Below, one piece after another: positions 1 through 64,000 of a stretch of DNA of 64,000 nt. Made by a program: the position numbers and the translations under genes. How positions within the stretch are numbered: the first letter of the stretch is position 1; every line of letters begins with the position of its first letter. The notes under the pieces are model-generated. The model did not search any database and had not been told where the DNA came from. It saw only the letters and a list, made by a program, of their open reading frames with translations. Location of the stretch: positions 23,026,465 through 23,090,464 of the forward strand of contig OY754468.1 in assembly GCA_963575645.1 (NCBI GenBank), in the 5' to 3' direction. Origin of the DNA: Xanthostigma xanthostigma. Its lineage: Eukaryota > Arthropoda > Insecta > Raphidioptera > Raphidiidae.

Positions 1-369
1 GTAATTTATTACGAAAAAATCGATCTGATAACAATTTTAAGTCATTTTAAAAAAACACTTTTTTTCAATTTTTTCGTTCACGGTATCTCGTGAAAAAATG
101 AACCGATTTTGATGCGGTTTGCGGAAATCGACGCACTTTGTTAAGGAGAAGAGCTGATTAGATTTTGGAATTAATCGGGTTAGTAGTTTAAAAAATATTT
201 TACAAAAACAAATTTTTAAAAATTTTTGAAACTTGTTTTTTTAAGATTTTTCTAAATTTTTTGAGCCGAATCGTTTCAAAGTTTCAGGAAGCCTAAGTTT
301 ACCAAGATCACGTCAGATGCCGCAAACCGCGTTTCAGTCGGACATTCCGTTCAAAAGATATAAAAGGTT

Positions 370-402
<33 letters not shown>

Positions 403-562
403 ACAGCCCTACGGACATCATCGCCAAAATAGTTTCAATAGCTTCCTAGGACCTCAAAACGTCGAGATCTGGCGAAAACTCGATTTTCGAAAATCGGGTT
501 GAAACCAATAACTTCCCGATTTTTGAAAAAAAAAATTTTTCTTTTTTAAAAAAAAAAAAATA
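1..562. repeat. Unclassified repeat-like DNA with (AC)n run
   Basis: AT-rich sequence with homopolymer runs and an (AC)n microsatellite at about 376-400. No coding signal; the style is that of a degraded insect repeat. Confidence 0.35.
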
Positions 563-719
563 TGCACGTATACTTCCGGTTGAGTTTGAAGTACAAAAAA
601 TATATCTCAGCAGTTTTAAATAGTAAATTTTGAGTTGAATGTAACACCATTCAAACTTTTCTTTGTATCTAGTAGGATACAAGAATTATTCACTGTTACC
701 AATTTCGGCGAACACACTT
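563..719. mobile_element. Arm of the Tc1-type MITE also seen at 24535-29005
   Basis: The reverse complement of this stretch aligns with the left arm of the 24535 element: GGTAACAGTGAATAATTC, then a TTTACTAT block and CTGCTGAG, in the same order. The outer end is near 719 next to TATA. Confidence 0.55.
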
Positions 720-2425
720 TATATAATATATTTACACTAGTTTGTAACCATTAGGATTATTTATCAATGTTGTAAATTCTGGTTTTAATCATTGAAATGC
801 ATTCTGTATAATTTTAATATTAATATTATATTTTCACTATAAATTCTCTTCCGAAATTGAATACAGTCGGCAAAACTCAGTCGAGTTTCAATAATATAAG
901 TATAAACTATATTATTCAACAGGCATCTGACAATCAACCATGAAAGTGTAACTAAACAACACCAACTAGAATTTTTTTTTTTTTTTTTATTTTGAAAAAC
1001 AAACAACACAAAGTGTGCTTCAACCCGAGGATTATTAGCACTGTACAATGGTATATAAGATTAACAGGTAATTACAATAATAAATTATAGGTAAGTATTA
1101 ATTTTATATTAGTAGTGTATCATATTTTTTGTAGTAGTCCAGATATTTCTAAAAATGTTAATAACTTTTTTATATTTTTTTCAGAATTGTTCAGAATGGT
1201 CGCAAGGTCTGATGTTAAATCTGCTGCAATTCTGCAATTCTACTAGCAGAAACTAGAATTTAATCTATGTCAAATGAAAACATGCCTTTTTTTTGAAAAA
1301 AAGCGTTAGACAACAGTTGGACGTTAAAGCGACACGCGCTAATACAATTAATATTTTACGACAACGAGAGCACTATCTGTTGAACGTAACTGCAACACAT
1401 ACGGCAACGTATGGCCGGGGGTACAGCTATTTTTAATAAAAGTAGGATTGCGTATATTATAAATTTCATAAAATTAAGTCTACATAATTTTACATCCCAC
1501 CTCAACTATGATACGATAGTTATATACCTATATTGAAATAAAATTTCTTTTGGAGTTTTTAATAGATCTTGAAGTTCCCTAAAAATCGTTTGAGACTATT
1601 TTCTGATTGACGTCTCTATCTCGATAAGTTCTAGCCAAAAATAGACAATGGAAGAAAACTGTAATACATTTAAAAGATTATTAAAAAAAGTTGTTCGCTA
1701 TTTATGGCGTAACATCAACCGTTCGCGCGATATTTAGCAAAAACTGGCGGCTTTCGCATACTTTATTAGACTACACTATTTTGGTAAAGGACCAAAGGGC
1801 TACCGACGAAAAATTATAAAAAATTCTTACAAGATCCATGCAAAAAAGTGTAATTTTACTGGACTTTTATATTAATTCAGTTGTGACGTACGTTAGTTTC
1901 CGATCTGACCAATTATGTCGTTATAGGCGGAGTCGGAACAGCGTTTTCCCAACTTTTAATTAAAACCACGAGAGCGTTCGTTTTAGTAAACGACAAAAAA
2001 TAATCCGTTGTTCTCACATAGCCATAGTAGGATATTGTGATAATGCCTAAGGACATCTACACTTGTACGAATTCAATTCTGTATTCATATTATTTTGTGT
2101 ATGCACAGTAAAATCTCGCTTAACGGTAGCCTTGCATTCCTGGAAAATGTGTCAAATATGCGAGCAAAAGCAAGCAAGAGCAAAAACAGTGGCCTTTTTT
2201 TGAGTCGACTTTATTTTTTAATAAATGCTCGAATACCGAAACGATTCCGCACAATGCCAGAAGAAATTTTTGATGTGAAACATTTATTGGCGCGTTACAG
2301 CGACTCGATGCCGTGATTCCTCCTTCCTTGTGTGTGCGCGCGCGTATACTGTACACTTCGTTGCTTCTTTGTGAATTACTGTGCGTTGTTACTTGTTATA
2401 TATACTGGTAAATTACATTACCGAA
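720..2425. other. No gene or clear repeat recognised
   Basis: AT-rich sequence with only short chance frames. Nothing with coding character, RNA-gene features or obvious terminal repeats was seen. Confidence 0.4.
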
Positions 2426-2429
2426 TTTC

Positions 2430-2525
2430 AGTTACAGGGCTAAATTTAGTTACTAGAATTTCGCTTAAACTTATGGTTTGCATCTGCCAAGCGTCCCACA
2501 ATGGCTCATTTTTTTCGAACATTTT
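2430..2525 (+). repeat. Dispersed repeat, copy A
   Basis: Matches 23942-24060 in direct orientation: TTTAGTTACTAGAATTTCG, then GCATCTGCCA/CACATCTGCCA and a CGTCCCACRATG block in the same order. Origin unknown. Confidence 0.5.
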
Positions 2526-2985
2526 TATAAATATTTTTTAGTAATCTGTTTGTCTATCTCTATACACAACACGACACACCTCGAATAGAACAGAATTTTT
2601 TTTTCAAAAATGTGTTAATACTGAATGCGAAAAATTCATTAGTTACAAAAGTTTTTTTTTACCAACCAAGAAAACGTAGAATAGCACTAAAAAAATCAAA
2701 ATTCTCGTCGTAGCTTAAGGTTTGTTTATTATTATTTTATTCTCAATCATAAAACATTGCCATTAGAGTTTAAATATTTTTTATCTCAAAAACTAATGTC
2801 TGGAACATAAATGTGTACTTGGTTCATTTAAGGTCAATATTATTTGAGATTTTTTTCCGAATGTTAAATAGAAGTTCGCAAATAGAGTTTTACACTGCAT
2901 TCTACAATAATATGTAAAGAAAATGTAAAAAACTTCTCGTTAAACGAGAGCTAACTGTAGATACTTGCACATATAATACATTATA

Positions 2986-3531
2986 CAAGGTGTATCACAG
3001 GAAACCGTACATAGGGAAAAGTACACAGTACAGATTAGCTAAGATCAGAGATTGCTTTGCCCTCTATTCAGAGGTCGCTGGTTTACATAATGAAATATAT
3101 TCGAGATGGTGGCACAATCTGGATGAACTTAAAAACAAAATCCCTAAAGTATGTTTCAATTTGACGCCTGTAATGTTAGCCAAAGTGCGACAAAGTTTTT
3201 ATAACCGATTAAGCCACTTCTCAATCAAAATGGAGGTTTATTTGAACACATGCTTTAATTTTTTATTTTAGCTGTTTGTTTGGTTTAATTATTAATTAAA
3301 AAAATATTTTCTAAATAAAAAATTGTTTTATTAATAAAAATAAATTCATTTAAAATACTAAAGAATTTATTTTAACTGCTTTTTGTAATTATTAGCAATT
3401 ATTGTCATTAAATAATGGTTAGTCAGCGTTACCATGGTACCCATTCTCATATGTGGCGAAAGTAATCGTTAATCCTAACTAATTTGCACAATGGAGTTTT
3501 CCCTATGTTCGGTTTTCTGTGATACATCCTG
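2986..3531 (+). mobile_element. Tc1/mariner element relic with transposase C-terminus
   Basis: Terminal inverted repeats of about 38 bp (TGTATCACAG, CATAGGGAAAA shared) flanked by TA, total 546 bp. The frame 2990-3271 ends in a decayed transposase tail: IPKVCFNLTPVMLAKVRQSF followed by YNRLSHFSIKMEVYLNTC, which resembles the last helices of Tc1-like DDE transposases. The rest of the transposase is missing. Confidence 0.6.
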
Positions 3532-3534
3532 TAT

Positions 3535-4750
3535 AAGCGTATTCAGGTGCGTCTGTCTATTCGAATGGATATACAAAATATAATATCGGATAAAAATACA
3601 TCGAAAATTGACAGTCTTTTACCATTCTAACCCTCAAGTGGGGACTGGTAGGTACTAGTTTAGGTCAAAAATCACTTTTCAAAAATTTTACAATATCTTT
3701 CCGTTTTAAGGTCCCCCGTTGGTTTGCCTTTGAACACGATACAGGTCAAACGGATGAGCGTATCGAAACCAAAATGTTTGGTATGCAAATATGAAGACCC
3801 CTATTGTTTTTAGGGAAAATCGGCGCATGCGCAAAAGAGATGTATGCTATAACGGTGTTTTTTTATATAATAATGATATACTTTTCATAACGGCTTATGC
3901 TTCTATTTATTTTTTCAAGAAAGTTTTGTTTAAAAATTTTTTTCTTAACATTAAAGTTTCGGAAATATTTTGAAAATAAAAAAAAATCAGCCGCTCTTTT
4001 ATGGATCTGTCAGAAATAAACTAGCTAGGCATGCTTTGATTACTTTTTACATGACTAACATATTGTGTAGGTAACCATGGCAACGGATAGCAAATATCAT
4101 ATTGAATACTAGCCATTACCCGCGTCACCTCACGCGATATCAAAAATTTTATTTTCTTTATTATAATCAATTGTCAACATTTTTAAAGTTGGAATAGTCC
4201 CGCCGCCCAATTGACTGGAATTTTTTTAAATTTCTACGAAAGAAACAAAAAATACTACACAACTAATTACTCATTAATTGTTAAATTTCTAGATTGTAGT
4301 TTTTAAAATTTTTGTTGAGCCTTGTCGCTATAAAAATACACTGAGTAAACCTTAAGACAACCTTGCAGCTGAAGTTACAAGTAAATAATATAACATTTTG
4401 CTGTCTATTTTTGTAAACATTAATTTGAATTGTTTATTAGTAGTTTATCAACTTTCGCATTAATGTAACAAATTGGGCAATTTAAAATGACATAAAACCG
4501 AAAATACAGTGGAAACATTGTACATACCAATTATATTTATCTTCCAATTTAGAAAATAATGTACTACCTGAAACAAAATAAAAATTTATTATTAATATAG
4601 CATAATATTATACTAGTAAAAAATGAGTTTTGTAATACGACTGTGCGATTAAGTCACTTGTAGACCGTCAAGTTCAGCTACCAACAGCGTAATATAATAG
4701 CCCACACACTACTCGCTGAAGTACACTACTGATGTATTTCGCACGCGCGA
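3535..4750. other. No gene recognised
   Basis: AT-rich sequence without coding character on either strand; no terminal repeats found. Confidence 0.4.
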
Positions 4751-4755
4751 TTATT

Positions 4756-4893
4756 AATAGTATATATTACACCACAACCGCCGAAAGTTTGATATTATTG
4801 TCTTGCGCGCCATGATGGCTGAGGCAAAGCTGAGTGCATCATGACGCGCAGTGCAAGGATATCACACTTTCGGCCAGTGTGGTATATACTATT
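4756..4893. mobile_element. Hairpin MITE
   Basis: Two arms of about 60 bp face each other: AATAGTATATA, GCCGAAAGT.TGATAT and GCGCG.CATGATG recur in reverse complement at the right. The whole 138 bp could fold into one hairpin. Confidence 0.55.
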
Positions 4894-7800
4894 TTTCTTC
4901 ATAATATGTCGGTCGTTAAGTACGCTTATTTAATACATTAATTGATTAATTACTTATTAACTACAATAAAAACACAGATAAATTCCAAGCAAGCAGCTTT
5001 GAGTTTATACGTAAAAATACGAATGACAGCTGTTCGCGACTATTAGCTAAAATGTAATAGGGTTGCTATGGAAACGACATCTAAACAAAAGTTGATTGGT
5101 TGTTTTTTCTTTACTTCCGCCAGAACGTATACGAACTTCCTGCATCGGTGCGTGTAATCTCACTAAGGAGTAAATGTTAGACATTCTGCATTATAATTAA
5201 TGCCGAAAGTATGTAATTATAATCGAGGTATGAAGAAAAAAACACATTGCACACTTTGTCGCGACTTGCGAGTTCGAGTTGCTCGATTCTTACAAGGAGC
5301 GCGAATTTCAAACAAATGCATCGAGCAAAAGTCCGATTATAATAATAAACAATATTGCAGGTTCTTAATCTAACCAAAAATGGGGCCGATTCGACTTCAA
5401 TAAGCTCCAGTCTTTGAAAAACGTACATATCCGCCTCTGGCGATACAGTTGTTAAATCGCACGTTTACGATACAAAAAGTATAACAATTACCCAAACCAT
5501 TATCATCAAAAGAGCTATTAAAAAAAGAGAAAAAGACGATGTGATTATCACTTAAAAATATAAAGATTGGACGAAAATACGTCAGTGTATTCGTATAAAA
5601 TAAAAAAACACCTGAGTATACTTTTGGCATAGCCCTCGTGTGTTAAAACAATATTATCCAAATATTATACATGAAAGCTTTAAAATAACAATAAACCCTC
5701 TGATTTGATAGTACATGATTTCATTTTGTGATAAAACAAATCTACGGTTTAGGGTTTAGCAAAAATATTTTTTTTTATACAAACCATTACTTATTTCAAT
5801 TCAACTCACATTCATAATATTTTTATGGTTACAAGGATCTCTAATACTATTTCATATAATATTTTTATTGTTAAAAATACAAACATGCGAGATAGTGTGT
5901 GTTCGGAAACAATAAACGTTAACTTTTATTAACATTCGAACTGTCACTACGCATCAAATCCATCTACAAAACCAGCTTCAAAACACGCATCGTGTAAAGC
6001 AAGACAAATAAAAGCCACAGCACGCTCGAAACCTAGCAGCCAGACTTTGTAACTCTATAGAAGGCAAAACCAGCCTCGTGTATAGCGACCTTAAAATTTA
6101 ACAGTAACTGGTCTGAAAGATAATTTCTAAACTAAGAAGTGAATTTACTAACCCTGGCGTACCATTTTTACTTGCAGTCTATATTTTGCTGTTGTCCTTT
6201 CCCATTTCCCTATCTTAAATTTCTTCTTCTACCAAAACATGAAATTTACGAATATCGCAATCTGGAAACTAAATCTACAGCAATATAACTGGAACGCCGC
6301 CCTATTCTGAATGTATGTTGCGTATATTTTCAGTGGGACACAGCGCTGGAGGACATGATCAGTTAAAACAGAAAAGGACAGATAGAGGACACAAAGATTC
6401 CGCTCCCTCAGCAATGAGTAATATCCAGAACTGATCGTAAAAGGTATAAATATCTTACAACCTTCCTACATTAGCGTACGCATTTTATGGTTGGGTATTC
6501 TCTATCCGCTATCGGATGGATAAGTGGACGATAAAACGCAGTTCCCAACGTATTTGAAATGAAATTTACATCCCTTTATTATGTCTTGGGTTTTTGTTTA
6601 ACGGAGAAGCTAATATTTTTACTGAAATTTCAGAATAACCACAGGACAGAGTATAATAAAGTTTTATTTTTATGTGGTCAATAAATTTTCACCTCGGAGA
6701 GAGGGAATTAGTAGGTATCTCTCTTTTTTATATTCGATATTACATTTTTTCGAACGAAACTTTTAAGTATAACATGAAACACAAGGAAACGAAATGAGTT
6801 GATACCTAGATAATATACAGCAGTTTTAAAATTGAAAGAGGTCAATGACTTTGAATAAATAAAAACAAACATCATGCCTTTGGTACCTAATTTTATAATA
6901 ATAATTTATTTTTGGATATTGCTTTAAAGATTAAAAATATTCTACTAAAAATAAATGTTTAGTTTTATTTCTTGCTTTTTTCACTACTGTTTTAATAAAT
7001 ACTTTAGTTCAATCCCAAAAGGCAATGCTTTTCTACTTCCATTATAATAACGGTAGGTTACATTTCAAGCGCGTGAATTATAATTTTATGACGCAGTGTG
7101 ATATTGTAGCAAGTATTGTTACATTAACTCTCTCTCTCTCTCCTCCCCTATTTCCTAATCCCTCACTCTCTTTGTCTAACGTAATATTGTCAAAATAATA
7201 TTTCTTAGCTACGCAGGAAAAATGAAGGTTGTCATTATTTTGAAAAAATATTAATCTCACGATTACATTCAGAGAAAACAATTTAAACTTGTTAATAATT
7301 AGCCAATTTGAAATCGTTTTATTTATTTAAAGTAAATACTTATTTATTACTTACAGTTTTATGACATTAAACGAGCACCTAGCGTGTTTAAACAGTCACA
7401 CAAATCTTAAAATTATCACACACGAGATATTCGCTATGTGCTACATCAAAGTCGTCACATCTAACGCCACTGACCTGCGAACCCACAGCCACTTTTATTT
7501 ACATTATACCAAATGGGACAACTAGTAAAAAGTAAATTAAAAATAATCCGCAACATCAAAGTTTCAAACCAAATGTGTAAAAAGAAAAGTTAAATTTTAT
7601 AAAAACTGTGCGATCAAAATATAATTCTATAATATTAGCTTACATCACTATTTTTCATGTATTATTACAATTAATAATGCAGAATTTACGAATTGTCATT
7701 TTTTACCTTTGATTTTATAACAGTACATGTACCGTAAAAACGTCAGCTTTCGCCGCTAAGCGCCCACGGTCGTTCAGCGTCTCCCTTTCAAGCAATTGCA

Positions 7801-8440
7801 CGTAGCTAATAGTATTTTTTGTAATGCCTCTGTGCAACAGACATTGAGTATTTAGTTCAGTTTTTTAAAGTTAAAAGATGATAGTTATTTGACACCCCAA
7901 TAACACCTACGACACTGATTACGTGTTCGGCGTTTTCATTATAGGAATTCGTTTCATGAATTCCAAAGAATAAATCTCGAATGCTGCGCAGGCTTTGTGT
8001 GTGTATTATTATTATACACAATATTTATAATGTGTATCTTCCTTGCAGACATAAATAACCTGAAATATCTGTGACACAGCTAAATATTTTTAAAGAAATG
8101 TGATTTATTAATAATTGCATTCTATATATTTACGTTCCGTATATCTATATACAATTTTAAGTATTCCATCTAGATTAAGTCTTGAAATATCGAAGCCATC
8201 AGTATTGTTTATTGGAAGATTAAAAACTGAACGATTTTATGTAATAAATAAGCAAGTCATTACACCATGGATAATCGTTCCGTCTGCACAATAATCTACC
8301 AACAAATATAATGATTTGTATTTTAAATAGCAAAATACGCATTATTTTGCTCATAAATTGTTCTTTCACGTAAAGAGGCTCTCTTTCAAGCATAGAAATT
8401 CACATTACTGTCTTAAGATTAGATTAGATTAGATTTATTA
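4894..8440. other. Long stretch without a recognised gene
   Basis: AT-rich. Frames such as 5177-5630 and 7078-7281 on the minus strand lack domain signatures, codon bias or splice context. A short CT-rich run is at about 7127-7145. Probably intergenic or intronic. Confidence 0.4.
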
Positions 8441-8486
8441 TTTCACAAATACGGGCTGATTTTAACATGGAACATTAAAATTATAT

Positions 8487-8875
8487 TAACAAAAAATATA
8501 ATAATAATTCAATACTTTAGCATTTCGGTCCGGATTTGGATCTTCTTCAGAATTGAGCTAAAAAAATACAATTTTTTATAATATCAAATTTTTAATAAGT
8601 ATAGTCATGGATATATGTGTAAGTACCTAAAAAGAATGAAAAAATTCATTAAAAACAAAATATTATTTTATTAGTAAAACTATTATAATATATACCTACA
8701 ATTGTTTGCTATTATTTTTTCAATATTTAGATATACAAAAAAAACTTAAAGCGATTTTTATTATAAACTAATTATTAATTAATTTTTGTATTTTTTTTAC
8801 TCAATTCTGAAGAAGTTCCAAATCCGGACCGAAACGTGAATGTATTGAATTATTATTATATTTTTTATTAATATA
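8487..8875. mobile_element. Penelope-like short repeat with two opposed hammerhead-like motifs
   Basis: An imperfect palindrome: the left motif (8523-8550, minus) and right motif (8807-8838, plus) both read CTGAAGA, a stem II of TCC..GGA type and GAAA. To the right follow CTGAAAAATTGGTCGATAAT and TTATTGAAGAGTTCTAATC, the same tail as the elements in copy 2 introns. The left end is less clear. Confidence 0.5.
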
Positions 8876-9321
8876 GGTAATTGTCTGAAAAATTGGTCGA
8901 TAATTTCATTTATTGAAGAGTTCTAATCAGACGTTAATCAAAGATTTGATTATAATTTCATGTTGACAGTCATGTTAAGTTGACAGTAATATGTATCGAC
9001 ATACAGTTAATAGAATGTTTTTAATTGGTTTTTAGAACTGTCGCCTTCGAAGGTCTTGTCTCATTTGATCAGAATCTAGTTTCGAGAAGAGTCTACTTTT
9101 TCAGCCCTAAAAAGCCATTTAAATAGAATTTACATTTATTTTGTCAGTCAAGCCTAAACGGTCCAACAGGAGGGAGTACAAGATTTAGAATTATTGGCAA
9201 AAGAGCCTCGTATAAGTTATTGGCTACGTTCACGATATAGATATTTCTTTGGACGAAATTATAGGTGAATTAAAAATATTATAGCATTTTCATAGTTACG
9301 CCGTTTAGTAGCGTAAATAAA

Positions 9322-9667
9322 TCTTAATATATAAAATTCTCGTGTCACAGTTTTCGTTGCCATACTCCTCCGAAACGGCTTGACCGATTTTGATGAAATT
9401 TTTTGTGCTTATCCGGTATCTATGAGAATCGGCCAACATCTATTTTTCATCCCCCTAAATGTTAGGGGTAGTCCACCCCTAAATTTTTTTTCTTCCTTCC
9501 CCATTCGTTCTTTTGCACCGGGCACGACGGCGCAGCCGGAGTGCTCGACATACACACATATACGTCCATGTATATTTTAAAATAAATAAAATAGATAGAT
9601 AGATGTTCCAATTAAATTGTTTTATTATTTCACTTTATACGTAGCGAAGCACGTACAGGGCCGCTAG
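9322..9667 (+). mobile_element. Helitron-like non-autonomous repeat
   Basis: Starts TCTTAATATATAAAATTC and ends GGGCCGCTAG followed by T, as expected of Helitron ends (5' TC, 3' CTRR). Interior contains CTTGACCGATTTTGATGAAA, a phrase common in insect dispersed repeats. No helicase frame. Confidence 0.4.
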
Positions 9668-11586
9668 TATTAAAATATAAATGTAAATAGCGATTTATTT
9701 GTGGAAAATACACACAAAAAACAATGGAAACCCTTGTGGCTTAGGATTGATCAAAGGTACATTACTGTAGAAAATTATTAGATAACCCGTGATGTTAACT
9801 CGAATTAAATTGTGTCAAAAATTAACTTAAAACCATGAAGACAGAGTGAGGTTATCGATAATACTAACGGCATGTAAAATGTAAAGTATTTATGGTTTAA
9901 ACTTCTGTCACCAGATGTCATATCGTTTTATGTCAAATCCTAATATCAGAAAGTTTAAATTTTATATTTCTGATAGAACAAAATACACTACAAAGATAAT
10001 CTGGTCCCTTTGAAAATCCACTAAAAAAATTACAAGAGAAATAAATCTATACGGCATCGTTTAGATAGAATCGTAATTGCTATAATATAGACCTCAACGG
10101 CCTGCTTATTTATTTAACAATAAAAAGCACTCTCCCACATGCTCGCATTACAGTTGCAATGGCCAGAAAAACTATCTTCATAAACAGTTTTAGCAACGGA
10201 AGAATGAAAAAGCGAAAGCAGTCAGCGACTAAACTCGCGTAATAATATATTTATCACAAAATACAACCGCTATCATTTTTAGTAAAGTGGTGCCGGCAGC
10301 TTGGGTTACACGCTCCCCACAAAGGGATCCCCATGTGTCGTCTACTGCCCTCTATACTTTCCACCTCCTGCAAGCCGGCGCCTCAGGCACCCAAATCTAC
10401 TTTCCGACTGAATTTCGTTCGTTCACGTAAATCGTTCGAAACACTAATCGTAATAAAATGATTCCACTTTACTCTTAAATAGTTAAGTTTGTTTCGTCGT
10501 TGTACCATGACCTATTTTACGGATATTGGACTATTTATGTTTTACTTCCTATAGTAAACTCACAATTTTTCCGCTTATTCAAATTCAAATATTTATTGCC
10601 AAAGGAAAATTACATTTCGTATGACTTGTCAAGTACAAAAGCTAATAATCAATATTTAAAATCATTTACTGAATATAAACAAAGAGAGCATAGTCGACTT
10701 TTTATTTGTGATTTAAATTTGGAATACGGCAGTGAAGTCACCTGTACTAGCAGTGTATTATACATTCTCAACGGTCAAAGATTAAAAGAACTTTAAAATC
10801 ATCAAGTGTTCGCGTTTACAAAGAAATCATAGTTAAACGTACTATTAATTATACGAAATTAGTGCGTGTGCTGTTATTATTTTTAGTGTTTCGTGTATAC
10901 GAAACATGAAATCAGTTCGGTGTCCGTCCGTCACAGACGATTTTCTTTGAAACTATTCGACGTAAAAATTTTTAATTTGGCACAGAGATAGAGTATGGTA
11001 GCCCAATCACAGACGTGAAGAAAAAAAAATTAAATTTTGATTCTGGGGATTAATTTATGGGAATGAAATGAGAAATGAAAACAAAACTGTCTGTCCGTCT
11101 GTCACAGCCTATTTTCTCCGAATCTACTGACCAGTGATTCCCAAAGTGGGCGTTACCGCCTGGTGGACGCTGCAGCGATTTGGGGGGGATGAATTCTGAG
11201 TTCAATAAATAGTTTCATTTAGTTTCAAACTTCAATGTTTCTAATTTACAAAAAGGTAGAAACATTAATACATACCTATATCTTTCTGTTTAATTTATAT
11301 TAAAATTAAAAATAAAAATAATTTCCAGGGAGTGCTGAGTAATATCTTTTCTGAAAAAGAGGCGGTAGGCAAAATAAGTTTTGGAACCACTGAGTTAGAT
11401 GATCCAATCACGGACGTATAGCGTAAATAAACGAATTCGGATTTAATTTTGGGAGGCATATTAGAAAATAAAAAAAAAATATATTAATCAATTACATCAT
11501 GTGACATGTCAAATGAAATACAAACATACTTTTCTTTATATTTGTTTCATTATCCGTTTCAATAGTAATATAATAAAATCGTATAG
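9668..11586. other. No gene recognised; GC-richer inverted repeat near 10287-10384
   Basis: The frame 10500-10796 shows no family likeness. At 10287-10384 an imperfect inverted pair (GTGCCGGCAGCTTG and CAAGCCGGCGCC) sits in an unusually GC-rich island whose origin I cannot tell. Confidence 0.35.
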
Positions 11587-11766
11587 GAAGTTGTAATTAT
11601 TATTAGTAAAATAATAAGTTTTGTGATTTTTTATGACTTCTTCAGCAACTTGGTATTAAAACGACAATTTAATTTTAACACTAAGTTGCTGAAGAGGTCA
11701 TAATAAATGACGAAACGTTCAATTTATTAAGTTTTAATTCATTTTACTAATAATTCCAACTTTCTA
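11587..11766. mobile_element. Inverted repeat with hammerhead-like motif
   Basis: Arms around TTTTACTAATAATTCCAACTT frame a motif at 11689-11719: CTGAAGA, then GTCAT/ATGAC pairing, then GAAACGTT. The flanking AAGTTG and CAATTT can also pair (one G-U). Stem II here differs completely in sequence from the other copies but keeps pairing. Confidence 0.5.
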
Positions 11767-12169
11767 CAATTTTATTACAATATATTTTTATAATTTTGGT
11801 ATGCATAGTTTAAAAGATGTTAAAGAAAATATACGAAAATCGAGCATTCCTCCCTTATTTCTAAAATTACTCAGCCTAAAATTAAAAAAAAAAATAGGAA
11901 GTATAGGGTCTCACACACAGTTTACGGGAAAACCTAACCAAGAATCTTCGAAGTTCTCACAGAAATGGAGAGGGTCCACGCGAGTTCGGCTCGCACTTGA
12001 CCGTTTTTTTTAATTTCATGGTTTCTTCGATTACTTTGTGAGTTTCTATTCTAAATATCCAAACAAAAATTTCTTTGTGTTGACACTGTTTTATAACAAT
12101 GTGAGTCGTGTCGTTGTTTTCCATCATAGCAATAATACTACGTGATGTCAGTAGCAAAGTGGAACTAGG

Positions 12170-12420
12170 AGAGGGAGAATGACTGGCGGTCGAGGGGGGG
12201 GGGGGGTGTATGCGCATGAATGTAGAACGGACTTAACGGTCGGTTGAGAGACGTAGAGGTGGCGACGGCAGACCGCCGAGAGCACCGCTAACGTCGCCGC
12301 ACCACTGCGGTGGTCGCGGAAATGAGCCTCTAAGAGACTCCAACAGTTCTGCCCCTATACCGATTCCTTGGTCACGTTTGCTCGCGGCACAACATGCATA
12401 TAACGCGCCTTGCTATACTC
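12170..12420. other. GC-rich island of unknown role
   Basis: Locally much richer in G+C than surroundings, with a poly-G run near 12195-12207 and a small hairpin (CCACTGCGGTGG) at about 12300. It could be a promoter or a conserved first exon of a gene whose body lies outside the window, but no splice or start signal decides it. Confidence 0.25.
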
Positions 12421-14290
12421 TCAACTTCACTAGACGGATGTCTAATGTCATTAAAATGAGTTAGGTTATACAAAGTCAGGGCGCTAAACTATAATAATGC
12501 AGCTCTACACTTTCAATTGTTCAACGTTTGCTCGGGGATAGAATAAATGAAAACGAATTCAGAGCAAAATATTTGCCGAATGGCAGCATAGCCTGAGTTT
12601 TCTATTGAGCACCCCCAAAATGAAACGACAAATATTAAACGTGCTTACGGGACTTGTCCTTTTCAATAGATAAAATGGAAAGATTGGTTAGTCGCGGTTG
12701 GCTCCTCGTAGATCTTAAGTAAGATTTTATCAACTTTAATTTTGAGCTTCACATGAAGCCACCGAAACACAAATAGTTAAAAAAAATCTTAGACACAGTG
12801 CTAGAGTCGGAACAGACTCAGAATAATTCCATTTTATGATGAATCCATTGAATCGCTTCTGGGGAAGAAGTGCTGGCGGTCGCCCAATTCTTTTAGGTGA
12901 GTTTTTTGTAAGTATTCTCTGGCTGTGCGAGTGAGTTGTCGTTGTCACCCATTGATGCTTGGCACCCGAGGCGGACCGGCGCCTTCGCCGCCACTGTATA
13001 TGCCTATCCTGTGCTCCAAAAGATTTATGGTAATGATTACAAGATAAAGATTTTTCTTCCTTCTTAATTTGAGCCACTTTTTTGAGACCGATGAATGATA
13101 TAATGGTCATTAACTGAGAAGGGAATGGGAGGGGTTGTATGGAGCTATAAAAACACATTTGATATTGTTGTCGCTCCTTTTATGTGATTTAAAGATAACA
13201 TAGTATTTCAGAGAAAAGAGGTAGCTGCATTTTTAGAGCGTAATTAAAACCTGGTCTCAATCTTAGTTCATTGTTCAAATAAAAAAAAACTCGGATTGCT
13301 GTGCCAAAACTCTGCCGACAATATAGTGTATTTTCTAATTTATTACGCGAACTTAGGTATGTTTTTGGACAAAATAAAAAAATGTCACCCTTAAAATATA
13401 GTTTTTTCTATATAAATATTATTATATCCACAAACTAGTGTTTTCATAAAATGTATAAGTCCGTTCCTTTCTTTATTAAAACTTTAGCAGCATATTTTAA
13501 TAATCACTAAAAGGTAAAATTTCTTTGAAACAATTTTGAAAATTTTATCAATATTTTTGGGCCCAAAAATGTTTTACAACCCCTAAATACCATTCTCAAA
13601 ATGGGCCGAACACGTTAAGTCTATCGAGTGTTATCGTGCTAACACTATGTAAATATTGTTCAGGAGGCTATGAAACGCCGATAAACTTTAATCCGACCCC
13701 TAGGTTCCACCATCCAACTGTCGCCAATAGTGGTACCTACCTATGTGCCATTTGGCAAATATACACTAATGATCAGTCATCTACATTAGATTAGATTATA
13801 GACGCTCAGCATCTGAGGTCATCAGAATCAATATCAGCCATCTAGTTGATGAACTCAGTGAATCAGTGAATCGTGCTGAGAGTTGTAGTAAAGCTTGACA
13901 AACAATGGTGAGAAGAAATCGTCTGTATAAAATATTTTCGCAGGCCGCGAGATTTTACAATGAAAGAGGAAGAAATTCTGGTTGCCTCACAGTTTGACTA
14001 CTTACGTCACGTGCTCAAAATGTTCATTTATATTTTCTGTCTCTATGCTTTTACTCTCTTACACATTTCAGAATCCACATTTACTACTATAATTCTAAAC
14101 CTTAATCTCCAGCAGACTTTCGGCATGCCTAGTCACTTCAAAGAACAGGAGATAGCCCGGCTAGTTTGTCGGTTTTAGATAAACTTACATAATATTTACG
14201 ATTTATAGAATAGAACAGAAAACATAGCATGCATTGCTTAACCTATTAAGGATGCCACATGTCAATTACAATCAAGAACAATTTTACAAT
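12421..14290. other. No gene recognised
   Basis: The longest frame (12736-13158, minus, 140 codons) is low-complexity with Arg and Ser runs and no recognisable domain. No repeats with defined ends seen. Confidence 0.35.
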
Positions 14291-14876
14291 TCTATACTTA
14301 ATAAAACTGACTGACTGACTGACGACAGCGTGGTGTAATGGTCAGCCTGCTGGCCTTTGGATTGTACTGTCGTGGGTTCGAATTACTCTGCTCATGGATA
14401 TTTTGTGTTTGTCGTTTAACCCAGCTTCGATATTTAACTATACTGGCCAGATACCAAGAGGTAGTGCCCTCCCCAAGTGATATTCTCTTGTATATGTGCA
14501 CATGCTCTATATATTATGTGGATATAATATACAATAATTTAGATATCTTTAAAAAAAAAACTGACTGACTGATAGACAACGTATAGCCTAAGCCGACGGG
14601 TCTAGATGAAATTTTACACAGGAGTTCCTTGTATCACGTAGGTGAGAACTCAGAACGAATTTTTGAAAATCCATTCCCTAAAGGGGCTAAATATTTATTC
14701 TATAAATTAAAAAAATGTCAAATATCGGCTAATTTTAGATGATACTAAAAATTACAGACATCTGATCAAGAGCCAACAAATATAATACTGTAGTACGGCG
14801 TAGCCGAAGGCGTGATAACTGTTATATAAAACATGGTTTCGTCTCAATCGCGTGCGAAGCCACGGGTAACGACTAG
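14291..14876 (+). mobile_element. Helitron-like repeat interrupted by a SINE
   Basis: Begins TCTATACTTAATAAAACTGA and ends GGGTAACGACTAG before T. The style matches the 9322-9667 repeat (TC start, CTAG end). The SINE at 14323-14560 splits it. Confidence 0.4.
14323..14560 (+). mobile_element. tRNA-Gln-derived SINE
   Basis: The head GTGGTGTAATGGTCAGC is an A box in tRNA-Gln style, the anticodon-loop region reads CTTTGGA (TTG), and GGTTCGAATTAC is a B box. The 3' end is A10. The element is flanked on both sides by ACTGACTGACTGA, a plausible 13-bp target duplication, though the target is itself a tetranucleotide repeat. Confidence 0.65.
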
Positions 14877-14964
14877 TACTATGTTTTATAAGAAAATTCA
14901 GTTTTGTTTTCATAGTGTATGACACTATAGGCGTTTCTTCAATCTAGGTAAGTTGAAATATAGT

Positions 14965-15800
14965 CAGAATTGCCCCAGGATTCCTACGATTTGGACTACA
15001 AATATATTTGAAAGGCTAAGAGCAAAAGTGCCGTATTTTCAACTCGCTGGCAAGAGTGACGTAGAAATATGTTCGAGCGCAAAAATGCCACGGAAAAATG
15101 TTTCGGGCAAAATAATTGACGTTAAAAAAATCTCAAATTGAATTCTGTTAGAAACTAATTACTAATAATTTTTTTTATATTTTTTAGCTCGATTCTGAAG
15201 AAGACGCGAATCCGAAATGAATCGTCAATTATTTGAATTATAATTATATAATTTTTGTTAATATATAGGTAGTGTCTGAAAAATTAGTTGATAATTTTAT
15301 TTATTGAAGACGGTAGTCAAAGATTTGAATAGATATTTTTGATTAGTATACCGAAAATAACTGTTTAAAAATATGTGAAAATACTTAAGTCGTTTTTACC
15401 CGGAACATTTTTCCAATTCATTTTTGGCCGCGATCCCACACGTGTCAATTTCTACGTCACTTTTTCCGGCGACTTGAAAATACGCCACTTTTGCTCTCAG
15501 TCTGTTAAATATATTTGAGATCCAAATCGTAGGAGTCCAGGAGCAATTCTGACGATATTATAACTTAATCTAATAGATAATTACCCATTCAAATCTTTTT
15601 CAATATTTATATTTTAAAAAAATCTATCACGAATTGCATTAAAAATAAATAGAAACTAATTATTAATTATTTTTTTATATTTTTAGATCCGTTCTGAAGA
15701 AGATCCAAATAAGGATCGAAACGTTAATGTATTATTAATAATTTTTGTTAATATATTGTCTGAAAAATTGGTCGATAATTTTATTTATTGAAGGATAATT
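14965..15800. mobile_element. Large inverted repeat with hammerhead-like units in and after its loop
   Basis: The arms 14965-15110 and 15395-15555 are imperfect reverse complements (AAATATATTTGA, GACGTAGAAAT, AAAAATG blocks). The loop carries a degenerate motif at 15195-15221; a better one lies beyond the right arm at 15694-15725 (CTGAAGA, GATCC/GGATC, GAAACGTT). Both motifs are followed by the Penelope-like tail CTGAAAAATT.GT.GATAAT. Confidence 0.5.
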
Positions 15801-16895
15801 ACGCATGTATTCGGGTATTGACATAATGTTTAATTTGATAACAGATTTGATTTAGGTTTTTTCTTCAGTACAAGGGACAAATATTTGACGTTAAAAGTTC
15901 AAAGAGAATTACCACAAATTAATAACTTTGTTGAACGAATTATTTCAAGTATGTTTGTAATTAACTTTTAATTAAAACACGATGCAGGTATGTGGTACAC
16001 ATTGTTACATTTCACCTACCCTATATACGGTGTGAGGTGCATCCTAATGTTAGCACGGGTTTATTTTAGAGAGGCGCGAGAGTACAGAATGTGAACGGGT
16101 TAAAATGTGCAGACACACCACATGATCACAGTCATAGAGTTTCTTTATATGCAAATACAGGGTTAGAATGTTCTATGAGCAGGATGGAAATACAGAATTA
16201 TCCCATTTAACATATAGTGTAATCAAATTATGAATGTTAATGAAGATAAAGCATTTATTTGCTCGAGTGGTCATTCTATTATTCTCGACAACTCAAATAA
16301 TGTCAACCATGTTATATGAATTTACGGTTATTTCTGAATCTGGCTAAATCAGATCAGAGATTAATTTACTGTTGCTAATTCCTGTATAAAGACGACACAA
16401 AAAACACATACGCGTAACAAAAATATATAAAATTTAATAAAACTATTAGTGTTACCAGACCCTGTCCCTTAAAAAGCGGTAGTACCACCTAAATAAACCG
16501 GATAGATTAAGAGAAAAAAAACGGTAGATTCAAAAAGTTTAGAAAAAACATTACGTTTAGTACTTGCACAAAATCATTGCTTATTAGTCAGTTTTGACTT
16601 ACTACCAAAATATTGATCAGTATGCGGAGTTAACATTACAATAAACTCGCTATATTAAACCAAAACATTAAACAGGATAAATGTCCACGAATATTAGAGT
16701 ATAACAGTATTAAATGAATTATGTTGACTTATGCTGGGTTGCAGAAAGGATTGCAAAAAATTTGATTTCACAATGACCTTAGATTGTGATTATTTAATTA
16801 CAGTTACCATACATCAGGAGTACTCTAATGTATTCAAATTGCCAGTCATCTAGAACATTAGATTGTACTCTCACAAAAACAAATGAATGCCTATA
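15801..16895. other. No gene recognised
   Basis: AT-rich sequence without coding character or defined repeats. Confidence 0.35.
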
Positions 16896-17080
16896 TAGAA
16901 AAAAAATAAGTTCAAAAACTAAAACCCGACTACTGGAAGTATGAAACAAGAAAATATTCTCATCTGAGGATAGCCGTGATTATATGCCACTTACCTTAAG
17001 AAAACATTACATTTTAACAGTATAGTAATAAGCGATCATAAGCTCTAGAGTAAAGTGCATCACCCTATACATCTAGAGAG
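16896..17080 (+). mobile_element. Half of a fold-back MITE also present at 44536-44950
   Basis: Shares ACTAAAACCCGACTACTG, ACAAGAAAATATTCTCATC and GAGGATAGCCGTG with the element in intron 2 of copy 2; here only one arm is recognisable. Confidence 0.5.
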
Positions 17081-17511
17081 GCTTCGTCGCAGTCGGGTAA
17101 AAAGATCGCTTTTCAAGCTAAATTTTGATCAAAATACGTACAAGACCGTTGTTTCGAAGTGGAAACTATCCTAAATCCATGAATACACAGTTTAAGAAAA
17201 ATACCGTTTCAATCGATGTGTTATTTTACGAGCAGGATCGATTTAAAACTCTATTATGCTTTTCATATGTAGAAATATGTATATTCACGATCTAAGGGCA
17301 TTGTTATATCAATTTTTTTTACTGTTTAGCACGTAAGATAATTATTTTTCTGTTTAGTATAGTATAAAACGGAATGCTATAGCAATATAATGTAAGGTAC
17401 ACGGTAGAGTTGAATACTAGCTAATGGTACCTAACTTATGAATTAGAAAATCTACTATAATGTAAAACCTTACAGAACAGAATGGATGCGGGAGTTAAAA
17501 ACGGTAGATTA

Positions 17512-18496
17512 AGGCTACGCTTATAGTGGATGCGTTTTCTGACGAACTGATGTTCATGACAAACGTCAGAAATGTTGGTCAGATATCGATGGTTATAGTG
17601 TATGCGTATTCTGTTTTGACAAATTGTTGCTTCGCGTAGCATTTCTAAACTTTACCGAGATGGATAATAATAATTTTAAAGAATATTATCAGTATTTAGA
17701 AAGTCCTTTATTAAAAGTTTTACTTCTGACGGGAAAAAGTGAATATGTAAACTAAGTGTTTGCGTCGAGACAAATTAACGGAGAGTATCATATACGTTAT
17801 TTCCACAATTATTGGAGCAGCCTAACAAATTTGCAGAATATTTTAGGATATCTCCAGAAACATTAAATTATATCCTTTAAGGAATTGAAGAAACTATAAT
17901 CTAAGCAATCAAATTTTCATATCTTTAGCTAGTGTGTCCCATTTTTGACGGGAAAGATCTCTATTATGGTAACTTTTCTGGTTTATGTCCCACAACATCT
18001 GTTTTAAAACACTAATGATATTAATTTTTCAACATCCATGTTTAAAAATAACAATATTCGCTTCAATTCGCATTAAAATATCAAGCCAGTTTGAACGATT
18101 TTGTTGTTCTGACAAGTTCGTACGTTATCTGACGAACAATTCGCAAGCACTGTAACCGCAATAATATATTTATGTGTATTTGATTCATTTGAACGACTTC
18201 TGACGTGTTCGTCAGAACATCGGTTCGTCAAAAAACGCATCCATTATACTGCCGTAAAAAGGCAAAAGGCAGTAAGTGACCAGCTTATGAAATTGAGTAA
18301 ATGAAGATTTACTAAAAATGTATTGACCGTCCAGAATTTTAGATTATGGAAAACAAAACATGGGGGAAACATTTTTTAAAGACAATAAAATTATTGCTGC
18401 AGCACTTACTGCTGTCGTTGGTTTGAGTATGAACTCATTTTTCAACAAATGTCACTTAGTGCCCTTTGCCTTTTTAGGGTAGTATAACCGTAGCCT
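17512..18496 (+). mobile_element. PIF/Harbinger relic with transposase N-terminus
   Basis: Left end AGGCTACGCTTATAG after TTA; right end resembles its complement (GTATAACCGTAGCCT). A decayed reading MDNNNFKEYYQYLESP starts at 17660, and 17779-17880 reads YTLFPQLLEQPNKFAEYF then RISPETLNYIL, which is the HARBI1-type transposase N-terminal pattern. The catalytic part is absent. A second MITE is nested near the right end. Confidence 0.55.
18257..18474. mobile_element. MITE nested in the Harbinger relic
   Basis: Inverted ends AAAAGGCAAAAGGC and its near complement, continued by AGT(A)AGTGAC / GTCACTTAGT, flanked by TA. 218 bp. Confidence 0.5.
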
Positions 18497-20050
18497 AGAA
18501 AAAAAGAAGGACAACAGAATTAGTAAAAAACCGGTAGATCTGCCGCTAAAATGGGAGATCTGGCAACACTGAAAACAATGGAAATTAAATATCAAACCTT
18601 GGCATCACGCGCTTTGCAATCTTGATCAAGCTAAATCATCCACAATGTCTGTCCAGTGTTCTCACATTCACAGAAAACCTATGCTGTAATGCAATTTGAT
18701 TCGAAAATAACTATTATTGTTTAATATAAACTTCATCTTATTGTATTTGGTCCGTTGCCAAAACCACTCATAAAACACATCGCACTAAAACTAAACTTGC
18801 ACTAATATAACCATTAAAACTAAAGTCATTCACCTTTTTATTCCGATCATGTCACAACAGCCATACCTACTTTCATTGCATAATAACTTTTTCTACAGTC
18901 AGATTGTAAAGTGGCTTACAGATATACTAATAATTAATCATTATAACTGCACAAGAATGTTGGTATAGCTTGTGGATTTGATTGAAGGATTGTGTACATT
19001 TCAAATGATGCGTGTTATTCGTTCACTTGCGCAGTTACAATTGCTATTAGCAAACATGTTTAGCTGTGTGAGGGCCGCTTTATATAAATGAATTGAAAAA
19101 ATATTATACATCTAGCATAAAAAAATAATATAAAATATGCCTTTTCCAACACATTATAAAAAAGGTTATCAAAAGTTTCTTGTCATTGTAATTTAGGCCT
19201 TTCTTGGTAAACCGTCTCTTCAAGCATCAACTGCTTTATAAGTCGTTTTTTTCCGTTGTTTTTTTGTTATCTGGCATATTATTACGAGAAATTTACCTAC
19301 AACGTAATAAATATGGCGACATTCAAAGGGTAATTTTGAAATCAATGTAAATTTATTATCACTTTTTTCCGTGTTTGTTAAACATAGGAAATATCTGTCA
19401 GTGGTCAAATGTACAACGTTCTTTAATGATGATTATATCACGAGTTCGCCCACAATGACCAACCGTATGACGTAATTGTAGTATAGAAGTTTGGTTTTCA
19501 TACAAACTCCTAACAGAGTTAGTTCGAAACATTCTTGGTTTCCGGACTTGTAGGCGGTGGTGCATTGATATTTCTACCTGATGTTTCGTCTACAACTGCG
19601 GTAGACATTATCAAAGGAGATGTGGTAGCGGGCAAAGAGTCCTTCTAGACTGCACTTGTTCAATGGGAACTGTTTCTCAGTCAAGTTTATAGTTTCCTAA
19701 ATTAACCTGCTCGGTTTGATACACTAAACTAATTATTGCAATTATTTCTTGTGTTTACCTCAAAATGTTAGCAAGTACTGAATTGAACATTTTCCTCAGT
19801 TCATGAGAAGTGACTGTTACTTAACCCAGTGTAATTACATTAACTATTAGATTTGCGCCCTTACATTTACCTATAATAATTAGCATTGTAATTACAGAAG
19901 CAAACAGCGCGAAGTGGCAAGCGCGTATATCCGAGCACACAGTTTCGGTTATAGAATATACAGTACAGACATTACGCAACGCGAAATAGTGAGAGCAAAC
20001 ATGCGGTCAAAAGGAAAAAGATTATATACCAAGTCCGCTCGTACATCTAA
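18497..20050. other. No gene; divergent hammerhead-like motif near 19580-19615 (minus)
   Basis: No coding signal. On the minus strand TTGATAAT, then GTCTAC/GTAGAC pairing, then GAAACATC recalls the motif of other repeats but lacks the exact CTGANGA box. Confidence 0.35.
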
Positions 20051-20433
20051 AGGCCCCCATACACATCGTTCTTTTTTGGCAGTTTTAACCGCACGGGTAA
20101 AACTTTACGGGTAAAACGGTCGATGTGTGGCCAAAAACCGTCCTTCTTACCGGCGTTAAAAATATCTGCTGCTGCTTGATTTAAACCGTCCGTTTTAAAC
20201 GTGGTCGTTCAAGTCGGCCCGTGTGTGTGACGACGCAGTTAAAAAGGACGGGTTTTGTTCGACTCTGTAACGTTGTAGGATCCCCATCAAAGCAGATCAG
20301 ATGATGCCACGACTTCAGAAAAACTGAACGAAACAACGCCTAGTGTGTGGATATGGTCGTTGTTCGTGTTTACCCGTACAGTTTTACCCGTGCGGTTAAA
20401 ACTGCCAAAAAAGAACGAGGTGTATGGGGGCCT
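20051..20433 (+). mobile_element. Harbinger-type MITE, family 1, copy A
   Basis: 383 bp between two TAA target duplications, with terminal inverted repeats of about 50 bp beginning AGGCCCCCATACAC. A second copy is at 38764-39136 in the opposite orientation. Confidence 0.75.
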
Positions 20434-20621
20434 TAAGGATACCGACCCGCTTATCACAGAAACCGATTTTGATGAAACAATGCTCGAGCGAGCAACAGCA
20501 CGCGTACCGTACGCGCTGACCGTCGGTTGTCAAAATGCGTTTATATGGTATAAACTGAGATGCTTGTCTAATGTACAGTTGCGAACAGAAATTAATCCTT
20601 CTGCAGTAAAATCTATAATAT

Positions 20622-21011
20622 GTGCAATGCGCATATTATTTATACAAACAGTTACGAAAGAAAGGACGAAGAAGATATCATGTTCACCCAATATTTGTAG
20701 AACGGCTAAAAGAAGATGAAGTCTGTAAACTGTTTTCAAAATTGCAAGAAGACGAGGAAAATTTGTTTGTTAAATTTTACTCGTACTGTACAAAAGTACG
20801 TACGCGCGTACTTGTTCAGCCTCGTACTAAATGCGTTCATACATTTTCATGGCTATCGACGGTCGACCGACGATTTCTGTCAGCGCGACGTAGCTATTAT
20901 CAGAAACTTGTAGAATTTGAAACGAAAACGGGGGGCACATGCGACAATTATATAAGAAGTGTAGAAAGTAGCTCTCAATTAAAAAATGTATTTATGATAC
21001 AAAATGAATAA
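20622..21011 (+). pseudogene. Harbinger transposase N-terminal fragment
   Basis: A 129-codon frame contains RRRYHVHPIFVERLKEDEV followed by LFSKLQEDEENLFVKFYSY, which fits the first conserved block of Harbinger/HARBI1 transposases (R..W/YVHPI....G....L...L..DEE.FF.YFR). The later DDE part is missing and the C-terminus loses similarity. It begins 190 bp right of MITE copy A; whether the two were once one element is unclear. Confidence 0.5.
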
Positions 21012-21435
21012 TGCGCCACACGGTTTAAAGTTAAAGTTAAAAACATATCTGTAAAGAAATTATTTTATGCTTTTTAATTTGCTTTAAAAACGTGGTATAT
21101 TAAACATTTTTTATTATATTATTTTTATGGCTGAATCCATCTATAGACTTTGTCTCTTCATCGACGGATGAGCACGTCTAGCTATTGCTTCGCAAAAAAA
21201 ATAATATGAGTGATTTTGTCTTGTGGCCGTGATTATTGTTGAAGTTCTATTATCTAAGTGAGCGCAGAGGCCGAGGTGGAATCAGTCGAGGCGACGTATT
21301 TAATTACAGATACACAGAGAGTATATACACAAAGGATGCGGTCACATCAAGTACGTATCATAACACAATTATACCGACTGTTTGGGGAAGGTGAGCGAGG
21401 TGCGTCTCAGTAACAGCAGCAAGACTTGCATCTAA

Positions 21436-21845
21436 AGGCCGCTGCACACGAGGCTGGATTCCTTGCTAGATTTTTCTAGCGCTGATTTTATTGATTGCTT
21501 TTATGTGCTCGCTTCACACGATACGTCTTTTCAAGCTTGTTTTGTGGATGGATCTGGTGCGCGCGCAATGACAGTTCAAATATAAACACAGAGCAAAACG
21601 TGTCTGTTGTCTGACTCTTTGTGGGCGTTGGTTCATGTCGCCCACGTGAACAGATACTGTTTTTTGATTGGTTATTGCTCAGAGCAAGGAGAGGACCCAG
21701 CAAGAAAAATAGCCCCTAGCTGTTCTAATTTTACATTCCATCTAGCTCGCAGCTGAACCCGAAGTGACGTCATTTCCAGCCTCGTAGCCAGCCTGCCGGC
21801 CAGTAGAAGTCCCAGCAGTATTTCCAGCGTTGTGTGCAGCGGCCT
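21436..21845 (+). mobile_element. Harbinger-type MITE, family 2
   Basis: 410 bp flanked by TAA, ends AGGCCGCTGCACACGAGGC and its near complement. Relatives lie in intron 4 of all three peptidase genes. Confidence 0.75.
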
Positions 21846-22412
21846 TAAGGCTGCACTTACAACAAATCCGTGTTTCTCCTGATTCGATGTCGGTTGATAT
21901 CGGAAGAAAAGCAAACACCAAGATTATAATGTAGGTGCCAATATTGGAAAGAGAAGTCCGAATTCCTTTCCAACGTAAAGTGTTTGTTTTTCTTCGGTCA
22001 ACCTCGGATCGGGAATAATACGGATCCAATGTATGTGCAGCCTTATCTTACAGCAGCGATAAACATGATTCGTCAGACACAAAGGATCCGGTTACATCAA
22101 ATAGATGCTCTAACGCAATTAGAGCTATGCTGTTCAGGAATTATTGCAAGGCGAGGACAGACTTCAGTAACAGTAAGGATTGCTTCACACAAGTTATCTT
22201 ACAGCGGCGATAAAAGAAGTCACTCCACAAATCTTCCCATTCCGTTCCCAGACGTCAAAAAATAGATCAAAACCAAAGTCCGCAAAAGTTGGCAATCTGA
22301 ATGAACGACAATTGCCAACAACAATTTTCGCATCATCAAACCGGAAGTTTTGAAATGGACCAACCTCTTCCTATGAATCGAAAAGAGAACACATATTTAG
22401 ATCATAATATTA
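21846..22412. other. No gene recognised
   Basis: Short frames only. A CACAAAGGATCCGGTTACATC block at about 22079 resembles one at 21331 (CACAAAGGATGCGGTCACATC), suggesting an old local duplication around the MITE at 21436. A small inverted pair (AGAAAAGCAAACAC) lies at about 21906-21994. Confidence 0.35.
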
Positions 22413-23319
22413 GGGGAGGGAGGGGGAATGGCGCTCACTGGGTAATGGCGCTCACCTCTGTAACTCTGTCAAAAAGAAACGTAGCGACACGTCACGTCGC
22501 GTGAAGCGCGAGGGGAGGGGGCCTTTAATAGACAGCGTTGCAAACGGACAGTCAGCTCGCGTCATGTGACCGTGAAGAGCGTTTCTTCGTTTGCGGCCGC
22601 ACTGATCTAATTTTTAATTAGGTGTTTTTTGTCGGTAAGTCCAAAACTTTAATGCTTAGGTATTTAATTACTAATTTTACTTTTCTGCCAATAAACTATT
22701 CTATTTTGTGATATTGCAGTCAATTTTCAACAATCGTGTATGATTTTTTTAAAATTTCAAATTAATTACAAAACGACCGGTTAGGGTTATACCGCTCATC
22801 TGAGCGCCATTACCCCTTAGTGACTTATTTTTTTATTGTTTTAGATAGATATGCCAAGAAATCGTCAAAGGACCACCGCTAAAGCGGCTTGGACCAAAGA
22901 AGCCCGTTTTCCACCCAACAGCAAGAAACTGAAATTGCTGAACAAGTTAAGTTGCTGGGCTCGCTATATTATGGACTCAATGTTGCAGATTTGCGTAAAC
23001 TTGTTTATAAATTTGCTGAGCGCAACAATATCAAAAACAATTTTGATCAAAGCAGCAAAACAGCCAGATTGGATTGGGTACACTTCTTTATGAGACCCTG
23101 AGCGGCATTATCCAAAGTCAGGGGCAATGCCGCTCAAACATGTTTTTTAAATAATGTTTTCCTACTACTAGTAGGTGAAAGATATATGCTTTTGTTGTTA
23201 AATTGTTGATTACTCGATAATTAAAGACTTTGTTACTCTTGTTAATTTTGATTCATAATAAATAATTTAAAAAGTACACCATGATTTCCTTAAGTGAACG
23301 CCATTCCCCCGTCCTACCC
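22413..23319 (+). mobile_element. pogo/Tigger-type element relic
   Basis: Inverted ends of the type GGGGGAATGGCG.TCACT next to TA. From 22851 a frame starts MPRNRQRTTAKAAWTKE, then needs a frame change to FSTQQQETEIAEQVKLL and DLRKLVYKFAERNNI at 22889-23101, which is the CENP-B/pogo DNA-binding region of such transposases. The catalytic domain is missing. GCGCTCA-type motifs recur inside (22432, 22449, near 22800, near 23130), perhaps subterminal binding sites. Confidence 0.55.
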
Positions 23320-23387
23320 TATATCTAACAGTTACAATAAGTTTTTTTATTAGAGCTACTATATAATAGTGAAAAACTCTATTACAT

Positions 23388-23640
23388 ACCTCAAGCTGGT
23401 CGAAAGGTGGTAAATTGTTAAAACAACATACATGATCATATTATTATGGGTTAAAAAATATTAATATGAACACCTTATTATAAAAAATCATTAAAAAAAT
23501 TATTAAATGTTTTATAAAAATGTCACGCAGTAAAAAATTTATTGAAATATTTGTCTGACAATATATAACCATAGAGCACTTTCTGTGGACTGATATTTGA
23601 TACTGATCAATTTGTGATTAAAACGATCTTTTGAGATTTT
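23388..23640 (-). repeat. Repeat shared with 51571-51795
   Basis: CCTCAAGCTGGTC..GTGGTAA, CATGATCATA.TATTATG and ACTTTCTGTG blocks occur in the same order at 51571-51795, where a hammerhead-like motif adjoins it; here that motif is lost. Confidence 0.45.
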
Positions 23641-23941
23641 TGTGAGCAATTTAGCAACAGTTAATCTGTAATTTCAATCGAAATACTAAACTTTACTTAT
23701 TAATGTGAAACATCTAATGACGCGTTTTGTTGGGAGTAAAACCGTGCAAATGGGGTGACACTTATGGGAGGAAGTTAGGTTTGTAGGCGTTGGATAATGG
23801 CTTTAGTTGAAGGCAACATCTAGATAACCGAGCGAAATTTAGTTACTAGATGAAAGCGCGTGACGCTTGCTTTGTGTATGCATTGGAATATAACTTGGGT
23901 TTTCTTAAAGACAACTAGATGACACAGCAAAATTTAGTTAC

Positions 23942-24060
23942 AGGGCAATATTTAGTTACTAGAATTTCGTTAGTCGACCGGGTGAAATTTAGTTGCTAAA
24001 ATTTTGCTTAAATTTGTGTTTCACATCTGCCAGACGTCCCACGATGACTCACTTTTTTTT
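23942..24060 (+). repeat. Dispersed repeat, copy B
   Basis: Direct-orientation match of 2430-2525 (TTTAGTTACTAGAATTTCG and the CATCTGCCA..CGTCCCAC blocks). Confidence 0.5.
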
Positions 24061-24534
24061 AATCAATACGTTTATTTATTTTATTTCAGATTTTTCCGAT
24101 TTATACTTAAGAGAAATTTTTCTGGTGACCCGTTAATTCAGTTTAGGGCTGTGTCGGAGGTAGATTTTTCCGATCTTAGTTAATATCGGAAGTAACAGCC
24201 CTAGTATACTGAAAAGCCACTGTAAACGTATCTAAAATGCTCATGCAGCGGTAGTGAATACGCAATAATTAAATACATTATCATACAGCAATTCTATTAA
24301 TGACTGTACATACAGCCACTATCAACGTCTCTGCAATACTGTTGATATACATATTACATAATACACAGCATTAATTGTAACAACAGACATTACACGCATG
24401 TGTGAATATGTAATATGCCATATTGGATCAGCGATATCAAATGCCGCGCCATTACATGCAAGACTAAACTGAAGTAAAAAGAACTTTATCACTCAATTTA
24501 TTGCACGGAAAATACGATAGACGCAATGTATATA
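24061..24534. other. No gene; small hairpin near 24149-24205
   Basis: AGGGCTGT and ACAGCCCT enclose TTCCGAT/ATCGGA, forming a short imperfect hairpin. Nothing else seen. Confidence 0.3.
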
Positions 24535-25047
24535 CAGTGTGTTCACCGATAGTGGTAACAGTGAATAATTCTTGTTTCCTAGTAGATGCAAAACAAATTT
24601 TTATTCAACTCGAAATTTACTATTGGAAGCTGCTGAGGTAGGTATATTTTTTTGTACTTCAAATTCAACCAACATTTATTTATTTTTTCAAATGGAAAAA
24701 CATATTTTTTTACATTTTCGAAATCTCTATTTATTCTCTATAAATTCATTTAAGATTTTCATAAGGTTGCAGAAGAGAATATTCAAGCAAAACGTTATCG
24801 AATTATTAATTAAACAAATAGTAATTATGATTAACACTTATGTGTCTGGGAGTGCTATCAAAAACAATTATTTCTGTGTGTTTAATGAATAAATTGATAA
24901 CGTTTTTTCGCAAATATTTTCCTATGTAACCTTATGAAAATTTTATATAAATTTTTAGAGAAAAAAATGGAGATTTCGAAAATGTAAAAAAATTGTTGAC
25001 ATAAAAAATTGCATGTACACTTACGGTTAAGTTTGAAGGACAAAAAA

Positions 25048-25080
25048 ATAGATAGATAGATAGATAGATAGATATATATA
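25048..25080 (-). repeat. (ATCT)n microsatellite tail of the LINE
   Basis: A pure tetranucleotide run (GATA on the plus strand) at the 3' end of the minus-strand LINE. CR1/L2/Jockey-group LINEs often end in short simple repeats instead of poly(A). Confidence 0.7.
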
Positions 25081-25158
25081 TTTATTTCGAAAATAGCATA
25101 AAAGCTGTGAAATATGTCAATATACATTACATGAATAATAAATAAAATACAGATAAAA

Positions 25159-28005
25159 TTAGAATTCGTCAATACAATAGAGACATTTTTCTATTAAATA
25201 TTTTTTCAATTGTCTTTTAAAAGGTGATAGAGGTAGATCTTTAATTTCACTTGGAACTTTATTAAAAATGTCAACTAAATTAAAATTTACATTATTTCGA
25301 TACATAGAGGATTTTGGCAGTGGAGTACGCAGGTTGCCAGCTCGTCTCGTGTTCTTATTGTGTATCGAAATATTTGTATTAAAATAATTTGAATGTGATT
25401 TCACAAACACAGACACTTCATAAACATACATTGAATAAAAAGTTAAAATTTTATAATTTTTAAAATAAGGTTTACACGAGGTTCGTGGACTGAGCTTAAA
25501 CAATGCTCTGATAGTCTTTTTTTGTAATATGAATAGACCACTGCACTCACTTGCGGCTCCCCATAAAATAATGCCGTAATTGATCGAAGAAAACACAAAA
25601 GCATAGTAAACGGACATTAAAACGTGATAGTTAGTTACACTGGAGAGATTTCTTATCATATAAACATAACGAGCAAGCTTAACCTTGAGGAAATCTATAT
25701 GAGTTTTCCATGAAAAATTAAAATCCATAAAAATACCCAAAAATTTTATATTAGAATGTAAAGCCATTGTTTTACCGAGAAATTCCACATTATTTGACCT
25801 GAATGATTTAGCCGCACTATAGCACATTAATTGAGTCTTTTTGACATTGAGTTGCAATGTATTGAAATTAAACCATTCACTGAGATGTGCAGCGACGCTA
25901 TTAAGATGCACTTGAAGATTGTCAAATACAGGATCTTGTATGATGATCGTCGTGTCGTCAGCATAAAGCACAACATCTGCCGGAGTTGAAGATGGCAAAT
26001 CATTTATGTAGAGAAGAAACATAAGAGGGCCTAGAATGGATCCCTGAGGAACTCCACAGGAAACGGGCTTCCAATCGGATAGACAGTGATTTAGTTGGAC
26101 TTGCTGACTTCTGTCACATAAATATGAAGAAAACCAGGAATTGGCGTGCCCTCGTATACCATATGATTGGAGCTTCAGAAGCAAGAGTTCGTGGTTTACT
26201 GAATCAAAGGCTTTACTTAAGTCTAATGACGCTGACATAGTATACTTATGCTGATTGACATTTTCTAAAATTTTTGATATAGCTTCGTAGGCTGCAAGAA
26301 TAGTGTCTTTCCCTCGTAGAAAGCCGAATTGCTGCTTGGAGAGTATATTGTTTTGATTGAGGAAAGTCAACAATTGTTTATGCACAATGCGCTCAATGAT
26401 TTTAGAAATGTTGGGAAGCAACGCGATGGGACGATAATTATTTAAACATTCCGTATCACCACTTTTAAATAATGGTTTGATCACTGCCCATTTTAAAAAT
26501 TGTGGAAAAACCGCACTTTCGAAACTTAAATTTATTATATAGGTTAAAAATTTTGAAATTAAAATAGCATTGCTCTTTAATAGTACGACAGGAATCTCAT
26601 CCCAACCAACCGAGTTAGTATTTTTAAGATTTGAGATTTCGTTTTTTACTTCAACATCTGTTACAGGGAATAATACAAAGCTGTTCAGGCAGTTTGAAAC
26701 TTTAAAATATTCGAGGTTAGGTGCGCTTAAGTTCATATTGCTAGAGATGTCCACGTAGAATTCATTAAATTTGTTGGCAATAATTTTGGAATCTGTAAAA
26801 AGTTCATTATCCACTTTTATCTGTTTCAGAGCTACAGCGCTTTTTTGAGTTTTACCAATGGATTTATTTATTATATTCCATGCTGCTTTAACACGATTTT
26901 TAGAATTCAAAATAAAGTTATCATTCGCTTGTTTTTTAGCAGCATTAACATGGTTTTTTACAAATGGACAAATATGTTTATATTGATCCTTTAAAAAAAT
27001 GTCACCCGGAAAAGATTTTGTTAATTCAAAGTAATGTCTTTTAATTTCAATAATTTCTAAAATCTGCGGTGTAATCCAGCTTTTAATATTTTTATTGTAT
27101 GATTTCTTTATCCGTTTTTTTGGAAAACATACATTCATGTAAAAAACAAAAGTGTCATGAAAATACAAATAGGCATCATCACTATTAGTTAATTCATAAA
27201 AGTCACGCCAGTCATGTTTAGAAATATAATAATTAAACTGCTCTATCGCTGAGGGTGTAAAATATCGTCTATAGATAATATTGGATTCACATTTGCTAGT
27301 AGCAGTGTCACAGCACAATAATTGCGCTGTATGGTCAGACAGGTACGAACTTATTATTTGTGAATTTGAATTTGGCAAATTTGTTATAATATTATCTATG
27401 CAGGTGGCGGAAAATGCAGTGATACGCGTAGGATCAGTAACCTTGAACTGTAAGTTAAAAGTAGATAATATTTCCCTGAACTTGGACGAGTCTGTAGAGT
27501 TTTTCAAAAGATCGATATTGAAATCACCACAGAGTATAATGCGGTTATTAGTTTTAAATAACAAATCTAAATATTGATCTAGATTGTTAAAAAATATATT
27601 TGTATTGCTGACTGGAGATCGGTACACACACGAAACTATTACGTTGTATTTTGTTAATTTAATCGTTGTTGCTTCAAAGTTAAAATCGTCATTTAGAAAA
27701 CAAATTTTATTGATGACACTATAGTCTGTATTTTTGGTGACATAAATACACGAACCACCATGCTGGGCCGTAGTTCTATAGTAGATTGAGGCTAAGGAGT
27801 AATCAGCAATGTCTATATGCTCATTTAGAGTCAACCAATGCTCCGAGAAACAAAGAACTTCTGGCCTTGGCGTTATAGAACTGAGGAACACTTCTAATTC
27901 AAGATTTTTATTTCTTAAGCATTGTATATTTTGATGCAAGATACGTAATTTGTTATTGCGGCTAGTTGTAACGCTTAAGATTGGCTGTCCGACATTTCTA
28001 AAAAA
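25159..28005 (-). CDS. LINE ORF2: endonuclease plus reverse transcriptase (CR1/Jockey group)
   Basis: A continuous frame of 926 codons from 27939 down to 25159, open further upstream to about 27999 but with no ATG there. The N-terminal half is an APE-type endonuclease: HQNIQ, SEHW, CGDFNIDLL (about residue 137) and SDHTAQLL (about residue 205). The second half is reverse transcriptase: NNYRPIALLP, DLSKAFDSV, GVPQGSILGP and the catalytic YADD at about residue 660, followed by the FLGI thumb and a long C-terminus. No stop or frameshift interrupts it, so this copy may be recently active or intact. It nicks target DNA and copies the element's RNA in place. The frame sits in -1 register to ORF1, overlapping its end. 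The 3' end on this strand runs into an (ATCT)n tail at about 25048-25075. Exact clade is not certain without a tree. Confidence 0.9.
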   Translation of the reverse strand, partial: FFRNVGQPILSVTTSRNNKLRILHQNIQCLRNKNLELEVFLSSITPRPEVLCFSEHWLTLNEHIDIADYSLASIYYRTTAQHGGSCIYVTKNTDYSVINKICFLNDDFNFEATTIKLTKYNVIVSCVYRSPVSNTNIFFNNLDQYLDLLFKTNNRIILCGDFNIDLLKNSTDSSKFREILSTFNLQFKVTDPTRITAFSATCIDNIITNLPNSNSQIISSYLSDHTAQLLCCDTATSKCESNIIYRRYFTPSAIEQFNYYISKHDWRDFYELTNSDDAYLYFHDTFVFYMNVCFPKKRIKKSYNKNIKSWITPQILEIIEIKRHYFELTKSFPGDIFLKDQYKHICPFVKNHVNAAKKQANDNFILNSKNRVKAAWNIINKSIGKTQKSAVALKQIKVDNELFTDSKIIANKFNEFYVDISSNMNLSAPNLEYFKVSNCLNSFVLFPVTDVEVKNEISNLKNTNSVGWDEIPVVLLKSNAILISKFLTYIINLSFESAVFPQFLKWAVIKPLFKSGDTECLNNYRPIALLPNISKIIERIVHKQLLTFLNQNNILSKQQFGFLRGKDTILAAYEAISKILENVNQHKYTMSASLDLSKAFDSVNHELLLLKLQSYGIRGHANSWFSSYLCDRSQQVQLNHCLSDWKPVSCGVPQGSILGPLMFLLYINDLPSSTPADVVLYADDTTIIIQDPVFDNLQVHLNSVAAHLSEWFNFNTLQLNVKKTQLMCYSAAKSFRSNNVEFLGKTMALHSNIKFLGIFMDFNFSWKTHIDFLKVKLARYVYMIRNLSSVTNYHVLMSVYYAFVFSSINYGIILWGAASECSGLFILQKKTIRALFKLSPRTSCKPYFKNYKILTFYSMYVYEVSVFVKSHSNYFNTNISIHNKNTRRAGNLRTPLPKSSMYRNNVNFNLVDIFNKVPSEIKDLPLSPFKRQLKKYLIEKCLYCIDEF

Positions 28006-28757
28006 TTTATTTTTTTACCTTTGGGAAACCAGAATCGCTTAATGGCAATACCCTTGGGCCAGTTTGAAGGATCTAGAAATTTTTCTTTTAACTCAAATGG
28101 AACACCGACCATGAAAGCGTTAGTGTCGCCTAAAGTTTTTAATTGTCTGCAAGTGAAATCTGTGCCATATTTTTTTAAATAATCTAGAACAACATCTGAA
28201 GTCACTGTTGAATTAGCCTTTCCAATATATATCCAGGCACGTTGATTCCGAGACTGAAAAGCTGTACTACTCTCGGCTGTTCCGTAAAATATATTTCGAG
28301 CTTTTATCGCAGACTGGTTATTAGTATCAATAGATCGATGTTCAGAAGAAGCCTGCCCTGGTGAGTCAGATAAAACTGTAGAATAACTTGCCTTAACAGA
28401 TGCACCACTTGCAGATTTTGTATGAGATCGCAATTGTCGACCTTCAGTATTTGAAATATTGCTTGATGTATTATTATTTGAGATTTTAAAATTATTTAGA
28501 GTCTTTTTTAACGAAGCCACTTCACTCACAAGGCCATTAACTATCCTTTTAGTTTCCGACATATGATCTTCAACAAACTCTTTAACGCAATTGGTAACTG
28601 CTTTAATAATAGTACTTTTAAAATCTTCCGAAATTAGAATTTCACGCATTGCGACACTCAAAGAGTTAGAAAGCACATCAATTTCACGCGAATCCAGTGG
28701 AGTATTCGTCTGATTCGAATTATTAGATGAACTCCCCGCTTTTGACGGGGGAGCCAT
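27975..28757 (-). CDS. LINE ORF1 protein (260 aa, RNA-binding coat-like)
   Basis: An ATG-initiated frame of 260 residues directly upstream of ORF2 on the same strand. The first 30 residues are Ser/Asn-rich; residues about 40-95 have heptad-like hydrophobic spacing and charge, suggesting a coiled coil; residues about 165-250 look folded (RAWIYIGKANSTVTSDVVL and FPKGKKINFLEM). I see no CCHC knuckles. By position it is the nucleic-acid chaperone/ORF1p of the element. An in-frame T TTT TTA heptamer lies eight codons before its stop at the junction with ORF2. Confidence 0.75.
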   Translation of the reverse strand: MAPPSKAGSSSNNSNQTNTPLDSREIDVLSNSLSVAMREILISEDFKSTIIKAVTNCVKEFVEDHMSETKRIVNGLVSEVASLKKTLNNFKISNNNTSSNISNTEGRQLRSHTKSASGASVKASYSTVLSDSPGQASSEHRSIDTNNQSAIKARNIFYGTAESSTAFQSRNQRAWIYIGKANSTVTSDVVLDYLKKYGTDFTCRQLKTLGDTNAFMVGVPFELKEKFLDPSNWPKGIAIKRFWFPKGKKINFLEMSDSQS

Positions 28758-29199
28758 TGTTGGTTTGAGATTCGATCTCTTAGATTATTAAAAATAAAAA
28801 CTCAACAGAGAACACTAAAAACACGTCTGTACTGTAACGCATCCAAACATTAATGATCTAATAAATAAATAATAATAATAATAAATATACGTCAGCAGTT
28901 TCCAATAGTAAATTTAGATTTAAATAAAAAAACAATTCAATTTTTTTTGGATCTAGTATAGAATACAGGAATTATTCACTGTTACCACTATCAATAAACA
29001 CACTGTATATTTTTCACAATTTTGAATACTGTTTTATCCCATTAATCGTGATTTAAAAATAAAAGTTAAATAGTTTATTAAACAAAGCAAACATGATTTT
29101 AGTATGTATCTACTAATCAAACGACCTTCCCAGATAAGAAAGGTAATTTTTATTGATTTTGATGAAAATAATTATTAATCTATATAATAATGTAATCAT

Positions 29200-29563
29200 T
29201 TAATACTATTTTTTTACGGTAAATCCAGTTTTCACAATTATGTTACAAAGTGTTACAAAATAGTTTTACACAGAAAACGTTAAAAAACATTTCACAATTT
29301 ACAAGAAAATATTTTTTTTTTTTGACTTAACCAAATGAAAAACAGTTTTTAGTGGACACGCGCTTGGTGACTTTGGGAAAACAATATTTTTTTAACTAAA
29401 TATGTATCGTCTTCATTTCCAAATTAAGTACCATAAGAAACCAATACAAAGCTAATTATTTTTTACCACAGTGTATACTACAGTTTACCTATTATTATTC
29501 AATTATTCAATTTTTTTAATGTATTAAGCTGATAAATTAGTAAATGATAACATACAAAACGGG
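29200..29563 (+). repeat. 5' flank of tandem unit 1
   Basis: From about 29205 the sequence matches the upstream regions of copies 2 (from 41170) and 3 (from 55340): CAAAATAGTTTTACAC, GACTTTG.GAAAACAAT, TTACC.ATTATTATT. It includes the core promoter of copy 1. Unit 1 lacks the more distal block that units 2 and 3 share. Confidence 0.6.
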
Positions 29564-29570
29564 TATAAAA
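29564..29570 (+). promoter_or_regulatory. TATA box of peptidase copy 1
   Basis: TATAAAA lies 61 bases before the ATG of copy 1. The same heptamer at almost the same distance precedes copies 2 and 3, in a conserved block that also includes CGTAAGTGGTCA about 40 bases downstream, near the likely transcription start. Confidence 0.6.
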
Positions 29571-29630
29571 AGATTATTGTTTTAAAGTTAAAAATTAATC
29601 GTAAGTGGTCATTGTTTTTAAAACGCCAAC

Positions 29631-32600
29631 ATGAAGGTAAGTCAGGATAACAATTAAAAGTTATTTATCGTTAATAAATTTTGTAAAATTATATTTTCAG
29701 CTACAAATTTTGATATTCGTCGTTTTATTTTTCTGCAATGCGAGAACTTCTCCGATAGAACTATACGACAGTTGGGTCGACAATGGTGAAGACACGTCTT
29801 CGATCCCATGGCCAGTTTTAAAAAAGATGCATTTACACAGACCTCCTCCTGTGGAAGTCAAAGCTATACCGAAAACTCTTGCAACGAAATACATTGATCA
29901 AAAATTAGATAATTTTGATCCTTTAAATACTGCCACGTGGAAAATGGTAATTAAAATAATCAAAACTTAATTCACGCTTCTAAAAATATTTACAACGTTC
30001 TAGTGTTAATGTAATTTAGTAGGTACATTTTGTATTCATTATTTCCGCAATATTTAATTTATTGAAGTTATTTAGAAGTAATTTCCAGATTTAACTAACT
30101 CGTTGTGTTTCAATTATACATGATTTATTTTTGTAATAATTATTCAGTAAAAAAGGGTGCACCTTGACGACCTTTCAGCCCCTATAATTAATGACTAAGC
30201 AAGGGGTACATTTCTCTGTTGTGTTGTGAACGAAATTTTCGGAGTAAGGGTCGCGATGCATTGCGATGATTCTACATATTTGAAATTAATTTCTCATCTG
30301 TTTAGAGATATATGAGCAACGACCAATACTACAAACCTGGCGGTCCAATTTTCGTAATGATTGGAGGTGAATGGACAATCAGTTCTGGTTATTTGATAAC
30401 TGGTCAAATGGCCAAAGCTGCAAAACAGAACAACGGTTATATGTTTTATACGGAGCATCGCTATTACGGAGACAGTAGGCCGACAGAGTACGTTTAAAAA
30501 AATGAAATTATATTTAAACAGTAAATTTTTTACTCGACCGCGCAACAGCAAAAACAGGGTTATTTTTTAATATGTGGAATTCTTTTATACCCTCGAAGCG
30601 TCCCAACGGATTTAATACTGAATTTTAATAAAAAAATTGGTTGTCTGTAAAGTCGGTTTACGGACGATAGTTTTACGTGATAACGTATTCCGCTCGAATA
30701 TCATATTTAATAATCACGCACAGGGTCAGGCGGAACGTTACACTTTTTCGTGCATGCAGCCGGTGTTTCATCTTTTTATATTAACGCGATTCATCAATTT
30801 ATAAGACGTTATCACGTCAAAAACTTCAAAAATGTTTATAATGATATATTTTTTAAAAGAGGCAGTTATACAGTCAGAACTGACGTACACAATTTTTTTG
30901 TGCTTTCTAGCAATCTGTCTGTAGAAAACATGAAATATTTGACAACAGATCAAGCGCTTGCCGATTTAGCTTATTTCATTCAACAGAAAAAACTCGAACT
31001 GAATGCAACCAAAGTCATTGTTTATGGTGGATCGTATGCCGGTAATTTGGCTGCGTGGGTAAGAATTAAATATCCCCATTTGGTTCAGGGGGCAATATCT
31101 TCAAGTGGACCTGTTGAGGCCGAAGCTGATTTTAAAGGTATATTAAATAAAAAAGATTCATAATCAACATTTTCTGGAAAGTTTTTGTCTTCAGCAAAGA
31201 TTGTTTTTTCTGACTTGTAGTTTCGTTACGTCACAAGAACGTAACGTTTAAATATACAAATACGCAATTAAAATTTGCTATTAAGGCCGCTATACACGAG
31301 CTTTTTTGCCGTTAGATTCCTTGCTAGATTTAACTGTTAGTTTTCAAGTGCTGGTTTTTATGTGTTGGCTTCACACGATGCATGTATTGAAGTTTGCTTT
31401 GTAGATGGGTTTGGTGCGTGTGCAGTGATGATTTGAATGTTAACAAAAGTGAACGTTTATTGTCTCTTAACAGAACACACACTATGGTGTTATGACACAG
31501 TGTTTGTTTGTGGGCGTTTGTCCATGTCGTCCCTGTGACAAGACGCTGTTTTCTGATTGGTAATTGCTCAAAACAATCAGACGAAGATGCGAAAAAAATA
31601 GCCTCAGTTTTAATTTCGAAATCTATCTTGTGAATCGCAGGCGAGCCCGCAATGATGTCATTCCCGTCTTCGTAATCTGCACGGCAGTCCCAGCAGTGTA
31701 TCTAGCGACAAATCTAGCCTCGTGTGCAGCTGCCTTTATATTAAAAAATACCAGTTGTTGACATTATAAAGTAATATAAGAAAAAAATATTATTCAAAAA
31801 ATGTTACTGTTGGGACTCAAATCCGAATCTTCCACTATCGCGGCTATAGTGGAAGAGATCAACAACAGGCTGTTTCATAATATGTGTACATAATTATGCA
31901 AAAACATATTTCCATTTTAAATATATTACAAAATTATTTTATTAATTTTTTTCAACAAGAGTACATGGAAGTTGTCAACGATGCGTTGGCCACAGTTGAC
32001 CAAAAATGTGTTGACAACATTCGAAATGCAACGGGAGAAATCGAAAAACTTTTACTTACCGACGAAGGAACTGAAAAAGTCAGCAAACTTTTCAAGTAAG
32101 CACTTTTAAATTTATTTAATTAATTTGTTATTGAAATTGAGACAATAGAAATTTTATGTGTCTAAAATAGAAAAACATAGATCTTGCTCAGTGAAACTGC
32201 AATATATATATAATATATATAATCTACCGAGTAATCTAAAAGTTACTACTTCTATAAATATTGAAAATCAATTTTTTGTCTATTATGATAGTAAACCGCT
32301 AATTCGTCAATTTTATTCTATGAACTGTGACGTTACACCAATGAAAGCTGTGTTCTGTGTCACGTGATATTCTAATATTTGTAACGCACAAAGTTATAAA
32401 AACCAAGCGAGTTTGAGCAGGTCAGAAACGTATAGGCTTCAAAATAAAGTGAACAACTTTCTATTCAAAGATATATAGGACGACCAATTTTTTGGGGAAC
32501 CGGACGTTATGCCATTTTATTTCTATTTCATTTCCTTTATATAGGAAAAGTACCTACCTACTTTCTAGTTTAAATAAGTACTGCTCCTATATATAATGGA

Positions 32601-35600
32601 AATGATATATAAATAAGGTAACAAACAAAACAAATTCAAAGTAATAAAAATAATACACTAGGTACCCAGAAATATATACAAGAAATGTTTATCTAAGCGC
32701 TCTATAAAATTACATCCGAACTCAATGATTTATGTCAGGCGACCGAACACCGTATGATTGTGTCTGATCTGTGAACTGCAGGCGCGGTCTATTTATACCT
32801 ATGCGTGGGATACCCATTCTAGTTTTTCCTCGAATGTTCGAAAACCTTCTTTACCAGCTTCCACAAAAAGTCTTCTACCTGCTTCTAACAATGCGCGCAG
32901 GGTCGATGGCGTGCGTCACAATACCGGATACGAGTCATTTAATTAATGATCTCCTAATGTTTTTTATGTAGCATATGCAAAAAATTGGATCGGCATGATC
33001 AGGCTACAGTCTCCACTTTTATGCAAACGATTGCAGAGACTTACGCCGGAATTGTCCAGTATGCCCACACTGGTGATCTCGCAAAAGCTTGCAAACCTAT
33101 GTTGGAAGGCTCCGGTGAACCTATTGAAAAGTTGGCCAAATTTATATCCGGCTCTCAGTGCATAGATCCGTCATATAGCAATGTGGTTTCGTATTTTAAT
33201 CAAACCAGTTGGTCTTCATCGGCTGGAAGTGGAAGTGAGTAAAACTATAAATTTAAGTCCGTTTTGCAACTGAATTTTGTTAAATAAAAACCGATCTAAT
33301 TCCATCTTTATTTCAGTACGCCAATGGATTTATCAGACATGTACCGAATATGGTTATTACCAAACATCCGCATCAAAAAAACAACCATTTGGTACAAAAT
33401 TTCCTTTGGAATATTCTACAAAAATGTGTACTGATGTTTATGGCAAAGAGTAAGTATTGTATACTACAGTAATTCATGTATCTAGGTTGTAAATCATTAT
33501 ATTACATAGGAACAGGGACATTGTGTTAAAACGGGCGATTGGGGAGTTTTAACAGTCATACGAGTCATAAAAGCAATAGAGATACATACTAAATTTTTTG
33601 CCCGTACCTCTTATAAAATTGCTAATTTTCATTTATGTATTTAAAGTGACGGAAATGATCATGTTGTCAGCAATGAAACTTCCTGGTATAACTCCTCTCG
33701 AACTTAGTGATGTTTTGAAAACAGTTTCATGTAGAAAGTAAGTAAAAAAATTGGAAAAAACTGGAAAAATCGATTATTTTTAATGATATTTTGACAATTT
33801 AAGAGGCTAAATACCCCCAGAACTTTTCATCCCTCTAGTCTCTCAGAAAAAATTTAAAGACTTGTGATAATGCCGGCCCTGTTCCATTTATTTTATAGCA
33901 TGCCTAGTTATTTAATAATTTATTGATAATTATGCAATGGTCGCTCGAAACACATAACAATATAAATTACAAAAAAAATACAAATATATAAAAAAGAAAA
34001 AGATAATTTAATATAACGAAATATAATTCATATAGATTCAATCTTGAAAATTGTCCTAAGATAAAATAAACTAAAATAGAAAATTCTTATATTATTTAAA
34101 TCAACACCAAAATTTAAAACCGTATATAAAAATCAAAATTAATAGCTTAAGCAACGAATAATTCTAGATGGAAAAGTCGAAAGCAGAACATTTGACTTAG
34201 GAACTTTGTTTGGACTAGTTAGGAGATAAACATACTAAAAGTCCTTACCCCTCCGAGGTACGCCCGAAGGGGGGGAGCACAAAGAAGGTCCCGTTTTTTG
34301 GTATTTTGCTTTCATCTCGAAAACGGTACGTCGTACGAAATTTTGTTGGAATACATAATGAAAGCTGATAAAATTCTCTACAACTTTAGTTTTCACACTT
34401 TTTATCTATCTCCAATCTTTGCCTAGCTATGAGCTCCGAAAAATGGTCGATTTTCAAAAATGTGTTAAATTCTCTGTAGCACATTGTAACAATACGAATT
34501 TGTCAAAATCATTTCGTATCGCTCATCCACACTATTAAAAACACCCACACACTATTAAAAAATAACATAAGCTGGGATTACCTCCACACAGGGCCCTCTT
34601 TCCCACTGGGCACTCTGGCACGTGCCCAGGGCCCCGCGATCGATAGGGACCCCCTAGTTTAATGGTATACTAAGTACCTAAACTGTTTTAAACAAAAATC
34701 ATCAGTGAACTATTTTTCATATACTTATTTTTTTTGTGTCCTTCATGTTAAAATTGGGAACGTTATCCTTTTAAATATATGCATTTTATATCACATTCCT
34801 CGACTTAGAATCTAGAACCTTGTTTATCTATTTTCTTTGTCTATTCTAACAAAATAGTGCTCTGTTAAGGTCATAGGGGCCCCATAATCCTAATGTGCCC
34901 AGGGCCTTCAATAGGTTAAAGCTTATGTTACTTTTTAATAGTGTGTGGGTGTTTTAATAGTTTGGATGAGCGATACGAAATGATTTTGACAAATTCGTAT
35001 TGTTACAATGTGCTACAGAGAATTTAACACATTTTTGAAAATCGACCATTTTTCGGAGCTCATAGCTAGGCAAAGATTGGAGATAGATAAAAAGTGTGAA
35101 AGCTAAAGTTGTAGAGAATTTTATCAGCTTTCATTATGTATTACAACAAAATTTCGTACGACGTACCTTTTTCGAGATGAAAGCAAAAAACCAAAAAACG
35201 GGACCTTCTTTGTGCTCCCCCCCTTCGGGCGTACCTCAGAGGGGCAAGGACTTTTAGTATGTTTATCTCCTAACTAGTCCAAACAAAGTTCCTAAGTCAA
35301 ATGTTCTGCTTTCGACTTTTCCATCTAGATGCCCCTTATGAGCACTCATTGACTAAACTATAACAGCAACGCACTAAATCAATATCGTTAATCTAATAAT
35401 AATTACATAATTAAATTAATGAGAAATAAATTATTTTTTGGAAATTTTTTATAAAAGCTTTCTTTTAAAATAAAACCGAAAGATTTGCAAAATTTGAAGT
35501 TCTCATACACGCATCCAATAAAATCAAAGAGCTTCAAAAAACGTTGCAGGTTTAAATAATACTTTTAATTCCCCCAAAATAACAAAGAATGATTAAAATA

Positions 35601-36055
35601 GGGGAGGGGGCGCGAAAACGATGGGTAATGAGGGAAAATAAGGGTCATATTCGTACTCAGCCGGAATGGTGACATGGCTCGAATCCAGTGTACCTAATCC
35701 TTTGTTTCTTTTCAGAGTGAATAGCAACGTCCTGGAACAAGGCGTAAATAGAACAAATTTGATATATGGAGGACGCCGTCCTGATGTTACCAACGTAGCG
35801 TTCATTCATGGGTCAATTGATCCCTGGCATGCTCTAGGAATTCTCGAAGATTTGTCCGATAAGGCTCCGGCTTTTTTCGTTAAAGGTAAGCAAATCGAAA
35901 TTTGATCTGTTTTTACGATTTTAAATATTTTCTAATCTTAAATTTCTTTAGGCACATCCCATTGCGTTGACTTGTCAGATAACACGGACAACAAAGAAAT
36001 GGTTACCGTTCAACAAAAACTACAAAGTTTAATAACGAAATGGTTAAACGAATAA
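29631..36055 (+). CDS. S28 serine carboxypeptidase, tandem copy 1 (9 exons, 488 aa)
   Basis: Exons joined by GT-AG rules: 29631-29636, 29701-29946, 30306-30487, 30911-31137, 31960-32095, 32972-33234, 33317-33449, 35716-35885, 35952-36055; total 1467 nt with one terminal stop. Exon 1 encodes only Met-Lys; exon 2 completes a hydrophobic signal peptide (about residues 1-18), so the enzyme should be secreted or lysosomal. Family S28 removes residues next to proline. Visible landmarks: PGGPIFVMIGGE (exon 3), [10 protein letters not shown], nucleophile motif GGSYAG with Ser186 (exon 4), [16 protein letters not shown] (exon 7), Asp433 in IDPWHALG (exon 8), His458 in GTSHC (exon 9). These positions lie close to those of the human prolylcarboxypeptidase triad, and the length is normal. 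N-glycosylation sequons include NLS, NAT and NQT. Intron 7 carries a large fold-back and intron 4 a Harbinger MITE. PRCP versus TSSP subfamily cannot be settled here. Confidence 0.93.
30634..30820 (-). mobile_element. Short repeat in intron 3 of copy 1, also in its 3' flank
   Basis: Absent from intron 3 of copies 2 and 3. Its ends (ATTGGTTGTCTGTAAAGTCG and GACGTTATCACGTC) reappear in reverse complement as the two ends of the 1.56-kb insertion at 36693-38255. Confidence 0.55.
31284..31735 (+). mobile_element. Harbinger-type MITE, family 2, in intron 4 of copy 1
   Basis: 452 bp flanked by TTA on both sides; ends AGGCCGCTATACACGAGC and CGTGTGCAGCTGCCT. Same intronic place as in copies 2 and 3, so it predates the duplications. 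Confidence 0.75.
34163..35329. mobile_element. Giant fold-back element in intron 7 of copy 1
   Basis: Two arms of about 410 bp (34163-34572 and 34921-35329) are near-perfect reverse complements, ends TCTAGATGGAAAAGTCG; a 348-bp loop contains CAGGGCCCTCTTTCCCACT. It is private to copy 1. No coding capacity. Confidence 0.75.
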
Positions 36056-36172
36056 AATTTGATGAAATTTAAATAGAACCGTATATCTACACTTCAGAAC
36101 ATCAAAAGCCAAAACTTTACTAGGATTGTCTTTATTTAAAAGTTTATAATTCGTACAATATATTTAAATAAA
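36051..36172 (+). terminator. Poly(A) signals of copy 1
   Basis: AATAAA at 36051-36056 overlaps the stop codon, and a second AATAAA is at 36167-36172 about 110 bases further on. The distal one is the more natural cleavage signal. In copies 2 and 3 the stop is likewise embedded in AATAAA (50557-50562 and 61615-61620); copy 2 has another AATAAA at 50579-50584. Confidence 0.45.
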
Positions 36173-36692
36173 AAAAATTAAATTCAGACATAGTTCAATG
36201 AAAAAATCACGTTACGTTTGTACCAAAGTGTGAGGTTAATTTAGACCCACTGGTATAAGACGTAACAATATCCTAAAATTGTGCATTATCTCATCCTACA
36301 TCCCGCCCTGTCATTCGATCAATGTCAATAATGCATCTTTCTTAATATGTTATGTACATAGTCCGAGCGGCCTACGTAAAAAATGGTTTCGATGTTATAG
36401 AACATGAAAATTTCAGAAAAGTTAATACCTACTTCACATTTTAACATTCTTTAGTCTTCAGCAGTCCTCCTGAGCTATACTTTCAATCTCGACAGAGCGT
36501 GATAATATTTCCATTAACTGAATTTTCGGAACGAACTTTAGTAAGATCACGCAAGATTTCACAAAGTTTATACGAACTACAATATTAAATTAAGTGAATC
36601 CAGATGTTTTTTATACGAGGTTTTCACCAGGTTTTTGAAGCGTCTTGTTGTACATCACGTTTCAATGTTTTCTAAAAGCATTAAATTTTTTT
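36056..36692 (+). repeat. 3' flank of tandem unit 1
   Basis: Matches 50562-51210 (copy 2) and 62952-63610 (copy 3): TATTTAAAAGTTTATAATT, GTCCGAGCGGC, TCTTCAGCAGTCCTCCT, ATCACGCAAGATTTCAC. Contains only short frames. Confidence 0.65.
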
Positions 36693-38255
36693 GACGTGAT
36701 AACGTCTTATAAATTGATGAATCACCAATCTTATAAATTGATGAAACACCGGCTGCATGCACGAAAAAGTGTAACGTTCCTAACGTTCCGCCTGACCCTG
36801 TGCGTGCTTTTCTCGAAAACGGCCCTAACGATTTGGATGAAATTTACTGAAAAGGGATTTTGGGGGGCAAAAAATCGTTTTAGCTAGGTCTCATCTCTCG
36901 AAAAAATCGTTTTCATACAAATTTTATCATTATAAAAATCAATTTTTTGACGTATGAAAATACTTAAATATTGTAAGAAGGTTTTGGAATTTTATATAAA
37001 TAATGAAACAATTGTTTTCAAAATATTATGACAGTTAATCTTTGAGACTTAAAATAAATACGAAAGAAATAAAGTTAAAAAAATTTTATTATTGGTGGTG
37101 AGTAATTTTAATAAATAAAATTAACCTAAATTTGAAGCGAAAGATGCAATATCATAGATTCGAATTATTATAGTTATTATAAGGTAAGTAACCTAAATAT
37201 GGGCACCCCTAAACATTTTGTTGATTAATAGCTTTATTATTCAAGATTAAACTTAAAAAAAAAATACGTTTGTTCTTGAGGTCATAACGAATACAGAATC
37301 ATAGACAAAATTTGCAAAAACCATTTTTATATTTTCAAAAAATCACACATAAAAAAATTAATCAGGTGTCCATATTAAGAGCATCATGTTCTAAATAGGG
37401 GCACCATAAAAAAACTTAAAAAGAAACAATTTAATACCGAAAACAATAATGTAATTCTTAATATTAACTAAAAGAAACTTGAAAACTTGCGATATTAAAA
37501 AAAAGTTTAAGTTGCACAATTAAATTTTAGTCATCTTTGGCTCAGTCCACAGCATTCTTCGTGAACCCAAGTCTGGCAAACGGTACACTGCCTCATGTCT
37601 TTCTGCTCATCTTCCTTGCAAAGGGTACAGTACCAAGATTCTTTCCGAGGAATTGAAATGCCACTGCACGTTGCTTTATTTAATTTGACGCTTTGTTGTT
37701 TGGACTGAGGTGCTTTTTGCTTGGTAATTGAGGCACTGCCCATATTTAGCAATCATTCTAGTGCCCATATTTTGGACATGCCATTACTTAAAAGTTTCGA
37801 AGCACACATTTATAATACAGAAATAAATTTAAATGTCTATAGGACCACTTCAAAGTAGAGCTCCTCAGTTTCAATTTCGTGTATAGTAACAATTAATTTT
37901 GGTACAAATTCCTTACAAAATAAATTAAAACCTACTTATCGAAAATTACAACCTCACTTTTAACATGTGACATCTTCCGATTAAAAATATTTCTGATTGC
38001 CTTCTAGCGAGTAATGGCGGAATTTTTTGTATATTCGCAGTTGTCTAAGATCCCTGCTAAGACGCATGATGCCATCTTTTGCTACAATTGGTTACTAACT
38101 GTATTTTTTCACTAGTGCCCATATTTGGGGGAGTGCCCATACTTGGTTAAGGTACCTTATGTAGAAGATAGGAGAAATAGAACATAAATTACGTATTACG
38201 GAATACGTTATCACGTAAAAACTATCGTCCGTAAACCGACTTTACAGACAACCAA
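36693..38255. mobile_element. 1.56-kb insertion in the 3' flank of copy 1, with nested pogo-type element
   Basis: The copy 2 flank reads straight through this point (AATTTTTTTAATATTTAAC), so the segment was inserted. Ends match the intron 3 repeat of copy 1 in opposite orientation. Confidence 0.6.
37182..38157 (-). mobile_element. pogo-like element remnant with PHD-type zinc finger tail
   Basis: Inverted ends AGGTA..TAACC.AA.TATGGGCAC flanked by TA. On the minus strand 37752-37531 reads WYCTLCKEDEQKDMRQC, then TVCQTWVHEECCGLSQ: a C-x2-C...C-x2-C...H-x2-C arrangement like the zinc finger at the C-terminus of some insect pogo-class transposases. The transposase core is not present. A host PHD-finger gene is less likely given the enclosing inverted repeats. 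Confidence 0.55.
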
Positions 38256-38763
38256 TTTTTTTTTATATTTAACATAGCATTTCTTCGGCACCGGTTAAGA
38301 GGAAAAACTGCCTGTAGGCAGTAGTATATCAAGTATTGCACATACCGCTATTAACCTAGCGGTATCTAAATCCTAACCCACTTCCAGATGACCTAGAAAG
38401 TTGAAATTTGGCATTCAGCTAGGTAATTGTGTGTATACAAAAGAAAAAAAATCAGAAAACAGTGAATTTTTAAGATTTCATATATTTTCTAAGATATCGA
38501 TTTTTATTAACACCTAGCGCCTTTTGAATTTGGCTCCTCGCACGGTGCAAGGTGCGCAGGGCGGGCAAGTATTCAATTGTTATAAAATATACATTTATTA
38601 TAAAAATTCGTACCTACTTGTAACGGCATTTGTTAGGTATTCAATTGTCATATTCACTGGAATACAAAACAGTTCTCTTACTAAATATTTACAATATAAT
38701 TTTCTTTGTAAATTCTGTGCTAGTTGATTTTAGGTTAGGTTGCAATCAGTAAATATACACTAA
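38256..38763. other. No gene; resumes duplicated 3' flank then unique sequence
   Basis: 38262-38333 matches 51213-51280 (AACATAGCATTTCT.C.GCACCGG); afterwards no similarity to the other units was noticed. Confidence 0.4.
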
Positions 38764-39136
38764 AGGCCCCCATACACCTCGTTCTTTTTTGGCAGTTTTA
38801 ACCGCACGGGCAAAACTGTACGGGTAAACACGAACAACGACCATATCCATACACTAGTGACTAGGCGTTGTTTCGTTCAGTTTTTCTGAAGTAGTTGCAT
38901 CATCTGATCTGCTTTGATGGATCCTACAACGTACAGAGTCGAACAAAACCCGTCCTTTTTAACTGTGTCGTCACACACACGAGCCGACTTGAACGACACG
39001 TTTAAAACGGACGGTTTAAATCAAGTAGCAGCAGATATTTTTGAACGCCGGTAAGAAGGACGGTTTTTGGCCACACACCGACCGTTTTACCCGTGCGGTT
39101 AAAACTGCCAAAAAAGAACGAGGTGTATTGGGGCCT
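38764..39136 (-). mobile_element. Harbinger-type MITE, family 1, copy B
   Basis: 373 bp flanked by TAA on both sides, ends AGGCCCCCATACAC and complement. The interior is the reverse complement of copy A (GCCGGTAAGAAGGACGGTTT here, complement there). Confidence 0.75.
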
Positions 39137-39163
39137 TAAGTAATAAATATTCGCAAAAGTTAA

Positions 39164-39727
39164 AGCGGGCTCTACACTCGCGGCCCAATTGATGTTGGTT
39201 TTTTGTCCCGCGACAAAGGGTTCGCGCTTGATTCACGGCGCGCGAACGCGAACGCATCTACACTCGCATTTATTCGCAGTAGCACACGAGACGCAGTCGA
39301 GAGTGAGCTTACCTTTCGGATGTACTATTTTTTAATACGCTTTTTTTTGAGAAAAATGAGTGCAACTGCGACGTCGTGGAATAATGAACTTTATCTAACA
39401 CTGATTGAGTGTTACCAAGCAGAACACATACTTTGGCAGTCCAAACACAAGGACCACAAAAATAAAAATAAGATGCATGATGCTTATACGCGAATCAGTG
39501 AAATTTTAAATATTCCTGTAATTGACATTAAAAAGATAATTGTAGTACGCTACAGCACACAACGTCACAGCAGCAGTAACAGTCGCATTGTCGTCCATTT
39601 TCCATGAAATCGCGAACGAAACTGCGAAACTTTGCGAGTGTGGATGAACACGTTTTCACGTGGAGTTCACGACGCGAATCGCGGCGTGAATTCGCAGTAA
39701 GAATCGCGCGCGAGTGTAGAGCCCGCA
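39164..39727 (+). mobile_element. Harbinger-type element with MADF-domain frame
   Basis: 564 bp between TAA duplications, ends AGCGGGCTCTACACTCGCG and near complement. The frame 39203-39607 contains, from Met at 39357, WNNELYLTLIECYQAEHILW followed by MHDAYTRISEILNIPVIDIK, a MADF (Myb/SANT-like) DNA-binding domain. Harbinger transposons usually carry such a protein as their second gene. The transposase is absent, so this is a deletion derivative. Confidence 0.65.
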
Positions 39728-39989
39728 TAATGAAAATAGTAGTAAGAGTTAAGTTTATTTTATTATTTTTTTCAAAGTAAAACCCAATTGTTTCCTTCTA
39801 GGTAGTGCGCTGATAATATTTTTTTCTTTCTGAAATTAGTAGATAAGCATTCATAAATTTTTATCAAAAGTAACTTCTTACGTAATTGTTTTAATTAAAT
39901 AAATATTTTAACAACTACCGTACAATGAGTCGTACAGTAGAATTAATGGTGGAAGATAAACTTATATTACACCGAATTATTCCAATCAA

Positions 39990-40500
39990 AAGTCATGATA
40001 TATACCTAATAATAATTTCTTTTGAAGGAGATTTATTTGGTAGAGGAACAAGTGAAAATAAGTTTTACCAGTGTATCGCTTGTGGCCAACGTTTCGAAAA
40101 ATATATTTTCATCATCAGGGCCTATGAACATGTAGAATATTCGTTACATATATTATTTATACATTATATTATTATATGAACATGTATAATATTCGTTACA
40201 TATATTATACATATAATATATGTAACGAATATTCTACATGTTCATAGGCCCTGATGATGAAAATATATTTTTCGAAACGTTGGCCACAAGCGATACACTG
40301 GTAAAGCTTATTTCGTTACATATATTATATTATGTATAATATATGTAACGAATATTATACATGTTCATAGGCCCTGATGATGAAAATATATTTTTCGAAA
40401 CGTTGGCCACAAGCGATACACTGGTAAAGCTTATTTTCACTTGTTCTTCTACCAAATAAATCTCCTTCAATACATATTTTGGAACAAAACTTCTACTAAC
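39990..40500. mobile_element. Penelope-like inverted cluster with three hammerhead-like motifs
   Basis: Outer arms (39990-40070 and 40430-40500) are reverse complements (GGAGATTTATTTGGTAGA). Inside, motifs lie at 40088-40118 (minus), 40251-40281 and 40374-40404 (plus): CTGATGA, GAAAA..TTTTC pairing, GAAACGTT, each flanked by GGCC on both sides. TTCGTTACATATATTAT repeats join them. Confidence 0.55.
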
Positions 40501-40525
40501 AATAATTTCTTTATAAAAAGTAATG

Positions 40526-40778
40526 ATATCCCATCAAAAACATAAATGTGAAAAAGGGGGCCAAGTTCAATATTACATATTATACGAAAAGAATTGAGAT
40601 CTAAAAAGGTGTCAAGTTTTCACTTGACAAGTTTTCGTGTTTTATATTATGATTTATATCTAAACCTCATGTTTATATGTGTGAAAACTTGGCACCTTTT
40701 TAGATCTCAATTCTTTTCGTATAATATGTAATATTGAGCTTGGCTCCCTTTTTCACATTTATGTTTTCGATGGGATTC
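40526..40778. mobile_element. Fold-back with arms of about 100 bp
   Basis: Left arm 40528-40625 and right arm 40680-40777 are reverse complements (AGAATTGAGATCTAAAAAGG, CATAAATGTGAAAAAGGG). Adjacent to the Penelope-like cluster and possibly part of it. Confidence 0.6.
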
Positions 40779-40801
40779 TAATAACACAGATAGTAATCAT
40801 T

Positions 40802-41525
40802 GTTTAAACAATTGCTATCTGTACAGTGATCAAATTAAAATGGCAGAGACAACTTATCAATGTGTGCTCTAAAATAATCTTCATTATTTTATTATTGATG
40901 AAACAATACTAGAAACATACAAAACATGATAAGATTTTAGAAGTTCCCTCTTTACCCCCCGGCCCCAATTCCACGCTCTTGGTTTAATTGCGTGGAGACA
41001 TTGGATTGGCAGTACCTAATATTGAAATTAAGAAAAAAAATATTATTTACAGAATTTTTTATTTTGCCCAAAAACAAACTTAAGTTCACGTAATAAAGCC
41101 ACAATGCCAGTATTAGCAAATACACTTTATTCTCGGCAGGGTTCTGGCATTTCGACCCCAGATTTTATTTTTTTAAATACGTTTACGATAAATCCCGTTT
41201 TCTCAATTATTTTACAGTTTCAAAATAGTTTTACACACAAGTAAATAAACCATGTCACAATTTACAAAAAACATTTTTTTTTGACATAACTAAATGAAAA
41301 ACAGTTTGTGGTGAACACGCGCCTGAAGACTTTGAGAAAACAATGTTCTTTCAATTAAATATATATCGTCTTCATTTCCAAATTAAGTACGCGAAAAATT
41401 CATTCAAAGCTAATAATTTTTTAACACAACGTATACTGTATAGTCCAGTTTACCTGTTATTATTTCAATTATACTATTTTTTAAATTAGGCAGATAAATT
41501 AATAAATGATAACATACGAAATGTC
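40802..41525 (+). repeat. 5' flank of tandem unit 2
   Basis: 40802-40940 matches 54117-54250 (ACAGTGATCAAATTAAAATG, CAACTTATCAATGTGTGCTC); 41093-41165 matches both 54680-54745 and 55258-55325 (ATAAAGCCACA, GTATTAGCAA.TACACT). Shows that units 2 and 3 share a longer upstream segment than unit 1 retains. Confidence 0.6.
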
Positions 41526-41532
41526 TATAAAA
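41526..41532 (+). promoter_or_regulatory. TATA box of peptidase copy 2
   Basis: TATAAAA 61 bases before the ATG of copy 2, in the same conserved promoter block as copies 1 and 3. Confidence 0.6.
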
Positions 41533-41592
41533 AGACCACACTTTTAAAATTAAAAATTAATCGTAAGTGGTCATTGTATCTAAAACCTCAAC

Positions 41593-44500
41593 ATGAAGGT
41601 AAGTCAGGATAACAATGAAAAGTTATTTAGCGTTAATAAATGTAAAATTATATTTTCAGCTACAAATTTTGATATTTGTCGTTTTATTTTTCTACAATGT
41701 GAAAACGTCTCCGATAGAATTATACGACAGTTGGACCGAAAATGGTGAAGACACGTCTTCGATCCCATGGCCAGTTTTAAAAAAGATGCATTTACACAGG
41801 CCTCCTCCTGTGGAAGTCAAAGCGATACCGAAAACTCTTGCAACGAAATACATTGATCAAAAATTAGATAATTTTGATCCTTTAAATACTGCCACGTGGA
41901 AAATGGTAATTAAATAAATCAAAACTAAGTTTTCGCTTCTAAAGATATTTCAAACAATTGATAATTTGACAATAAATAAAATTATCGACCAATTTTTCAG
42001 ACAATATATTAACAAAAAAATATATAATTAATACATTAACGTTTCAATCCGGATTTGAACCTTCTTCAGAACTGATCTAAAAAATTTAAAAATAATTAAT
42101 ATTTAAAATCTAATCAGCTTTTTATAGAATCTTTCAAAAATTATTAATGATTATCAAAATAATGAAAAAATAATAATTTTTGAAAGATTCTATAAAAAGC
42201 TAATTAGATTTTAAATATTAATTACTTTTATATTTTTTAGATCAGTTCTGAAGAAGGTCCAAATCCGGATTGAAACGTTAATGTATTAATTATATATTTT
42301 TTTGTTAATATATTGTCTGAAAAATTGGTCGATAATTTTATTTATTGAAGAGTTCAAATCAGACGTTAATCAAAGATTTGAATTGATAATTTGATTTTCT
42401 ATTTAAGTAAGTACCTATGCATTTTCTATTCATTATTTCCACAATATTTTTTGATGTTATTGAGAAATAACTTTTATAGTACTAACAGACGCTCGAACTT
42501 GGTTCGAAGCGGACAACGGATCTGGTCCGCTCCGTACCAAATCTGTTCGTCTGTACAGAAGTCTGCGTGTCCGCCCGGTTCGATGAAATGCACATCGTAC
42601 TTGGTCCGGTCCGGTACAATATCCGTGCGTGTGTATAGCAGTACGACGGACTTGATACATATAACCGTATAACGACGTCATTGTAATTCAAAACGTTGTG
42701 CACAATGCCGGATTTAGAGGTCTGGAGGCCTCGGGGCAACAAAGGAGTGGAGGCCCCCTGGCCCCAAATTATTTTCCAAATAAAATGGACAATTTTTTTC
42801 AGTCGATTTTTCCAATAAATAATTTATTGTGAAACCAAGTATAGATTCTTTTATTATTTAACAAACATATAAATATAATCAGAAACAAGAATTATCTAAA
42901 AATTAAATTTTAGCATTAACGAACAGAACTTTCCGAGCTGAAATCCAGTTCCCGAAGTAAATCACTTTCAATGCTCAGGAAATTTGATTTTTTTTTCCAA
43001 AGTCTCTATTGTGGGGGTCCCTCTTTTGTGGTGGCCCCGGGGCTGTAGCCCCGGTTGCCCTCCCCTAAATACGGCTCTGGTTGTGCAACATGACAGAAAT
43101 TTTGACAGAACGCGAAGTTCTTGGTGGAGTATTGGTATTATAAAAAGATTTCTCATGTTTGTGGGATCTATCAGATAAGTTATATTGTAACAGAGAAGCG
43201 CGTAACAACGCTCTAGAAATTCTTCGGGAGTGTTATTCAAAATATAATCTTCGCTATCAAGCGATTTTATTAACTTCATATGACTAAATTCATCGCGATC
43301 TTTCAAATAGAATTTTGCCCACTCCTTTCTTTTCTTCCTTGTTGTTTGTGGGGGCATTAACGTTGCCGCTAGAACAATCGCAATTTTCGCGCGCTTAATC
43401 ATAGGCATGATTACGTAACTGTGTACACAAGGAGACTGACAGATCCGGTCGTCTGTTGCAAGCAGCGGACTTGATCCGCCGTACCATGTCCGTTGTCGGA
43501 CCGGACCAAGTTCGAGCGTCTGTTAGTACTATTAGATTTAATTAACTCGTGTTTACAGTGAACACTTCTTTAAAAACGAGGTCAAACTCGTTTCCCTATG
43601 TAACGGATTTTCTTACGAAGTTGTAGTATTAGTAACCCTGGTGCCCGACATGGACAACTCAGTCCAGAGTAACTCCGATCAAAACAACTCGCTCAAAATA
43701 ACTTAGGTTAAAATAACTTTTGTCCAAATCGACTCGGCGGAAAAAGAACTCGGCTCAAAACAACTCCAGGCAAAAACAACTTCGGACGAAATAACCCCGG
43801 TTACAATGACTTGTTTATGAGTGAATTTGAGACTACAACTTAAAACTCACATTTTCATGAAGATTGAAAACCATCGCTTTTTTTGATAAAGGGGTATGCG
43901 AATTGTCTCGCAGTGAAACGGGAAGGGGCAAATGTGGAGTTTTTAACCGACGAAAAACAAAAACGGAGGAGGTTCTCAATTCGACGCGTATATTTTTTTT
44001 CTTTATTTATTTATTTTTTTTTTATTTATGTATGACCACGCATAACTTTTTACAGAGTAGTCCGATTTTGATAATTATTTTTTTTAAAAAAACAATTCCG
44101 GGGTGAACGATAAACGGGAATGCGAATTGTAATTTAAATGAAAATAATTTGAAATTCGATTGAATGTAATATTGTGTAATGGGTTGAAATTATTATTGAG
44201 GTGTTTGTGCTCTGAGTTGTTTCATCTGGAGATGTTTTGCCCGCAGTCGTTTTGGTACTGAGTTGTTTTGGTCCTAAGTCGTTTCGTCCAGAGTTGTTTT
44301 GTTCAGAGTTGTAGAAAGCAAAGTTGTTTCGTCCGAGTTATTATGACCTAGCACCAGTAACCCTATATAAGCAATGATTCTTTGTATGCATTAGTAGTTT
44401 AGTGGTAGAGTGCTAGCCTACCACGCGTCCGGATTGGGTTCAATTACCGTCAGGTGCGCGCAACAAATTGTTGTTTTTATTTTTTTATTATTTTTAAGTA

Positions 44501-47500
44501 GGTATACTATAGGTATATACAATTTTCGACTAATTTATCAGAAACTAAAACCCGACTACTGAAAAGTACGAAACAAGAAAATATTCTCATCTGAGGATAG
44601 CCGTGGTCGTATGGCACCTACCTTAACAAAACAATACATTTTAACAATAGTAAGCGTTCATAAGCTTTAGAGTAAAAGTGCATCACGCTATACATCTAGA
44701 GGACGCCATATGACCATATATATGAGGTGGCATACGACCACGGCTAACGTTAGATAAGAATATTTTCTTCAATAAATAAAATTATCGACCAATTTTTCAG
44801 ACAATATATTAACAAACAATATAAAATTAATACATTTTATTTATTGAAGAGTTCTAATCAGACGTTAATCAAAGATTAGAATATTTTCTTGTTTCATACT
44901 ATTCAGTAGTCGGGTTTTAGTTTTTGAACTTATTTTTTTTATTATATAGGTACGGTTTATTTTTGTAATAATTATTCAATAAAAAAATGCGTGCACCTTG
45001 CCAACCTTTTAGCCTCTAGTCATTATACATAATGGCTAAGCTGGGACACATTTCTTTGTTTTGTTGTGAGCGAAAATCTCGGAGTAAGAGGTTGCGTTGT
45101 ATTGCGAGACAACACAACAGAGAAATGTGTTTCCAGCTTTAATCGGCCTTGAATAAATACAATTCTATAATTAATATCTCATTTGTTTAGAGATATATGA
45201 GCAACGACCAATACTATAAACCTGGCGGTCCCATTTTCATAATGATTGGAGGTGAATGGACAATCATTCCTGGCCATTTGATAACTGGTCAAATGGTCAA
45301 AGCTGCACAACAAAACAACGGTTATATGTTTTATCCGGAGCACCGCTATTACGGAGACAGTAGGCCGACAGAGTACGTTTAAAAACAAAAAATTATATCT
45401 AAACAGTTAATTTTTTATTCCACTGCGGAACAGCAAAAACAGGGTTTTATTTTTTACACCGTATCTAGGTATGTGGTATTCTTTATACCCTCGAAGCATC
45501 CCAATGGCTGCATGGATTTTAATCAGCGAGGTGTCTAGTTTGTTTAATATTGAATTTTAAAAACCATAAAAAATGTAATGATATATATATTTTTTAAAAG
45601 ACGCAGTGATACAGTCAGAACTGACGTACACATTTTTTGTGCTTTTTAGCAATCTGTCTGTAGAAAACATGAAATATTTGACAACAGACCAAGCGCTTGC
45701 TGATTTAGCTTATTTCATTCAACAGAAAAAGCTCGAACTGAACGCTACCAAAGTTATTGTTTATGGTGGATCCTACGCCGGTAATTTGGCTGCGTGGGTA
45801 AGAATTAAATATCCCCATTTGGTTCAGGGAGCAATAGCCTCAAGTGCACCTGTTGAGGCTAAAGCTGATTATAAAGGTAAATCAAATCAAAAAGATTCGA
45901 AATCACCTCGTTGTAGAAAGTTTTTGTCTTCAATAAAGATTGTTTTTATTAGAAATAATTTCGTTACGGCACAAGAATGTAACGTTTAAATATATAAATA
46001 CGCAATTAGAATTTGCTGATAAGGCCACTGTACATGAAACTTGTTTTGCGGTTAGATTTAACTATTAATTTTCAAGCGCTGGCTTTTGTGGTGGCTTTTA
46101 TGTGTTGGCTTCATACGATGCGCGTATTGAAGTTTGCTTTGTAAATGGATTTGGTGCGTGCGCAGTGACAATTAAGTTTTAGCAGTGTCTCTATAGCGGC
46201 AAAACTAGCCTCGTGTGCAGCGGCCTTTATATTATAAAACACCCATTGTTGACATTACCAAGTAAAGTAAGAAAAAAATGTTATTCAAAAAATGTCACTG
46301 TCGGGACTCAAAACCGTATCATCCACTATCGCGGGGATAGTGGAAGATGTCAACAACAAGATGTTTCATAATATACATGTATAATGTATATATTATTATG
46401 CAAAAACATATTTCACTTTTTAATACCTATATTAAAAAATGATTTTATTATTTTTTTTCAACAAGAGTTCTTTGAAGTTGTCAACGACGCGTTAGCCACA
46501 GTTGACCAAAAATGTGTTGACAACATTCGAAATGCAACGGGAGAAATCGAAAAACTTTTACTTACCGACGAAGGTGCTGAAAAAGTCAGCAAACTATTCA
46601 AGTAAGCACTTTTATATTTATTTAATTTATTTATTATTGAAATTTAAACAATAGAAATTTTATATTTTAACTATAAAAATAACCTAAACGTAAACAACAA
46701 ATTACTACTGTACAAAACTATTCTGAGACCAATTTTAACTTATGCCTGCCCTGTTTGGAGTTCAATGAGCAATTCAAACTACCAAAATGTGCAACTCCAA
46801 CAAAAAAAGTCCCTCAGAATAGCAACACGCCTTCCTAAACACACCCCAATCACCCTATTGCATAACACCGTTGACATAATGCCAGTCAAAGATTTTGTGC
46901 ATGCCGCAACTTTAAAATTCTTTCTAAAATGCAGTTACAGTAATTCCGAAATTATAATCGCAATCGGTAACTATAACCTTACGAGATGTAATAAGCGCAT
47001 TAAACATATACTGCTCCAAAATTAATGCATCAGTGCATCCTAGAACATCTACATACTTGAGTTTTTTTTACACCTTTTTTCCCATAGGAACAATATAATT
47101 ATGTAAACCTGTTTATTAATGCATGGATTTACTATGCATTATGCAGTTGGTTGATTTAGTACACTGTAATAAATGTTGTAATTTTCTGTTCTTTTACTAT
47201 TCTTTGACAATGAAATTTTATCATTATTATTATTATTTATGTGTATAAAACAGGGAAACATAGATCTTCAAATCTTTGATTAACGTCTGATTAGAACTCT
47301 TCAATAATAGTATATTGTGCGACTAGTGACAGAAGGAGAAGATTCCATGAGCGTAAAACGCACGCGAGTGGAATATTCTCCTTCGATCAATGGTCGCACA
47401 TAATACTTTATTCAACTAGCACGAGTAATATGTAATCGGGGCCCTGATAAAAGAGGGAAAAATAATAAATCACCTAATTTATTGACGTACCCACCGCCCT

Positions 47501-50500
47501 CGATGCACACAAGATGGCCCTGACTTCCGCTGAATTGCGATGCTGTTTTCATATATACAAATCGCTACCGCGTTCCTATTGGTCCAGAAACTATGCAGTA
47601 ATAATTCATTACCGTACAGTTTCGGCTCGCTACCGCGTTCCTATTGGTCCAGAAACTATGCAGTAATACATTATCGTACAGTTTCGGCTCATTATTAGCA
47701 TTCTACGCGGTAACATGCAGTAATTTATTATTTCTCCCGAATTTAGCCGGGCCCCGAAATTATATATTACGCGTGTTGAATAAATAAAATTATCGATAAT
47801 TTTATTTATTGAAAAACATAGATCTTGGTCAGTGAAATAGCAACATATGATTACATACCTATCCGAGTCTACCGAGTAATCGAGTTACTAATCCTATAAT
47901 ATCGAAAATCAGTTTTTTGTTTATTATGATAGTAAACCGCTAACGTCGCAAGTTTATTCCATGAACTGTGACGTCACAAAGCTATAAAAACCACCCGAGT
48001 TTGAGGACGTCAGAAACGTATGTCTCAAAATAAAGTGAACAACATTTTATTTGAAGATACGTAGGGCCAGCGTTTTTTAGGGGACCGAAAGTTATGCCTT
48101 TTTCACGATCCCGCCCACTCCAGCCTGCCAACCATTGTATTGTTCTTTTAAACAGGGCTTAAATTTTCCAAATACCCTTGAACTGACCTTTACGGCTGTC
48201 CATGGGGTTTGAGTGTTACGGGCTTTCCTACTATAAGAATTTTTATGTATTCTGCTATAAATACATACCGTACACGAGTCATTTAATTAATGATATTCTA
48301 ATGTCTTTTATATAGCATATGCAAAAAATTGGATCGGCATGATCAGGCTACAGTCTCTACTTTTATGCAATCGATCGCAATGACTTACGCCGGAATTGTC
48401 CAGTATTCCCAAACTGGTGATCTCGCAAAAGCTTGCAAACCTATGTTGGAAGGCTCCGGTGAACCTATTGAAAAGTTGGCCAAATTTATATCCGGTTCTC
48501 AGTGCATAGATCCGTCATATAGCAATGTGGTTTCGTTTTTTAATCAAACTAGTTGGTCTTCCTCGGCTGCAGGTCAATGTGAGTAAAAATACAGGGTAGC
48601 GCAGAGGAAACGCATGTTTTTCACCTAAGCATAACATTTTATATTTTCAAGATACTGTTGTTTTAATTACAGGTAAATAAAGTAATAATAATGCACTTTT
48701 AAATCAATTATGAAAAAAAATGTCAGTCGAGTGTCGCTCTGCTTTGCGGTCGCACATCTCCAACCGCTCTTGAAAATTGTGCATCACATTTAAAATCATT
48801 TCTTGCGATTTCTTGACGAATAGCAATTTTCAGTTCTTTTTGTGGGGTTAACTTAAGTCTTAAAGTGTACGCTAATAAGCCCCGTACGTTACAGGAACTG
48901 AAAATTGCTATTCGTCAAGAAATCGCAAGAGTACCACATGAAATGATTTTAAGTGTGATGCACAATTTTCAAGAGCGGTTGGAGATGTGCGACCGCGGAG
49001 CAGGGCGACACTCGACTGACATTATTTTCCATAATTGATTTAAAAGTGCATTATTATTACTTCATTTACCTGTAATTAAAACAACAGTATCTTGAAAATA
49101 TAAAATGTTATGCTTAGGTGAAAAACATGCGTTTCCTCTGCGCCACCCTGTACAAATTGACGTTCATTTTTTAACTAAATTTTGGTAAATAAAAACCGAT
49201 CTAAATCCATCTTTATTTCAGTACGCCAATGGATTTATCAGACATGTACCGAATATGGTTATTACCAAACATCCACATCAAAAAAACAACCATTTGGTAC
49301 AAAATTTCCTTTAGAATATTCTACAAAAATGTGTACTGATGTTTACGGCAAAGAGTAAGTATTGCATATAATAGTAATTTATGTATCTAGATCGTATTGA
49401 ATGATATTGCATACGAACTGTGGAATTGTGTTAAACCGGGCTATTATCGAGTTATATAACAGTCATACTAGTCATAACAGCATTACAATAGAGATACATA
49501 CTACATTTTTTGCTCGTACCTTCTATAAAATACCTGATTTTCATTAATTCATGAGTATTTATTCAAAGAAAAAAAAGTCATGAACCATAGGCGTACTCAG
49601 GGAGGGCAGCTGCCCCCTCTGGATTTTGGGAGACGTCATAAACCGTTTTGCTAAAGATTCTCGAAAACTTCTTTTAAAATAGATGTCTAATAATTTAGGT
49701 GTAGGGCAAAACAAGCGCGGGGATCCGGCTTAAGACGTTTATGATTTGCCCACACCCTCTTGGATCAAAAGCTGGGTACACTCATGCATGGAAATGATCA
49801 GATTGTCAGAAATGAACACATCCTTGAAAATATCTTCTCGATCTTAGTGATATTTTGATGAAACAGTTTTATCTAGTAAATAAGTAAAGTAAAAAACCGG
49901 AAAAATTGATTATTTTTAATGTTTTTACAGTTTTAAAGGGTAAATTCCAAATCTTCCTCCTTGCTAGAAATGTTCAGGTTTTAGAACTTCTTTTCCCTCT
50001 AGCCTCTCAGAAAAAATGTAGGCTAAATAATCTTCTTCATTTCTCCAAATGATCAAAAGGTGATTAAAATAGGTGAAGGAGAGCCTCTTCTGAAAACGGC
50101 GGGTGATGGGGGAAAACAGTGGTCGCATTTGGTATCAGAAGGTCATTTTACATAAGAATCAACAGGAATGGCTCGAAAAAAATATTTTTGGCCGATCAGT
50201 GTAGTGTTTTGTTACTTTTCAGAGTGAATAGCAACGTCCTTGAACAAGGCGTAAATAGAACAAATTTGATATATGGAGGACGCCATCCAGATGTTACCAA
50301 CGTAGCGTTTATTCATGGGTCAATTGATCCCTGGCATGCTCTTGGAATTCTCGAAGATTTGTCCGATAAGACTCCGTCTTTTTTCGTTAAAGGTAAGCAA
50401 ATCAAATTTGATCTGTTTTTACGATTTGAAATATTTTCTAATCTTAAATTTCTTTAGGCACATCGCATTGCGCTGACTTGTCAGATAACACGGACAACAA

Positions 50501-50561
50501 AGAAATGGCCACCGTTCAACAAAACCTACTAAGTTTGATAACGAAATGGTTGAACGAATAA
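41593..50561 (+). CDS. S28 serine carboxypeptidase, tandem copy 2 (9 exons, 488 aa)
   Basis: Exons: 41593-41598, 41660-41905, 45191-45372, 45650-45876, 46466-46601, 48316-48578, 49222-49354, 50223-50392, 50458-50561. Every exon has the same length and phase as in copies 1 and 3, giving 1467 nt and 488 residues without internal stops. Signal peptide residues 1-18; Ser186 in GGSYAG, Asp433 in IDPWHALG, His458 in GTSHC are all present, so it should be active. It differs from copy 1 by scattered substitutions, for example [16 protein letters not shown] after the nucleophile where copies 1 and 3 have SSSGPVEAEADFK. Introns 2, 5 and 6 are swollen by private insertions (Penelope-like, Harbinger, a 9-bp-TSD element, a LINE 3' end, a Tc1 fold-back), making it the longest copy at 9 kb. 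Promoter and first exon are near-identical to copy 1, so similar expression is likely. Confidence 0.93.
41971..42380 (+). mobile_element. Penelope-like short retroposon, intron 2 of copy 2 (14-bp TSD)
   Basis: Flanked by AATTGATAATTTGA at 41957-41970 and 42381-42394. The left part (CAATAAATAAAATTATCGAC) is the reverse complement of the right part (GTCGATAATTTTATTTATTG), followed by a unique tail ending CGTTAATCAAAGATTTG. Two opposed hammerhead-like motifs: 42038-42069 (minus) and 42248-42279 (plus). Confidence 0.7.
42477..43531 (-). mobile_element. Harbinger element, intron 2 of copy 2
   Basis: 1055 bp flanked by TTA, with perfect inverted ends TAGTACTAACAGACGCTCGA. The minus-strand frame 43408-42968 (146 codons) contains [20 protein letters not shown] followed by [15 protein letters not shown], resembling the N-terminal block of PIF/Harbinger transposases; the DDE domain is missing. 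Private to copy 2. Confidence 0.65.
43640..44355. mobile_element. Element with 9-bp TSD and subterminal repeat arrays
   Basis: AGTAACCCT occurs at 43631-43639 and 44356-44364. Short terminal complement GGTGC/GCACC. Each end carries about ten degenerate 14-16-bp units of the type AAAACAACTCGG, pointing in opposite directions. The 9-bp duplication suggests a Mutator-like (MULE) transposase; no coding capacity remains. Confidence 0.6.
44388..44458 (+). pseudogene. tRNA-Gly-like sequence
   Basis: GCATTAGTAGTTTAGTGGTA, CTAGCCTACCACGCG and GGGTTCAATTACC follow the layout of tRNA-Gly, with an A-box and B-box; the anticodon loop reads CTACCAC. Acceptor pairing is poor and no intact TTTT terminator follows closely, so this is a decayed tRNA or the head of a SINE. 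Confidence 0.5.
44536..44950. mobile_element. Fold-back MITE, intron 2 of copy 2, split by a short retroposon
   Basis: Left end ACTAAAACCCGACTACTG reappears in complement at about 44910-44930. The related half-element is at 16896-17080. The 110-bp Penelope-like insertion at 44770-44879 interrupts it. Confidence 0.55.
44770..44879 (+). mobile_element. Penelope-like short retroposon (110 bp, 11-bp TSD)
   Basis: AATATTTTCTT at 44759-44769 and 44880-44890 flanks it. Starts CAATAAATAAAATTATCGAC and ends CGTTAATCAAAGATTAG; it keeps only the ends and lacks the motif-bearing middle. Confidence 0.7.
46022..46226 (+). mobile_element. Harbinger-type MITE, family 2, in intron 4 of copy 2 (internally deleted)
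   Basis: 205 bp; same ends (right end CGTGTGCAGCGGCCT before TTA), about half the length of the intron 4 copies in genes 1 and 3. Confidence 0.7.
46664..47250 (+). mobile_element. LINE 3' fragment in intron 5 of copy 2
   Basis: A 5'-truncated LINE: from about 46680 the reading [45 protein letters not shown] is the thumb region of a Jockey/CR1-type reverse transcriptase, running to 47025. It ends in (ATT)n at about 47222-47238. Copies 1 and 3 read through this point, so the insertion is private to copy 2. Confidence 0.7.
47269..47813 (-). mobile_element. Penelope-like short retroposon, intron 5 of copy 2 (13-bp TSD)
   Basis: AAACATAGATCTT at 47256-47268 and 47814-47826 flanks 545 bp. Ends are those of the 41971 element in reverse orientation. 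The interior differs: a hairpin GAAGGAGAAGATTCCA..TGGAATATTCTCCTTC near 47330-47395 and a direct repeat at 47562-47675. Confidence 0.65.
48592..49150. mobile_element. Tc1/mariner fold-back, intron 6 of copy 2
   Basis: 559 bp, ends CAGGGT(A/G)GCGCAGAGGAAA flanked by TA. It is made of two head-to-head copies of one end; the right arm still reads [30 protein letters not shown] and DIIFHN-stop (48896-49039), the C-terminus of a Tc1-class transposase. Private to copy 2. Confidence 0.7.
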
Positions 50562-51283
50562 AGTTTGAAGAAATTTTAAATAAAACACTTCGAAACATCG
50601 AAAGTCAAAACTTTAATATGATTGTATTTATTTAAAAGTTTATAATTTGTGCAACATTTTTAATTAAAAAAAATATAAAAATATAAAAAGATCACCTTAC
50701 GTTTAGACAACTGAGTACGTAGGTTTATACCTTCCTAGTTAGCGCTAAGTGTGAAACTAATTTAGACCCACAGATAATTTTTCAGATATGCGAGAAAATA
50801 TTTAAAAAAAGGCGCAATTGTGTGAACCCTACGTTTCGCTCCGTCGTTCTATCAGCGCTAATAATGTATATTTCACAATATGCTATGTACATAGTCCGAG
50901 CGGCCGCGCGACGTAAAGATTGATTCCGATATTATATAGAGCATGAAAATTTTAGAAAAGTTAGAACACATTTTAACATTCTTTAATCTTCAGCAGTCCT
51001 CCTGAGCTATACTTCCAATCAGCGCGATAATATTTTCATTCATTTTTGAAACGAGCTTTAGAAATTATCACGCAAGATTTCACAAAGTTTATACGAACTA
51101 TAATACTAAATTAAGTGAATCCAGATGTTTTTGATTCGAGTTTTTCTCCAGGTTTCGTGAAGCATCTGTTGTACATCAGTTTTAATGTTTCCTGAAAGCA
51201 TTCAATTTTTTTAATATTTAACATAGCATTTCTACTGCACCGGGTTAAGAGGGACACTGCCTGTAGGCTGTAGTACATCAAGT
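50562..51283 (+). repeat. 3' flank of tandem unit 2
   Basis: Collinear with the 3' flanks of copies 1 and 3 up to about 51280, then diverges. No gene; the short minus-strand frame 51371-51111 is not conserved in frame between units. Confidence 0.6.
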
Positions 51284-51530
51284 ATTTATTTTTATCCACG
51301 ACGGAACGGAGAAGGTATATGCGTTTAGGGTGAGAAATTGTTTGTTTGTGCGTGCACTCAAATGTTGCCATTTATCTCGAAAACGGTTCGATCGATTCAG
51401 ATGCGGGTTTCTGTAAGGCTTTATAATTCATCTGCGATGATTCTTAATAATAATAATAAATAATAAAGTTTATTTATTCCGTTGACGTTAATCAAAGATT
51501 TGAAGCTTTACCAATGTTTCGCTAGTGACC

Positions 51531-51795
51531 AACGTTTCGAAAAATTTATTTTCATCTTCAGGGCCTCAAGCTGGTCAAGTGGTGGTAAATTGTTCTAACA
51601 GTGTACATGATCATAATATTATGAGTTAGTATAATTTTAAACATCTTATTATAAAAAATTAATTAAAAAATGTATTCAATTTTTGTAAAAGTGTCACGCG
51701 GTGAAAAAATTAAAATATTTATCTAAGAATTTAATATAACCAAATTTGAGAACTTTCTGTGTACTTTTATGTGATACCGATCAAATGTGTGGAAC
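51531..51795 (-). repeat. Repeat with hammerhead-like motif, related to 23388-23640
   Basis: The motif 51531-51561 (minus) reads CTGAAGA, GAAAA..TTTTC, GAAACGTT with flanking GGCC/GGTC that can still pair through G-U. It continues into the block shared with 23388. Confidence 0.5.
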
Positions 51796-53520
51796 AAGTC
51801 AAACATAGAAATTATAATGAGGTAGAAAAAAATTCCTGAATGGAATAGAAAGTGTGCTTAATTAAGAGACGCTTGATGGTCCGTTTGAAACAAGATAGGC
51901 TATCAATAGATTTAACATTAGCCGGTAATTGATTATATAGTTTTATAGGCATAGAATTTGAACTTTTAGCAAACAGATTTAAATGGTGCTTCAAAATTGT
52001 TAGTCGATCATTATTTCGTAGAAAATGACATGTAGTGTCGCTAACTTTCGAAAATGTGTTAATATTTCTTTAACATACGAGCAATTATAAATATATAAGG
52101 AAATTACTGTTAAAATTTTGTGTTTTTTTAACAGAGGGCGGCAAGTCTCTCTATAATTTGAAAACGACATCAGTCTAATTATTCTTTTTTGCATAATAAG
52201 TATATCGCCAATACGCGTGGAGTTACCCCAACATACAATTCCATAACTGAGCGTGTATTGGATACAACCGAAGTAATATGTTTTTAATGTATCAATATTT
52301 ACGGATTTACGTAGATGGCGAATGAGATAGCAGTATGACGCCATCTTATCAGAAATAACATTAATCTGTTTATGCCAATTCAGTTTAGAATCTAGATATA
52401 TACCTACCTAAGAACTTTTCATCTGATGACTGTTTAATAGACTTGCCATTAAACTTCAATAAAACATTTTGATCTTACTCTCTAGTGCTAAATTGAAGAA
52501 AGGCCGACTACAAGTTGTTTAAAACAAGGCCATTGATATGGCAAAATTTTTGCATGTTGACCGCACAAACATTAAGTTTAAGTGAAAGTTTAGGTATATT
52601 GTGTGCGAAGGTGGTCACCGAAGTATCATCAGCAAACAGCGTTGTAAAATTATTAGCACCAAGATTGGAAACAACATCATTTATAAATAAGATGAAAAGT
52701 AGAGGACCCAGATTACTACCTTGGGGAACTCTAGTTGTAGTGGCTAGATGTTCAGAATAAAATACACCGTTGTCGTTTTTAAGCGTCACCTTTTGTGAAC
52801 GATCTAACTACTAAGAATTCAACCAGTTACGACAAACTCCACGGATACCATATGACTCTAACTAATTGATTAAAATTACATGAATAATAGTATCAAAAGC
52901 TCAACTAAAATGAAAGAAAATACATGCACAGAGTTTTTTACTGTCTAGGCATTCTATTACATATATAATTAACCACTGATATAAGGGCATCTAGAGTAGA
53001 TAAACCCTTAGTAAAATCGAATTGCCTATTGGATAAAATATTGTGAGCATTAACAAAATGTAACAATCTAGAATAAAAAGCTTTTTCATAAATTTTTGAA
53101 AAAGCTGACAGAAGCGAAACTGGTCTGTAATTATTAATGACTGAACGATCAGCTTTCTTTTGAATGGGTACTACAACAGACAGTTTGAGAAGAGAGGGAA
53201 ATAAACCCTCTTCGAACGATTGATTTATTAAACTAGATAAAGGAAATGCAATAAACTCTGCTACATGTAATAGTAAAGAACATGGAATACCATCAGAACC
53301 TGCAGAGCTCTTACTTGCTATGTTGCGAATGTATCCAATAATTTCTAAAGAATCGACAGGTGTTAGAAATAACGAAAACATGTTTTTAGTAGGACAATTA
53401 ATTTGATTATTTGATTGACCATTTGTCAATAAGTCAGAAACAGACGACACAAAATAGTTGTTAAATTTCTCCGCTGCGTTATTGATAGCAAAATATTTTC
53501 CATTACCATCGGAAAAAGAC
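51796..53520 (-). pseudogene. Decayed LINE reverse transcriptase
   Basis: Four frames in order on the minus strand. 53450-52938 carries NNYRPVSLLSAFSKIYEKAF; 52789-52508 carries VPQGSNLGPLLFILFIND and the catalytic FADDTS; 52344-52000 is the thumb (YGIVCWGNSTRIGDILIMQK); 51994-51812 is the C-terminal LPANVKSIDSLSCFKRTIK. Frameshifts and stops separate them and the endonuclease is absent. It is a different family from the 25159 element. Confidence 0.75.
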
Positions 53521-54114
53521 GATGGATGAGATAGACGTTACGATGGTAACTGGCCAGGGAGCGCTGCCCAGCAAAGAAAAAAACGATTGTTGCCATTTAT
53601 CTCCGACCGATTCATATGCAGTTTACTGTAGAACGTTTGTAATTCATCGGCGATGGTTCTTAAATAGATGTTACGGTGGGTAGCTACAATAATATTTTAT
53701 AAGAAATCTCTAAAAAGTTTATAATAACAAACAAAAATAAAAAATTTGAAAAAAACCCGACGGATGTAAACGTCGTAATAGAAAAAGGATTAAATAAAAT
53801 TTTAAACCACCCCCATTCGTTCTTTTACACCCGGGTGAAACCGGACGGGACCGCTAGTGCACTAATAAAACTGCACATCACCCTTTTATTTACTCTATTT
53901 TTTCTCGCAGCTAAACTATATCACTGCATTTTGATCGATTTTTGTTGCGTGAATGTCAAATTTCTCATATTTTATGACAGACTTTTTTACATTTTCAAAA
54001 ATCAACTTCTATTTATATATATAATGTTTTAACGGTTTTTTCGATTATACTCTAGTTTATGTATATTTCTTGTTTGAAAACTGATTCTAACTGATAACAC
54101 ATATAATATTCATT
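53521..54114. other. No gene; Helitron-like fragment ending near 53860
   Basis: 53580-53650 resembles 51365-51440 (TTGCCATTTATCTC, CCGATTCA.ATGC, GCGATG.TTCTTAA), and the stretch ends GGACCGCTAG before T near 53860. A Helitron-like repeat may have been split by the LINE; not proven. Confidence 0.35.
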
Positions 54115-55701
54115 ATTTAGACAATTGTTATCTATACAGTGATCAAATTAAAATGGCAAAGACAACTTATCAATGTGTGCTCTGAAACAATCTTCATTAT
54201 TTTATTATCGATGAAACAATAACAGAAACATACAAAACATGATAAAATTTTGGAAATTCATCAATCAATAATCTTGAAGTTAATGTGTTTATTGTTTTAT
54301 CTGTTGTACTGTCCCATGCAGAATAAAAATGTTTGAATTACAGCATTATAAATAAGCAGCTTGTTTTTAACATTTAAGTTTGATTTTTTATTAAAAATGG
54401 GAAACAGTCGAACCAAAATTCCAGTTGCTTTATCCACCTGCTGTTAGGTGTGGTATGTGAATAGAAATGTTTTATCTATAAAGATTCCTAGGTATTTAAC
54501 TTGGTCTTTCCATTCGATTTCTTTGTTATTTATTTTTATATTGGTCCTTATTTCTGGTCTTCGTTTAATTGAGTGGAGTTGGATTGATAGTAATATTGAA
54601 ATTTATAAACAAACATTATTTTATGGATTGTATTAAGGGGCAATTTTTTTTATTTTGTCCAAAAACAAACTGAAGTTTACGTAATAAAGCCACAATGCCT
54701 GTATTAGCAAATACACTTTAATGTCGTCAGGGTTCTGGCATTGGAAAACGAGCTTTTATTAGTGTATTTGCCATAAGGCACTTACAGTTGGCGTCGGTGG
54801 GATGGCGGGACCTAGGGGTCGAACCAAAATTTCTCGACGTTTCATAGCCTCCTAAACACTTTAGCACCATTTTTTACTTTCGAAGGAGTTAATTGATTTG
54901 AACGAAATTTGGTCCACATGTTGGAATCTATCACCGAACGAGGTTTATTTAAAATGGGCCCAATCAGGCCACTATAAGGGTAGGTTTTAGGGGTTGAAAA
55001 ATATTTTTGGGCCCAAAAATACCGAAAAAATGCTTCGAAACGTTTCAAAATTGAAATTTAATCCATTAGTAAAGATAAAAACCGGACTTTAAAATTTTAT
55101 AAAAACGTTAGTTTGTAGATATGGATTTACTTAGTGAAGGGTGAATTTAATTTGCTAAATTGATAGTAATATTGAAATTAAGAAAAAAATTTTATTTTAA
55201 GGGATGTCTTAAGGGGCTAAAATTTGTGTTTTGTCCAAAAACAAAAGGATTAAGTTCACATAATAAAGCCACACAGCCTATATTAGCAAGTACACTATAT
55301 TGTCGGCAGGGTTTTGCACTGCGACCCGAGTTTTTTTTTTTTTTAAATAAGTTCAAGAAAACTCCAGTTTTCTCAATTATTTTACAACGTGTTTCAAAAT
55401 AGTTTTACACATAAAAAGTCACAAAACATGTCACAATATACCTACAATAAACTTTTTTTTACATAACCAAATGAAAAACAATTTGTAGTGAACACGCGCC
55501 TGATGACTTTGGGAAAACATTTTTTTTTTCAATTAATTATATATATCTTCGATATCCAATTAAGTACGCAAAAAATTAATTCAAAGCTAATTATTTTTTT
55601 ACCACAGTGTATACTGTATTGTCCAGTTTACCTATTATTATTCAATTAATCTATTTTTGAATTAGGCTGATAAATTAATAAATGATAACATACGAAATGA
55701 C
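54115..55701 (+). repeat. 5' flank of tandem unit 3
   Basis: Matches 40802-41525 of unit 2, with an extra internal duplication: the TAATAAAGCCACA block occurs at 54683 and again at 55261. 54840-55050 is repeat-like sequence with no counterpart in unit 2. Confidence 0.55.
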
Positions 55702-55708
55702 TATAAAA
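55702..55708 (+). promoter_or_regulatory. TATA box of peptidase copy 3
   Basis: TATAAAA 61 bases before the ATG of copy 3, in the same conserved promoter block as the other two copies. Confidence 0.6.
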
Positions 55709-55768
55709 AGTTCATGGTTTTAAAATTAAAAATAAATCGTAAGTGGTCACTGTTTTTAAAACGCCAAA

Positions 55769-58700
55769 ATGAAGGTAAGTCAGGATAACAATTAAAAGTT
55801 ATTTATCGTTAATAAATTTTGTAAAATTATATTTTCAGCTTCAAATTTTGATATTCGTCGTTTTATTTTTCTACAATGTAAAAACTTCTCCGATAGAATT
55901 ATACGACAGTTGGGTCGAAAATGGTGAAGACCCGTCTTCGATCCCATGGTCAGTTATAAGAAAAATGCATTTGCATAGACCTCCTCCTCTGGAAGTCAAA
56001 GATATCCCAAAAACTCTCGCAACAAAGTACATTGATCAAAAATTAGATAATTTTGATCCTTTAAATACTGCCACATGGAAAATGGTAATTAAAAAAAAAT
56101 TCTCGTTTCTAAAGATATTCCCAATAAAAATTTAGTTTTCTATTTATAAGTAGGTACATTTGGTATTCATTATTTCCACAATATTTGATTTATTCATGTT
56201 ATTTAGAAAGAATTTCTATATTTAATTAAGGTAGTATGAGCACCAAAGCAATTTTAAATAAAAGGCTTGATTTTTTTATATTAGGGGGGTTGCCCGATTA
56301 TTTAAATAAATAAATGACTTCAAAAGTAGGCATATTTAACATTGGCTTTATGGTAAAACGGTAGATGGATGATATGTTTTCATTGATTTCTCCAAAACTA
56401 GTCGGTGGAAATAAAAAAAAAAACTATTTAAATTAAAGTTAAAACCTTAATAAATTATTGAAAACAAAAAAAAAACCGTTGTGCCCGACTAATTAAAAAG
56501 ATGTTTAATTAAAAAGAATAAATATCTTTTTAATTAGTCGGGCTTTTTTTGTTTTCAATAATTTATTAAGGTTTTAAGTTTAAATCAAATAGTTTTTTTT
56601 ATTTTTTTATTTCCACCGACTAGTTTTGGAGAAATCAATGAAAACATATCATCCATCAACCGTTAAATATAAAAGAAAACAAGCCTTTTATTAAAAATTG
56701 CCTTGGTGCCCGTACTACCTTAACTCGTTATGTTTCAATTATACCTACATAGTTTATTTTTGAAATAATTAATCAATAAAAAATGCGTGCACCTTGGGAA
56801 CATTTTAGCCTCTAGTCACTATGCTTAATGCCTAAGCTGGAGGCACATTTCTCTGTTCTGTTGTAAGCGAAAATCTCGGAGTAAAGAGTCGCATTGCATT
56901 GCGACTAAACACAACAGAGAAATGTGTTTCCAGCTTTAATCGGCTTTGGATAAATACATTTCTATAAATTTGAAATTAATTTCTCATCTTTTTAGAGATA
57001 CATGAGCAATGACGAATACTACAAACCTGGCGGTCCAATTTTCATAATGATTGGAGGTGAAGGGCCAATCAGTCCAGCTCATTTGATAGCTGGTCAAATG
57101 GTCAAAGCTGCAAAACAGAACAACGGTTATATGTTTTTTACGGAGCATCGATATTACGGAGAAAGTAGGCCGACAGAGTACGTTTAAAAACATAAAATTA
57201 TATTTAAGGTAGTACGAGCACCAAGGCAACTTTAAATAAAAGGCTTAATTTTTTTTTAATATTTCGGTAGATGGATGATATGTTTTCATTGATTTCTCCA
57301 AAACTAGTCAATGAAAATTTAAAAAAACTATTTAAATTAAAGTTAAAACCTTAATAAATTATTGAAAACAGAAAAACCCGTTGTGCTCGACTAATTAAAA
57401 AGATATTCAATCTTTTTAATTAAATATCTTTTTAATTAGTCGGGCACAACGGGTTTTTTTTTTGTTTTCAATGATTTATTAAGGTTTTAACTTTAATTTG
57501 AATAGTTTTTTTTTAATTTCCACCGACTAGTTTTGGAGAAATCAATGAAAACATATCATCCATCTACCGTTTTACAATAAAGCCAATGTTAAATATGCCT
57601 GCTTTTGAAGTCATTTATTTATTTAAATAATCGGGAAACCCCCCCTAAAATTTTCAGAATTGGTTTAGACTTAGTCCAACTTCATATAAAAAAATCAAGC
57701 CTTTTATTTAAAATTGCCTTGGTGCTCGTACTACCTTAAGAAGTTAATTTTTTACTCGATTGCGCAACAGCAAAGACATCTGGGATTCTTTATACCCTCG
57801 AAGCATCCCAACACGCGGCTGAATGGATTTTAATCAGCGTGTCTAGTTAGTTTGTTTAATATAGAATTAAAAATAAAAACATTAAAAAATGTGTACAATG
57901 ATATATTTTTTAAAAGACGCAGTGATACAATCAGAACTGCCACACACATTTTTTTTGTGCTTTCTAGCAATCTGTCTGTAGAAAACATGAAATATTTGAC
58001 AACAGACCAAGCGCTTGCCGATTTAGCGTATTTCATTCAACAGAAAAAGCTCGAACTTAATGCAACCAAAGTCATTGTTTATGGTGGATCGTATGCCGGT
58101 AATTTGGCTGCGTGGGTAAGAATTAAATATCCCCATTTGGTTCAGGGAGCAATATCTTCAAGTGGACCCGTTGAGGCCGAAGCTGATTTTAAAGGTAAAT
58201 CAAATAAAAAAGATTTAAAATCAACCCTTTGTAGAAAGTTTTTGTTCACTAAAGATTGTTTTTTCTGACTTGTAGTTTCGTTACGGCACAAGAATGTAAC
58301 CTTTAAATATACAAATACGCAATTAGAATTTGCTATTCAGGCCGCTACACACGAGACTTGTTTTGCCGTTAGATTCCTTGCTAGATTTAACTGTTAGTTT
58401 TCAAGCTCTGGCTTTTGTGATACATGTATTGAAGTTTACTTTGTAGTTGACTTTGGTGCGTGCGCAGTGATAATTTGTATGTTAACAAAACTGAACGTTT
58501 ACTGTTTCTGAACAGAACACACACTACGGTGCGAACTGCTATGGAACATTGTTTGTTTGCGTTTGTCCGTGTCGTTCACGTATAACAAGATGCTGTTTCC
58601 TGTTGCTCAAAGCAAGAATAATAGTTCCGTTTCTAATTTTGAAATATATCTTGTGAGCTCGCAGGCGAGCCCGCAGTGATGTTGTTTCCATCTTCGTAAT

Positions 58701-61619
58701 CCGCACGGCAGTCAGCCTAAGTCCCAGCAGTGTTTCTAGCGGCAAAATTAGCCTCGTGTGCAGCGGCCTTTATATTATAAGACACCAATTGGTGACATTA
58801 CAAAGTAATATAAGAAAAAAATTATTATTCAAAAAATGTCACTGTCAGGAAACCCGTATCTTCCACTATCGCGGCGATAGGGGAAGATGTCAACAACAGG
58901 ATGTTTCATAATATACATGTATATATTGCAAAAAACATACTTCACCTTTTAATATATTAAAAAATGATTTTATTAATTTTTTTTCAACAAGAATTCTTTG
59001 AAGTTGTCAACGACGCGTTGGCCACAGTTGACCAAAAATGTGTTGACAACATTCGAAATGCAACGGGAGAAATCGAAAAACTTTTACTTACCGACGAAGG
59101 TACAGAAAAAGTCAGCAAACTTTTCAAGTAAGCACTGTTATATTTATTTAATTTATTTGTTATTGACATTGAAACAATAGAAATTTTATGTATCTAGATA
59201 GAGAAACATAGATCTGCAATATATGATTACATACCTATCCCAATCTACCGAGTAATCAAGAACTTACTATTCCTGTAATATAGAAAATCAGTTTTTTTGT
59301 TAATTATGATAGTAAACCGCTAACGTCGTCAAATTTATTTTATGAACTGTGACGTCACACAATGAAAGCGGTGTTCTGTGCCACATGATTTTCTTATATT
59401 TGTAACGCAAAAAGCTATAAAAACCATCCGAGTTTGAGCAGGTCAGAAACGTAAGCTTCAAAATAAAGTGAACAACATTCTATTCGAAATAGAACGACCG
59501 GTTTTTTAGGGGACCGGAAGTTATGCCTTTTTCACGGTCCCGCCCACTCCAGCCTGCCAACTATTATATTGTTCTTTTAAACAGGGCTTAAATTTCCTAA
59601 ATACCTACCCGTGAACTGGCCTTTACGGCTGTCCATAGGGTTTGAGTGTTACGGGCTCTCCTACTATTAGAATTTTCATGTGTTCTGATATAATTACCTA
59701 CCGTATACAAATCATTTAATTAATGATCTCCTGATGTTTTTTATGTAGCATATGCAAAAAATTGGATCGGCATGATCAGGCTACAGTCTCCACTTTTATG
59801 AATACGATTGCAGACACTTACACCCGATTTGTCCAGTATGCCATAAGTGGTGTTCTTGAAGAAGTTTGCAGACCTATGTTGGAAGGCTCCGATGAACCTA
59901 TCGAAAAGTTGGCCAGATTTGTATCCGATTCTCAGTGCACAGATCCATCATATAGCAATGTGGTCTTGTTTTATAATCAGACCAGTTGGTCTTCACCGGC
60001 TGCAGGTGGAAGTGAGTACAAAAATATAAATTGATATCCGTTTTGCAATTAAATTTTGGTAGATTTGAAAGATTTGCGTCTACTGCATATTATGCTGGGT
60101 CTGATGCATTTTGTATTACGTAAAACACAACCTGAGTACTTATATGAGCGATTCAGCTATCTTACTAAGTTTTATAATTATCAGACCCAGAATAACTTAC
60201 CTAGTCTTAGTTATTCCATCTTGCCATATAGCTCTGGGATCCAAAAAAACGGAATAAACTGCCAAGCGGTATAAGATGCATTAAAAACAAATATTAAATT
60301 ATTAAAATAAATAAATATATGTAAAGAGATGCTGCTGGAAATATAATTATTCCAAATTTTTAAGTTTTTATGGCTATAAATTTAGTAATTTTATGTTTCA
60401 TGCTGTTTTGTATATTATTTTATACATGTATATTTTATCAGAGAGGGTATGTTGAAACGGCTTGGGCTACTCATGACCCTAAATAAAGTCGATTATTATT
60501 ATTATTACCTTGTTCCATCTTTATTTCAGTACGCCAATGGACCTATCAGACATGTACCGAATATGGTTATTACCAAACATCCACATCAAAAAAACAACCA
60601 TTTGGTACAAAATTTCCTTTGGAATATTTTACAAAAATGTGTACCGATGTTTACGGCAAAGAGTAAGTATTGTATATAATAGTAGCTTATATGTATCTAG
60701 ATCGTAATGAATTATTAGTCATACGAGTCCTAAAAGACTTACAATAGAGATACATACTACATTTTTTGCTCGTACCTCCTATAAAATGGCTGATTTTCAT
60801 TTCATGAGTATGTATTTAAAGAAATGTAGAGTCATGGAAATGAACAAATTGTCAGCAATGAACACATCCTTGAAAATCTCTCCTCGATCTTAATGATATT
60901 TTGATGAAACAATTTCATCTAGAAAATAAGTAAAAAAGTTGCGAAAAAAACGGAAAAATCGGTAATTTTAATTATGTTTTTACAATTTAAGAGGGTAAAT
61001 CCCAAATCTGCCTCCTTGCTACAAATGTTCAAGTTTTAGAACTATTCATCCCTTTGGCCTCTCCGAAAAAAATGTAAAGGCTAAAATAATCTACTTAATT
61101 TCTCCAAATTATCAAAAAGTGATTAATATAGGCGGAGAAGAGCCTCCTTCGAAAACGGTGGGTGATAGAGGAAAACGGGGTAGGTACATATTCGGATTCA
61201 GCAGGTCATTTTACATAAAAAATCAGCAGGAATGGCTCGAAAAAAAATTGTTTGCAGATCAATGTAATCTTTTGTATTTTTTTCAGAGTGAATAGCAACG
61301 TCCTGGAACAAGGCGTAAATAGAACAAATTTGATATATGGAGGACGCCATCCAGATGTTACCAACGTAGCGTTCGTTCATGGATCAATTGATCCCTGGCA
61401 TGCTCTTGGAATTCTCAAAGATTTGTCCGATAAGGCGCCGGCTTTTTTCGTTAAAGGTAAACAAATCGAAATTTGATTTTTTTTTACGATTTTAAATATC
61501 TTCGAATTCCTTTAGGCACATCACACTGCGCAGATCTGTCAGATTACGCAGACAACGAAGAAATGGCCACCGTTCAACGAAAACTACAAAATTTGATAAC
61601 GAAATGGTTGAACGAATAA
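55769..61619 (+). CDS. S28 serine carboxypeptidase, tandem copy 3 (9 exons, 488 aa), most diverged
   Basis: Exons: 55769-55774, 55839-56084, 56996-57177, 57968-58194, 58992-59127, 59749-60011, 60530-60662, 61287-61456, 61516-61619. Total 1467 nt, 488 residues, no internal stop; triad Ser186, Asp433, His458 intact. Exon 3 has the family-typical GGEGPIS where copies 1 and 2 have GGEWTI, and reads RYYGESRP. Exon 6 is clearly the most changed part: a run around TYTRFVQYAISGVLEEVCRP replaces [18 protein letters not shown] of the other two, and DEPIEKLARFVSDSQCTD replaces [18 protein letters not shown]. By family structure this is in the helical SKS cap that shapes substrate access, so specificity may differ. 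Exon 3 is bracketed by two related long palindromic MITEs (introns 2 and 3), intron 6 holds a LINE 3' end, and LINE fragments separate the gene from its original 3' flank. Confidence 0.92.
56226..56723. mobile_element. Long palindromic MITE in intron 2 of copy 3
   Basis: About 498 bp from TTAAGGTAGTATGAGCACC to its complement ending CTACCTTAA; arms pair over most of their length around a centre near 56505. The related element at 57204-57739 lies in the next intron. Absent from copies 1 and 2. Confidence 0.7.
57204..57739. mobile_element. Long palindromic MITE in intron 3 of copy 3
   Basis: About 536 bp with ends TTAAGGTAGTACGAGCACC and complement; the same family as 56226-56723, sharing CTTTTTAATTAGTCGGGC and CACCGACTAGTTTTGGAG. 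Together they bracket exon 3. Confidence 0.7.
58339..58769 (+). mobile_element. Harbinger-type MITE, family 2, in intron 4 of copy 3
   Basis: 431 bp; right end CGTGTGCAGCGGCCT before TTA, left end AGGCCGCTACACACGAGAC with a mutated flank. Orthologous position to 31284 and 46022. Confidence 0.7.
60056..60511 (+). mobile_element. LINE 3' end in intron 6 of copy 3
   Basis: The frame 60056-60274 (DLKDLRLLHIMLGLMHFVL, FYNYQTQNNLPSLSYSI) ends in a stop and is followed by AATAAAGTCGATTATTATT. Intron 6 of copy 1 lacks this segment. The tail and C-terminal look suggest a non-LTR retrotransposon. Confidence 0.55.
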
Positions 61620-61639
61620 AATTTGATTTAATTTTAAAT

Positions 61640-62951
61640 AATAATTATAATACATTTTGTCATTTTGACTATACAGTAGGTATATGACAAGTCGCAAAGC
61701 AGATAGTATAATTTACAAAGCAGATTATATACCTAGTTATAAAATCAGATACTTTATAAAACATTTGAGATAATAAAAATTTCTTTACAGCTTTAATAAA
61801 TTTATTTAGATCTTTATTTTTTTTAATTTCACCTAGTAAACAGTTGTAAGCTTGAGTAGCGCTAACCATAAAACCATCTTTTAAAACTTTCAACCTATGC
61901 TGAGGTGTTACGTAGCAGTCATTATGACGCGTATTATATTTATGTATTTGGTTAAAGGTGCTTACTTCAAGCTTACTTATGTGGGTTTTGAAAAAGGTTA
62001 AAATTTTTAATATATAAATACAGGCAATGGGCAATATTTGCAACTGTACGAATAAATCTTTGCTGTGATGCTGCTGTCCAACGCCACATGTTATTCTCAA
62101 TGCTCTTTTTTGCATCACAAAAACGTTGTCAAGTTGAGACCTACCCCAGAAGATGATTCCGTATGTGCAATGGCTTAAAAAATGGGCATAATAGACTATT
62201 ATAAGAGATTCCATTCTCTTTATAGGCTTGAGTCTTCGTAATAGATAACAAGCTTTACTCAATTTGACATTTAGATCCATAATGTGATGATGCCAGATAA
62301 TTTTCTGATCTATCGTAACTCCCAGAAATTTTAAGGTTTCAACTTGACGAATTGTACCGGAGTTTATTAAATAATAATAATAATAATGCATTTATTTAAA
62401 TAAAACCTCAGAGAGGTGATTAAAACGTCAAACATAGGTACATTAAATCTTACATAGTTACATTAAAATAGTTATAAAAATAGTTCGTTTGTATTATAAA
62501 ACATCTTTTCAATAAGCAAGTCTTTAAGTTTTTTTTTAAATTTAATTAATGGCAGTTGGCAGATATTAGAGGGTATATGGTTATATATTTTGATAGCCAT
62601 ATTGTGGGCGCTTTTATCGATTTAAGTTCTACTCGTGAAAGGTTTATACTTATTTTGGCACTGTCTGGTTTGGTGGTCATGCAGTCTGGAACATTTCGGG
62701 GTATTGTTTAACTATTAATGCTGATTCATATATGTAGATGGATGGTAATGTTAAAATTCTATTGTTTTTGAAATATTGGGCACAGGAGTCAGTCTTCTTT
62801 AGGTTGAATATAGCTCTTATACATTTTTTTTTATTCTAAATATTACAATGACGTAGGTGCATTGCCCCATTGAGTTATACCATATCTTAGGTTAGAAAAT
62901 ACATATGCATAATACGCTATGATGGTGGTTTTCAAATCTGTCATATATGTA
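61640..62951 (-). mobile_element. Two nested LINE 3' fragments in the 3' flank of copy 3
   Basis: The frame 62391-61669 reads VETLKFLGVTIDQKIIWHHH, KACYLLRRLKPIKRMESLII, YGIIFWGRSQLDNVFVMQKR: reverse transcriptase thumb and C-terminus. At 62371-62390 an (ATT)n run marks the 3' tail of a second fragment, 62392-62951, with broken frames. The 3' flank of copy 1 lacks the whole segment. Confidence 0.7.
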
Positions 62952-63660
62952 TAGAACAGTATACACTTCAGAACATCAAAATCCAAAACTTTAACACGAT
63001 TGTCTTTATTTAAAAGTTTATAATTCGCACAATATATTCAAATAAAAAAATTTAAAAATCCAGACATATAGTTTCATTGAAAAAATCATTTTATGTTTGT
63101 ACCAGTGGGTTCGTAGGTTCGTGCCTTCCTACTTTAGGTCTAAAGTGTGAGGTTAATTTAGACCGACTGACATAAAACATAAGAAAATATCCTAAAATTG
63201 TGCATTATCTGATCCCTACATCCCGTCTTGTCATTCGATCAACGCCAATAATGATCTTTCATATTATGCTATGTAAATCGTCCGAGCGGCAGACGTAAAA
63301 AATGATTCCGATTTTATAGAGCATGAAAATTTCAGAAAAGTTAAAACACATTTTAACACTCTTTAGTCTTCAGCAGTCCTCCTAAGCTATATTTCCAATC
63401 TCGACACAGTGCGATAATATTTTCATTAACTGGATTTTCGGAACGAACTTTAGTAAGATCACGCAAGATTTCACAAAGTTTATACGAACTATACAATATT
63501 AAATTAAGTGAATCCAGATGTGTTTGATCCGAGTTTTTCACCAGGTTTCGTGCAGCATCTGTTGTACATCACGTTTTAATGTTTGTTGAAAGCATTCACA
63601 TTTTTTAAAATTTAGCATTTCTCCTACACCGGGTTAAGAGGAAAACTGCCTGTAGAACAT
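62952..63660 (+). repeat. 3' flank of tandem unit 3
   Basis: Collinear with 36070-36692 and 50580-51260 after the LINE insertion. The minus-strand frame 63541-63353 (62 codons, no ATG) is open only here; copies 1 and 2 carry a 2-base difference that closes it. Confidence 0.6.
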
Positions 63661-64000
63661 GAAGCTTTTTTATTTTATATCAACTTTTCCCATATAATGA
63701 CAGATAAGTGGAATTCGGAAATTAAACTTTAAAATATTTTTGCTATTTTCTAAAACGTAAACCGAATACCCTGTGAATAAGCGCGGACACTTTAAAAACT
63801 TCTTAGTTTTCTAATAATTCTACAGGGTAAACTCTATATAGCGGACTACTTTTCACGAAAAACTCCTTAAAATGTAGAAATTGCTAAGGTTTGTTTGGTT
63901 TACATTTTTACACTTTATATCGCGTAACAACAACTCTCAATAGCGAAACAATGACGTCATTATATAGACCCCAGCAAAGGGATTCTTAGAAAAGTGTTCA
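63661..64000. other. No gene recognised
   Basis: AT-rich end of the window with no coding or repeat signal that I can support. Confidence 0.35.

What the first reader, a model, noticed from the sequence alone, without database searches (positions are those of the whole stretch)
8521..51561. Recurrent hammerhead-like RNA motif with a covarying stem II
At least ten sites share the order CTGANGA + one extra base + a 4-5 bp hairpin + GAAACGTT: 8523-8550(-), 8807-8838, 11689-11719, 15694-15725, 40088-40118(-), 40251-40281, 40374-40404, 42038-42069(-), 42248-42279, 51531-51561(-). The hairpin changes sequence between families (GATCC/GGATC, GTCAT/ATGAC, GAAAA/TTTTC) but keeps pairing while the boxes stay constant. 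The bases outside the boxes pair as well in several (GGCC/GGCC, GGCC/GGTC, AAGTTG/CAATTT). CTGANGA and GAAA are the hammerhead core boxes; GAAAC-GTT would give a two-pair stem III that could form only between two RNAs (ACGT is self-complementary). Hammerheads are known from Penelope-like elements. The extra base before stem II and, in some copies, a weak stem I argue for caution.
Basis: partly seen in the sequence, partly recalled or inferred. Interest (0 to 1): 0.72.

Follow-up and report, generated by a model that had tools for sequence, protein, structure and literature searches.

The report
Dimer-type hammerheads in paired Penelope retrotransposons
The repeated motif is a real hammerhead-type RNA carried by Penelope-like jumping genes; its shape suggests that two RNA copies must join to cut themselves, and the way the copies sit in the genome suggests that each insertion was written from two RNA ends at once.

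Summary
Eight of the ten listed sites match CTGANGA...GAAACGTT exactly (0 in 100 shuffles); two are decayed. The same genome holds 13,555 exact matches against 20 for the reversed pattern. Stems I and II covary strongly across families, so this is a hammerhead. Two features recur: one extra base before stem II, and a loopless, self-complementary stem III word (ACGU, ACUAGU, ACAUGU, ACAUAUGU, AUGUACAU) that should pair only between two ribozymes. The carriers are Penelope-like elements (RVT_1 + GIY-YIG ORFs). Of 20 RT-selected 3' regions, 14 have intact boxes, 3 have one box letter changed, 3 have none. In the window the motifs lie in short 5'-truncated insertions, several of them head-to-head pairs; four window insertions have 12-14 bp target duplications. 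Pairs carry one long and one short 3' end (19 of the 34 pairs could be classified on both arms, all 19 long+short), and either arm may reach further 5'. That fits two separate reverse-transcription starts on RNAs of one source better than self-priming. Dimer hammerheads in Penelope elements are already published (Lunse 2017; not held, known from its title, others' words and recall). Cleavage was not tested.

The parts
40011..40022 (.). left target-site duplication AATAATTTCTTT of the 40-kb insertion
40014..40152 (-). family A Penelope 3' arm (inverted); HHR 40088-40118
40088..40118 (-). hammerhead: stem I GGCC/GGCC, extra U, stem II GAAAA/UUUUC, stem III ACGU, cleavage expected after GUU
40217..40313 (+). 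family A arm, truncated; HHR 40251-40281
40251..40281 (+). hammerhead, family A
40340..40497 (+). family A arm with long 3' end (tail); HHR 40374-40404
40374..40404 (+). hammerhead, family A; same boxes, stem II and 3' side as in the tandem PLE array on contig C3 (L096, L099; one base differs in stem I)
40501..40512 (.). right target-site duplication AATAATTTCTTT
41956..41969 (.). left target-site duplication AATTGATAATTTGA
41970..42146 (-). family B arm, short 3' end; HHR 42038-42069
42038..42069 (-). hammerhead, family B (GGUUC/GGAUU)
42171..42384 (+). family B arm, long 3' end; HHR 42248-42279; its last bases overlap the right target duplication
42248..42279 (+). hammerhead, family B (GGUCC/GGAUU)
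42381..42394 (.). right target-site duplication AATTGATAATTTGA
8482..8590 (-). family B arm with decayed hammerhead 8519-8550
8769..8949 (+). family B arm, long 3' end, with hammerhead 8807-8838 that has G at the cleavage position
11689..11719 (+). hammerhead, family C (AAGUUG/CAAUUU; GUCAU/AUGAC); partial inverted partner at about 11618-11655
15142..15330 (+). family B arm, long 3' end, decayed hammerhead 15195-15226
15640..15793 (+). family B arm, short 3' end, hammerhead 15694-15725 (GAUCC/GGAUC)
44757..44890 (.). family B head-to-head insertion without a hammerhead: short arm 44766-44836(-), whose 5' end is exactly the expected cleavage-product end, and long arm 44830-44882(+); 13-bp target duplication; two uninterrupted relatives of the site in the window
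47256..47826 (.). family B head-to-head insertion without a hammerhead: long arm 47267-47323(-), short arm 47758-47813(+); target duplication AAACATAGATCTT; uninterrupted related site at 32153-32337
51503..51600 (-). family A2 arm with hammerhead 51531-51561 (GGCC/GGUC; GAAAA/UUUUC)

Best explanation
The sites are minimal type I hammerhead motifs in the 3' (pseudo-LTR) part of several Penelope-like retrotransposon families, which the window holds as short 5'-truncated insertions. Stem I and stem II are ordinary. Stem III has no loop and is a self-complementary word of 4-8 nt, so one molecule cannot close it; two motifs pair their stem III words (and stem I in trans) into a double hammerhead and cut after the base that follows the word (U, C or A). 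In tandem element copies one transcript carries such motifs one unit (about 3,043 bp) apart and could cut itself into unit RNAs. The insertions are head-to-head because both nicked target strands prime reverse transcription, one starting at the outer (long) and one at the inner (short) site near the 3' end, on RNAs of the same source; the two cDNAs meet head-on and staggered nicks give the target duplication (11-17 bp in the clear cases). Shown: motif, covariation, self-complementarity, carriers, two 3' ends, target duplications, uninterrupted sites. Inferred: cutting, dimer formation, two-primer insertion.
For: Motif. Covariation: stem I 86.1% of cells paired against 43.9 +/- 5.2 shuffled, score 1.098 against 0.248, 0 of 500 shuffles, 18 sequences not picked for stem I; stem II 98.2% against 54.4, score 1.121 against 0.199 (rows were picked for having a stem II). 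Stem III: five different self-complementary words, the central dinucleotide included; 94 of 95 one-extra-base hits. Loci picked by GIY-YIG match alone (28 loci, two duplicates dropped): 26 hits in 20 loci, all with one extra base and a self-complementary word. Regions picked by RT match alone (20, chosen by me from 76 to spread over families): 14 with intact boxes (13 with a clean stem II), 3 with one box letter changed, 3 with none; all 17 with boxes have a self-complementary stem III. Carriers: RVT_1 and GIY-YIG in one ORF (L039, L045, L048); the arms of L014 are 97% and 100% the 3' part of L029, which holds a GIY-YIG match; the window's families A and B recur behind RT matches (L096; L091, L092, L094); a hammerhead lies between successive tandem ORFs. 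Insertion: of 23 neighbour pairs under 2 kb among the first 100 listed sites, 22 are (-)(+), 1 is (+)(+), 0 are (+)(-); 34 divergent pairs: 19 long+short, 12 long+unclear, 3 unclear, 0 long+long, 0 short+short; 11 of 25 pairs with a duplication of 11 bp or more, all 11 with one end extended 18-52 nt and the other -9 to 3; uninterrupted sites.
Against: No cleavage data. No Rfam hammerhead model matches. Nearest-neighbour folding does not pick the double hammerhead as best structure in any of 8 families tried, and the head-to-head copy that I folded forms one long hairpin that buries the motif. Most arms held here run through the cleavage site, so the RNAs that templated them were uncut there (but most of these loci were fetched because they hold the motif); only 3 exact ends at that site were found for family A2, with no answered control. 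One tandem PLE lineage and 3 of 20 RT-picked regions show no motif. 14 of 25 pairs showed no duplication of 11 bp or more, and 5 of 9 window elements none of 8 bp or more. [quoted passage not shown]
Confidence: 0.82

Rival explanations
1. The head-to-head structure comes from self-priming: one strand folds back at its 5' end and copies itself, as proposed for rotifer Penelope elements; the hammerhead is as described.
For: Arms of one insertion are more alike than arms of different loci (4.1% against 9.5% in family B, 3.8% against 7.7% in A2), as a copied arm would be. The proposal is in PMC3846280 (passages).
Against: In 10 of 19 classified pairs the short arm reaches further 5' than the long arm by more than 5 nt, while the long arm carries 3' sequence that the short arm lacks, so neither can be the template of the other unless sequence was lost later. 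A clear example outside those 19 is L074: short 2-179, long 141-209. In 5 of 19 the long arm is longer on both sides and in 4 the limits are similar, which self-priming would allow. Strict long+short ends are not predicted.
Confidence: 0.15
2. The motif is a hammerhead fossil kept for RNA pairing or packaging, not for cutting: the self-complementary stem III dimerises two element RNAs and catalysis no longer matters.
For: Insertion of the anole PLE does not need hammerhead cleavage (PMC11167929); most arms held were templated by RNA uncut at the site (biased sample).
Against: Positions needed for chemistry (CUGANGA, GAAA; role recalled) stay fixed across families with different stems, more than dimerisation alone would ask for; one family has U4 to C.
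Confidence: 0.2
3. The paired motifs are terminal inverted repeats of a DNA foldback transposon (MITE) and the hammerhead likeness is coincidental.
For: Palindromic structure and target duplications.
Against: The two ends differ by 18-52 nt in each of the 11 pairs with a clear duplication; arms match the 3' region of RT/GIY-YIG elements; many different families share only the hammerhead boxes and covarying stems.
Confidence: 0.02

Closest known systems
Penelope-associated small hammerhead variants that cleave as dimers (Lunse, Weinberg, Breaker 2017, RNA Biol 14:1499; Cervera and de la Pena 2014, MBE 31:2941)
   Same: Type I order, minimal or missing stem III, carried by Penelope-like elements, dimer action. 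Both papers are not held. What others say of them was seen in passages of PMC7761336 and PMC6466107; the latter credits the 2017 paper with the need for a palindromic stem III end and a tandem arrangement. The rest is recalled.
   Different: I could not check whether the constant extra base before stem II, the range of stem III words, or the U4C family are in those papers.
Aedes/newt/ASBVd-type dimeric hammerheads (PMC3088659 Fig. S8 legend; Forster 1988, cited there)
   Same: Short palindromic stem III/loop III that can pair between two ribozymes (passages).
   Different: There stem III has a loop that also pairs; here there is no loop at all.
Penelope insertions of Adineta vaga (PMC3846280)
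   Same: Head-to-head inverted pseudo-LTRs, optional 31-bp tail on one inverted copy, 8-10 bp target duplications (passages).
   Different: Here one long and one short end in each of the 19 pairs classified, 11-17 bp duplications in the clear cases, and 5' limits that argue against self-priming.
Poseidon of Anolis carolinensis, PAc (PMC11167929)
   Same: Hammerhead at the pLTR, protein cuts and extends both target strands, internal RT starts, tail = stretch between two RT starts (main text section read).
   Different: In vitro no difference in start site between the strands was seen; here each classified genomic pair uses both sites once.
Metazoan retrozymes (PMC7229834)
   Same: Type I hammerheads in small repeats, genome-wide in the thousands (passages).
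   Different: Retrozymes are tandem and non-autonomous with canonical loops; these are truncated, largely head-to-head copies of RT-coding elements.

Membership tests
hammerhead ribozyme (type I) | core boxes CUGANGA and GAAA, H before the cleavage site | tested here: met
   13,555 genome matches against 20; the numbering and box roles are recalled
hammerhead ribozyme (type I) | stem I and stem II at the expected places, supported by covariation | tested here: met
   unselected check (34 of 43)
hammerhead ribozyme (type I) | stem II directly follows A9 | tested here: not met
   one extra base in 95 of 96 descriptor hits. An extra core nucleotide is published for a viroid hammerhead (title seen; its position recalled)
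hammerhead ribozyme (type I) | match to an Rfam hammerhead model | tested here: not met
   Searches (gathering; E up to 5) on the window, 88 (E up to 10) on 7 loci: no hammerhead family
hammerhead ribozyme (type I) | self-cleavage | not testable with these tools
   needs transcripts
dimer-type (double) hammerhead | stem III cannot close in one molecule but pairs between two | tested here: met
   self-complementary word without loop in 94 of 95 one-extra-base hits, the exception a decayed copy in L064, and in all 17 RT-picked regions with boxes
dimer-type (double) hammerhead | double hammerhead is the favoured fold | tested here: inconclusive
   nested and possible, but not the energy minimum in 8 of 8; the energy model has no core contacts
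Penelope-like element | one ORF with RT and C-terminal GIY-YIG | tested here: met
   both domains in L039, L045, L048; RT and GIY-YIG in neighbouring frames in L035; shown for carrier elements in the genome, not for the window's truncated copies
Penelope-like element | tandem/inverted pLTRs, optional tail, target duplication | tested here: met

The most novel reading that the evidence does not exclude
The self-complementary stem III is the element's RNA-dimer signal: two genomic RNAs of one source enter one particle joined at the hammerhead, the protein dimer cuts both target strands, and each RNA is copied from its own start site, so the head-to-head long+short insertion is the footprint of an RNA dimer, much as retroviruses package two RNAs.
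Probability: 0.2. Interest if true: 0.8.

Novelty: new member of a known kind. Interest (0 to 1): 0.5.

Why it matters
How Penelope-like elements insert, and what their hammerheads are for, are stated as open in the papers seen (PMC3846280, PMC7761336, PMC11167929). This genome gives thousands of copies from many families, so two points become countable. One is that insertions use two separate 3' starts, one of each kind, which speaks against self-priming. The other is that the pairing word of stem III changes from family to family but stays self-complementary, as expected if two RNAs must meet. Both are directly testable with the purified-element system that already exists for the anole element.

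Tried and rejected
Chance: rejected. Rfam as a filter: no hammerhead hit; the MIR810, mir-3327 and similar matches at 40.0-40.3 kb and MIR473 in L060 are, as I read them, the palindromes themselves matching hairpin models below their cut-offs. DNA foldback transposon: rejected on unequal ends and RT carriers. Non-autonomous family without a parent: rejected for A and B, which recur behind RT matches; still open for A2 and C, for which no parent was identified. Two templates from different source loci: not supported in family B, where arms of one insertion differ less and mostly by private changes; in A2 the arms also differ less, but the share of private changes (25 of 29) is near that between loci (79%); over both families 15 of 100 arm differences are variants shared with 3 or more other arms. 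Footprint of cleavage in the 5' ends of arms: one window insertion (44.8 kb) begins exactly at the expected cut and L066 within one base, but the genome count for family A2 is only 3 and its controls did not complete, so this stays open. Energy folding of the dimer: not informative. Host species: not determined; the window reads as an animal genome (S28 peptidase fragments, LINE ORFs). On checking, an earlier count of mine (all 95 stem III words self-complementary, read from the shortened list) was wrong by one and was recounted; the odds did not need changing.
Full report
WHAT WAS CHECKED. The pattern CTGANGA-N{8,20}-GAAACGTT occurs 8 times in the window and 0 times in 100 dinucleotide shuffles. 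These are 8 of the 10 listed places; the other two are decayed copies. In the genome that holds the window (623 Mb, 28 contigs; window = C5:23026465-23090464) there are 13,555 exact matches against 20 for the same pattern read backwards.

IS IT A HAMMERHEAD? Taking only the boxes as search key, 34 of 43 distinct sites (in the loci then held) have a stem II of at least 5 bp, provided one extra base is put between CUGANGA and the stem; without it none of the 43 has 4 bp. For covariation I took one representative per family or variant, chosen by me from the list: 22 sequences for stem II (98.2% of cells paired against 54.4 shuffled; score 1.121 against 0.199; sliding by 1-3 columns gives 27-46%), and the 18 of them with the ACGU word for stem I (86.1% against 43.9; score 1.098 against 0.248; 0 of 500 shuffles). 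The rows were picked by a descriptor that asks for stem II and a self-complementary word, so leans towards the structure; stem I was not asked for, so one search is clean in that respect. Families are related elements, and the shuffles do not correct for that.

STEM III. The words found are ACGU in most families, ACUAGU (L039), ACAUGU (L079), ACAUAUGU (L081) and AUGUACAU (the family of L041-L058), followed by U, C or A and then stem I. A scan of 306,829 bases with nothing asked after GAAA gave 96 hits; 95 have exactly one extra base, and 94 of these a self-complementary word; the exception is a copy in L064 with one letter changed, and the 96th hit looks like chance. Many of these loci had been fetched through GAAACGTT, so fairer tests are loci picked by protein. 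Picked by GIY-YIG: 28 loci (L029-L058 less two duplicates), 26 hits in 20 of them, all with one extra base and a self-complementary word; 20 of the 26 carry the 8-nt word of one family. Picked by RT: 20 regions 3' of matches, chosen by me out of the 76 to spread over families; 14 have intact boxes (13 with a clean stem II), 2 copies of one family have CCGAAGA instead of CUGAAGA, 1 has CAAA for GAAA, and 3 have nothing; all 17 with boxes have a self-complementary word. A hairpin would not need its central two bases to be self-complementary, whereas a dimer does. Folding energies alone do not choose the double hammerhead (8 of 8 families).

WHO CARRIES IT. GIY-YIG matches in the genome (37 listed) include long open frames with RVT_1 and GIY-YIG together (L039, L045, L048) or in neighbouring frames (L035). 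Behind the ORFs of L035, L038, L039 and the L041-L058 family the motif lies about 250-500 nt downstream. The window's family A recurs in a tandem array on C3 with units of about 3,043 bp and one hammerhead between successive ORFs; family B recurs behind RT matches in L091, L092 and L094. The arms of the small element in L014 are 97% and 100% the 3' part of L029, which holds a GIY-YIG match. So the window's A and B copies are truncated Penelope-like insertions. For A2 and C no parent was identified. A five-unit tandem lineage on C7 has no recognisable motif.

HOW THEY SIT. Of the first 100 sites listed on contig C1, 23 neighbouring pairs lie within 2 kb: 22 are (-)(+), pointing outward, 1 is (+)(+), none is (+)(-). 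The two arms are not mirror images. Their 3' ends fall into two classes about 35 nt apart, long and short; I set the class limits. In 34 divergent pairs of families A, A2, B and the autonomous family of L041-L058 in held loci: 19 long+short, 12 long+unclear, 3 unclear, no long+long, no short+short. Independently of any family query, 11 of 25 pairs have an exact flanking duplication of 11-17 bp (0.7% of random position pairs do), and in all 11 one end is extended by 18-52 nt and the other by -9 to 3; 3 more have 8-9 bp words, one of them (L017) off this rule, and 11 have none of 8 bp or more, some because the palindrome end was overshot. In the window, 4 of 9 elements examined have 12-14 bp duplications. 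Two of these insertions have relatives of the site elsewhere in the window in which the duplicated word stands once and uninterrupted (47 kb insertion: 32153-32337; 44.8 kb insertion: 16890-16990 and 44538-44619); for the 42 kb insertion a tandem gene copy runs through the place, with a diverged word; for the 40 and 8.5 kb insertions no such relative was found.

MECHANISM OF INSERTION. If one arm were copied from the other (self-priming, proposed in PMC3846280), its 5' limit could not go beyond its template. In 10 of 19 long+short pairs the short arm reaches further 5' than the long arm while the long arm has the extra 3' part; in 5 the long arm is longer on both sides; in 4 they are similar. 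So in about half the pairs neither arm can have templated the other, unless sequence was lost later. Arms of one insertion differ by 4.1% (B, 13 pairs) and 3.8% (A2, 8 pairs), against 9.5% and 7.7% between loci. In B the differences are mostly private (60 of 71, against 48% between loci); in A2 25 of 29, against 79%, which is little different. The simplest reading is that the two templates were RNAs of one source locus or one long RNA. This agrees with the anole element, whose protein cuts and extends both target strands, starts inside the RNA, and whose tail is the stretch between two start sites (PMC11167929). The use of one start of each kind per insertion is not stated in the text I read and is unexplained.

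ROLE OF THE RIBOZYME. The head-to-head copy at 42 kb, if transcribed, folds into one long hairpin (-230.8 kcal/mol, z -44.7), so such copies should not cut themselves. Tandem full-length copies are the natural place for cis dimers. Most arms held run through the cleavage site, so their templates were not cut there, but most of these loci were fetched because they hold the motif. One window insertion (44.8 kb) starts exactly at the expected product end and one other (L066) within a base; a genome count for family A2 found 3 such ends, and the control counts did not complete. Whether cut RNAs are used is therefore open. The bolder reading, that stem III serves to join two RNAs in the particle and that head-to-head insertion is its footprint, is not excluded and not shown.

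COMPARISON. Dimer-acting small hammerheads in Penelope elements are known (Lunse et al. 2017; Cervera and de la Pena 2014: not held; seen only as references and in other authors' words). Palindromic stem III sequences are noted for Aedes (PMC3088659 legend) and, in a review, for the Penelope motifs (PMC6466107). An extra core nucleotide is known from a viroid hammerhead (title; its place after A9 is recalled). I therefore file this as a new member of a known kind. In the listings of my searches of the held library and in the passages read I did not meet a link between the hammerhead dimer and the head-to-head insertion, or the one-long-one-short rule; most subscription papers are not in that library, and most listed papers were not opened.

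Noticed in passing
window about 29.3-36.5, 41.1-51.0 and 54.6-63.4 kb: Three tandem copies of a region with a Peptidase S28 gene fragment (30714-31163, 45582-45989, 57834-58268), in blocks mostly 60-94% alike; useful because they give uninterrupted sites for insertions.
   Followed up: partly
window 25159-28784 (-): A LINE with an endonuclease/RT ORF of 951 aa (Exo_endo_phos and RVT_1 in Pfam) and an upstream ORF of 269 aa without a Pfam match.
   Followed up: partly
L082:1-994 and L083:1-839: A Penelope family with CCGAAGA in place of CUGAAGA (U4 to C) in two separate copies, with stem II, extra base and ACGU intact; a natural core variant to test.
   Followed up: partly
L100, L101 (contig C7, about 24.10 Mb): Five tandem units of a Penelope lineage, 3,097 bp apart (the two spacers read are letter-identical), without any recognisable hammerhead.
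   Followed up: partly
families with extra U, e.g. window 40374-40404: With U as the extra base the motif reads CUGANGAUG, placing an AUG across A9, the extra base and the first base of stem II; in the anole element the ORF is reported to start at stem II. Read by eye, in families A and A2 that AUG opens only 15 codons.
   Followed up: no
window 34163-34540 / 34952-35329 and 48590-48805 / 48937-49152: Long inverted repeats, 98% and 96% alike, not examined.
   Followed up: no
window 40066-40303; L060:382-448: Rfam plant microRNA models (MIR810, MIR473) match the head-to-head palindromes below the curated cut-off; such palindromes could be mistaken for microRNA precursors.
   Followed up: partly
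window 47324-47757; L065:223-478: Stretches of about 250-430 nt that match none of the arm queries lie between the two arms of some insertions; origin unknown.
   Followed up: no
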